A stretch of 64,000 nucleotides of DNA from Undaria pinnatifida (taxonomy: Eukaryota > Sar > Phaeophyceae > Laminariales > Alariaceae). A program made the position numbers and the translations under genes. The notes beneath the pieces were generated by a model that was not told the DNA's origin, searched no databases, and worked only from the letters and a program-made list of their open reading frames with translations. The stretch spans positions 11,459,511 to 11,523,510 of the forward strand of contig JABAKD010000007.1 of NCBI GenBank assembly GCA_012845835.1. The letters run 5' to 3'. Each line of letters opens with the position of its first letter. The stretch's first letter is position 1. This document shows, piece after piece, positions 1 to 64,000 of the stretch.

Positions 1-237
1 TATTTCGTTTTGTCTGATTGACGGGGCTCCTCAACCCAAAATCGACGCAAAATTGGTAATTTTGATTTCTTGCATGAATTATCGTTGTGTACACCTAGGC
101 CATGGGATGTTTCATCCGGGGCGGTGTATCAGTTTTATGTTTCTCCCAAACCAGTTTTCGGGAGAGGGCTTTCCCTCCAAAATCGAGGGACCTCACAAAA
201 ATAGTGGCGCACGTCTACCGCAGCAGCACGCGTCCAA
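1..237 (-). mobile_element. MITE family A, truncated by window edge
   Basis: The right terminal inverted repeat CAGCACGCGTC ends at about 237. The body carries the family-typical ACGGGGCTCCTyAACCCAAAATCG and CCATGGGAT blocks. No coding capacity. Confidence 0.75.
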
Positions 238-294
238 TCTGAGACAAGAGAGTTGCGGAGAGATAAGAGCTGCAGCGCTGCCGTTTTCCGAGTA

Positions 295-605
295 GGGCCG
301 AGGCTGCGGTAGTATTAGTAGGGGAATCAGTCTTGAAAGGGGCCTACATTTGTAGGGGATCGGGGTCACTCACGCGCGAGTGACCCCCCCCCGTTCCCCC
401 TGCGGTCTTAAACGTTCGCGCGGTTGTATTTTTGACATACTTGTATGAAAATCGGCAATGATGGAAGGATAAGCTACGCTGTGCCCAAAAAACAACTCGC
501 GTCAAAACGTCAATGTGTCCCCCGTTAAGTAGACAGAGTCACTCGAGTGCTAATGACTTAAACACGCTCTCTGGTGCAAGTGGCGGGGGGCGCATAATAA
601 CATCC
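295..605 (+). repeat. Dispersed repeat family H
   Basis: About 300 bp starting GGGCCGAGGCTGCGGTAGTA, with GATCGGGGTCACTCnCGCG, TGCGGTCTTAAC and ATAATAACATC. Related copies: 57640-57930, 61450-61665 and, inverted, about 17865-18215. GAGTGAC/GTCACTC pairs near both ends suggest inverted termini. Confidence 0.55.
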
Positions 606-627
606 CGCCCCGTACCTTAGCCTTGGT

Positions 628-865
628 GACGCGTGCTACGATAGAGGTGCGCACCACATTTTTTTCTGAGTAACAGTTCCTCACTTTCGCAGCTTAAGAC
701 ATGTCCTTCTTGACCCAAAACACTGATTTGGAAGAACATTAAAACTGCTACCAGAAACTAAAAATATTTTCCCGTGGGGCCTAGGTATACACACAACGAG
801 CTTATCCACATGCCAAGAACAAATGTCCTAATTTCCGACCACTTTGGGTTTCAAGAGCCTCCTGT
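628..865 (+). mobile_element. MITE family A, right end lost
   Basis: Starts with the terminal repeat GACGCGTGCTACGATAGAGG, followed by the CACC-poly(T)-CTGAG, GAGCTTAAGAC-type and CCTAGGTATAC body. It fades after TTTCCGACCACTTTGGGTTT. Confidence 0.7.
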
Positions 866-1863
866 GGAAGAGTCGTGGTGCCGGGAAGGTGTGAGGGAAG
901 GGACGCAGAGGTATCAGCTTCGCTTGGAGACAGCACCGGTGCTTCTTTGTAGATTTCTTGTCTATTGGCGTTGAGCTATGACAAGCTCGAGGAGACAGGA
1001 AAGGAGGAGTGAGAGTATGGGGGCGGGGTGAGGCTCACAGAGTTCGCTTCCCCCCAGCATCGCTGCTATGCTCTGTTCTGGACCTTTACCTGTGAAACGT
1101 ATAAGGAACGCTCTCCTAGATGTTCTGTATTCCAATGAGCGCTTAGTGCGCTTACATCTATTTATCTTGTCCAGAAGAGGAACATTCCAGTACCGAGAAC
1201 GCTCTTCTTGTGGTATAAGTTAGCTAGATTCTACGGGTTATCTTCTCCACTCAGAATATTCCGTTTTAGATAGTCTTCTTGTGGCCAATAGACCATGATT
1301 CTGCCGACTATCTTACCGAATCGATTGCCAGCTAAAATGGCACTCTATTACATTAGCCCACCCTGAATAGTCGTATATGCAGACCTCAAGACGGTCGAAG
1401 GGTGACTACAAAGTTCACCCTAAAAGACCGGGAAAAGGGGTTCGAAGATGCGGCTATTCGAAACAAAGATATGAGGCTATAGATCCCCCCACATCTCGTA
1501 ATGAGGCCTAAACGCCAAGGATAGGGCCACTCACCAAGAAAGAAGATCGCCGAATGAAAGGCCATAACAAGATGGAGGAAGACAGAAATCCCACACTGGG
1601 GCAACCCAGGTAGAGCAACCGAAATTGTGAACCAAAAATGAAACCTGAAGACGGAGCGCCGAATTTATTGACAGCTATATATTGACACTATATTACACCT
1701 CCCCCCCCCGTCATTTCAGAAACTATTTCTTCAGACGTAAAGTGCTGTTACCTATATCATCGTAAGGCACGCGCCTGGTTGTCGGGGTTCTTAACGCCTT
1801 TGAAACTGAAAAAAAACTGGAAACATCCCGTCTTTGGGCTCAAAAATATGTGAAATAGTGCCT

Positions 1864-2138
1864 GACGCATTCTACGATAGAGGTACTTTGTTTTCCCCTT
1901 GCAAAGGTTCCTCGTGCTAGGAGCTTAAGACACGTCCTTCTTAACCCTCAACAAATGATTTGGATCGAAAAGTAAAAAAAATGCTGATCCCGGATGAAAA
2001 AATCCCATGGCTTAGGACCATCATCATGCCAAAAAAAGATAGAAGCCTGTTTCTTCGGACGATTTTGTGTTCACAAAGGGCCCCGCCATTCAACAACAAC
2101 TTGAGACGAAACGTGCTACCACGACAGCGTCCTGCGTC
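1864..2138 (+). mobile_element. MITE family A, diverged full copy
   Basis: Terminal repeats GACGCATTCTACGATAGAGG and GCGTC flank the usual body (AGCTTAAGACACGTCC, ATCCCATGGCTTAGG, CGATTTTGTGTTCAC). Confidence 0.6.
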
Positions 2139-2144
2139 GTATTG

Positions 2145-2731
2145 AGTGCTTCTACGATAGCCCTCCCCCTAAAACTTTAACGAACTTCGGTGAAAAAACG
2201 AACATCTGAGCGTTTTAAGGCTGGTTCGAGACCGACTACATTGGCCCTATATCCTGCAGTCATGCGTCTCACGCCACCCCGACTCGATCATTTACTAGTT
2301 GGTAGCACCCGGCATCAACCTTTTCTTTTTGCAGTCTTTTCATTAATTGGGAACATGGAAAAAAAGACAACAAACACGTTGCAATGCAACCACCAAAGTA
2401 TGAAACGCATCACCTGGATATACCCATCGACGATGTGGGGACTGGGCGCAAGTTCCGAAGCAGTCGAAAATTCCTAGCAAACAAGCCGTTTCACGGTAGC
2501 CCCCCCAACGTTTGTTTATCGAAATTGCTGGTTTTGAAACCAGCTCCCGGCCGTAGCTACTGCAACACGGTGCCCCTTGCCACCCGGACGTCATCGTTTC
2601 AATGCTTTAAAAAAGCAAGAAAATATGTCAACACATTTTGTTCATAGCATCCCTCCTCGTGCCAAGCAGCCATTAAACGTTCGTGAAAGAAAATCGCTGG
2701 TTTTGGGGAGGGGCTATCGACGAATCCGTCA
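2145..2731 (-). mobile_element. MITE family B, one copy and one end fragment
   Basis: A terminal fragment TTCTACGATAGCCCTCCCCC lies at about 2150-2170. A nearly full copy spans about 2486-2731, with GGTTTTGAAACCAGCTCCCG inside and GGGGCTATCGACGAATCCGT at its end. Confidence 0.6.
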
Positions 2732-2987
2732 CATTTCTGCCGCGCAATTTCGAACCGCACTAAGTAGCAAACACAAACACGGAGCCGCTACTTCTGAGCC
2801 ATTGCAACTACCGCCCGCCCCCGCTTTGAGTGGAGTCTGTTCCCTTTCGACACCAATGCTTCTCCGCTAGTCCGTCGCTGCGCTGTCGTTCCCACGGGAC
2901 CCCCCTCCCCCCCCCTCTCGAACCATGGCCAAGAGAGATCCAACCCCCTCCCCAGGAAAAAGTATCAACGGAGATGAGAGGGTGTCC

Positions 2988-3185
2988 TCAAACTCGCCCC
3001 TCGAAAGTTTTGAGGTCGCCGCCGTCTGTTTTGGGCTTGTCCACCGAAGGGTAGAACTTGTAGCCGTCCTTCTGCACACCCTCATTAACACCGAAGTTCC
3101 GGTCGATAGGAAGAGAGTCACCGTTGTTATCATCATCGACCTGTAGGTCGTGTGTTCCTGGCGCAATGTATGGTTTTGCTTCCAA
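2988..3185 (-). other. Open reading frame of protein-like composition, origin unknown
   Basis: The minus-strand frame has a charged, non-repetitive composition (EAKPYIAPGTHDLQVDDDNN, then FYPSVDKPKTDGGDLKTFEG). It ends in a stop at its 3' side. No family was recognised and no clear splice sites were found. It could be an exon or a gene relic. The rest of 2.75-3.5 kb has no recognisable feature. Confidence 0.25.
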
Positions 3186-3513
3186 TGCTCGTCTTCGATG
3201 TTGGGTATGACTTTCTCGTAAACCTTGACGCGCACCCTCTATAAAACATCCCGGAGCTTGGTCATTACGCTGAAATGCGTGAAAGATGCCAGAAAAAAAG
3301 AACGCGTGCAGGTGCGCGTTGAGTAAATAGTTACAATAAACAACGCGATATCAAAAAAATCGCTGGCTTCGAAACTATACCATGTTGCCCCTACATAATT
3401 TCGTCTACTACTACAGTAGAAATTGGCCAAATAACTGATGTCGATACCAGCGACGGCTATGAGTCCTGGTTTCGTTTACAAGAGATAATAAGAAGCTGGA
3501 TTCGGAGCCAGCG

Positions 3514-4195
3514 ACTGTCATCGGTACTGCTTTTGTCTACCCGCGCCCGCGATATAACTTGGCCGGTTACGAAACCAACGATATGCGAGCTTGCAATAAC
3601 GAAGGTGGTACACGATTAGACATGGACGAAACACGCTTCGTTCAAGACACGAGCGTTCACGTTGTTAAAAATCCAGAGACAGGCACTCAAGTGTTTGAGG
3701 ACAAAGCTGCCATGGATTCAATCGTCCTGCGTCGAGTCTCCATCTTACAGACTGTCATTGGTACTGCTTTCGTCTACCCGCGCCCGCGATATAACTTAGC
3801 CGGTTTCGAAACCAACGATATGCGAGCGTGTAATAACGAAGGTGGTACCCGATTGGACATGGACGAAACACGCTTCGTTCAAGACACGGGCGTTCACGTT
3901 GTTTGAAAATCCAGCGACAGGCACTCAAGTGTTTGATGACAAAGCTGCCATGGATCCAATCGTCCTGCGTCGAGTCTTCATCGTACAGACTGTCATCGGT
4001 ACTGCTTTCGTCTATCCGCGCCCGCGATATAACTTGGCCGGTTTCGAAACCAACGATATGCGAGCGTGCAATAACGAAGGTGGTACACGATTGAACATGG
4101 ACGGAACACGCTTCGTTCAAGACACGGGCGTTCACGTTGTTTGAAAATCCAGCGACAGGCACTCAAGTGTTTGATGACCAAAAGCTCATGTAAGA
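3514..4195. repeat. 238-bp tandem repeat, about 2.8 units
   Basis: Units begin at 3514, 3751 and 3989 with ACTGTCATyGGTACTGCTTT. Spacings are 237 and 238 bp. Each contains the palindromic core GGTTTCGAAACC or GGTTACGAAACC. Both strands stay open for over 100 codons because of the repeat; there is no independent sign of coding. Confidence 0.9.
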
Positions 4196-4224
4196 TGGAG
4201 ACTCGACGATGGACGATTGGATCC

Positions 4225-4676
4225 AAGGCCGGAGCTTGGTGTTGGTTTCAAAACCGGCGACACTCAGGCGTGTGTAAAATATCAAAGACTTGAGCGTGTG
4301 GGTTGGTTTCGAAACCGGCGATATTCACGCGTACTAAAGCCGGTGCAGCATGGGGATTCGACGAAGACCGATTGGTTCAAAGACTGTAGCGCGTGGGTCG
4401 GTTTCGAAACCGGCGATATTCAAGCGTACTAAAGCCGGTGCAGCATGGGGATTCGACGAAGACCGATTGGTTCAAAGATTGTATCGCGTGGGTCGATTTC
4501 GAAACCGGCGATATTCAAGCGTACTAAAGCCGGTGCAGCATGGGGATTCGACGAAGACCGATTGGTTCAAAGACTGTAGCGCGTGGGTCGGTTTCGAAAC
4601 CGGCGATATTCAAGCGTACTAAAGCCGGTGCAGCATGGGGATTCGACGAAGACCGATTGGTTCAAAGACTGTAGAT
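4225..4676. repeat. 95-bp tandem repeat, about 4.7 units
   Basis: GTTTCGAAACCGGCGATATT recurs at 4306, 4401, 4496 and 4591, exactly 95 bp apart. Later units are nearly identical, the first is diverged. The core palindrome is shared with the neighbouring 238-bp array and with MITE family B. Confidence 0.92.
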
Positions 4677-4919
4677 TCCTTACCCCCGATGAACGGTGCA
4701 GTGATGCACCCCCTTTAAGACCACCCCGTGACAAGCCGACCTACTACTGCAGGTTGTCTTTGTCTCTACTATTGCTGTTGTCTTGTGTTTTACGACCGCA
4801 AAAAAAGTATCCAAGACTAATTCCAAGTAGTTTCTTCTTCGTGACAAGCCGATTGACTTGGTCCTATCTCTACTATGATCTTTGACCGAGTAGCCTAAAA
4901 TGCGCACACAACTGTATAC

Positions 4920-4968
<49 letters not shown>

Positions 4969-5277
4969 GCTGTTGTTGTCGTTGTCGTTGTTGTTCTCAC
5001 GTTTACTCGAGTAATCAAGTCCGTGGTAACAGGACAGGCTCCAGTCACTCTCGAGTGGAGGAATACCCCACGGAAAATAAAACACAAACACAAGCACAAA
5101 CACAAACACAAACACAAACACACAAACACAAACAAACACAAACACAAACACAAACACAAACACAAACACAAACACAAACACAAACACAAACACAAACACA
5201 AACACAAACACAAACACAAACACAAGCACAAACACAAACACAAACACAAGCACAAACACAAACACAAGCACAAACAA
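4920..5277. repeat. (GTT)n followed by (CACAAA)n microsatellites
   Basis: (GTT)n with GTC interruptions at 4920-4995 and a 195-bp (CACAAA)n block at 5081-5277 with occasional CACAAG variants. They create long repetitive open frames on both strands that are not genes. Confidence 0.95.
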
Positions 5278-5754
5278 AAAACGGTCGTCCACGCATGTAT
5301 CATAGCTGACGCAATTCATGCCTCCACCAGCAAAGTATAAAAGAGTGAAATCGGCAGTCAGCCTACGATGTGCCAGGTCCATAGCGATACATACGTCTCA
5401 CCAATCGCGCCTGAAAAAAAATAACCGACTACACCGCTTGTCACCCAAAAAAGACCACCACGTATATATCACACGCAGTGCCTATTACTACGCATTCGCA
5501 CGTCAGACTTAAGTCACTTGGAAAAACAAAGAGAAGATAAATGAAAGAAAATAAACGGAGGTAAAAAGTATTTGAAAGCGAAAAAAGAAAGGAAAACTGT
5601 GCGGTAGCGGGGTGACACTTTTTGGCCCAGTTTTGTCACCAGCTGAGCGGGGCTCACCGCGCGAGTGGCCTTCAGAGGCGGTTCGATGTCGCGACATACA
5701 GCGCCATACATCTGTTTCGATACAACTGTCACTGAACACCAACTACGAGTCGTT

Positions 5755-6023
5755 AACTACAGTAGGTAACCCCCATCGGCTTTTAATGATATCGTCGGTT
5801 TTGAAACCGCCCCAGCTCTCGGCCGGATCTCCTGAAATATGGTGTCCCCTTGCCACCCCGACGTGATCGTTCGATAGCTCCTTTGCGAACAGGAAAACCC
5901 ATGAATTAAGTTTTCTTCGTGGCATCCTTCTTGGTGTCGATCAAGCAGCCATGAAACGTTCGTTAAAGGAAGTCGCAGGTCTGGGTGCGGGGGGGGGGAG
6001 GGGGGGGTATCGTAGAATCAGTC
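5755..6023 (-). mobile_element. MITE family B
   Basis: Body with GGTTTTGAAACCG, TGGTGTCCCCTTGCCACCCC and AGCAGCCATGAAACGTTCGT, ending GTATCGTAGAATCAGTC. A poly(G) run lies just before the right terminus. Confidence 0.7.
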
Positions 6024-6039
6024 TCCGACGCAATGCCAA

Positions 6040-6422
6040 GTTCCGTCTTCTTCTAGGATATTTTTGTTGAGGTGCACCTAGCCACGGAGCCAGCCGACGC
6101 GGTAGAGGTTCAGTCAGATTCTAAGAATTTTTTGAGCTCCTAGAAGAAACATGAGGAGCTTTTAATATCAGATATCTCACCCGCGAAACCTGAGCTTGGA
6201 AGGCGTTCTTCCGCGCGGCGACCCGACCCCTTCAAGCTTTTATGCGGGCTAGACGAGTCCTGAAACAAACCCTACCTAAACTCTTCGTGAAAATAAATGT
6301 TAGACTTTGCATAATACCGGTGGTGTCTCTCACTTGACGAGCTTAATTAACCGGCCAGAAACGTTTTTGGCGCAAAACTTCCAACCCCTATGGTGGTATG
6401 GCTCCTATGGTGGGATGGCTTT
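6040..6422 (+). mobile_element. MITE family F, diverged
   Basis: Contains TTCTAAGAATTTTTTGAGCT, GGAAGGCGTTCTTCCGCG and a right end CAACCCCTATGGTGGTATGG, with AAC/GAGCTTAATTAACCGG before it, in the same order as other family F copies. Confidence 0.55.
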
Positions 6423-6425
6423 GCA

Positions 6426-6844
6426 GACGCGTGCTACGATAGATAGAGGTGCCGCACACCACTTTTTTTCCGCAAAGGTTCCTCGTTTTGGGAGGTTATG
6501 ACATACATACATGTCCTTTCTTGACCCAAAATCTGATATGGGGGGAAAAACTCAAACTGCTTCATCCCGGTTAAAAAAAAACCACCTGGCCTCTAGGTAT
6601 ACAACGAGAATCAACCTGCCCTAAAAAGGAAAAAAAAAACGGCAGTCAGTCCCTATTTCCGACCGATTTTGGTTTACAACTGGAAACCCGTTTTTGGGGA
6701 CAAAATTACTTGGATTTAGTATAGGGAGGGGTTAGGGGGCTCTAAAAAAGGGGTTAAGACCAAGCCCCGTCATTCGGGGACCATTTCAGACGAGAAGTCC
6801 TACTACTACTGTAGTGTACCTGTATCTGTGTTGTCGCACGCGTC
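6426..6844 (+). mobile_element. MITE family A, enlarged copy
   Basis: Left repeat GACGCGTGCTACGATAGATA and right end GTCGCACGCGTC. It is longer than the 261-bp standard. The extra length includes a block (ACTGGAAACCCGTTTTTGGG and nearby) seen elsewhere as a separate repeat, so another element probably inserted. Confidence 0.6.
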
Positions 6845-7021
6845 TGCATCCTACTGCTGTGGAGGTGCGTGCACGCTTTTCGTTTTTTTTTTTCCTGGAG
6901 GAGCTCCTCCTCGTTTAAGGACCCTCTACACCTCGCACCAAGATACGTTCCCGATAGATAGAGATATACCCCTGGTACCTTTTCTTGGCTAGACTAGTAG
7001 TAGCGGTACCTTTTCTTGGCT

Positions 7022-7469
7022 CCTTAACCCGAAAATTGTCGGAAAATAACGGGGCATTTTTTTTGTTTTTGCGTGATTCTCATGAGTGTGCCTTGGCCAT
7101 GGGAATTCTTCGTCCGCGGTGTGGCAGTTTTTGTTTCCTCCAAATCGGGTTTTTTTTTTCAGGGAGAGGTCTTGAGCTCTCAAACTGAGGAATCTCAGGG
7201 AAAAAGTGGTGACTGCACCCCTCTCTGTCGTAGCACGAGTCCCAAAACGGATAAAAATCAAAATCGAAAGTATGTATGTGCAAAGCAATTTTATAGAGGA
7301 ACACCAACCAACCGGGTTCCAGGTATACATAACTCAAGAACCATAAATTGGTGGTAAAACACAAGAACGACGAAATTTCTGATGGTTTCGGGTTAAGGAG
7401 CCCCTCGTTATTTGGAATGTATTTTCGCCAGAAAGCGGTATACCTCAATACTTTTATCGTAGCATGCGC
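7022..7469. mobile_element. MITE family A copies, one inverted copy and one half copy
   Basis: 7022-7241 is a minus-oriented copy ending GTAGCACGAGTC. 7370-7469 is the right half of a plus-oriented copy ending TATCGTAGCATGCGCC. The spacer is unrelated. Confidence 0.55.
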
Positions 7470-7544
7470 CTCGGGCGAGTGGCCTCAGCGCTAAGTAAGG
7501 CAGTGAATTTGGTTGTGCGCCCTCGCTATCGTAGCCTTCGTGAC

Positions 7545-7890
7545 CTACGGTAGGCTCCTACAGTAGCGTGACCTACTGTAGGCTCCTATAGTAGGGTGAC
7601 CTACTGTAGGTTACTACAGTTTTAGGGTGAACTACTGTAGGCTACTAGAGTGTTGGGGTGGACTACTGTAGGCTACCACACTAGGCTGACCTACTGTAGG
7701 CTACTACGGTGTTAGGGTGAACTGCTGTAGGCTACTACAGTGTTAGGGTGAACTACTGTAGGCTACTACTGCTGTAGACTGGCCTACTGTAGGTTACTAC
7801 AGTAGTAGGGTGATCTATTGTAGCAACCGACAGTAGACTGATCTACTGTATGTAGGCTACTACAGCAGTAGGGTGACCTACTGTCTGTGC
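7545..7890. repeat. Short palindromic tandem repeat
   Basis: About ten units of 31-36 bp built on GTGAACTACTGTAGGCTACT and ACAGTGTTAGG. The core CTACTGTAGGCTACTACAGTAG-like text is self-complementary, so single strands could form serial hairpins. Confidence 0.85.
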
Positions 7891-7912
7891 AGGTTTAGCA
7901 TTTATTTTCGTG

Positions 7913-8213
7913 GACGCGTGCTATAATGGATTTAGCACTTATTTTTCGTTTTGAAAGGGTTTCTGGATGATGGGGCTTCGTCTTAACCCACAATCTTCCG
8001 AGAAATAGGATTTGTTTTTGTTTGGCACATACAACATGTTAATTCTAGTTGTACACCTAGGCCGTGGGACTTTTCATCCGCGATAAATTAAAGCTGCTTG
8101 ATTTTGCTCCAAATCCATTTTTGCGCTAAGAAGGACATCACTTAACCTCCTAAAACGAGGAGCCTTTCTTCGCGAAACAAAACGTGGTACACCTCTATAT
8201 CGTAGCACGCGTC
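7913..8213 (-). mobile_element. MITE family A
   Basis: Flanked by GGACGCGTGCTATAATGG and CTATATCGTAGCACGCGTC. The body is in minus orientation with GATGGGGCTTCGTCTTAACC and GGTACACCTC. Confidence 0.7.
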
Positions 8214-8307
8214 CATGATGTTTTAATGTTTAGGATTTGATTCCGCAACGCAATATGGTTAGCCACGCTGGCCCAAACGTCTACTATAATAAGAATATAA
8301 TATTATT

Positions 8308-8622
8308 CCTTTGTTTTCTTTTTCTTTTCTCACACTTTTACTTTCCAGCTCTTCTGGACAAGCCGTGGTCACAGGTGTCGACCCTTCTCCCCCCCGGTTC
8401 TTGCCTTCGATTTTTATCGCGCATAGGGTTCAGCAATCCCACTGCTCGTCGATTTTTCATCGAGTGTTGCTAACTCACGCTCTCGCGCTTTCCGCAAGTC
8501 AATTTGTGCACGAGAACAAGTCCCACCGAATTTATACGAGTATGCACTCGGCGCGGCTCGAACTCACGAAACTGACCTATACCAGGCTCGAGGATAACCT
8601 GATAAGCCACCGTGGCGACCAC
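8308..8622 (-). mobile_element. tRNA-derived SINE
   Basis: On the minus strand it starts with a tRNA-like head. Box A is in GTGGCTTATCAGGTTATCC and box B-like GAGTTCGAGCCGCGCC follows about 35 bp later. A conserved 230-bp body ends in an A/G-rich tail with AAGAAAAAGAAAA. Same family as 30750-31054 and 36648-36958. Confidence 0.7.
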
Positions 8623-8639
8623 CTGTGTGTAAGGTACTG

Positions 8640-9935
8640 AGTCACTCGTGCGAGCGGCTCAAACTCGGTGTGAAAAACGGGCAATTATAGTGCAATGTCG
8701 TAGCTTTGGCAGCGTTCCTCCGTCGGTGAAACCCCTCAACGTGCCCCGGGGTCCGATCGGCACGGTAACAACGTGAAGGTCCATGGTCCTGAGGACAACG
8801 AACGGCCACGCATGGTATGATTACCCCCCCTTGCGCTGCACGCTTTCGTTTGGTAGCGAGTGCAGCATGTCGTTCTTGAGCGTCCCCGCACGGCTGGTCG
8901 ATTGATTATCATGATACAACGTTTAGCAGAGGAACGCCACCATGTCGCACTAAATTTAGAACAACCGTAGTGCGGGAAATAAACTACCGGAGTACTTGGA
9001 ACTTGAACAGAATGTATATACTGTATATATATATTCGCCGCGGCAAACCAGCTAGCTCTAGAGTCTGCTCCAACAACTCCGAACGAATTCCCTCCGTATG
9101 TACCTTAAACACATTGTACAAGCGTTTTGTCCGTTTACAACGGTTACGATACCAACGAAAAATGTCGTTTTACACGGAGGTTTGAATGTGCAACAGCTCT
9201 GAAGTGGTATGTTACCGTTGAAACGTCAACCCACAAACAAACAACGGCGAGACCCTCCCAAGTGACAGCTAGTAGAGTGGACAAAGGCTGCAGTAGGCAG
9301 GGGGTATCCCCATTCTTGAAATCGACTGTAAGTCATGGCACATTGAATGGCTTCACACCTCGCTCGAATCAAAAACTAATACAGTCTATATATATATATC
9401 TTATCGCACAACGTGTGACAAATAGTAACATGGCGACTGTGCACATTCCGAAGCGCGCTGAACTGCGCAGAAAAAAGTATACCTCAAGCATGTAACTGAA
9501 CTGCGCAGAAAAAAGTATACTACAAGCATGTATGTGCGCAAACAAAAAATGAGGTAGTAGTAGCCAATATTTCAGGACGGGCCCTGAAAGTGAGACCCTC
9601 CTCTGCTTTTTTTGTTAATTCCCTCTTCTTTTGTTATCGCTTTTTACTCTCCGTCTCGTCTGTGTCTCAACCCGTACCAACAGTTGTTTTTCCACCCTCG
9701 ACGATAATCTGGACAATTGTCAAGCCCCGATCACAGGTTTCTTCCTTTCTCGATCCCCACGGACTGTGTAACCATGGCCAGCCGAACACCGCGTAATACA
9801 CGAATGTTCAAACCCTGTGGACCAGGGCTACTGTATCAAGGATGCCTCCGTTTCTACTATCATCATCGAGGTGAGGTCACTTATGCCACTGTCTAAAAGG
9901 GGTATACCTCGTTCTCGAAAAGAAAAAAAAAAGTT
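8640..9935. other. Non-coding stretch with little recognisable
   Basis: No supported gene. A short GTCACTCGTGCGAGCGGCTC relative of family H sits at 8640-8720. A 33-bp duplication GCTGAACTGCGCAGAAAAAA lies around 9460-9520. The rest is unmatched. Confidence 0.5.
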
Positions 9936-9937
9936 CC

Positions 9938-10395
9938 GAGTCGTTCTACGGTAGCCCCGCCCCAACTTTTCTTTGACGAAATCGCCGGTTTCAAAACCAG
10001 CTCCCGATCGTATTTATTTGCTGAAATGTGGTGTCCCTCGACACCCCGACGTCATCGACTGATAGACCTTTCTTTGCACACAAGAAAATATATGGATACT
10101 TTGTGTTCAATAGTATCCTTCCTTGTATTGAGCAGCCATGAAACGTTCGTTCGTTAAAGAAAACGCTGGTTTTTGAGGGGGCTATCGTAGAATCAGTCCC
10201 GGTTGTATATCGTGAAATACGGTGTCCCTCGACACCCCGACGTCATCGATCGATAGGCTTTTGCACACAAGAAAATATGTGGATACTTTGTTGTTAATTG
10301 TATCCTTCCTTGTTGTGTCGAGCTACCATGAAACGCTCGCTAACCAATGCCAATGGTTTGGGGGGATGGCTATCGGAGAACCAGTCTTGCATATT
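9938..10395 (-). mobile_element. MITE family B followed directly by a partial second copy
   Basis: First copy about 9938-10198 (GTTCTACGGTAGCCCCGCCC to GGGGGCTATCGTAGAATCAG). The second, about 10199-10395, repeats GGTGTCCCTCGACACCCCGA and CATGAAACGCTCGCTAACC but lacks its left part. Confidence 0.65.
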
Positions 10396-10757
10396 GTTGA
10401 CGGGGAGTAACATGAGTCAACCCATGCCTTGGCGGGGTGCATATCGCGAGAGAGACCAAACACACGACGGTCTTCCTGGTAGATTCCCAGTGTATCGGGT
10501 AGATAGCCGTCGTTCGCCCAAACCCCACAAAAATAACACCCATCCCCTTCCTCATGTATCGTAGCCTTGCCCCCTTGATAAGAAAAGGGGTAGAGCCACT
10601 GTTGTCATTTCAGCGCGAACCCTAACAGCGAGACCCCTCTACTTTCATCTGCTTTTTTTTTTTTCACCTTCACGGTTACTCTGCGGCCCAATCCGCAAGA
10701 GGTGCTACCCTCGGCTACCTTCTGGAGAAGCCGTCGTCACGGTGTTTCAGCTGTCTC

Positions 10758-10935
10758 GACGCGTGCAACGATCGAGAGGTGCACCACTTTTTTTCTGAGT
10801 TTTTTTTCAATTTACTAGGATATCTTACGACCTCCCCCAAAAAACTGTACTTTTAAGAAAAAAAGCTGCTAGCTGCTGCTGTAGACCTGATAAAAACACG
10901 AGCATGGCCTCTAGATACACGACGATACTCACGCA

Positions 10936-10998
<63 letters not shown>

Positions 10999-11401
10999 CT
11001 ACTATTTCTTAGACGGCTTTGGGTTAAGGAGCCCCGTCAAATTCAAGAAACATTTCAGACGAAAAGTGCTACCTCGCTATGGTAGCACGCGTCTCTCCTT
11101 CCCCCCCGCGGTAGCTGTCTCGTGCTGACGATAGAGGTGCACCATTTTTTTCTGAGAAGGAGGTGTTCCTCAATTTGGGAGCTTAATACCTCTCTCTCTC
11201 TCCCTCCCAAAAACGGATGTGGAGAAAAATATGCAAGTGTTACACCGGATGGAAACCCCCATGAATGGCCTAGGTACACAACGAGAATCAATCATGCGAA
11301 AGAAAAATGTCGTATTTTTACGACGATTTTGGGGTAAGGACAAAAAAAAAAAAAAAAAAAAACTGGCAAAAATTTGCTACCTATATAGTAGCACGCGCGT
11401 C
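10758..11401 (+). mobile_element. Two adjacent MITE family A copies
   Basis: First copy 10758-11093 (GACGCGTGCAACGATCGAGA to GTAGCACGCGTC) contains an (AAC)n expansion of about 70 bp at 10927-10999. Second copy 11119-11401 starts CGTGCTGACGATAGAGGTGC, ends GTAGCACGCGCGTC, and holds a poly(A) run. Confidence 0.7.
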
Positions 11402-11654
11402 GCCTTGGCCATGGTCAGCAACGCCTCGGAATAGATTCGCCCAACCCTCGTAGTGGCACGGTGGGTTTTCGGACCCTCGACTTTCAGCCCGCAGCGGGGG
11501 GGGGGGGGGGGGTGGTTCATACGATGCATCGCCGTTAGTAGTACTTTTTTTCCGACCATAGCCCAGCAGGACGCACGTTGTATTGATCGGTTGGATCTCC
11601 CGGCGCCCTCACTCTCCTCCATCTCTCGACTAGTTGTTATTCCCTAGCTTGGAG

Positions 11655-11972
11655 CCATACCACGACATCGTAGGGGTGCACAGCAGACTTCTAAATTTTT
11701 TTCTGGCAGCTCCCAACATGAGGAGGAGCTAGGTCAATTTATCACCCGAAACATTACTCTTCCAAGACATTCGGTCGCGCCACCCGACCGACAGTTTAAG
11801 GTTCACGGGGTCATGAAAAAAAAGCAAATACATAGAATCTCAAAAAATAGTTATGTCGTATTGGTCAACCGACTGTTCCTGCCACTTGAGGGGTTCAACC
11901 CCCCGGTCGAAACGTTTAACACGTAACAAACGTTTGGCGCCACGAAAATTGCAACACCTACGGTGGGATTGC
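11655..11972 (+). mobile_element. MITE family F, diverged
   Basis: From ACGACATCGTAGGGGTGCAC to TTGCAACACCTACGGTGGGA, with the usual TCACCCGAAACATTAC and CGCGCCACCCGACC body. Confidence 0.6.
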
Positions 11973-11976
11973 TCGC

Positions 11977-12172
11977 GGGGGGGGCAGGGGGTCATGCTAT
12001 GCACGGCCGTAGTCCTCATTACGACAATAGACCAGCAGGTGGGGGGACGGAGGTCATTCCATGCACGGCCGTAATCCTCACTACGACAATAGACCAGCAG
12101 GGGGCGGGGGGGGGGGTCATGCCATGCGCGCGGCCTTAGTCTTCATTACCACGACAATAGACCAGCAGGGGA
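11977..12172. repeat. 60-70 bp tandem repeat, three units
   Basis: GGGGGTCATGCyATGCACGG, CCGTAGTCCTCATTACGACA and ATAGACCAGCAGG recur three times with G-rich spacers. A diverged relative lies at 11500-11570. Confidence 0.85.
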
Positions 12173-12421
12173 TGAGAGGTAGCAGTTTTCGTCCGAAATG
12201 TTTTCTGAATGACGGGGCTCCTTAACCCAAAATCGTCGGAATAAATCGAAAGTTGCTTTGTATGATTCTCGTTGTCTAACTAGGTCATAAGATTTTTCAT
12301 CCGGGGTACCAGTTTTTGTATCTCTGAATCGGTTTTCGGGAGGTACACATACATGTCTTAAGCTTCCAAAATGAGGAAACCTCATATCAAAATGTGGTTC
12401 GCCTCTATCGTAGCACGCGTC
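12172..12421 (-). mobile_element. MITE family A
   Basis: Minus-oriented copy beginning GAGAGGTAGCAGTTTTCGTC, with GACGGGGCTCCTTAACCC, ending CCTCTATCGTAGCACGCGTC. Confidence 0.7.
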
Positions 12422-13084
12422 AGGGGGGACGTCGTGTCTACCGGTTAGATCACTCAGCCTCTCCACCAACGTCCCTCTCTGTGCAACCCACAAGCGGGTT
12501 AACCCTCGGAGCAACATCAAGCTAGTAATCGTGCCTGCTTGTGGGTGCGAACGGGAACACATGTGCATGCATTCCTGTGGCGGACCACGGCGATTCTGCG
12601 CGGTGAGAATATGTCAGCCGTAAAAATCCAAGGCCCACAGGATATTTCCCTTGGTTTCCCCCCACACCCTCTTGAAACAAAATCTATTACGAGTACCAAC
12701 AACGCAGCTTGCAAAGATGAGTATTGACCTGAAATTCGTCGAACTCACGGCTGACGTCCTTGAAAATTAGTTATAAAATCTATGGCACATGAGTCACCCC
12801 GCCGCGGAGTTAGTTTTTGTGTAGTCGAGTCCCTTCCGTGCACACCAAAACATTATTAGCCGTACGCTGCAGCACAAAACATATCGCAGAGTGCCCTGAA
12901 CACGCTCACATTTGGTAGCACATCGCCGGAGTCGCGTATATGCAGGCTCTGCAACCCACGCCAGCAACGAACCAGGAATGAAGGTATAAAAAAGCACCAT
13001 CCTCTTGCCTGCCCCTGGATAGTATCGAACTGCTCCGAAGTAGCTAGCGTGCGGGACACGTTTTCAGTAGAAACCTTTTTTTTG

Positions 13085-13330
13085 TTAGATAATAGGGGTG
13101 CAGCACATTCCAAGAAATTTCTAAGCTCCGAAAACGCGAGGAGCTATGGCAATAGCTCAGTTTCTCAACATCACCCCCGTTCAACATGACTTCGAAGGCA
13201 TTCGCTCGCGCAACCCGCCAAGCCAAGCCTGTATGCCCTCGAGCCCCGAAGCAAATCACGCCTCGTACGATGACACTGCAACTACAAAGTGCACCGGTAG
13301 TTCCTCTCAGTAGGAGGTCGCCCTCAGAAG
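13085..13330 (+). mobile_element. MITE family F fragment
   Basis: Left part only: ATAGGGGTGCAGCACATTCC, AATTTCTAAGCTCCG, GAAGGCATTCGCTCGCGCAA. The right terminus is not recognisable. Confidence 0.5.
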
Positions 13331-13529
13331 ACGCATGCTACGTAACGCTAGCTAGAGGAAGCACTTTTCGTGCGAAGAAATTTCATGTCTCTGACTGGCG
13401 AGGCTTCTTTATTAGAGCCCCCGAACCCCTCCCTATACTAAACCCAAGTAATTTTGTCCCCAAAAATGGGTTTCCAGTTGTAAAGGGGTTAAACCAAAAA
13501 GTGCGCCAGGGTGTTAAATTAAATAGGCC

Positions 13530-13724
13530 ATTGATTTTTTTTTTTGCGGGATTCGTATTGTGTACCCACGCCCCATGGGCTTTTTCATCTCCGGGCGGTG
13601 GTGTGGAAGTTTTTGGTTGTGTCTCCGAATCAGTTTTTTGGGAGAGAGGTCTTAAGCTCCCAATTTTAAAGGAAGAACCTCATAGAGAAAAAAGTGGTGC
13701 GCACCTCTATCGTAAGCACGCGTC
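13530..13724 (-). mobile_element. MITE family A, half copy
   Basis: Only the right part remains (CCATGGGCTTTTTCATC to CACCTCTATCGTAAGCACGC). A diverged family F block lies just upstream. Confidence 0.6.
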
Positions 13725-14439
13725 ACCACGGTCAAAAACGTGAACGTGCAACCCCTATCCCCTATCATCGTCGGATGACTCCGCCTACGAGAAAACCCCT
13801 CGTAGTGTAAAATGTCCGCAAAACCGCGGGAGCAACTGTTAAGGGGTCGTGTCTGTCCATCCATGCGGCGCTGGAAGCTGTTCGAGGTGTATTGGAGGGA
13901 TGGGTATTACGTGGGGCGTGGATCAATTACTTGCGCGTAACTATATGTTTCACGTGAAGTGAGATATTTTGATTACTTACAGACGCGTAATTACGTAAAG
14001 TACCTCGGCGATTAAAAGCGGAGGGATATACGTCTTTGCCTTTATAAGCTGTGGCGGACCGGTCGTTGCCGATTTTAGCTGAACGTCGTTACCGCTCGCC
14101 AGTAAGTCCTTATTTAATGAACTGCCGCCGGACTTTAGGAGGCAGGGGTGGGCAAGGGGTACACCTTTATCGTTCCCTTTCAAGGAAAATCATCGACGTA
14201 TTTTTTTGTTTGTGATACTGAAGGTTGAACCAATGCAGGCATGCGCTACTCTTTTGATTACTTTTAACAAAAAGACCGGACCTGACGGGTCCAGTGACCG
14301 GTAATTACCACTGCCGCTGTGCCGACCACACACATCATCCCTGTTGGATACTAACAGACTGGGGGAAAGCAGGACAGCGCATATCGTAGACTTCATTTTA
14401 TTACTTACCGGGTAACACGCAAGATAGTGCATACATACC

Positions 14440-15165
14440 CTCAGGAGATGTTCGAATCTGGTTTCTTGATAACACTGACGATGCGCTACGGAAATAGAGT
14501 CGTAAATCCTTCATCTTAGCCGCGCCTGCCCCTTGTTTTTGATGAAATGGTGTTGAAAAACCACATCCGATCTTTCTCTGAACAGACACCCCCAAGAGGG
14601 AAAACGAAGTTGTAAACTCTTAGGAAAAGGCGTGGATTAATCTGTTACACCGCAAGAGGGAGAGCCAAAGAAGAAACGCTTACTTACGGGGAATGCGAGA
14701 AAATGGACGACGATAGTGCCGACGTCGAGGTATGCGCCTATGGAAATATCTTTTGAATGCCTTTTCGTCTTGGCGAGTGTCTTACTTATTACCCTCGTCG
14801 AAATCTACAGACAGATGCATTTTTTTTTGTACCCAAGAGCGAGAACCGAAAGAGTAAACTCTTAGAAAAAGACGTGGATGAACGGGGACAGTGCAAACGC
14901 CGAGCAGCGCACCTACGACAATATTTTCCGACATGTTGCAAACTTCAATCTTGGCTGTGCCTCCCCGTTGTTTTCGAAAAAGTGGTTTCGAATCTACAGC
15001 CGATATTGTACACCAACGAGGGAGAAGGGAAGAGTAAACTCTTCATAAATGGATCGGACTAATTGTTTATAGCTGGTACCCAAGGGGGAGAATCAGACAG
15101 TAAACTCTTGCGGAAAATGCGCGCATACGAACGGGGACAGAGCAAATGTCGAGGTATGGGTGTAA
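14440..15165. repeat. Degenerate tandem repeat of about 190-200 bp
   Basis: Three to four units share TTCGAATCTrCAG/TGG, CCCAAGrGsGAGAA, AGTAAACTCTTrGrAAAA, GACGTGGATGAACGGGGACA and GTCGAGGTATGsGyG. The intervening 13.9-14.4 kb stretch shows no recognisable feature. Confidence 0.65.
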
Positions 15166-15409
15166 CTATTATAATAAAAATTAGCAAACACTCCAGCTGT
15201 TATATCGAAGATCGTGTCAAAGTCATCTTTGCAAGCTGTGTGATACTCCGATCGCGCGTATTACGGGTTGTGTGTGTTACATACTTCCAAAGTTTTCATC
15301 TTGGCTGACATTGGCGTTGGCGTGCTCGAAACCGAATAAAAACTCCAATTTTACAAGTATCTGAGATCGTCCGGTGGGACAAGAAATTTAGGACACGCGA
15401 GGCTGCGAA

Positions 15410-16370
15410 TGGAACCCTCTTTCTTGGCGCCGCCGGAAATTATAATCAATTTTGATCGCGAAAAAATGTTAAGAGCAGGTGTTGTATTTCTTCAGAAGTC
15501 CCGTGGCTCATGGACAAGAGAGATCGCTGTGCGCTGTAGTAGAGCAGTACCAGCAATTCGTTATATTCCACGCAAGATCCACATCCATGCACGCATCAAA
15601 CCCGGGGACACAACCAGGATGTCCCCTGCCGACCACAGCAATCGCCGACCCGCCGTCGCCCCCCCGTCTCTCCCGCAGTTCAACCGCTACCGGTCATCTC
15701 AAACGCCATCTCCCAAGCTCTCCGCGTTGCTATCATCCTAACGCTCTGCGCCCAGCGTCACCGACCCCCTCAACCTCACCCAGCCCCTATTGGCTAGCGG
15801 CAACCTCAAAAGCTACATTCCAAGCGTGCTACCGCCTCCCATTCACCGGAAACCCAGAGATGCACCAACGACGTCCTCTGACAACCACAGCAATCCCCAG
15901 CCAATCCTCCGACCCAAAACTACCGTTTACCGACGAAATCCATCCTACAGATGCGCCACCACCTCGCTTCGGGCAGCCCACCCCACCTGCCACAAGCATA
16001 CACACTATCAATGGTGGTGGATATCGAATCGAAGGTTCGATACAGCGACATATCGAATTTCGATATATCGGAAACATTGCTTCGATATATCTACCGATCA
16101 AATACTCTTGATATGCAATATCGAACGCGTTTTTGCTCGCCATCCTCTAGCATTCCAGCATTTTCTGTACTGATACTGCTACAAGCAAACGTAGCAGGCT
16201 ACAGGTAAGCAACAGCGAATGCTGACTGATACTAAACAGAGAGCCTCGATCCAACGATACCGAATATCGGAATCGTATCGACGTTGATTTTCGATTATCG
16301 GCATCGACCTCAATATCCCCGTTCGATAACCATCACTATTAACGGTACAAACATGCCCCTAAGAGACTGA
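15410..16370. other. Proline/serine-rich open stretch without gene evidence
   Basis: The plus strand is open for about 210 codons (15479-16111) but the text is C-rich and low in complexity, with no motif. 16020-16330 is rich in TCGATATCG-type self-complementary sequence (ATATCGAATTTCGATATATC). Confidence 0.4.
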
Positions 16371-16374
16371 CTCT

Positions 16375-17475
16375 TCCTAACGGTCTATCTCCGGTCTAAG
16401 GAAAAACTGTAGATGCCCGCAAGGTTTACGGCCAACGCGAGGATGACAACCTTTAGAACAAGGCCACCGTCCGTTGGCCTTAATGAATATGCATCCAATT
16501 TCAATAGCATACCTAGGGACGGATCTAGAATGCCCCCTGGCATCGCATTCAATCAGGACACCTGGGACTGAAACTATTAATAGAACCTTTCCTGGCATCG
16601 AACCAGAATGTCGCGTAGTGGCCGCATGCCCAGGGATGGATGTAGAAAGCTCCCTAGCAACGCATTCAATCTGGAAACCCGGGAGAGAAACTATAATTTC
16701 TCCGCGCATACAACCCAGTTAGGAAACCGGGGATGGATCTGGAATGTCCCTTGGCGGCCGAAGGTTGTTCTGGCCGCCACAGGCTACCGGTTGTGTTGCT
16801 TCTGGCAAGCAGTCTCAAGGTATGGGAACGAACACCCTCAGACCAAAGCCACCGTTCTTTACCTTCCATAAGGGAGTATACACAAAAAAAATAGGAATCC
16901 CGGAGATGGGTCTAGAACATCCTTTGCTGACCACAGGTAGTTGGTGTTGTTCCTGGCAACCAAGGCTTCGTTCGTCCTCACGGTCCATACAGAGCTATGG
17001 TCGGACGCAAGAACGACCAAGGCGAAGGCCCGTTGCTTCTCCATGTGAAGAACGTAAATCCAACAACTATTCATAGGAACTCGGCGATGTTTCTAGAACG
17101 TCTCCTGGCGTCTACAGGTTCCACTGGTGGCTGCTCCTCGGAAAACATTAAATCCGGGGAAGAATCTAGAACGCCCCCTGCCGGTCTTCCCTCAAGAACT
17201 TTGCTCGTTCTTGTAGTCCACTGAAGCTATACGACCAAACGTGAGAATGACCATCCCCAGACAATGGCCACGCTTCGCTACGCCCCCAAAAAAGGGAAAA
17301 TAACAAGAAAATAGGAAACCCGGGGACGGAACCAGAATGTGTCTCCTGGTATTCAAGTCAATTAAGAGACCTGAGGTGAATCTAGGATGTGTTCCTTGGT
17401 GCCCACAGGTTACCGGTTGTTGTTCCTGGAGAGTAGCCTCAGGATGTACAGGAAGAGGCTGAAAAATGTCGACAA
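16375..17475. repeat. Degenerate tandem array, eight or more units
   Basis: Recurrent GGGGATGGATCTAGAATGTC, CCTGGCrnCCACAGGTTACC and GTTGTTCCTGGCAACCA-type blocks appear near 16512, 16633, 16729, 16905, 17082, 17157, 17322 and 17380. No coding frame is shared by the units. Confidence 0.7.
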
Positions 17476-17864
17476 CAGCCGGCGACGCCAAACCGCCGAC
17501 CAGTCACAAGCGAGCACGCCAAGCCGCGAAGGGGAAACACAACGGTGCGTCACAAGAAGAAAGGAAAAACAAATGGATGGGTCAGAGAAGTAGCGATCAA
17601 CGCAACCTCCGGAAGGTTTTAGCTTGACCGTGTGGTGAAAGCGGGTGTCAACGTGCAGCTAGTGATCTGGCGAGAGTGGGGGGAAACGTAAACCGTTGTA
17701 CCGTACAGATCGGTTTATTCCCTCCGAGATTTCAGGTGGGAAGAGCTTCGAAAACACAAGACGAGCACAGCTCCGGCAGCCGGAAGCAACCAGGGCTGTT
17801 GGGGTCGGGTTTGTTTCCGAAGTACACCGTAGGGAACAGACCGACAAACGTGTGACGGACCAAG

Positions 17865-18215
17865 GCTACGGCACTAGGGGGGACGTTACGACGGTCATGA
17901 CGATGTTGTGACGATGTTATGATGTTATGATGAAGTTATGATATACCCCCTGTTCCAAAACCGGGTTTGGGTCACTCGCCCGATTAACCCCGTACCGCAC
18001 TGAAAAAAAATACTTTACGCGGTTTGTCATTGGCGCAGCGTAGCTTTCCGTTCCATTCCGGGCTCATAGTGCAAAACTAAACAGCTCGAAAAATTTGCCC
18101 TTTGTAGCACCGCACTCCCGACATGGGGACAAAACACTTGGAATTAGACTAGGATTTTTATTGGGGGGGGGGTGGAAATGGGTTTAACACCGCAAAGGAA
18201 TAGGGGGGTCACTCG
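17865..18215 (-). repeat. Dispersed repeat family H-like, inverted and diverged
   Basis: GGTTTGGGTCACTCGCCCGA, GGCGCAGCGTAGCTTTCC and GGGGGTCACTCGCACTAG recall family H, but the internal order is disturbed and a GTCCCC-AAAACACTTGG repeat lies within. Confidence 0.35.
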
Positions 18216-18438
18216 CACTAGTAGAACGATGCTACTCGTACTGCTCCGTGCTGCCACTATATAAACGCTCCCGATGAGATCGCACTCGACGCCCTTCGGC
18301 AGCTATACATGCGTCCCAATAGGGTCAAATGATAGTAGTCGGTTTTACTCCGTGACGAGGCGAGAGCGTTGGCGGGAAACTCCGCGCTCCACGGACAAAC
18401 AACTACTCTCCAAGAACACACTACAGCATAGAACACAC

Positions 18439-21400
18439 TCAATCTTTGTCGCGCGTGCTTGGAGGCGTTCGGAAAAAAAATGTCGTCCTAGTGTTATACC
18501 GCTGCACCAGCAGCAACAAGCTACGAGTAGCGGAAGGAAGCACACACCGGCTACAAAGTAAGTGAGTCCTACGGCAGTGAAGTCCGCACCCAACTGCTGT
18601 ACATAAAACACGCAGATGCCAAAAAAGGGGGGTACGTTAATCAACCAATCGAGACAAAAACGAACGATGCGGTCGAGAAAACAATGAACGAGTCAGCACC
18701 CAACTGCACCGTACCGTATATTACATAACACGCAGATACAAAACAGGGTTAAACGAATCAACCAACCAAAGCAGGAGAAAAAAAAAAAAAAACGGTCAAA
18801 CAAACTGAACCAAATGAATGCAACTGTCCATCTCACTTGATGATGTCCAGGTAGAGGCTGATCGACGCCACGATGTACTCGTCGTACCCCTGTGTCAGCG
18901 CAAAAGAACCGTTGATCAAACCGTCGAGGTCAGTGATCGTCAGGGGATATGCTTGGGCTTCATACGAGGGCGTCACAGACTGAAAGGATACACAGCGGAA
19001 ACATAACGGCTCCGAAGAGCGAGTTTACTACAGCTACAATTCGTATCTCATCATTGTTAAATAATACAAGGCAAAAATGTTTTTCATGCCTTCGTTTTCC
19101 GAGCCCCAATCCTATTGGACGGCAGGAGGGGCCCGCCCGCCCGCCCGCCCGCCCGCCCGCCCGCCCGCCCGCCCTCGGCCAACGGGGGGGCGGGCGGCGC
19201 ACGGCTGAAGTTGCCCCTCGCGGAACCCCCCCCAGTCCCGCCGCATCTGGGGAGGACGGGGCCCCATCCCCGGTTTAGAAAAATTGCCATATCCCTACAA
19301 CTCTAACACCCCGGGTCAACACCGCCCCACACAGTGTGGAAACCCCAATCCCTTTGGCCGATCGCTGATTGGCTGGCGCTCGTAGAGCCAGCGCCACCCG
19401 GGGAGGATCGGGCCACATGCCCGGGTCAGATATACCTCCGTATCTATAACTCCGACACCCCGGAAACAACCGAGTGCTCCGGGGTCTTTACCGCTCTGCC
19501 CGGTTTGGAAACCCCAATCCTATCGGCTGACTGGCTGGAGCGCGTAGAGCCAGCGCCACCCGAGGAGGATACGGCCCCATGACTGGATCCTAAATCCCTC
19601 AATACATGGTATTTCAACAACTCCGAAACCCCGTGGACAAAAACGGTCTTCTCCCGGGTCGACACCACCTCGGACGGTGTCGAAACCCCAACGCTGCTGG
19701 CCGATCGCTGCTTGGTTGGGGCTCGTACATAGAGCCAGCGCAACACGGGGAGGATAGCGCCCTACCGCAGGTTCTGAGATCCTTCCACGCATCTAAAACT
19801 CCGACCAACACGAAGCACGCATATCCAGTTGGCTGGCGAACGACCAAAGCAGCGTCTGCGCAGACAGGCACTACAGCGACAGCACACCTACAGCACGTAT
19901 TTCTCACATCTACTGCTCCTACGGGTCTGGGACAAATCCACCGGAGGATTAAAAGAGTAAAACGTCTGGGACGACAGTCGCGACCCCCAGATACGATGCC
20001 GTGACGAATGCAACTTCCGTTCCCTTAGGAAGCCATCTACCACCTTCGCTTGGCGCAGTCCAACAAGCAAAAATAAGGCGCACGAAATGCGCCGATTTTT
20101 GCGCTTGTACTATAAATACCAAACTGGGGAAACCGGTTGAAGAACCCATTGGAACAGGCCAGCATGGTCGCCCTTATCTCTGTGCCACTCCGCAATCAGA
20201 TTGAGTGTCAAACAGGTGTTATTATCTCTGGTAAGCGTCAAGGAATGAAAAAAAGTTGATTTGACCGCCCTTAATTCTTTCAGAGCTGGGTCCACACTTT
20301 GGGCGGGAAATGACTTGGAAATAGTACCGGATATTTTTTCAGTTCCGCAAAAAACGGCCAAGTTTCTTTTTTTTTCTATTTTGGGACGCTCTTGAACCAC
20401 GGTTTGGGGGAACATGATTTGGCAATAGTACGGGATGCACATTTGTAGTTCTTAAAGCGTCAAGTCTGTTTTTTTCTACATTGGACGCTCCTAAACCTAG
20501 TTCCGCCCTATATATTATGTAACCCATAACCACCACTGGCTTCCGCTACCACCGCCACTTCCACCGCCACCACCACCCCCACTAAACATGTCAGAAGGCG
20601 GCACTTACAGCCCTTGACTTGGCCGACGGCAACGACCGACAGCAATTTTCAAATCATTTACCTTGATGAACGCCAACCTGCTAGACTTTAGCGTGGAACG
20701 ATCGGCGTGACAACCTAAACCGTTGGACGTTTTCCCAGTTTTGACCGTCTCGGCACATATTTGCGCGGGACGTCAGAGGTACAAATTGGCGAATACCAAA
20801 AGTGGCTTGATTACAGCTGCGGCCACAAGAAATAACGCGGACAGCCGGATATTGATGATGACCAACCATGTCTGGAGACGGCAACTTGACCCCTCGACCG
20901 ACAACATCAACCATCAATATACGTGGAACTGACGCTAACTACTAGGTTTTAGTGTGGAATGCACTTTCACCCCTTGACCGACGGCATGTTCCAATGATTT
21001 ACCTTGACTGAGGCCAAAAATTCTACCCTGGTAGGTTTTAGTGAGTAAACATCGGTTTCACACCCTTGACCGCTGGATGTTTCCCCCCTGACTGACCACC
21101 TTGACTTACGCCAAAAGGGTGTAGTGTGGGACGATCGGTTGCACACCCTTGACCGCTGGACGTTTCCCCTTGACGTCTCCTGACGTCTTTCCTCGGGACT
21201 TCAGAGCGGAAACTTGGCGTTCTCAACGGCAATAACGGTACTAATAACACGCATATCACCACAAACATACCGCAGTGACAAAACCTTATCAATAGTGTTA
21301 CTGGTACGAGTGACAGCAGTACATATATCGCCTCTTTGTTCGCCACCAACGCAACACCTTCAAGCACCACCATCACCATAAAACCGTACCAAGAATGTTA

Positions 21401-24400
21401 CTGGTACATACCAACAAAACACACATACCTCCTCTTTTTTCTATAAAAACTTATTACAACGTCCGATGTGAGTTCGACGGATTTAAAGTCGATACTCATC
21501 TTTGCAAGCCGCGTACTACAGCAGTACACCGATCGCCCGTTTTTGGTAAGTTTCATAAATCAAGACATAATACAATACCAGTATGACGTTATATTATATA
21601 TCATGCACGGACAAGTGTTAGATTGGTAACACATCAATCGTCGGTATGTCTAGGAACAATAACAACAATAACAACAACGAATACTATACTTGATTAAATT
21701 ATTATAACAACGTCACCTGCGACTTCGGCGAATTTGAGAATCGATACTCATCTTGGCAAGCTGCGTACTACACCGGTCGCTCGTTTTCAGTAAGTTTCAT
21801 AAGTAAAAACCTGATATAAGATGGCATTGTATTCCAATACTTGTCGTGCATGCCTCAAGTGTGAGAACACAGCAGTAGGGTACCAGCCTGCTGTAGTTGG
21901 CGAAGTTTGGGGAAGAAGACACCACATTTGTTAATTGCTGTACCTTCTGCTACTCAGCTACACCACCTATACATGGTAGATGGTTGGTGGATGATTGGTC
22001 GGGGGCGATTTGATCTCAAGCACCACAACAGCTCCAAGCAGCATCACCAGCACCATCACCATCATCACAGCCAAAACGACCCGTCACGAACAAAAAACAA
22101 AAAAACAAACAAACACAAGAACTATCAACTCACCAAGTGGTTCATGAGCTGGCTGGTGTCATAGAGGATGTACAGCGAAAATACCGTCGCCCCTAAGAGC
22201 GAGTAGATATAAGTCTGACGATACCCGAATATCGCGGAAATAAAGCCCCACAAGATTAGCACCCACAGCATTGCGAAAATAGCACCCCCCTGATCAAGCA
22301 AGTCAAACGACATCGGGGTTGGGGGGATCGGGGCGGGGCGGGGGGAGGGGACGGGGGGAAGGTAGGGAGACGGGTTGGGGTTGGGGCAGAGGTGGGCGGG
22401 ATTGGAGATTAGGATGAAGTGGTGACGAAACACTTTCCACCTACGGACACGGCTCACTCGGTACGAATCAGTAACAGAATAAACAGACCGGTCATAACGT
22501 ACCCGTGAAAACAGAAAACAGAACCAAAGAGCCCATACGCTCCTTAGGACATGTAGACAGTTTGGGCCTTCAAATAAGCACGAGTGCCCAAACGCTCCTT
22601 AGGACACATCAGGTCCACTGCAACCTAGTCAAAAATTGGTCCTTCCCTGGTACGTCAAATAACTACAAGAGCCCAAAAACTCCTTGGGAGATATAACGTC
22701 AATCTGGGCGTGCATGTAAATGACACAAACAGGTCCTTACATATCTTCCCAAATACTCCTTAGGACATGAACGGTATATTCGGGCCTGCCAATAAGTGCC
22801 AAATTGGTCCATCCACCAAAAAGTACAAGCGCCCAAACGCTCCTTAGGACATATAAGGTCAATTTGGGCCTACAAAAAGTGAAAAATAAATCCTTACATA
22901 TCCGAACAGATAAGGACAAAACAAAAAACGAGTACGCCCGCACCCTCTCCCCCCCCCTCTCCTCTCACCAGGAAGGAAAAGTCGATCTTCGTCTGAAACG
23001 TGAATAATGTCAGTCCCAAGAAAACCGCCATCGTTAATCCCGCCGCCTGTAAAACCACCGCTCCCTGCGTAAATACACAGAAACACACAGGGGGGGGGGG
23101 GGGGGGGGTCGGTAGGAAAGACGCTTCTTATGGCAGTGGTAGGCCAGACGTTTCTCCGGATGTATCACTTGAGGAGGGGGGGATGGGGGAATGATGGGAG
23201 GCGGGGGGGGGGGGGAAGGCCTCGGTAGAGAAGACGCACGCTACGGTGAGGGGAGGCTCAACGTTTCCGCCGATGGCTACTTGAGGACCTCTATTTGCCT
23301 CACCCACAAACCTGGTTTTGACTGTGAAAAAAAATACAGTACAATCAGACCGAACAACCACACGGCCTACCGTAGGTAGACAACGCACACTACTGAAAAG
23401 TTCGAACTACGCTAGGATAATTAACATGTCCCTGTTGACCGCTGGAAGAAGCTATGGTTCCAAGGAGAGTTGCCGACGTATATCCTTAACGAGGACACAT
23501 ACACTCAGTACCACTCTCGACCGGAGCATCACACACAGATTGCAAAAGATGAGTTTGGACGGAAGCCTTCGATCTCACAGCTGCTGCGCAGGTGCATTTC
23601 TAATACTTCACAATATACCTGGCATACTTTAAGGGCATTAAAGGCACTGGACCCCGAGCACGGAAAAAGAATCGGATGCGAGGTAAACGACCGGGGGAGA
23701 GGCAAACACAAACAGCACTAGCCTCGGGAGTGCTTGACCAGGAGCACGATCAGCACATACATCAAACAGGACAATACGGCGGATGGACAAGGGTAACGCA
23801 AAGCGAAATACCGCGAGGGGCGGGGGGGGGGCTGAGGAGAGGCGAAGGAAGGGCACGGGGTAGGGCGGACGGGGTGAGGTGGGTGGGGTAGTCGTGGGGA
23901 GATGCAACCAGGTGGGAAGCGGGGAGGTGAAGAAAGGGGAGTGGGGTGGGGAGGGTGGGGGAGCAGTCAGGTGGGGTGGGGTGGGGGAGTGAAAGAAGGG
24001 GAAAGGGGTCGGGGAGGTGGGGGAGGAGTCAGGTCGAGTGGGGTGGGGGGGGGGGGTAAGGGAATGGGAAGGGGTGGGAGGGATGGGGATGGGTCAGATT
24101 GTGGGGGGAGACAAACCTGTCCTTGGCTGGCGTACGCGGCGCAGACAACCCCGACGGTGTAAGCCTCCACGAAGGTCCAGGCACATAACAGGTACATGTT
24201 CAAAGGGTACTTGTCTCGGTAGCTGGCATAGCAGGTGAGCAGGCAGGCGCCACGGCGAGACAGGCAAAGAGGGAAAGAGTTAGCACACGCCAACAAAAAG
24301 CGTGAAAAAAAACGCTTGCAAGAAACAACAAAAAATCCAACCGCCCGCCTACTCAAAAGATATAGCGTCGCGGTCAGGGAAAGAACCACGGCTGAAAACT

Positions 24401-27400
24401 CTCCGGGGGAAGCACAGGCGCACGCCGAGCGACAACAGCAAGCGTGACCCAAACTCGAACACAAACCTCAAGCCTAATCCTCCAGGTCGTTAGTATCAAC
24501 CGCGACCCAAACCAACGCCAACCCGATCACTAACCCTATGGACGCCCCCACCGACGCACCAGCCAAAAAATGCAGGCTCTCGAGATTAGGGTCAGCGCTA
24601 GGACCAGGGCTAATGGCTCACCAGAAGAGGCACAAGACAAAAAGCTCAGCTCCAATCGAAACCTCAACACAAACCGCAATCCCATACCAAACTCCAACCC
24701 TTCACCCAAGGCCTAGGGAGACCCGCCACCGCGCCATAAACCAAACCAGGCTCGAGGCTAGGGCCAGGGTAAAATAGGGCAAGGGCTGAGAACTCACCAA
24801 AAGGATGCGCAAGAGCCACCCGAGCAACACCATCAACCGCGACCCGAAAATATACCAACCTCAACACCTAACCCCAACCCTACTGATGGCTTGTTTTGTA
24901 CCAGGTACCAGGTAGTTTAGTATTCATCCTACGGCGGATAGGTAAACGTGAACCCGACGTCCACCACTCTACCACGTATGTGTCGTGTGTCGACTTCAAT
25001 ATGGTCCGCGTAACCACGGCGCTGCCGTGGCAGCGGCAGCGCTGACACTGACTAACCAATGGACCCAACCACCGCCGCGCCACGTAAACGCCTACATGAT
25101 CGAGCCCAAAGCCGCAGGGACGGAGCTAGACGCAGGCTACAGATGGGGTGGCAGCACCTCGTCCATACGCCACCGAACCACTGACTTCGCGAAATGCTGC
25201 AAGCTACGCCTCATAGAAAGTTCCATGGCTTCGCGAAAAGCTGCAAGCTAAGACCGATAAAAAACTCCATGGCTTCGCGAAATGGCTAAGACCGATAGAA
25301 AACTCCATGGCTTCGCGAAATAATGAAAGCTACCTGGTAAAGGCCCATAGGAAATTTTCATGGTTTGGCAAAATGTTGCAAGCTAAGCCCGATAGACAAG
25401 AAAAAAAATATGGCACTAATAGTAGCTATCTAATGAGCAATCAACACTAAATCTATAAACCTAAACTACAGTTTGGATCCAAAGGTTATGGGAAACTTCC
25501 CAACCCTTGCGTGATACCACGGCAAGCACAAAGCTACACGCTAGGTCCAAGCAGACCCTCCCCCAAAACGTGGGTATCAGATGTAAAGGGGGGTAACGAT
25601 CTCTGCCGGACAGGAACAAAGTTGACCAAGAACAACCACCCCTAACATACCAGAACGCCTCCTCAGTGACTAACCAGAGGAGGCACAGGAGCAAGCCAAG
25701 CGACAGGTCCAACCCCAACCGCAACCACAGCCACCAGAGGAGGCACAGAAGCAAGCCACGCCATGATAGCACACAAGGGCAAGCCAGGCCACGCCACCGC
25801 ACAGGAGCAAGCCAAGCCACGTTACCAACGGCAACCTAAACACAACCACAGCCGCAACGCTATACCCTCAACCCTGTCCCCAACCACAACCCCAACTCAC
25901 CAGAGGAGGCATAGGAGCAAGCCGAGCGACAGGAACAAGCCAACCCAGACGGTCCAGGGGTTGGCAAGAATGCCGTTGCGTACGGTGTCGCTGAGGACAC
26001 ACACCGAGCCCACGGCCACGGTGAGCAGCAGCTGCAGCGACAAGATTCCGTACACCTTGCGGATGAAACCTGATCCGTGTAAACGAGATAACATTTTCAC
26101 GACAAATCGCAGGATAAAACGAAAAAAAAGGGGAGAAAAAAAAATAAAGGAAATACTTCGGAACTAAAAGGACAGAACGAAAACACTAAAACAAAAAAAA
26201 TGAAAGAACGAAAAGAAGAGAACACTGCGAACGAAAGAACAAAACTGCAACGGACATTTATCTCCCACTTCCTACTCCGCGCAGCGACGAACAACAGAGA
26301 CCCCTCCCATGCACCTTGCAGACCGAAATCCGGCACGTCACGGTGTACCATGCACACGGTCACGAAGGAAGACCAGATCCAAACTTGACGGTCGGCGACG
26401 AAAAAGAGTCCACAGGTCTGGGGGATGACGCCTAAGACACGAGAAGGATGCACTTACTAACCCCTACAGAGCCCCGAAAAATGTCCCCATACGAATTCCA
26501 AGTTTTTTCGTCCCCAAAAGCGGGGTTCCAGTTGTGCAGGTGTTCAGGGGTACCACTTTACTAAGGGTGGCCATGGGCAAGCCTGAGGCTCCCATTCAGC
26601 ACGCAATTGCTTCGCCGTTCGTGGTAATATATCAAGTATACAAGACTTGGGCAACGGCCGCAGAGGTGCCCTTCAGGAGCTCCGAAAAAAAAAAAAAAAA
26701 GTGCAACCAGCAGAGACGTGACTCGGCCGGATTTCACGACTAATACATTAATCGGCAGTCGCCGTTAGCCAATTAGCTGACTTTACGCGGCGAGTAGGCA
26801 GGAGAAGCCAGCTGATGGCCAGCCGGCCTGCCGAATCAAGTCGGGCGAGCGAAAGGAGTCAAATCAGCTACCCCCGGCCGAGTCGGCCCCGGCCCACAAA
26901 AGCAAAAAAAATGCATCTCCCATTAAACAACCATTTCCTGCAAGTATGGAAACCCCATAAGCCGGACGGTCGGCACCTCCGGGAAGATACTAACTTCTAT
27001 TAGTCCGACTGATAAATAGTGGGTGACTTGACCATATTAGCACCGCACTCCCAATGTACGGACAAAACACGTGGATTTTTGTGATACGATTTTTTTTGAG
27101 GAGTTGGAAAATGTGCCAACTCACAGCTCTAGCAACCACATGGAAAATCCCATGGCTTACGTAGAGCACGAAGAAGAAAACAACACCACGTACACAATAT
27201 ACAGGCCCGCCAACAGACAACTCCCATTTGGAGTGAGCCTCAGATTCTTATTGCGGCACGACCCTTGAAAATCCTTGAGCGTAGGCTGTTATAAAGGATT
27301 TAGTGTTGCGCCAAAACGTGACGCACGCTACGATAGAGGCGCACCACTTTTTTCTGAGATTCCTCAATTTGGGAGCTCAAGACCTCTCCCAAAAACTGAT

Positions 27401-30400
27401 TTTGGAGCGAAATACACGTGCTTTATCGCGGATGAAAAATCCCATGGCCTAGGTATGCAACGAAAATCATACAAAAAATGTCGAATTTCTCCGACGATTT
27501 TGGGTTGAGGAGCCCCGTCGTTCAGAAACCATTTTCGCCAAAAAAAGGTATACCTTAGTACCTCCATCGCAGCACGCGTCACGTAAGCATCACTTCCTCC
27601 TTATAGGACAATTTCTTATTGGCCCTATTCTGCAGTCACATTCCGACAATTTTTAGAGCTTTGAGCCGGCACGACTCAAGTCACCAAATAGTTACTAGTT
27701 GGACTAATAGTTAGTCGTTTCCCGGACGTGCCGACTATCCGACTTATTGGGTTTCCATACTTGCAGGAACGGTTGTTTTAATGCGGGGTGCATTTTTTTT
27801 GCTTTTCTGGGCCGGGGCTTAGCCGATTTGACTCGCTTCGCTCGCCTGACTCAAGTCGGCAGGTCGGCTGGCCGTCAGCTGGTTTCTCCAGCCGACTTGC
27901 CGACTAAGGTCAGCGAGTGGGCTAACGGCACCTGTCGATTAGTTATTAGTCGTGAAATCCAGCCGAGTCACAGCTGCACTGACTTTGGGTTATTAACCCC
28001 TTAAAAGCCCCCAAATCCCTCCCCATACTAACTTCAAGTAAATTTGTCCCGCAAAAAGGGTTTCCAGTAGTGAGGAGCCCCAAATCCCTCTATACTAACT
28101 TAAAGTACACGTATCCCCCAAAAGGGTTTGCAGTAGTGAAGAGCCCCAAAATCCCTCCCTATACTAACTTCAAGTAAGTTTGTCCCCCCAAAAGGGTTTC
28201 CAGTAGTTAAGGCGTTAACCGTGTGATGAAGCCGGTATACCTTACCACTTACCACAGGCATTTGACACCATGGTTGAGGCACACCGCTGTGTACGAGACC
28301 AAGAGGATCCGTCCTTGACATCATTTCCGTATCGTTTGGCGGGTCCATGAGTTTTGCTTCAACTATGATATGGTACTCGTAGGCGCGAATCATTTTTGCA
28401 GAGGTACACATTTACTGTGTTTTTTCAACCATTTCACCCCAGCGACGTCACTAGGGAGCAATCATCGGCAGATTTCGTATGGGTTAGGGTTAGGGTAAGT
28501 TCCATCCATTGTAAAAAACACAACTCAATGTAGGACACCTCGATTTTTGCTCTGTGTTACGTTATTCCTGCGGTATTCTTTAACTCTGTTACCGATCATT
28601 ACATTCAAGTATTGGATTGGATGAGGCTTCCTGCTCCATGCTCGGGTGCAGGGCCAGATATGCGGGCGTCGGAGCGGGTGTGGGCGCCCGGCCCGGCGTT
28701 GCCGACGAGCGCGCCCCGGGCATCGTGTCTATCCTCTTACCTTTTTCCGCTCCTCGCTGGTATCTCGTCGAGGATTTCGGGGACTATAACACGAGTGAGC
28801 TCGCTTCTTAGGCAGTCCTAGTAACTGGTAGCAAAACATATGGTTCCAACTTTTGTGCCAACCATGGGAACCTGAAGTTGGTTGACGATATTACTGGGAT
28901 ATTTTTTTACTCCAGGGTGACTGGAGCCTATCCTGTGACCGCGGCATTGATTAGGCGAGTTCATGTGATATCTACACTGGTTGATATGGTTGGGGGGGCA
29001 GGTTGGTTATCTTCGTATCGTACATAGTCAGTGTGCACCCTCAACCACAACGTCGAATTGGCGGCGATTGTGTGCGAATTCCACAGACAGCCAGCACCTG
29101 TAATCGTGTTGCGTTGATATGCTCGGAATCACATGCAACATGTTGCGTTGCAAAACGGCTTATTTTGCGATGATACTATAAACGCGTCAGCTGTGACTTT
29201 GTCTAATTTAGGGTCGACACTCATCTTCGCAAGCTGCGTCATACACCAGCCGCTCGTTTTTACAGGTGCACTACTCATCCAGCAGTTGTAAAACCTTTTT
29301 TGTACATTGGAAACAGGGGCACCTTACGCAGACCAAACCGGGTAATTCCTGCCGCGATGGTTTGCAGCACCTGTGCGTTTGACACGGCGAAACTCAAAAT
29401 TTTCCAACTGCCGCCAGATTGGTCAAGGTTGCCACTTGCACAAAGGACTTGAAAAACCACTCGGTTGGTTTAAGAAAACTGAACATGTTTTGTGCTTTGG
29501 TTTAGCTCATGATAAAAAATAAACGATCCTCACGTCAGAATCTAGGCAGTTCATCCGATTGTTCCGGACACGTGGCTCCAGTTCAGCGGCGGCAGGTAGG
29601 CTGGTTGCGACCACAGGTTATATTGCGGTAATTAAGGACTACGACGCGGACAGCTAACCACCAACTTCGACATGATCGTTAAGGTCATCTGTGTACGATA
29701 CCAATAACCCTTAGTTGTAACCCTAACCCTTGACGCTACCATCAACCCAATCAACCCGTCTAGGGCTTAGTTCTCGACGGTAGCTTACCAGCTATTCGAG
29801 GAAGCTATTGGCATATATACATTATATGATATCTAATCCTAACACCCAATTCACAACCGCAACCGTAACCGCAACCGTAACCGCAACCGTAACCGTAACC
29901 GCAACCGCAACCGTGACACCCAATTCATAACTGCAATCGTAACACCCAATTCATAACCGCAACCGCAACCGCAACCGCAACCGCAACCGTAACCGTAACC
30001 GTAACCGCAATCGCAACCGCAACCGCAACCGTAACGGTAACCGTAACCGCAACCGTAACCGCAACCGCAACCGCAACCGTAGCCGTAACCGTTTTCTCTA
30101 CTACGTGGTAGCTCTACTGCTGCTGTAGTCCTTTCCGTCTTGTACACGGGCAGTGTGCGTGAACCATAGTGTCGAAAAAGTGGTACTATGTATGTACTGA
30201 ATGTGACAACCACACCAACAACAAAAACAACAACAACGACGACGACCACAAACCAAAACTGGGTGCAATACTTACTGCCGCACAAGATAACACGGGCGAT
30301 GTGCCGCCCTCGCATTCAATGCGTTCGGCATGGCATGGCTGAATCCCCTTGCCGAAGTTGAAATGTGTATCTCCGTCACGTAGTTTGTGACCACAGAGCT

Positions 30401-32612
30401 CGTCTCTCTAGGAGGCATCGCCAAGGACAATGATTGTGCCGGGTGTTGGCAGGCGGCAATAGATCAGTATATTTCAACAACATGCACTCTGGCGTCTGGC
30501 GTGAAACTCCGAGCCGCTTTCCTCCAAAACAAGGGGAGCACACAGAAGGGGGTATCACAGCACGCACCAAGAGGATGCCGTACGTACCGGTAGCGTTCTT
30601 GGGGAAAAATCCCGTCGAGAAATTCAGCTTGAAAGCTCGTCCGATTGGGGGGGGGGGGGGGGGTAATCTTGCAAAGCTTGACATAAGCCAGAGGTCAGAG
30701 TACTATTCCTTCCAGTCCCGGTCACCACGGATAGTGGTACCAGCCTTTTCTTTTTCTTTTTTCGCACACTTCTATTTTCCAGCTTCTGGACAAGCCGTGG
30801 TCACAGGTGTCGTCCCTTTTCCCCCCCGGTTCTTGCGTTCAATTTTTATCGCGCATAGGGTTCAGCAATCCCACTCCTCGTCGGTTTTTCATCTAGTGTT
30901 GATAACTCACGCTCTCGCGCTTTCCGCCAGTCACTTTGTGCGCAAGAAAAAATCCCCACGAATTAATACGAGTATACACTCGAGGGGATTCGAACTCATG
31001 AAACTGGTCTATACCAGGCTCGAGGATAACCTGATACGCCACCGGGGCGACCGGCTTAAAAGCACTAATTAAAAGTACCCGTGGGACAACCCAGGACCTC
31101 GCTATTTCCAGGAAATTTCACGAGTCATGATCCGATCCGCGGATGACGTCAGGAGGTTATCAAAATCTCGCGGGTCGAGTGGGGTCGGGTCAGGAGGTGT
31201 TTAAAACATCACGGCACGGGTTGGGTCGGGTCAGGAGGCTTTCAAATCTCGCGGGTCGGGACGGGTTATCATGACTCCTCCTGAACCGTGTATACTCCGG
31301 GATATTTCAGCTCCCCGCACCCCTGGGACAAGCGACGACTCAGTCATGTCAGCTATTGGTACTCTTGGGACAAGCGAGGCCCCAGTCGTTTTAGCTTCTC
31401 GTACCCTTGCGAGAAGTGCAGAGAAAAAAGCGAAGGCTCATAATCCTCACTTCCCCCGCATGCTTGGTACCAGGTCCTCCTAAAATGACTGCGAAAGGTG
31501 ACTCAGCACGCATCACCGACCTTAAATACCTGCTAATAGTACCGCTAAATACGACGTTACGCCTGACGCACACGGTGCACGAGTCTAAACATCTTTGAGT
31601 AATGGGGTTGGGTTACTACTGACTGCTGTAGTTATCTGGTATCGTACGCGGGTACTATGCTGTGCGTTGGCCCTCGACCATAGTAGTGTTTTCGAACAAG
31701 CGGTAAGCAGCCTCTGGTGAAGGGTTTGGCGTTGGTTGGGTCCCGAGTCCCAAGGACTGGGACTGCGGGCGGTTTTTCCCTGACCTCTGAATACCTTTAC
31801 CAACTTGCGTGTATGTCGTGGCATGAAACCTGATATCTGGAGCACTGGTCGTAACGCCTGGTACGTTACACGGGGTACCCCTCGTCAGCGAACAGCTGAT
31901 CAAGCCGTAACTTGTTGCAAGGGGAGTCGCCGACCTATATCCTTAATGAGGACACACAAGTCGTAAAGCGCGCGATCGGAGTATTACACAGCTTGCAAAG
32001 ATGAGTTTCGACAAAATATTCGATCTCACAGCTGGAGTGAATTTTATTTCTATAATAATATACCGTGCATAGTTTGGCACCAAAACGTAGCGCGTTGCCA
32101 CGTATGTGGTAAAACTGCTTCGTACAGACGGAGAGAAAACACACGCCTCGATTGGGCAGAAAAACTGGAAAATAGCGCAAACATCACCCCATGTACCAAG
32201 TTCCAACTACCATATCTACTGGTACCTGGTACCTCCTTGTGATACCACGTTTGTAGTCCAAAATCGCGTTGCAGTTGAGCTTGTCCCCAAAATCGACTTT
32301 GAAAAAAACTGTGCCACCAAGTTAAATTCCAAGTAATTTCGACCACAACGTGTTTGCAGTTATTTTACTATTTACTTGTGGGTACGACTCACCCAGGCGT
32401 AGCTGCTTCTCCACGTCCGCGTTGGAGGTCCACGGCCCGTCCGAGAGTCCCGCGCCGGCATCGTCGTTGAACCTTTGCCCTGCCTCGAGTATCTCGTAAT
32501 CTTGGGTTTTACCAGCGTTCAGCGCTCCGGCGTTGCTGTAAGCTCCGCTAGCCGTCTGCTGGGGAGGGTAGTACCCTTCCTTGGACTGGTACGATGGGTC
32601 GTTTGACGTCAT
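18439..32612 (-). CDS. LFG: Lifeguard / BAX-inhibitor-1 family membrane protein (TMBIM), 7 exons
   Basis: Multipass ER/Golgi-type membrane protein of the family that modulates calcium leak and cell-death sensitivity. Exons on the minus strand: 32612-32393, 26069-25901, 24222-24117, 23064-22969, 22289-22134, 18889-18837, 18520-18439. All junctions are GT-AG and the phases match throughout, giving 293 residues, a normal family length. Residues 1-73 are a soluble, Tyr/Gln/Ser-rich cytosolic tail. The family-typical GFIRKVYGILSLQLLL opens the first membrane segment (about 79-99). Further segments lie near 107-128, 138-159, 166-188, 198-216, 222-242 and 255-272. LYILYDTSQLM (237-247) and DEYIVASISLYLDII (252-266) carry the conserved Asp residues linked to pH/calcium gating in BI-1 relatives. 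The ATG at 32612 starts the only suitable open frame. The last exon is the least certain part: its acceptor follows a strong pyrimidine tract and it restores the usual DIINL-type hydrophobic end, but its last 20 or so residues are not recognisable. The gene is divergent from BABAM1. Confidence 0.92.
18575..18790. repeat. Direct duplication of about 110 bp in TMBIM intron 6
   Basis: GCACCCAACTGC, ATAACACGCAGAT and GAATCAACCAACC occur twice (18587-18670 and 18696-18775) between the last two exons. Confidence 0.75.
19265..19790. repeat. 160-190 bp tandem repeat, about three units
   Basis: AGAGCCAGCGCCACCCG recurs at 19384, 19546 and 19732. Each unit also has GGAAACCCCAATCC and GACACCCCGG-type segments. 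A GCCC microsatellite (19132-19173) precedes it. In TMBIM intron 5. Confidence 0.85.
20250..21190. repeat. Two degenerate tandem arrays in TMBIM intron 5
   Basis: 20250-20510 repeats AATAGTACsGGAT and TCTAyATTnGGACGCTC blocks. 20590-21190 repeats GTGTGGAAyGATCGG, CACCCTTGACCGCTGGACG and TTACCTTGACTnACGCC at roughly 120-150 bp intervals. Confidence 0.65.
21440..21795 (+). repeat. Dispersed block G, two copies in TMBIM intron 5
   Basis: Copies at 21440-21545 and 21703-21795 share TTATTACAACGTCnnnTGyG, TCGATACTCATCTTTGCAAG and CTGCGTACTACACCGnTCGC. Other copies: + at 15195-15270 and 29170-29265; - at 12700-12770, 23462-23610, 31915-32060, 45525-45605 and weakly 51600-51660. Confidence 0.7.
22525..22885. 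repeat. Tandem repeat in TMBIM intron 4
   Basis: GCCCAAACGCTCCTTAGGAC with ATAyAnGGTCAATTTGGGCC and CAAATAAGTG occurs about five times with variable spacing. Confidence 0.8.
23090..24090. repeat. Poly(G), 105-bp duplication and GGGGTGG-rich block in TMBIM intron 3
   Basis: Poly(G) runs at 23091-23108 and 23201-23214 each precede a copy of a GGTAGrnAAGACGC...CTACTTGAGGA segment, about 105 bp apart. 23815-24090 is strongly G-rich (GGTGGGGTGGGG, GGGGGAGGAGTCAGG) and could form G-quadruplexes. Confidence 0.75.
24612..25822 (-). pseudogene. Decayed copies of the TMBIM exon 2 donor region in intron 2
   Basis: The end of exon 2 reads, on the plus strand, CTCACCAGAGGAGGCATAGG then AGCAAGCC (25897-25922). 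Related blocks occur at 25670-25712, 25728-25760, 25788-25822, 24612-24640 and 24793-24820 (for example CTAACCAGAGGAGGCACAGG). On the minus strand several still encode LSLGLLLCLLW-like text, but the donor bases are mostly altered. Confidence 0.65.
25184..25410. repeat. 50-60 bp tandem repeat in TMBIM intron 2
   Basis: CATGGCTTCGCGAAATGCTG, CAAGCTAAGACCGATAG and AAAACTC recur four to five times; the last units are diverged. Confidence 0.85.
26719..27031 (+). mobile_element. MITE-like family E
   Basis: About 310 bp from GTGACTCGGCCGGATTTCAC to ATTAGTCCGACTGATAAATA and GTGACTTGAC. Rich in internal CCGACTTG/CAAGTCGG palindromes. In TMBIM intron 1. Confidence 0.65.
27320..27580 (+). mobile_element. 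MITE family A, complete 261-bp copy
   Basis: Clean copy from GACGCACGCTACGATAGAGG to CATCGCAGCACGCGTC, 261 bp, flanked by ACGT on both sides. It lies in TMBIM intron 1. It is a good family reference together with the equally long copy at 61178-61438. Confidence 0.8.
27673..27971 (-). mobile_element. MITE-like family E, inverted relative to its neighbour
   Basis: Reverse orientation copy: CAAGTCACC...GGACTAATAG at the left and CGTGAAATCCAGCCGAGTCA at the right. Shares the CTTGCAGGAACGGTTGTTTT segment with the others. Confidence 0.65.
28005..28215. repeat. 62-bp tandem repeat, three units, related to a dispersed repeat
   Basis: CCCCAAATCCCTCCCTATAC, TAACTTCAAGTAAnTTTGTC and AAAGGGTTTCCAGTAGTGA occur three times. 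Relatives with the same order occur at 6670-6760, 13420-13495, 26480-26560 and 32275-32360. Confidence 0.8.
28484..28498. repeat. Short telomere-like TTAGGG run
   Basis: GGGTTAGGGTTAGGGT, about 2.5 units, inside TMBIM intron 1. Too short to be a telomere. Confidence 0.6.
28620..29848. other. TMBIM intron 1 segment with only dispersed block G
   Basis: Apart from the block G copy at 29170-29265 no repeat family or exon was recognised here. Confidence 0.45.
29849..30086. repeat. (AACCGC/AACCGT)n hexanucleotide array
   Basis: About 38 hexamers alternate AACCGC and AACCGT, with one degenerate stretch near 29912-29955. In TMBIM intron 1. Confidence 0.92.
30750..31054 (-). mobile_element. tRNA-derived SINE
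   Basis: Full-length second copy, minus strand. Head contains GGTGGCGTATCAGGTTATCC and GAGTTCGAATCCCCTCGAG (good box B); tail is A/G-rich. In TMBIM intron 1. Confidence 0.72.
31137..31420. repeat. Two short tandem arrays in TMBIM intron 1
   Basis: 31137-31275 repeats TCAGGAGGnTnTCAAAATCT with GCGGGTCGGG. 31295-31420 repeats TACTCnTGGGACAAGCGA and CAGTCATnTTAGCT. Blocks similar to the first occur at 57175-57250 and 63825-63950. Confidence 0.65.
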
Positions 32613-33536
32613 GGTTTGGTATCGCCCGCTGTACGGGGCTCGTTAAATAATAGGGGACGAGGCCGCACCACGGTGAGCGCTTCGAAGAACGGTACTTGTC
32701 TGGGGTGAGAGAAGCTCTGTTCCGGGGCCTTGATTCGGGAGCTATGTACGAGCGGCGTGTACCAGGTATAGCCGGTGCGGTGCAATGATGAGGTTCGAAA
32801 AGTCGACCTTCTTCCTTCTTCGCGAAAAACTGACAACCCCCACACCCGGAATTAATACCGCTTCGCTGATCTATACGAAAATGATGCGGTGAGATTTCGC
32901 GCTGGCTACGCTGGAAGCCCTCGCTTTGCCACGACCACCATGTCAAGTGGGGGATTTCTCCTTGTGCACTCCCATCGACAGAATCTCACTGCCGGCGAGT
33001 GCCTTGTTGTGGCCTAGTGCGCAAGGGACCGAAGCATACGATAGCAAGGTGGGCCGTGGGCACGAAAGAGGGAAGGAGCGGGAGCACGCAAGGCAATCAG
33101 GTTCGAACCCTAATATTGAAATTGAAAGATGGGCTTTTACGCTGCTGTTGCGCACACACATAACACAGCAGCACCAGCGCCAGCTGATTCTATTGCACAC
33201 ATTCCCAACAACTGCGATGAGATGAAGACCTTATCCCGGAAGCAGCCCACAAGAGGCTTCTGCCTGCTCTCGAACAGATGCATGTGCCCTTTCTCGACGA
33301 GTATTGAACTTGAAACCTCGGCTCGCCCTCATTGTTGCGCGCAGACTGACTCCACGTCCAAGAACCGCAGCAGCAGCAGCTGTACGCTTGTCACACATTT
33401 CCAATGAATGGAGATGCAACCACCACGCCCTATCACAGCTTTAGCTCGCGAGAGACACCCACCCACCCACCCACCCACCCACCCACCCAACCACCTGCGC
33501 CCTAACATAAAAATCGTTCTCCTTTCTTTCCGCGTG
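32613..33536. promoter_or_regulatory. Divergent intergenic region between TMBIM and BABAM1
   Basis: The two start codons lie head to head, 924 bp apart, so this stretch probably carries both promoters and both 5' UTRs. It includes a CCCA/ACCC microsatellite at 33458-33488 close to the BABAM1 start. No clear TATA box was found on either side. It has fewer recognised dispersed repeats than the introns. Confidence 0.6.
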
Positions 33537-36500
33537 ATGTCTGTCCAGCTCGAGGGTTCAACAGCGACCTCGGGTACAATGCACCAGCGCCCAGACAAAA
33601 ACAGCACCAACAACGGCACCAACGACATCAACAACACGACCAACAACGGCGCCAGCGCTAGCAGTGACGCCCAGCAGCAACAGCAAGCGGGTCTGGTTCA
33701 GGGCCAGGCGTCTGATATTTGTTCTCGGTTAGGCTCCATGAACGTGGTGAGAAGTGTAAACGTGGAACAGAATAAGGAGGCGGGGAGGGAGGGGCATCGC
33801 GCCTGAAAACGGCAGAGGATGTTCCAACGAGAGGGCTGCTGCTGCTTTGGGCAGAGCTGTCAGTCGGACCGACTGAAGTCACCACCTACGGTAGTTATAA
33901 TGCGGACTAATAGCTGCCAGGTAGTCGTCTCCCGAAGGTGCCAACTATGCGACTTTTTTCGTTTCGTATATATAGGAAGAATGGTTTAATCTGGAACGCA
34001 AGTTTTCCCTCTTCGCCCCCCCGACGTGCTCCGTGCCGGTATTGTAGGGATGTGAGGATCTATGGTCATACGACTACGGCCACGCATGAATATCGAGTAC
34101 ACGCCCCCCCCCAGCCGGGGGGAGCTAATCGGCTCGCGTTGCTCGCCTGACTCAAGTCGGCAAGTCGTCTGGGCATCAGCTGGCTTCGCCAACCAACTTG
34201 CCGGCTATAGTCAGCTAGTCGGCTAACCGCGCCTTCTGATTAGCTATTAGCTGTGAATTCCTGTCAACTCACAGCTCTAGCTTTGGGCGTATCATATACC
34301 CCAATCCTGTCAACTCACAGCTCTAGCTTTGGGCGTATCATATACCCTAAGGTACCCGGTTTAAGAGCCCGTCTGAACAGCAGTTTAACGGCTCTTGTCT
34401 CGGGGCTGGTGTTTTCTCAGAGTGGTAGAGCAGTGACTCGGCAGGATTTCACTACCACCAGGGTAGTATCTAATCGGCAGGTTTCATTGGCCCTCCAAGT
34501 GACTTTAGTCGGCAAGTTGGCTGGCGAAGCCAGCTGATGGCCAGCCGACTTGCTGACTTGAGTCAGGCGAGCGGAGCGAGCCAAATTAGCTCCCCCCGGT
34601 TCGGGGGATGGGAGGGCGCCCAATGAGGCCAAAATGCATCCCACATTGAACAACCCTTCCTACAAATAAAAGAAACCAAATGAGTCGGAGAGTCGGCACC
34701 TTCGGGACGCGACTATTAATATCAGTCCGACTAATAACGAGCCGGTAAATCGCGAAATTGCACCTAAATGCCAAGAGCCCCGCCGCCACGCAACAGAAAA
34801 ATAATCGGACGCCTCATGAGGAGTTTATCGTTTGTACCAGGTATGTTGCCGTAGTACTTGCGATGTACCATGTATGTATGTCTCGGAGTTTGTGAGTACA
34901 GAGCAATTGTCTCCCTGCTGTGACGAATGGGCGCGGACAGTGGAGGTGCTGCGTGTCGATGGGCGAAAAAGCTTTGAATCACACCCAGCAGGGTCGTTGA
35001 GGTATCAGTAAGGATACAGCTGTCTTTTGTCTAGTTAATCATGGAATAGAAGTATTGCATCACGTCTAGACGGCGGTTCACCACGGGGCTGGGTGTCAGT
35101 GAATTTTTTGTAACCCGAATGCGTTGTTCGTGGCTTTAAAACGCGACATTGAAAGAGCAACAACAACGAGTAGGGAAAAAGGGCAAGCACACGCGCGCAC
35201 GTCGTGGGTCTCAGCAACACTTTGCGCTTGTCTGCCTGCTTGCGTTGTCGTTCTCTGGTCGACACGAACGCACTGCTGTGCATACTCTGCTGCTCTGCGC
35301 AGGGCCGATTGCAAGCTGTTCTTCTGCTATGCTTGAGGCTCGTCGATACTGTGGCTAACGGAGCTTGGTTTATGCCTTCGTGCTGTCCGCAAAATAATCA
35401 GGTTCAAAATAAAAAAACGAAGAAAATATAAACAAGCTAAACAGAGGCTAAAAAGCACAGTCCATGGATTTTTGCGAAAAAAAAGACTTCCCCGTCGGAA
35501 ATTAAAAAAGCAAAAGCAAAAGCAAAAGCAAAAGCAATGGCAAAAGCAAAACCCAAAGCACAAGCCAAAGCCAAAGCCAAAGCCAAAGCCAAATCGAACA
35601 CAGCGGCGGCGGCGGCGGCGGCGGCGACGCGGTGGCGGCTGCTGATAATGAGGCTTGATGGCAGTAGCCAAAACCCAATGATATGATCACAAAACCCCGT
35701 TTGTTGCAATACCGCCTATTAGTTGCATGGCCACCATGACGGCGGACACTTCAGGCATTTGGAAGAGGTGCCTATGTTTGGCGCGATCAGAGTTGGAAAC
35801 TCGCATTCACTCAAACTAATAATTCCCGAGCCTAGCAAACTTTGTCAGCCTTGAGGGCGACAGGGTGGCAGCTCGTACCGTTTAGTTCCGATGGCAGCCC
35901 CAGCGGCAGCAGCAGCAGCACCACGGTGTGATTGTGCTGCGGTCTGTATGCCGACCTTCTAGGTCGGGCAGAGCGCGTGCTTCAGGAGCAGCACTCACTC
36001 CGGCGCATTCCTGTCTCCCTCTCGTGTATTACTGTCTCTCCTCGCCTGTTTCCTGATGCATCCTCTCTTATTTTCTTGTTCCTTCCCTCTCGTTTTTACA
36101 TTTTTCACGATTTCTTATTATGTAACGCCCCGACAGCAAAACGCCTCCGGGGTAACGCCAACGCCGACGGCGGCGCCGGCATCAGGGGGACCAGGGGAAG
36201 CGGGTGACAGCATGGAAGAGGAGGCGGGAGCGTCTTCTATCGGCCCGGAAGAACGGAGGCAACTCACCGTTGCGGCCATGTCGCCAGAAGACATTGTGAG
36301 GAAAACGACTTTACTTTACATTGGTGGTTTTTCCATAGTGTCGGCACGTGCCAGCCGGCAACACCGACAGTCTTTTGGACCTCGGCCCTATTGGGTACTG
36401 GAACGATCCTAGTTGATTTAGCGAGTCACGGTCGCACCAAGCATTTTCGCCGGTATTACTACCGGAGTCATCCCACGCTACAGATGCAGCAGAAGTTTCT

Positions 36501-39500
36501 GAGCTCGCAAGATATGGAGCTCAATGTCTCAACCAAAACATGGCTTCGGACACACGTTCGCGCAACCCTACCAACTTTTTCATGCGCTACTCCTACACTA
36601 AAACTAAGATACTCGTCTAGTTATCCTACTACCCTATAGACTTTAATAGCCGGTCGCCCTGGTGGCGTATTAGGTTATCCTCGAGCCTGGTATAGGTCAG
36701 TTTCGTGAGTTCGAGTCCCGCCGAGTGCATACTCGTAAACATTCGTTCCGACTTTTTTCTTGTGCCCAAATTGACATGCGGAAAGCGCGAGAGCGTGAGT
36801 TAGCAACACTCGATGAAAAATCGACGAGCAGCGGGATTGCTGAACCCTATGTGCGATAAAAAGTTGAAGGCAAGAACCGGGGGGAAGAAGAGATGATACC
36901 TGTGGCCGCGGCTTGTCCAGAAACTGGAAAGTAGAAGAGTTTGGGGAAAAAACAAACAAAAAAAACACACTTGAGGAGCTCAACCAATCAGAAACGTTTG
37001 GTCGAGAAAATGCAACCTTTACCGCGGGATTATTCATCGGCAAGCAGGCATTATTCCACCGGCACTACAGAGAGACCCCAGCTACTTCTCCTTGTTTCCC
37101 CGCAGCTCCGACAAGGTTTGAACCGGGGATGGTGTTGCAGTACCGACCGTTAGACGCACCGACTCACCGAACGACTGACGGATTGATGTGTTGATCTATC
37201 CAATGTCTGACTGGACCAGAGCAGCGGTGGCATCTACCAGCTGCCAGCCATGTTCCCGGAATGAACTGTGAAAGTAGAAGGTTTGCTTTGAAACTCCCCG
37301 CCACCGTCGCCGGCCTTGTTAGGCTTACTGTAGAGTTCTCCAAAATTTTCGGCCAAATCTAAGATATACTGCAAGGTTTTATCCCTCAGCAGTCTAGGAT
37401 GATTACCGACCGTTTTCTACAACCGAGGTACCGTACCGACCGATCGCTCGGCTGACATACCTACATGTTGTACCAAATGTTCCGACGAGGACATCCCGAG
37501 GGGTAGCTACCGGTTGCCGCCATATCGCCGGAAGATATTATGAGATTTGAAAAATAAATGAATAATAAACCCTCCCACAACTTCAGCAAGAGTTCTGTTT
37601 TGTTACCGACCGTTAAACAGACCCACTGTTCACATTTTCTTTGCTTGACCTTTTTTTCGTTGTCGCTTCATTTTGGTCTCATAGGGGGCAAGCGGCAGGC
37701 TTACCGACTTTTTGTTACAAATGGTCTGGTGTGCTGGCTTGCATATTGTTTTTTGCGGTGTGTGCATTGCGATTGCCATTGCATGGCTAAATTACGCTGC
37801 TGTATTTTGCGATGCGTATCTCTGTCTCGTATTTTGTGACATACAGAGCTGGTCTCTCTAGAAGGCATGGGCACGGACACTGGCTGTGCTGGGTGTAGAT
37901 GGGTGGAAACATCAGTTTAATGTGAACAACGCACGCACACACCGACTTGCAGACCGGCTTAAACGAACGAGCTATTTTGCCGATCAAAACTTGTGCCATT
38001 TTTTCATTTTTTCGAGCGAAGTTTCGCCCGAATTTTCCGCTCTTTGACCGAGGTTTCGACCGACTGCCATCACACAGGTGCTTTGTGTGGATGTAGGCCC
38101 CGAGATGGCGAGCGAATGGGCGGGCACAGGACCTGGGGGGTCCGCGACGTCGAGAATGAGGGTGGTACAAGCAGCGCTGTCAGGGTTCGTTCGCCGAAAG
38201 GCTTCTTTCAACCAAAGGGTGAGTGGTTGTTGTTGTGGCGGTGGCGTTGGCGGTGGCGGTGATGGTGGCGGTGGCGGTGACGGTGGCGGTGACGTTGGCG
38301 GTGGCGGTGACGGTAGCGGTGGCAGTGGTGGTGGCGATGGCGGTGGCGGTGGCGGTGGCAGTGGTGGTGGTGGTGGCAGTGGCAGTGGCGGTGGTGGCGG
38401 TGGCGATGGCGGCGGCGGTGGCGGTGGCGGTGGTGGTGGTGGTGGCGATGCTGTTGGTGTTTGTGTTGGTGTTGGTTGTGTTGATGGTGTTGATGGTTTT
38501 GGTCGTTCTGCTGGCGGTGGTTTGTGGTTGGATTATGGTAGTTCCAAGCACAAAAATCGGCACGCTTCGCGCTCCTTGTTTTTCCCTTTTTTCTAATAGG
38601 GCTGCGCGAAGCGAAGGTCGTAGATGGTATCCACGGAAACCATTGCGTTCATGGTGGTACTGCATAAAAAAGCAGCCGCTTTCGTCCCAGGCTCGTTGGA
38701 GCACTACTGTAGAGGTACCTGGTACCTGGTAGGTGTGAGACGTGCTGTCGCGCTGTGGTGCCTGTCTGCGCTGCTGCTGTTTGGGCCGTTTGCCGGTCAA
38801 CGGAAGCGCGGGCTTCGTGTTGGGGTGTCTATAATCCGTTCGACGAACAAGCAGCATCCTTTTCAACTGGACTAGTAAAAATGATCACGGCTTGATCATC
38901 ATTGCATTGGTTGTGGACTACGGAGTAGATGCCTTTTCCCTTTTTTCGACACCACAGAGAATGGTCTGGAAGGGACCACCACGCCGTAGTAACACCTCGC
39001 CGAGGGTACTTTGTTTTGCTCGCGGACGTTACAATCGCAGGTACGTGTATATTCAGCATGCAGCAGTAGGTACCCGTACCGGTTCGTGGGTGGGTTGTGG
39101 GTCGGTGGATGGGTGAGAACACGTTATTGCACTCCGCTGGAGGTGCACCGTACCCGTGATCGTGTTTTCGAGAAAAAAAAAAGTCGAGTACGGGCCAAAC
39201 GCCTCGTTTGTGCTGGTGTATGTACCAGCTGGCTACGTACTGCTGGTACGTACTGCTGTACTGCTGTACTGCTGTAGCACATATTTGTTGGAGTGTTGAG
39301 TGGTAGGATGGGTTGGTCAGTTGGCGGTCGGTTGGTTAGGTGGGTGGGTGGCAGTCGTTTCGTGCGTCGGTGAGTGCGTTCGTGCCTGTGGGAGGTGGAG
39401 CTGTTATTTATTTTCTTTGGTACAACAGCAGTATTTTTTATCTGCGCTGTATAACCGGCCTGCTGTACATTAAGTCCGATTACGAAACAACGCATCCGTT

Positions 39501-42500
39501 TGCTGCTGTACTGCTGTAGCATGATGGGTTGGTTGGTGGGTGGATGGCTTGTTCGGTGGGTGGGTGGGTGTGTCGTGCGCTACGTGGGTGGTGTTTTGTC
39601 GGCGAACCGAACGCGGATGTCGTGTTGGTGCGGTTGTTGTGTTTTGTGTTGCTTCGTTTCCTTACTGCGAAACGCTGATGTTGTGCGGTGGGGTTGTTCT
39701 GTTCGATAATCAAGTTCGCTGAATTCAGCAAGTTGAATATGCATCCACTCTATTAATTAACATGATGATAAGATGCTAGCCACTGAACTTGTTGAACCGG
39801 TGCGGCGGGACTGAGGGGTATCCCCGAGGGGAAAGTCACGCCGCGCGCATCTCTCCCTCTGATTGGCCGAGGGGGGGCGAGGGGGGATCCCTCGGCCAAT
39901 GGGGATGGGGCTCGGAAACGCAGGTATGAAAGCCGTATGCCTATTGTAATATAATGTTGGTGGTTGGTGGTAATGGTTGTGGATAACGAGGGTGGTACAC
40001 GCAGCGTTGTCAGGATTCATCCGCCGCAAGGCATTCTTTGACGAGACGGTGCGGCGGTACAGCACGGGACACCTACTACTAGTACTACTAGTGTTAAGTA
40101 CTTACCTGGAGTGGTGTTCTGATTTTGGAAGGGTTGCGTTCTACGCTAACCTCGTTATAGAGGCTGCCGGATTCATTACATCCCTGCACGCACCACCCTG
40201 TTTGATATTACGGTAGGATTCATCTACTGTAATGGTGATGCTACTGGCGGCGGTGGGGCGTGGGTGGGAGGGCTGGTAGCGATGGTGGTGGTGGTAGTGG
40301 TGTTGGTGGTGTAGGCGATGTTAGCGGCGGTGGAGGTGGTGATGGTGCTGACGGTTGTGCCAGTTGTGTTGGTGGTGGTAGTGATGGGTAATGAGGGCGG
40401 TGCAGGCGGTTCTATCAGGGTTCGTCCCCCGCAAGGCTTCCTTCAACCAGTGGTTCAGGTTCTGGTGGTGGTGGAATGGAATGAGGGCGGAGGGCGTGTC
40501 ATCATATCGTGCATGGGCGTACTCCTTAGGCCAATAGACCCTCGCATCCCGGGGGAGAACGGGTCGCGCAAGGGGGGGATTGTGCGGGGTTGTGCGGGGA
40601 GGGGGGGATGGGGAGAGGGGGGGCGTTGGTAGTGATGTTGTTGTTCCTTCTGTCAGCCGAAGGGAGAGGTTGTGTTGGTGGTGGGGATGGGGGGAGAGGT
40701 AGCAGAAGGGTTAATGTGGAGAGTAGGGGGCGAGAGGGAGAGGAGGGCGAGGGGTGGTGGTGATGGTTCTGGTGTTTGTTTTGCTGTTGGTCTTGATGGC
40801 GGTGAGAGAAGGGTCGAGGGAGAGAGGGGGTGGGGGTGGGGGTGTTGATGGTGGTGTACGGGTGGTGGTCCTGGTGGTGGCGGCAGTGGGAGAGGTGGGG
40901 CGAGGGGTGGTGGTAGTGCGGCGCTGGCACGGTTTGTCGGACACAAGGCTTCCTTCAACCGAAGGGTACGGTCATGGTGGCGGTGGTGGACGTGGAATCA
41001 GGGGAGACATACGGGGAAGTCGAGGGGGTGGAGGAGGTCGAGGTGGAAGGTTGGGTTGGCAGTTATCGTCGCGGTGGATGATGGGTGATGTACGCGGTGC
41101 TTTGAGGGTGCGTTGTCCGACGAAAGGCTTATTCCTATCTAGGCGTGCAGAAATGGTGGTGATGGTGTCGTCGGTGGCAGGGGAGAGGGGGCGGAGAGGG
41201 GGGGAGGTGGGGGGCCGGAGGGCGGGGAGCGGAGGGCAGGGAGGATTGTAGTGATTGTGGCGGTACTGGCGGTGGGAGGGGTGGGGGGAGAGGGGATGGG
41301 ACTGGCAGTGGTTATGCTGATATTGGTGTTGGTTCCCGCTTTAATAACGACCATATCCGCTAAGGTTTTTGTGATGTTTTGTTTTTGTGCGATACCGCTG
41401 CTAAAAATGTTCCACGCGTGTTCTACGTAGGTTGGTCCCAAAAGGTGGGTGTGCTTTCCTTCCAAGGGCGATGCATGAAACAAAAAAGCTGAAACGTATT
41501 TGTAGGGTTCGAATTGTTTTGCCAGCGTGGACGAACGGCAACGTTCGATGCTCCCCTCAATCGGTTCCCATTGGTGTGTTTTGTGTCTCTTCGCTTTGTT
41601 TCGTTTTTCGCTCCGATTCGGTTCGTTTGTTTCGTGTTTGACCACAACAGCACCGGTTCGCCTTGTGCACGCTCGGCAACGGGGTGACGGTGGTTCGACC
41701 CTTGTCGCAGGACATCAGGGGAGTGCTCGAAGCGATAGATCGACTGCAGGTGGGAAAATAGACAACGTGTTTAGGGGGGGGGGGGCGAACGAACGGGATA
41801 CGAAAAGCGGGTGCCGAGCCTCGTGGATATCTCTACTGTTCTGTACAAGTGAAGCGTTGTATGTTTCGTTTGCACGCCAAGCAGGCATGCAGCTCAGCTC
41901 CTGATGTCTCTGTACTTGTCTCGTAGTGTCAGGAAACAGGTTGGTGTGTCCTTTTGGTGAAGCTACGGGCGAATTCTTGGTAGTCATTCGCGAGGGGTAT
42001 AGAGTGGATGCTTCCAATCTCAGACGCGGCTTACGATGAGGGTACCATTCTTTTTGGTGAAACGTCTTTTTGACCGATGGGGGGCTCCTGACGTGAGGCA
42101 GGTGCCTTTCTCTTTGACCCACAAATCACACCAGATAATGTACAAACATATATATACAAGGTTCCCCTCCGGGAAGTGCCTGGGGGAGTGGCGCGAGGAC
42201 ACATGGTTATTATCACTACCGGACGCAATGACCATTTGTTTGTGCATACAAAAAAAAATACCCGGAAAAATAATGAACTCGCGTTTTACCCGCAGTACTT
42301 CTTGAGTGTACGTACTCAGTAGCAGCAGTACTGTTAGCACTTTTTGGGTACTCGAGATAGACGTGCCCACGATCGATCTGTTGTTGAAAAAACACACAAA
42401 ACACACAAAACTTCTGCACCGTATGATATGCATGATTTCGAGAAAAGCGTCACACTCCGACCTCCAGGTTAGGGACCGCCAGGAAGCGAGAAGGGGCACG

Positions 42501-45500
42501 TGTGGCATGGGATGCGGCTTACTGTAGAATACTACGTAAATAGCACTTATTGAGAACGAGGGAGCACAAGAGGACAATACGTGACAGGCTATGGCAAAAG
42601 CAACTCGCCGCCGTAAGGAGAGGATACGGCACGCGCACATGGTCCTACCATGGTAGTAGCGTTTTGCTCTCCGCACGTTGTCTGCTGCTGTCTGTCATGT
42701 GCCATTTCGCAAAAAAAAAACGCATTATTATCGGGGCACGAGAAAATAAGGCTTTTGTATGTACGGAAGAAGTTTGGGGTTATTCTACGTTGGCCAATGA
42801 GATCGACGCGGGTGGTTACCTGTACTTGTCCTGGTATAGCAAAGGGAACCTTGGATCAGTCTGTCTGGTTGCTGACTAGCAGGCGAAGCATGCAGAAAAG
42901 AGAGAAGCATCGTGAGCGAGACAGGTCCAAGATGTGATAGACTTGCTGATTTAATAAACGGAAAAATACTCGTTAAAAAACTGCCTCTGTGGACGTAAAT
43001 GTGTAAGGATGGGCTGGTTGGTCTATCTAAATTATTACTACTTTTAAAGGTTCCTATGTAGAACAGAAACGTGTGGTGTGGTGGGGTGACAAATGACAGG
43101 CTCCGACACGAGCAACTCGCCGCAGCATAGCGAGGACACGCCACGCGCACATGAATGGTGTTGCCTACCGCTGCTGGCGTGCGGCAGGGTTGTAGCGTTG
43201 TGCTCTCCGCATGTTGTCTGCTGTCTGTCATCTGCGATCTTACATAAATGGTGTTGCCTACCGCTGCTGCAGTGCGGCAGAGCTGTAGCGTTGCGCTCTC
43301 TTGGTATGGTACGATATCATATACGCAACCTGGACATAAATATAAGGACATTTTGCGTACTAATACAATATTCAAACGATCCTTAAACTTTACGCCGGCA
43401 TGTCACTTGACACTGGACGGGAGCAGCAGTGGCAGCAGCAGTGGCAGCAGCAGCGAGAGGTAGCGCGTATAGGCGGGTAGAGCATCGCAGGCTCCGATCA
43501 AAGCAATCAGCTACTGCAACAGCAGCCACACGCGCAGAGAGTTGCAGGCTGCTGCTGCTAGGGGACTGGACTGCTGCTGGGCGGCAGGATTGTAGCGTGG
43601 TGCTCTGTGCCAAAATAGGGAAATGTATGGTACGAAGCACACCAACCTGGACGTAAATATAAGGAACGTTTTCATACTAATATAATATTCAAACGATCCT
43701 TGCAATTTACGCCGGCATGTCACTTGACACTGACAGCAGCAGCAGTAGCAGCAGCAGCGAGAGGTAGCGGCGTATAGGCGAGTAGATCATCGCAGGCTCC
43801 GATCAAAGCAATCAGCTACTTCAACAGCAGCCACACGCGCAGAGAGTTGCAGGCTACTGCTGCTAGGGGGCTGGACTGCTGCTGGGCGGCAGGATCGTAG
43901 CGTGGTGCTCTGTGCCAAAATAGGGAAATGTATGGTACGAAGCACACCAACCTGAACATAAATATAACGACCATTTGCGTTCTAATATGATATTCAAACG
44001 ATTGTTACAATTTACGCGGGCATGTCACTTGGCACTTGACAGCAGCAGCAGTAGCAGCAGTGAGAAGTAGCGGCGTAAGGCGGGTAGCGCAGGCTCCGAT
44101 CAAAGCAATCAGCTACTACAACAGCAGCCACACGCGCAGAGAGTTGCAGGCTGCTGTTGCTAGGGGGCTGGACTGCTGCTGGACGGCAGGATCGAAGTGC
44201 GGTGCTCTGTGCAAAAATAGAGAAATGCGCCTACGTGTACCCTCTACGAGCAGAAAAACGCGGTTTGCATCAATATCTTACGCGCGTACACGGGGATAGG
44301 GGATGCAAAAACCCAAACCCCGGGGATGTTGCGGAAACCCGGGGATTTGCCTCAAGTGTGCCCACGGCCAAAAAAGTGTAGAAGGCTTGCCACGCGCGAC
44401 GCACTGCACGGATCGCGCCCAAACCTCCGGCGACGTGAGCCCGACGGTCGAGTTGTGCCCATCCCATCCGACGTTTCGGAAAAAGAGGCGAGCACGAAGA
44501 TATGTGCCCGAAGAAAAAAACAATTTCACAATTATACATATGCATATATCGCTATTTTGAGAGGTGTTTGGGCTGGTTTTTGTATTTTTTGTTTGTGCGC
44601 GTTGTTTTTAATCGCAAAGAGGGCATCCGCCCAATCCGACCCCAACTCTAACTCTAACCTCAACCCTATCCCCGACCCAGGCTAATGCGCCGACCCGAGC
44701 GCGGCTCTGCCGCGCGTTTGAGGAAAAACTGAGAAAGACGTGCGGACCAGACAACCTCGAAAGTCGAAATATATATTTGGCGCTTTGCCTGGCTTTGTTT
44801 GTGAGCTGAGAAGATGTTACTGAAGGCTGCTGCCTGAAGTGACGATATCCTCAATAACGCTCGATTGCCATTGGCGTTTGGCAGTGTCAATCGTTGCATA
44901 CCCCTGAGTCATGGTGTTGTTACATCGTGTTGCACGGTTTGGGTTTCTAGCAGCCAGTGCAGAGCTTTGTCACCATTGAATGAGGAGCTGCAGGAATTGC
45001 ATGGTTTGTATGAATTGTATGAATGGTATGACATGCATTAATTGTATGAATTGTATGAACTATATGAATTGTGTGAATTGTATGTGCACACCTGCTGTCG
45101 CATTCCTCCTCGCCCAAAGAGAGGAGGAGTGCTTTCAGTAATGATGTAGGTGGCGGTTGTGATTTTGCAGGGGGTGGTTGTGATGGCGAAGGTGGTGAGT
45201 GTGACGGTGGTGGTGGTAGTGGATGTGGTGGTGCTTGCGATGATGTGATGCTTGCACGGCATGGTCGATGACGAGGAGGACGATGAGATGCCCATGATGA
45301 CGATGAAGATGGGATGCTAATGATGATGGTGGCATGGCGAAGTAACGCTAACATCTGTTATGAACCGTTACTACGTAATACGTTGGGATGGAGTACATAC
45401 ACGTTGCTACCATGATTTCGTATTCATTGACGTTTTTGTTCATGCTCCCCCTGGCAACATTCACGGGGAAAATGTACATATATATTATGTATATTCAAAT

Positions 45501-48500
45501 ATTAAAAAAATGAACGATAGGCCGGTGTATCATGCAGCTCGCAAAGATGAGTATCGACACCTTACATTTTTGGAACTTACAGCTGATGTATTCGAAAGTT
45601 TTATGAAAATATCGATGGCGGTGACAGGATGACGACTACGACGATCACATCGCCGGTGAAAAGCAACAATGGCCATGATGCAATAGCCACTGTTGAGGAA
45701 TTAGTGCGGTATTAGTGCGTTTGACCACTTGCACAAGACCAATTGCTTACCCAAACTAAGCCTCATAGCACTACTTCACCACGCTTGCTCCGTCCCTTCC
45801 TGGTGTGCGTTGCCCCCGCACCCCTCCCCCGGCTACGGCCATGCACAAACTGAGTACCCCCCCCCCCCCCCCCCTGCGCGCCCCTTCCGCCAACCCAATC
45901 ACGCGAACCCAAACCCACCGCCCCCCTCCCTGTGCCCCCTGAACAATGCTACCGACGAAGCCCATTACTCGACCAGAAAGCCCGCGCGGCGATGCTGAGG
46001 AAGACACGCCGTTCGACTTCGAGGAACTCCTAGTCTGCATCGCCGAGCGATTTCCGCCACCGAGCTCCGCCGCCTCCATCTCGCGGAGGCTTGCTTACCC
46101 CGGGGCCAGCGCGGGAGCTACGTCCCAGATTCGACCGGTCGTTCGGGCGGTGGTGGTGTACGGGAGGTCTTACACCTGCCCTTTGGTACCGATGACTGAG
46201 GAAGCAAAGCAGTGAGTGAATGTAACGAAGCAGTGAGTGAAGTTGTGCTTTTTCGGGGGGTTTTGTTAGAGGTTTGGTAGGGGCGTAGATAGGGGGGGGG
46301 GTACGGGGCGGGGAGTGTATTCAGTTTGAGGATGGCTGTAGTCGTATGGCCATAGACCCTCGCATCCCTACTATGCCGGGACGAAACACGTCGGGTTTTC
46401 ACCAACCAGACATGCATTGCTTGCACTAGGCGCGAAGCGCCGTGAGGTGTGCGGCGAGTCGGGGGGGGGGGAGGGGGGTAAAGGGCAATAGTGGGGGGGG
46501 GGGGGGGGTAGGGGAGGAGTGGGGGGGCGTGGGTGGGACAGTGGCGGTGGGCAGGGGTGGTGGTGGTGTACAGTAGGTTTTGTACCTGTCCTTTTCGTGC
46601 CGATGACCGAGGAGGCGAAATAGGGAGGAAACGTTTTTTTGGGGCGGTAATTGGGTTGGGGTGGTCAGGGGGTGGGGTAGGGGGGGCGGCCGGGGGATAT
46701 CGGGGAGTAGGAGAGGTGCGCAGTGCTGTGGTGTGTGGGAGGTCTTACGCCTGCCTTTTGGCGCCGATGACCGAGGACATGAAGAAGTAAGTGATTTTTT
46801 GTTTTTGGGTGAGTGGTTGGACGGGTGATGGGTGTGGGGTTGGAGGTGTGGGGTGAAGGTGTTGCTCGGGGGAGTCGGGGAAGTGGGGCGGGGCTGGGGC
46901 AGGGAGTCGTTGTGTTCTCCTGTCGATCATGGGGTATTGCCCGGGGAGCTGTTATGTTTGCTCTGTCGACAGGGTGTATCCAGAGAGTCTGTTAAAACGC
47001 ATCTACTGTCGGTATGTAGGCTTTTGCTTACGACAACGGTGCAGTACTTGCTCGCTATTGAGCTCCCTTAGCGCGTCCAAACCAAACCCCGTATACTCAA
47101 AATAGACCACTTAGGAAACATTCACCGAACCGCGTTTGTACATCCTGAGTTCCACAAGTGTCTGATTTTGTCCCCGTCAAAGCAGGGTATTCAGGTTCCG
47201 ATCACAGGACAGCGCTGTGTCTTATGTCTTAGTCTTGATGACCCCTGCATTAGCAGGGGAGCAACCGACTTGTTATATTCGCGAGGGTATACACATCCCG
47301 TGACACGTGGGATGGAAGTATCACACCCAGAATGCGTATGGGCTTGGGTTAGTAATTCGGTGTTGCTGCTGAAGTGCATTTTTCGCTCACCCGAATATGC
47401 TCTGTCGCAATCTTTGGTAGGATTTCGGTTGCGCGCGATCTGCTCCCTGATATCTCTGGCAGCTGATATGAGGTTTCTTTTTCGTATCATCTTAGCGGAT
47501 ACGAATATCATACATACTTTTATAAGTATCTGGATGTAAATTTGATAACTAAGTTGGGTACAGTCATACTCACACACCTTAACCTCTTTAGAAATGCACG
47601 CCGCGTCCGAGTGCAAGTTAGTCGGAAGTTGTGTGGAATGATTTTCGGAGTTGTGGTGTGTTACCGACTGGCAAAAAGGCTTCCGGAGGACAACGTACTT
47701 GGAGTTAGAGGAGTTAGCGAGGCATTCGTTTTAATAACGCCACGGTACGGGTGGACACCCCCAATACGCTGCCGCCGGATTGGGGCCACACGCGCAAGTG
47801 ACTAGATGCACCTCAGTCAAAGGGTCCTTGACCATGATTTGGTTGGTGTAGTGTAAGAGTGGTATAGTGGTGCAGTATCGCGAAAACGAAACGCCTTAAA
47901 GGTCGCTCGCGTGGTAAGCGCCTCTGAGCCGCTTAAAAAACAGAGATATCTTGCAGTAACGAAAGAGCAAGCAATCCTTACATTTGAGTGCAAAGTGGCA
48001 GGTGTTGCTCGGACCGCTCTTTGCGATGTTGGTGACTTGAACCTGAACTTTCTGTTTCGGGAACCCTTTTTTGTTTAGCCTCCAACCCTCTCCTGCTGTC
48101 GTCCGCTGGGGCTGTTTTTCGGAATCTTTCGTGCTTCTGGTGAAAATCTTACCTGCCATATAGTATGGTATGTGTTTTTACAAGCCCCCCCCCCTTACGC
48201 GATATGGGTGACATAGAATTTCGGAACCCTCTTTTGTCGTTTTTTTTTTCTGTTTCACCTCCAGCCCTCTCCTATCGCACGGTCGCTTCTTCCTGGACTG
48301 CATCTACGTGCACCGCAAGCCATCGGAGGAGGGAGTTGTCTGCCAAGAGGCGTTCGATCTCATCGCCGGAATGGAGACGTTCGGCGGCGGGAGCGTGAGT
48401 TTTCGTTCGTTTTTGGCGTAAAATTTGCTGCACGCAAAGCCGTATTGAAGCGTTTGTTTGGTTAAGAAGAATTGATCTATGCGTTAGTGTCATTGTCCAG

Positions 48501-51500
48501 ATCTCCTCGGCTTCTGCAAACCTCCTCAAAGGAGAAAGTTGGGTGCCAACAGGCGCTCGATCACATCGCCGGAATCGACCATTTCGGCGGCGGATTCAAG
48601 ACTTTTCGTTTTTCTTTTCGTGTTTTCGTTGCAGGAAAAAAAAACAGAAAACATGTTGAGACCTTCTTTTCGTTTGTGTGAATGACAATTTTGCATTATT
48701 GTCAAACGTGGTAGGCCTGTATAGCTTCACGCCTTGTGGAGTTGACGGCTGGTCCTTTTGGTTTTGTGTGCCAACGCATTCCGTGGCTCTCTTCGTGTGT
48801 AGTTTGAACGTGACGGCCGCCTTTTGTTTTTCGCGGTGGCGACGCGGCTGGTAGCTCTTTGTTCGTGAGCCACCCCGCACCATCGTAGGGGTGCACGACA
48901 GATTCTAAGAATTTTCTGAGCTCCTAACATTATAGCTCGAGTTTTCACCCGAAACATGATTTGGAAGGCGTTCGTTCGCGCAACCCGACCAAGCTTGCTA
49001 TGCCTCAGTCCTAAAAACAACCATTGTACTCGTGAAACTAGCATGCTAACCGGTCTTTCCTCACTTGAAGAGCTCAACCGGGCAGTTACATTATTAGTTA
49101 ATCCAACAACTGCAACGCCCACCGTGGGATGACGCCGATGTAGCTTGAAGGTTGGCCGCTGTCGTTTTGTTTGAAGTGTGTAGACGTGGTAAAGCCGCAC
49201 TTCGTTTTACTCGCTCTGTCTGCTTGTGTCCTCGTGCGGTTGGGACCGCCTATCAGACGCGCACCTCTCGTTTTTCTCGCTTTTTTTTTTTCTCCGTTGC
49301 GCATTGACGGCTGAACTTCTTTTATATTTTGTTGGTTGCTGATTATTTTAGTCAAGTGGAGCTCGCTTTTTGGCTACCGGGACGTCCGTTGGCGTCGTCG
49401 TGCCATTTCTGACGACAAAACGTTGTTACGACGCCTGCCTTCGTCTGCGACGCTCGTGTTTTGGAATTTCGAATTGATTGCTGCCTTTTTATTTATTTTG
49501 AGTGTGCCAACGTTTGTCAGACCGGTGGACCTTGTTTCTTCTTCTCGCCGCCCTTTTGTGCCGCCCGCGGCTTTGGGTTGCCCGTCCGATGTGTGCCGCC
49601 ATCGTACTGTAATATGCCGCTCGTTTGATCGCTTCACCTGCTTTGATTGGGGAATCTAACGTTATTGTTTGCTTTGAGTGATTGTGTTAACGTGCTTATG
49701 TGGCGCCCCTTTGCCCTCTCTGCCCTTTTTTTTTCGTGGGGCCTTTGGGCCGCCTGTGCGAAGTACAGCAGTAGCACCCGTTTCATGGCCCCCCTCTGTC
49801 TGAGATTGGAGTTTTTGGCGGCTGCCTTTTGTTTGTCAAGAGTGTAACCAGGCACTCAGGTGGCGCTCGGTTCATTATTTCCAGTCGTTTGGGATCGACG
49901 TCTAATTTTTGCTTCTGAATGTGCCAACACGTTCACTCCTCTTACTACTGCCCGCTCGATCCCGCACTGATTAATTCCAACGTAGTTTGCCACCAATAAC
50001 GTTGCTGCGGTTCCATCGTTTTTCTCTTCGGCTGTTTGCTCCGTCGGGATTCGGGTCGGCCTCCTTTCCGACTTGCAGACCTCATCTGCGTTCTCATGTG
50101 ACGCTATTATGCACGCTCGGTCTGTTTTGTGTTTTTCGCTTTTGTCTGTGTTGTTCGTCTCGCCGTGCCTTTTGGGTGAACCTGTCCGACGTGCGACGTG
50201 CAGCACTCGTACTTTCTGGAGTGCGGGCACAACCTGCAGCGGTTCAACTCCAGCATGGCTTCGCTCCTCGCCCACCCGGTGCAGGTAATTAACGCACATA
50301 CACATGAAGTACCCATACAAGGTTCCCCTTCCGACTGAGGCTGGTTTGGTTTCCGGAGGGGGGTGTCGCAGATGGAGGAGAGGGAACACAGGCATCCCTA
50401 TGAGCCAAATAGATCAGGTACATCACAAACACGTATAATGAACACTAAAGGAAAAATTCCGTGCAAGTAACTGGGCAAGTAACGGCGACTAATTCTAGCT
50501 AGAACGAGTTTATGGTGCAGTTTATGTCGTGGGCTGTAATTTTTCAGTTTTTTTGCTATTTAACAGCTTGTGTAGATGTGTTGACGCTGATCGGCTCAAA
50601 TGTCACCGCATTTGGACCATTTTGCACCGCGTTTGGCTCAGATTGTGCCGCGATGGGCTCAGATTTCACCGCATTTGGCTCAATTTGCGGGCTATTTACC
50701 ATGTATAACACGAAAAATGTCATTAAAACCTAGTAAAAGATAGTCAGCCACCGCGCAAGCAACCGGGCAGGTAACAAGTTACACCGACTATTCATAGTTA
50801 AAACGACTTTATAGTTTAGTTTATATTGCGGGCTTCGATATGTCAGTTTTTCCTACATAACAGATTGACTACATGTGTTGGCGCTGATTGGCCCACGTTT
50901 CACCGTATCTTGAAGCAGTTTGCGCCGCATTGGGCTCAACCTGTGCCGCATTTGGCTCAGATACCACCTCATTTGGCTCAGATAACGCCGCATTTAGCTC
51001 AGGTTACGAGCTATTCACCAGTTATAGCACGAAAATATGTAATAAAACTAAGCCAAAGTTGATTAGCAACCGCGCAAGCAACCGAGCAGGTAACAAGTTA
51101 CACCGACCAGTCTAAACGAGTTTTTTCTTTGATTCTTATCGTGGCCTGTGATGTGTAAACGGAATCAACCGCTGAGAGCGTCTATATAGCAGCGTGGGTA
51201 GGCACGAGTCGATGCGAGTGGACGAGGGGAGAAATGGCGGGAATCTTCCCGCAATAGAGATGAAGGCACCTGCCGTGGTGGGGAGGGGGGAGGAGAGCCT
51301 GCTTTGTGACCCCGGATCTGAGTAACGTTTAGGGAGCGAAAAGGAGAAAGGAAGATTGCAAAGACAATAGAAGCAATGAGCGAATAACAAAACCTGCGTT
51401 TGACACCTGTGATCAAGCTTGCCCAAAGGCTCGTTAAGTGATACTCCGTAAGAGCTCCTGCGAGTTAAGTTGGAACACGAAGGTGGCGATCGACACCCCG

Positions 51501-52460
51501 ACGGAACAAAAAAGAAACAAAAAAACGAAAATCACACGACGAAAAGCGTATCGTAGCCGATTCTCGCTCGATATACATCAGTCACTACGGGTGACCGAGG
51601 AGTGTCATTGCGCGCAGCTTGCAAATATGAGTGTGCCAGTTTCCAAGAGTTCAAGTTCATAGTCGCAAATACTCGTAGTTTTTTTTGTTTTCAACGTTTT
51701 TGGGATATCCTTTTTTTTTTTCTGCGGTGTTCCCTTAAGGCTCTTTCCAGCGCTACTATGTACCAGAAAGCGTTTTTTTTGTAAGTGGTCAGCAGGGGAC
51801 GAGCGGGAGCGGCACGGTGAAGCAGTAGCCCCTGTCGGAAAAAAAAAAAAGTGCATCCAACTCGACTCCCGTTCAATATGGTGTAATCACTCACCAGTGC
51901 GTCCCCTTTTTTAACGCTGCTTGTTTTGCCTTGACAGTGTAACCGGCGTGTCTACGATACAAGCACAAACAAAAAGGGAAGATATATATATATAATATAA
52001 ACGAATCACCATTTACCGCTACGGCCATTTTTTTTTTTCCGTTCGATTATCGGCGCTTCTGTCACCGCGACTGCCATAATGGGAAGATTTTGTCAAAATG
52101 TTGGCACCAACGGGTGCGTGAGAGCACGTTGAACCAGCAGCCGCTGCCGGAACAACGACAACCACACCCAGAAGAGGTTGTCGAACTCGACTCTCGTTCA
52201 ATATAGTGCTCATCACACACCATTGCCCGCCCTTTTTTTTCCGTGCGGTTGTTCCTTGATGCTGTCCCCAGCGTGACTACCAGGAGGCGTTTTTCGATAA
52301 GCTGGCATCAGGGGGCGCGGGAGGGCACGTTGAAGCAGCTGCACCCGCCACTGGCGGTGGCGGGGGCGGAGCCAGTGCATCCCAGGGCGCACGCATTGCG
52401 CGACCTAATTCAGCGGGATCGAACTCCTCGCAAACGGCGCCGGGAGCTGCTCTCGCGTGA
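33537..52460 (+). CDS. BABAM1: BABAM1/MERIT40-like subunit of BRISC and BRCA1-A complexes, 8 exons
   Basis: Scaffold subunit that in animals and plants holds the K63-specific deubiquitinase complexes BRISC and BRCA1-A together through a VWA-like domain. Exons: 33537-33746, 36137-36295, 38078-38218, 41651-41749, 45961-46211, 48265-48394, 50204-50284, 52272-52460. All are GT-AG and phase-consistent, giving 419 residues (human 329). Residues 1-123 are a low-complexity Asn/Gln/Ser/Gly-rich tail. The VWA-like domain opens with MSPEDIVLCVDVGPEM (about 118-133), matching CPEKVIICLDLSEEM in human MERIT40, followed by HRFALCTLGNG (from 171), DFEELL, VVVYGRSYTCP, FFLDCIYVH and SSMASLLAHPVQ. As in MERIT40 the metal-site motif is degenerate. 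The ATG at 33537 is in frame with a long exon 1; whether an upstream non-coding exon exists cannot be seen. The acceptor of exon 5 (45960/61) is weak, and the C-terminal Gly/Ala/Ser tail depends on the phase chosen for exon 8. Exons 2, 3, 5, 6, 7 and 8 have decayed intronic copies. Confidence 0.91.
33874..34275 (-). mobile_element. MITE-like family E in BABAM1 intron 1
   Basis: Reverse orientation copy with ACTCAAGTCGGCAAGTCG and TAGCTATTAGCTGTGAATTC near its end. It includes an insertion around 34020-34100. A 48-bp direct duplication (CTGTCAACTCACAGCTCTAG and so on) follows at 34261-34350. Confidence 0.6.
34433..34740 (+). mobile_element. MITE-like family E, inverted partner of the previous copy
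   Basis: GTGACTCGGCAGGATTTCAC to TCAGTCCGACTAATAACG. With 33874-34275 it forms an inverted pair separated by about 160 bp. Confidence 0.65.
35503..35640. repeat. (AAAGCA/AAAGCC)n and (GGC)n microsatellites in BABAM1 intron 1
   Basis: Hexamer run at 35503-35593 followed by (GGC)n at 35602-35640. The repeated minus-strand frames (Phe/Ala, Leu, Gly runs) are artefacts. Confidence 0.9.
36462..36640 (+). mobile_element. MITE family F fragment
   Basis: Starts GTCATCCCACGCTACAGATG, continues TTTCTGAGCTCGC and TTCGCGCAACCCTACCAAC, then is lost before the adjacent SINE. In BABAM1 intron 2. Confidence 0.5.
36648..36958 (+). mobile_element. tRNA-derived SINE in BABAM1 intron 2
   Basis: Sense-oriented copy. 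Box A in GGTGGCGTATTAGGTTATCC (36661-36680), box B in GAGTTCGAGTCCCGCC (36707-36722). Body CGCGAGAGCGTGAGTTAGCA, and a tail ending in GGGGAAAAAACAAAC. Confidence 0.75.
37020..37200 (-). mobile_element. Second tRNA-related fragment
   Basis: On the minus strand, GTCGGTGCGTCTAACGGTCG, then TACTGCAACACC and CCCCGGTTCAAACC resemble a tRNA D-arm, a GCA-type anticodon region and a T-arm box B. The acceptor stem cannot be closed, so it is a tRNA-derived SINE or a tRNA relic rather than an active gene. Confidence 0.4.
37506..37545 (+). pseudogene. Decayed copy of the BABAM1 exon 2 end
   Basis: GCCATATCGCCGGAAGATAT matches the exon 2 end GCCATGTCGCCAGAAGACAT at 36275-36294. The donor GTGAGG has become ATGAGA. 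It lies 1.2 kb downstream in intron 2. Confidence 0.7.
38235..38470. repeat. (GGTGGC)n array starting just after the BABAM1 exon 3 donor
   Basis: An impure GGTGGC/GGTGAC/GGTGGT array of about 235 bp starts 16 bp inside intron 3. It is open in several frames, but the exon 3 donor at 38219 and the phase match to exon 4 exclude it from the mRNA. Confidence 0.9.
39981..41140 (+). pseudogene. Four decayed copies of BABAM1 exon 3 with attached GGTGGC-rich spacer
   Basis: Copies of the exon 3 end lie near 39981-40050, 40386-40460, 40913-40975 and 41078-41140. Each retains parts of GGTGGTACAAGCAGCGCTGT and CGCAAGGCTTCCTTCAACC. Most are followed by GGT/GGC-rich sequence, just as the true exon 3 is followed by a GGTGGC microsatellite at 38235-38470. 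None keeps a full donor. All lie in intron 3. Confidence 0.7.
40460..41320. repeat. G-rich purine-biased stretch in BABAM1 intron 3
   Basis: Interleaved with the exon 3 ghost copies. Runs of GGGGG, GTGGTGG and GAGAGGGGG dominate the plus strand, giving false Pro/His-rich minus-strand frames. Confidence 0.7.
42585..44230. repeat. 300-320 bp tandem repeat in BABAM1 intron 4, about 3.5 units plus outliers
   Basis: TGTCACTTGACACTG occurs at 43401 and 43719 and TGTCACTTGGCACTTG at 44023 (318 and 304 bp apart). Units share AGCAGCAGCAGyGAGAGGTA, GCAGGCTCCGATCAAAGCAA and TGCTGCTGGGCGGCAGGAT. Diverged units lie at 43090-43330 and 42585-42700. Confidence 0.85.
44990..45350. repeat. ATGAATTGT and GATGATG-type short repeats in BABAM1 intron 4
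   Basis: 45000-45085 is built from TTGTATGAA nonamers. 45140-45340 is rich in GGTGGTGG and GATGATG motifs. 45845-45875 has a poly(C) run just before exon 5. Confidence 0.75.
46541..46622 (+). pseudogene. Decayed copy of the BABAM1 exon 5 end
   Basis: Resembles the last 80 bases of exon 5 (GTGTACAGTAGGTTTTGTAC against GTGTACGGGAGGTCTTACAC, then CCGATGACCGAGGAGGCGAA). The position of the donor has become AATAGGGA, so it has lost splicing ability and reads into a stop. Confidence 0.75.
46724..46786 (+). other. Candidate in-frame cassette exon in BABAM1 intron 5 (third copy of the exon 5 end)
   Basis: This 63-bp block is a diverged copy of the 3' end of BABAM1 exon 5. It keeps a CAG acceptor at 46721-46723 and a GTAAGT donor from 46787. 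Its reading frame (AVVCGRSYACLLAPMTEDMK) aligns with the exon 5 end (VVVYGRSYTCPLVPMTEEAK). It would join exon 5 and exon 6 in the correct phase, since it needs one base from the left and leaves two. It would add 21 residues without a stop. Inclusion in mRNA is an inference. Confidence 0.45.
48035..48612 (+). pseudogene. Decayed copies of the BABAM1 exon 6 region on both sides of the exon
   Basis: The block at about 48035-48150 repeats the acceptor side (TTTCGGGAACCCTTTTTTG, then CCTCCAACCCTCTCCT) seen at 48225-48280. The block at 48497-48595 repeats the exon body: GGCGCTCGATCACATCGCC against GGCGTTCGATCTCATCGCC, then TTCGGCGGCGG. The true exon 6 (48265-48394) lies between them. The downstream copy has CCAG at its left but no usable donor. 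Confidence 0.65.
48880..49135 (+). mobile_element. MITE family F
   Basis: About 255 bp from CACCATCGTAGGGGTGCACG to TGCAACGCCCACCGTGGGAT, imperfect terminal inverted repeats. Internal text TTCTGAGCTCCTAAC and GGCGTTCGTTCGCGCAACCC recurs in other copies. It lies in BABAM1 intron 6. Confidence 0.65.
49200..49795 (+). pseudogene. Decayed copies of the BABAM1 exon 7 acceptor region in intron 6
   Basis: Segments near 49205-49270, 49530-49605 and 49700-49790 resemble the acceptor side of exon 7 at 50150-50215. Shared elements are CGCCGcccTTTTGtG, then CCTGTCCGACGTGyG, then a CACTCGTACT-like start. Intron 6 also repeats a TGTGCCAACG block near 48766, 49501 and 49918. These look like units of a roughly 200-bp degenerate tandem array leading into exon 7. 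Confidence 0.5.
50455..51120. repeat. About 300-bp direct repeat with nested 20-bp repeats in BABAM1 intron 7
   Basis: Two and a bit units: CAAGTAACnnnnnACACCGAC, ACGAsTTTATrGTnnAGTTT, ACCGCGCAAGCAACCGGGCA. Inside each, GCCGCATTTGGCTCAGAT recurs four to six times. Confidence 0.85.
51711..52170 (+). pseudogene. Two decayed upstream copies of BABAM1 exon 8
   Basis: Blocks 51711-51841 and 52020-52160 align with 52230-52350, covering the T-run, the acceptor and the start of exon 8. The first keeps TTTCCAG followed by CGCTACTATGTACCAG, against CCCCAG then CGTGACTACCAG. Both keep a CACGTTGAA or CACGGTGAA core and GCAGC. Each is followed by a shared AACTCGACTCycGTTCAATA segment, so the duplicated unit includes intron as well as exon. 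Confidence 0.7.
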
Positions 52461-52589
52461 AGGAGGCGCTATCGAGAAGTGATGACCTCGCCGACAAACA
52501 CATCCCCCTTTCTGTAAAACGTTTTGAACCACGGCACGCACATGTTTGGTGACAAACAACTCGGAGTCTTGGTGTGGAATGGTTTTGGT

Positions 52590-52930
52590 TCTGCAATGGT
52601 TCACGTTGAAGCAGCAGCCCCTCGTAGCACCGGTCGTGGGGGTAGGAGCGGTAATAGCGCGTCCAAGGGCTTCCGCATCTCGCCACTTAGCTCGGTGGGA
52701 TCAAATTCCTCGCAAACGGCAACGTGGATCGCCCACTTGCGTGAGAAGTGCTAGGGCTTCCGCATCTCGCCACTTAGCTCGGTGGGATCGAATTCCTCGC
52801 AAACGGCAACGGGGATCGCCCACTTGCGTGAGAAGTGCTAGGGCTTCCGCATCTCGCCACTTAGCTCGGTGGGATCAAATTCCTCGCAAACGGCAACGTG
52901 GATCGCCCACTTGCGTGAGAAGTGCTACAG
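52590..52930 (+). repeat. Downstream copy of exon 8 amplified into an 87-bp triplicate
   Basis: From 52590 the sequence again resembles exon 8 (CACGTTGAAGCAGCAGCCCC, then TCCTCGCAAACGG). From 52668 an 86-87 bp unit occurs three times almost identically, starting at 52668, 52754 and 52841. One frame stays open through all three, encoding a 29-residue repeat (RASASRHLARWDQIPRKR and so on). It lies past the BABAM1 stop, so it is probably 3' flank or UTR. Confidence 0.8.
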
Positions 52931-53179
52931 TGTGGACCGACCCGCCGCCAAACACCGCCTAAGCTTGCTCAGACTTGAACCCTTGTTGTGACACCAACCT
53001 GGGCCAACCTCAGGCATAGGCTATATATTGTACCAGGTAGGGTTTACGGTAGCCCTGATCGCTAAGCACGTGGTCTTCATTCCAAATTTCCTACGGCTCC
53101 CCGAGGCATTAGTCTTACGTTTGTACAAGGTTGTTTGTTGGCGATGGGCCTATGCTGTGTAGACGCTGTTTTCTGCGTA

Positions 53180-54560
53180 TTACCGGGTCTTACCTATCGC
53201 CTCTCGAGCCTTGTTCTGCCGGACGAACCTTTTTGGGCGAACCCCGCGCATCTGGCCTGTGGGCTTGGCTGGGCTTTTTGCGCTGGATCCGTGTTGCATT
53301 GTTAGGCTGGAAGTGTTTCCAGCGCTCATTTCACATGTTACCGCTGGGCTGGGCTGGGCTGGGCTTATCTCATGTTATCGTTTCAGGGGTCGAATTTCGG
53401 GGGCATGTTCCACATCTTACCTCTGGGCTGGGCGAAGGTGCTGGGCTTGTTGTAGGTTTTGTAGTGGTTTGTGTTTTGGCCCAAATGCCACATCTTGAGT
53501 CTGGGCTGAGTTGGACTTGATTTGACGTGCATTGCTTTGTGGCAAGGTGTTTGGGCGCATATTCCACTTTTTTGCAGGTGGGCAGGGTTTCTGGGTTTTG
53601 GCTTGCATCCCCGTGTATTGTTAGCGGTAAGTGTTCGGACGCGTTCCATATGCTAGGTTTGTTGCAGCCGGGCTGGGCTGCGCTGGTCGCACCGGGCCTC
53701 GTCGCGACCTTGTTTTGGTGGTGTACCTGTGCGTTGGTGGGTGGCGCTCTGCGTGGGGCTGTTCCGGGCGTACCCGGCAGTGGGCTGGGCTGGGCTTAGC
53801 TTTTCGTAGATTTTTTTGCGACGAATGTTTGGACGCGTGTTACGTCCTACACCAGGGGTGAGTTGAGGTTAGCTCGTCGTGCAGGTTTCGCGGTTAATGT
53901 TCGGAGGACACCTAGATGCTGCGAATGGACTGGGGGTGTTCTGGGTGAGGCTGGGCTCGTCGGGTGTGTTTAGTGCTAGAGATGTCTGCACGCCTTGATT
54001 ATGCTGCACCTGAGCTGGGCTCGTCGTGTTTTTTTTTTGTATAGATGACCAGTGACATGTTTTTGACGATTGTTCTGCGCGTTGCATCGGGCTTGGGTGC
54101 TCAAGCCTTTTATTTTTCGTGGGGGGTGTTCGGGCGCATGTTCCATACGTTGCATTCGGGCTGGAGTGGGCTGGGCTTGTCGGGAAGTTTTAGTGATGGT
54201 CTTTTGAGCGCACGTTCTACATATGGCGTGTTGGCTTGGGGTGAGTTGGACTGGGCTTGTCGTGGATTTTTTAATGGTGAATGTTTGGGCCAATTCCTGG
54301 CCTGGGCTTGTCGTGGGTTTGTAGTGGGGGGTGTTTGCGCGCACTGTCCACATGTTTCATCTGGGTTGAGCTGTGCCGGACTGGTCCTGTCATGTGTTCA
54401 TGGTGGGAATGTTAGTTGCGTATTCCACGTATTGCGTATGGCTTGAACTGGCCTGGGCTGGGCTCGTCGTGGATTTTTATTGATGCACGTTTGAGTGCTC
54501 CCCGCATGTCGGATCTGGGCTCCGTCGGCCGGGCTGGACTCGGTCGTGGAGTCTTACTGG
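53180..54560. repeat. Degenerate tandem array rich in GGGCTGGGCT, about ten units
   Basis: Units of about 100-150 bp share CTGGGCTGGGCTyGTCGTGG, GATTTTTAGTGG, TGTTTGGGCGCATGTTCCAC and TGTTGCATCTGG. On the minus strand many carry GAGGTAAGATGTGG-like text that resembles a splice donor. It sits between the convergent ends of BABAM1 and the MSP-domain gene. Confidence 0.8.
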
Positions 54561-54589
54561 TGGATAGTTATGCACATTTCAACGACGCA

Positions 54590-55336
54590 TTTACTGGCTC
54601 GGATTGCACGGGCTCTTTCCGTTCCAGGTGGAGTCTTCCGCGGAGGACATACCAGGGTGCTTAACGCACCGTTACCTGCCTCTTGTCGGACTTGCGGCAG
54701 TTTCCCAGGCGTTTGGAGTCTTCTGTGCAGGAGACATCACTATTTTTACAATATGGTGCTCAATACACCGTTGCTTGCCTCTTGTTAGGCTCGTGGTAGG
54801 TTCCCGGGCACGTGGAGCCAAACCACCGCTATTGTAACGTGTTGCTCAAAATTGTAACATGGTGCCCAATACACCTTTTCGCGCCTATTGTTGGACTTGC
54901 GGAAGCTTTCCGGGCGTGTAGTCTTCCGTGTAGGAAATGCTACTACTGCAACGTGTATACCTCAAGCTAGTAACACGTCGCCCAATACTGTAACATGGTG
55001 CTCACTACCGAACCATGGGTGCTAAAATACGTCGTTGGTAGACTCTTGCTAGACACGTGATAGCTTTCCTGGCGTGTGGAGTCTTCCGCGTAGGGGACGC
55101 TACTCGTGCATAAAATAATATGCTCGTGCACCTGGCTCACTGCTTAATTCTGCCGGGCTCGTGGCAGCTACCCGGACGCGGAATGTTCCTCGTAGAAACG
55201 CCCGCACTCTAACATCTTGGTGACGTTGTGCTCATTAACACAGTTTATGCCTACGTATCTATGGGAAACCCGCTCAGGTGTCCCATAGGATGTCCACATG
55301 CGCCACAGTACGCCGTCCACTGTTTGCCGACTCGTG

Positions 55337-55340
<4 letters not shown>
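54590..55340 (-). repeat. Tandem array derived from the MSP-gene exon 5 end, about five copies
   Basis: A degenerate unit of about 110-170 bp recurs near 54670, 54785, 54895, 55050 and 55155, the last copy being the real exon end near 55340-55380. The shared plus-strand text is CTTGCGGCAGyTTyCCGGGC, then GTGGAGTCTTCC and GGTGCTCAATACACCGTT. The array lies just downstream of the last recognised exon and may be intron or 3' flank. Confidence 0.65.
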
Positions 55341-62564
<7,224 letters not shown>

Positions 62565-62887
62565 CTGCAGGGCAGCGTGACACACCCGCGGAAAGCAGGT
62601 TCGTAGGTGTCGTGTGACGTAAACGAAGAATGACAAGGTTTCGTATTATCAACGGCGAGCTCGGTTTTGGGAGGTGATGGCAGCGAACCGTCCCCGGGTT
62701 TGCACAACGAAGCATATAGCCACCGTCAGTGAGTTGGTCAGGATTCCGGGTCAAGGCACACCCCACAGAAGGCAAGCAGGAAGGTGTACGGTTGGCGAAA
62801 AACAACAATTTTTCGTTTTTCTGTAGAGGAGAGGTTTATTCCAAATACGCACTAGATATGAGGCTGGTGCGATCAGCATTGTGTTTT

Positions 62888-63403
62888 AAACGCATGCTAC
62901 GATAGACTGATTCTACGATAGCCCCCCCCCAAAACCGGCGGTTTTCTTTAACGAACGTTTCATGGCTGCTCGACACGAGGAAGGATGCTATGAAAAGAGT
63001 ATCTGCATATATTATCTTGTTTGCGGAGGACTATCGAACGATGACGTCCGCGTGGTAAGGGGGGCCGTATTTCAGGAGATACGGCCAGGCGCTGGTTTCA
63101 AAACCGGCGATTTCGTTAAAGAAAAGTTGGGGGGGCTACCGTAGAACCACACGATAGAGGAAAGAGCAGTTTTCGTCTGAAATGGTTTCTGAACTACGGG
63201 GCTTCTTAACCCAAAATCGTCGGAAATTGGCAAAAAAAAATATATGATTCTCGTTGTGTACCTAGGCCATGGGATTATTCATCCTGTAGCAGTTATGTTT
63301 TTCTCCAAATCGTTTTTTTGGGGTTAAAAAAGGGACATGTCTCAAGCTCCCAAATTGAGGAACCTCATAAAAACAGTGGTGAACCTCTATCGCAGCACGC
63401 GTC
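62888..63403 (-). mobile_element. MITE family A interrupted by MITE family B
   Basis: The left end ACGCATGCTACGATAG (62891-62906) and the rest of the element (63158-63403, ending GCAGCACGCGTC) are separated by a family B element. The two A parts together are close to 261 bp. Confidence 0.75.
62907..63150 (+). mobile_element. MITE family B, 244 bp, with 7-bp target duplication
   Basis: Terminal sequence ACTGATTCTACGATAGCCCC at the left and the complementary GGGGGGCTACCGTAGAAC at the right. The sequence ACGATAG occurs on both sides (62900-62906 and 63151-63157), while a complete family A copy has it once at this point. That indicates a 7-bp target-site duplication. Confidence 0.8.
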
Positions 63404-64000
63404 TGGGCAAAACGAAACTTGTGATGGTGGGGGATGATAAGTCGACGAAGCGGCCAGGTCGGGGCAAGACAAGTCAATGGGTTTCACATCGGAGGTACAC
63501 CCTAGGAAACTATGGTTGAATTGTCCCTAGTGCCGGTACTGATTTGTTTTCCAGCAGTGCCAGCGCGCAGTCGTTCCTTGGATGGGGAGGGGTTGATAGT
63601 ACACAATCCCTGGGTTTACGCCACGAACGACACTGCCACCGTCAGTTGGTTGCTGGGGTTGACCTGCAGAGCCAAGAGACAACCCCTCTGCGGATTGTAC
63701 GTACGCAAGATGACGGTAGCAAATATTGGAGCGAGTTTGTTTCAGTCCATTCAATCAAAAAACGAATTTTACTATGCAACATGTATTAGGGCTTGTGAGG
63801 AGTCGTGGCCAGGCCTGCGTTTCGCGTCACGAGGTTTCAAATCCACGAGGTTCGGGTACGATCGCGTCGGACCAGGCGGGTTTCCGATATCACTGGTGGG
63901 GATCAGGTCATCCGGACCCGACCTGACCGGCGAGACGTCATTCAATCCGTGAAAACCCTTGAGAATTAAGTACTTGGTGTGAGGATGGTGTGAAAGGGTG

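What the first reader, a model, noticed from the sequence alone, without database searches (positions are those of the whole stretch)
18439..63690. Ghost exons: three unrelated genes have decayed tandem copies of exon-intron junction blocks in their introns or flanks
Nearly every stretch of tandem repetition close to an exon contains a piece of that exon. BABAM1 exons 2, 3, 5, 6, 7 and 8, TMBIM exon 2 and MSP-gene exons 1, 4 and 5 all have from one to five diverged copies nearby. The copies include intron sequence, keep exon order and orientation, and usually have lost a splice site. Tandem duplication across exon borders is a known route to intron gain and to alternative exons. Here it looks like a genome-wide habit and a main cause of intron growth, which I have not seen described in this form.
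Basis: partly seen in the sequence, partly recalled or inferred. Interest (0 to 1): 0.88.

Follow-up and report, generated by a model that had tools for sequence, protein, structure and literature searches.

The report
Decayed tandem copies of exon ends
Introns in this genome really do hold worn-out copies of pieces of neighbouring exons, but they look like by-products of a general habit of copying short stretches of DNA side by side, with no clear sign that exons are hit more often than other DNA.

Summary
Of 18 exons tested in the window, 8 have a same-strand diverged copy within 4 kb that beats all 100 shuffles; 0 of 18 have an inverted one. Confirmed: BABAM1 exons 2, 3, 5, 6, 8, TMBIM exon 2, one exon of the third gene; TMBIM exon 5 is marginal. 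Not confirmed: BABAM1 exon 7 and three other third-gene exons. In kinesin genes elsewhere in this 511-Mb genome 4 of 30 exon segments also have a ghost. Non-exon segments of the same loci have local direct copies about as often: 12 of 48 exons against 12.4 expected; a modest excess is not excluded. Ghosts are mostly dead: 14 of 20 carry a frame-breaking gap, 5 of 20 a new stop, and third codon positions differ 2.02 times as often as first and second, above the simulated value for a freely decaying copy (1.35-1.58) but far below a constrained one (over 5). Tail copies lie downstream and head copies upstream in 11 of 11 exons, as head-to-tail duplication requires. Best reading: exons caught up in a general background of short local direct duplication, a known kind of event.

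The parts
25901..26069 (-). TMBIM exon 2 (source of ghosts)
   Evidence: gene model; direct score 32.5, z 11.6
25675..25720 (-). ghost of the TMBIM exon 2 tail, 89% identity, GT kept, one frame-breaking gap
25735..25787 (-). second ghost of the TMBIM exon 2 tail, 83%
18985..19024 (-). marginal copy of an internal piece of TMBIM exon 5 (z 4.2)
36137..36295 (+). BABAM1 exon 2
   Evidence: z 6.2
37502..37539 (+). ghost of the BABAM1 exon 2 tail, 76%, GT lost, one new stop
38078..38218 (+). BABAM1 exon 3
   Evidence: z 19.1
39979..40039 (+). ghost 1 of exon 3 tail, 85%
40390..40449 (+). ghost 2 of exon 3 tail, 82%, frame intact
40909..40965 (+). ghost 3 of exon 3 tail, 77%, GT kept
41067..41133 (+). 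ghost 4 of exon 3 tail, 75%, new stop
45943..46211 (+). BABAM1 exon 5 (5' border uncertain)
   Evidence: z 16.7
46555..46619 (+). ghost 1 of exon 5 tail, 81%, GT lost
46720..46794 (+). ghost 2 of exon 5 tail, 86% over its aligned part, 5' splice site GTAAGT present
48265..48394 (+). BABAM1 exon 6
   Evidence: z 17.5
48516..48593 (+). ghost of exon 6 tail, 79%, GT lost
52272..52460 (+). BABAM1 exon 8 (last)
   Evidence: z 26.8
51761..51832 (+). ghost of exon 8 head, 79%
   Evidence: intron part z 3.0
52066..52148 (+). ghost of exon 8 head, 73%, new stop
   Evidence: intron part z 4.1
52602..52744 (+). ghost of exon 8 tail, 75%, running into an 87-bp tandem array
52666..52927 (+). 87-bp x 3 array (97% matches) whose unit matches the exon 8 tail
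62445..62564 (-). exon Me of the unnamed third gene (3' border arbitrary)
   Evidence: z 20.9
62669..62742 (-). ghost 1 of exon Me head, 70%, frame intact
   Evidence: intron part z 3.8
63555..63662 (-). ghost 2 of exon Me head, 74%, new stop
   Evidence: intron part z 4.3

Best explanation
The genome undergoes frequent short (about 30-400 bp) local duplication in direct orientation, in exons and elsewhere alike. When a duplicated block spans an exon end, the copy still attached to the exon body goes on being spliced and stays under selection; the other copy is left on the intron side and decays at or near the neutral rate. Shown: the copies, their orientation and side, no detectable exon preference, loss of frame or splice site in most, the codon-position pattern. 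Inferred: that each ghost began as a head-to-tail duplication (replication slippage or unequal exchange), since many copies now lack matching flanks and cannot be told from short templated copies pasted nearby; and that no ghost is used in mRNA as a rule.
For: Direct bias: 47 direct against 2 inverted self-hits at under 500 bp in the window; in 308 kb of window plus other loci, 116 direct and 14 inverted pairs of at least 85% identity and 30 bp within 2 kb. No clear exon preference: 12 of 48 exons against 12.4 expected from non-exon segments of the same loci, 10.1 after subtracting the inverted rate (P 0.62 and 0.29). Geometry: for the 11 exons whose ghosts reach or nearly reach an exon end (T2, B2, B3, B5, B6, B8, Me and kinesin segments in L029, L032, L034, L037) tail copies lie downstream and head copies upstream in all 11; chance 0.0005 if sides were random (coordinates; probability). 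Decay: 14 of 20 ghosts have a frame-breaking gap and 5 of 20 a new stop; mismatches 70/442, 68/449, 139/444 at codon positions 1, 2, 3, ratio 2.02, bootstrap over 12 exons 1.81-2.53 (which corrects for intron bases in the L032 segment and for a true stop codon). Simulation gives 1.35-1.58 for a neutral ghost of a constrained exon, 5.1-5.6 if the ghost is constrained too, 1.0 if neither is. Clean young head-to-tail duplications exist, e.g. L026 5047-5472, L014 9224-9628.
Against: The ratio's interval lies wholly above the simple neutral-ghost value, so some copies may have been constrained for part of their life, or third positions (GC3 0.71) may mutate faster. Four of 20 ghosts have neither frame-breaking gap nor new stop. 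Without locus L036 the exon count is 12 of 45 against 10.5, or 8.2 after subtracting inverted (P 0.34, 0.10). Among young direct pairs, by my count of the rows, 30 of 70 clusters are 'gapped' (copy much shorter than its distance) against 16 plain tandem, 6 intermediate and 18 arrays; the youngest exon ghost (L029 3993-4053) has unrelated flanks and a spacer of untraced origin, which one plain tandem duplication does not explain. Some local direct repeats belong to a dispersed family (window about 19157-20109).
Confidence: 0.78

Rival explanations
1. Ghosts are alternative or mutually exclusive exons kept by selection.
For: Four of 20 ghosts have neither frame-breaking gap nor new stop (B3g2, Me1, K29, K32). 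BABAM1 exon 5 ghost 2 is followed by GTAAGT, and the kinesin ghost in L029 has a pyrimidine tract, an AG, 48 nt and GTAAGA (sequence), so it could be an in-frame cassette exon.
Against: 14 of 20 frameshifted, 5 of 20 with new stops, codon-position ratio 2.02 against over 5 simulated under constraint; most are exon ends only, not whole exons.
Confidence: 0.07
2. The copies are short templated insertions (break repair copying nearby DNA) rather than head-to-tail duplications.
For: Gapped clusters outnumber plain tandem ones, 30 to 16 (my count); the 25-bp flanks of four such pairs (L011, L024 twice, L019) are only 12-56% identical to each other; the L029 ghost sits next to an unrelated spacer.
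Against: Such insertions should often be inverted and lie on either side of the exon (general knowledge, recalled); here 116 of 130 close pairs are direct and 11 of 11 exons have the ghost on the tandem side. Tandem duplication followed by deletion gives the same end state.
Confidence: 0.3
3. An exon-targeted process (for example splicing- or transcription-coupled) makes junction duplications and drives intron growth.
For: 8 of 18 exons in the window; several introns carry more than one ghost. With inverted background subtracted and L036 left out, 12 of 45 exons against 8.2 expected, P 0.10.
Against: No significant excess at exons over non-exon segments of the same loci; coverage by direct repeats up to 2 kb apart is 21.5% in exons, 15-18% in introns, 18.3% in the whole window.
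Confidence: 0.1
4. Chance similarity or a dispersed repeat overlapping the exons.
For: The 19157-20109 repeat in a TMBIM intron is dispersed; exon B1 is low-complexity and matches many places.
Against: 0 of 100 shuffles reach the scores of the 8 exons, inverted strand shows nothing; no ghost block and no exon except B1 matched 274 kb of other loci.
Confidence: 0.03

Closest known systems
Tandem exon duplication (Ivanov and Pervouchine 2022, PMC9013439; abstract, Results and Discussion sections read)
   Same: Exons searched against their own gene show unannotated same-gene copies in introns.
   Different: There the interest is expressed copies; about 2% of human and under 0.1% of fly and worm exonic bases have a copy of at least 80% identity. 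Here a small hand-made set gives 354 of 9186 exonic bases (3.9%), by another method and in a selected sample, and the copies are mostly dead.
[quoted passage not shown] potato RdRp case PMC4974935, abstract read)
   Same: Duplicated blocks crossing an exon-intron border; in potato the duplication spans the border of an intron and the following exon, as in the L029 kinesin ghost.
   Different: No new intron is shown here; the copies sit inside existing introns.
Ubiquitous internal gene duplication (Gao and Lynch 2009; seen only as a reference-list entry in PMC3443670)
   Same: By its title, internal duplication of gene segments is common in eukaryotes.
   Different: Not read; rates cannot be compared here.
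Exon shuffling in brown algal ROCO genes (PMC11378527; abstract and two sections read)
   Same: Intragenic tandem duplication of short exons in a group of algae that this genome may belong to (my inference, untested).
   Different: Those exons are functional, 72 bp each, in phase 2 and with sites under positive selection.
Tandem repeats in the Ectocarpus genome (PMC12477816; abstract start and passages read)
   Same: Passages report long introns and tandem repeats spread rather evenly over site classes, which fits a process blind to exons.
   Different: No exon copies are mentioned in the passages seen; the species of this window is unknown.

Membership tests
Tandem exon duplication | same-strand copy of an exon or exon piece within the same gene, above chance | tested here: met
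   12 of 48 exons direct, 0 of 48 inverted at score 19 or more; shuffles run for the 18 window exons only
Tandem exon duplication | copy lies on the side predicted by head-to-tail duplication | tested here: met
   11 of 11 exons with end-reaching ghosts
Tandem exon duplication | copies head to tail with matching flanking intron | tested here: inconclusive
   flank similarity in 5 of 13 comparisons at z 2.5 or more; none in the youngest ghost
Functional alternative / mutually exclusive exon | reading frame and splice sites kept, purifying selection | tested here: not met
   14 of 20 frameshifted, 5 of 20 new stops, ratio 2.02; 4 of 20 are exceptions
Functional alternative / mutually exclusive exon | inclusion in mRNA | not testable with these tools
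   no RNA data
[quoted passage not shown]
   the L029 kinesin ghost has the anatomy; no relatives or RNA
Dispersed repeat / transposable element | copies at unrelated places in the genome | tested here: not met
   no match of 14 ghost blocks in 274 kb of other loci, which excludes only common repeats; whole-genome search unanswered

The most novel reading that the evidence does not exclude
This genome has an unusually active local copying process that leaves short same-orientation copies, often separated from their source by unrelated spacer, at about one recognisable cluster (85% identity or more) per 4-5 kb in the 308 kb examined. Because exons are held constant, ghost exons act as built-in clocks that would let the rate of this process be measured from one genome, and rare copies with splice sites present (L029 kinesin, BABAM1 exon 5 ghost 2) are raw material for new exons or introns.
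Probability: 0.25. Interest if true: 0.6.

Novelty: new member of a known kind. Interest (0 to 1): 0.38.

Why it matters
Segment duplication across exon borders is a proposed source of new exons and introns. A genome where about an eighth (4 of 30 kinesin exon segments) to nearly a half (8 of 18 exons of this window) of exons have a visible failed copy nearby would let the birth and death of such copies be counted, and the codon-position test helps to separate dead from living copies without RNA data. It also warns that exon copies may stand out because selection preserves the exon.

Tried and rejected
Exon enrichment: not found, a modest one not excluded. Ghosts as selected alternative exons: rejected as a rule. 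Detecting exons in 19 random 10-kb stretches and window 1-18300 by codon usage plus Pfam: 184 candidates, 145 printed, 105 scanned, 5 families matched in at most 7 members, too few to use. Explaining the L029 ghost as one plain tandem duplication: its spacer matches no upstream intron (score 12.0 against 11.6+-1.4 for shuffles). Literature: eight searches; the terms ghost exon, exon relic, decayed exon, exon fossil and exon remnants gave 9 papers, 8 listed, none on this pattern by title and start of abstract. Organism: not established; long introns and about 50% GC recall a brown alga, which is recall only.

Two of those stops were not the ghost's own (a true stop codon of BABAM1 exon 8; intron bases inside the L032 profile match), and the L032 gaps lie in intron; one search gives 14 and 5. 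I also added the count without L036 and for that reason moved the odds slightly (best reading 0.80 to 0.78, exon-targeted rival 0.08 to 0.10).

Full report
Setting. The window is part of an unnamed 511-Mb genome of 68 contigs (C56:11459511-11523510). Two genes are certain: TMBIM on the minus strand (six exons, 32612 down to 18833, Pfam Bax1-I 3e-40) and BABAM1 on the plus strand (eight exons, 33579 to 52460, matching BRISC and BRCA1-A complex member 1 chains at 1.6e-15). In my models 12 of 12 donors are GT and 10 of 12 acceptors AG; the 5' borders of TMBIM exon 3 (an AG lies 9 nt further in) and BABAM1 exon 5 are uncertain. The third gene has no Pfam name and only approximate exons.

Is it there? 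Each of 18 exons was aligned locally to its own 4-kb flanks after masking simple repeats, on both strands, with 100 dinucleotide shuffles. Eight exceed every shuffle on the direct strand (T2, T5, B2, B3, B5, B6, B8, Me; z 4.2 to 26.8), none on the inverted strand. T5 is marginal (an internal 40-nt piece about 3.1 kb away) and is left out of the geometry count. BABAM1 exon 7 and exons Ma, Mb and Mc of the third gene do not pass.

Is it genome-wide? Four of the 30 have a direct copy at score 19 or more (L029 4137-4367, L032 4177-4536, L034 652-831, L037 922-1176), none an inverted one; no shuffles were run for these. Their borders are profile-match borders, not proven splice sites.

Is it about exons? 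Non-exon segments of the same lengths were tested in the same way (overlapping draws; unmodelled exons may be among them). In the window 39.8% of 600 have a direct copy at the same score and 15.5% an inverted one; in the kinesin loci about 104 of 600 and 4 of 600 (rates, summed); in 19 random stretches 20.8% and 8.9% of 760. Stratified by locus, with window 18-64 kb as the window stratum, 12.4 of 48 exons would be expected to have a direct copy, or 10.1 after subtracting the inverted rate; 12 were seen. Without L036, whose non-exon rate is 63%, it is 12 of 45 against 10.5, or 8.2 (P 0.34, 0.10). Exon bases in direct repeats up to 2 kb apart are 21.5%, the whole window 18.3%, introns 15.2% (BABAM1) and 17.5% (TMBIM). 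So exons are hit about like anything else; a modest excess is not excluded.

How common is local duplication? At under 500 bp distance, direct repeats cover 15.5% of 60 kb of window and 7.5% of 190 kb of random stretches, inverted ones 0.3-0.4% (periods up to 13 masked). Among pairs of at least 85% identity and 30 bp within 2 kb in 308 kb there are 116 direct and 14 inverted; by my count of its rows the direct pairs fall into 70 clusters: 16 plain tandem, 30 gapped, 6 intermediate, 18 arrays.

What happens to the copies? In 20 ghost alignments (T2, B3, B5, B8 and Me have several; the array copy B8d was dropped as a repeat of B8c) 14 have a gap that breaks the frame and 5 a new stop; B3g2, Me1, K29 and K32 have neither. 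Mismatch rates are 15.8%, 15.1% and 31.3% at codon positions 1, 2 and 3, ratio 2.02 (1.81-2.53); without T5 it is 2.00, without the kinesins 2.01. A simulated neutral copy of a constrained exon gives 1.35-1.58, a constrained copy 5.1-5.6, two neutral copies 1.0. The copies are therefore mostly dead, with room for a constrained phase or faster mutation at third positions, since the interval excludes the simple neutral value.

Geometry. A head-to-tail duplication spanning an exon's end must leave the free copy on the intron side: tail copies downstream, head copies upstream. This holds for all 11 exons with end-reaching ghosts, probability 0.0005 if sides were random. Flanking intron similarity is detectable in 5 of 13 comparisons at z 2.5 or more.

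What is unclear. The youngest exon ghost (L029, 51 of 53 bases identical) is a 61-bp block with unrelated flanks and a 75-bp spacer that matches nothing nearby above shuffles (shuffles were run against the upstream side only). A single plain tandem duplication does not give this; tandem duplication plus deletion, or a templated insertion, would. It has a pyrimidine tract and AG before, and GTAAGA after, 48 nt, so it could be an in-frame cassette exon; only RNA data can tell.

Known or new. [quoted passage not shown] The density here, 3.9% of 9186 exonic bases with a copy of at least 80% identity, is higher than the about 2% (human) and under 0.1% (fly, worm) in PMC9013439, but methods and sample differ and this window is richer in direct repeats than the random stretches. 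Reported brown algal exon shuffling (PMC11378527) concerns functional repeats. I judge it a new member of a known kind.

Noticed in passing
L029 3993-4128: 61-bp near-identical copy of a kinesin exon head followed by GTAAGA; a possible 48-nt in-frame cassette exon or intron-gain intermediate.
   Followed up: partly
window 46720-46794: Ghost of BABAM1 exon 5 tail followed by a consensus 5' splice site GTAAGT.
   Followed up: partly
window 19157-20109: Locally repeated block in the last TMBIM intron that is also a dispersed family: the 2001-base query gave 108 matches from 40 scored candidates, identity 66% and up.
   Followed up: no
G000:C2:16034374-16037637 and 16063521-16066784: Two kinesin loci whose three listed matches have identical scores and the same 29,147-base offset: a recent segmental duplication or an assembly duplicate.
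   Followed up: no
window 3513-4674: Neighbouring tandem arrays of 238-bp and 95-bp units at 94-96% matches.
   Followed up: no
window 43326-44227: 305-bp unit in 2.9 copies, 88% matches, in BABAM1 intron 4: a large intronic tandem duplication with no modelled exon in it.
   Followed up: no
window 59176-59511: 336-bp AAC microsatellite.
   Followed up: no
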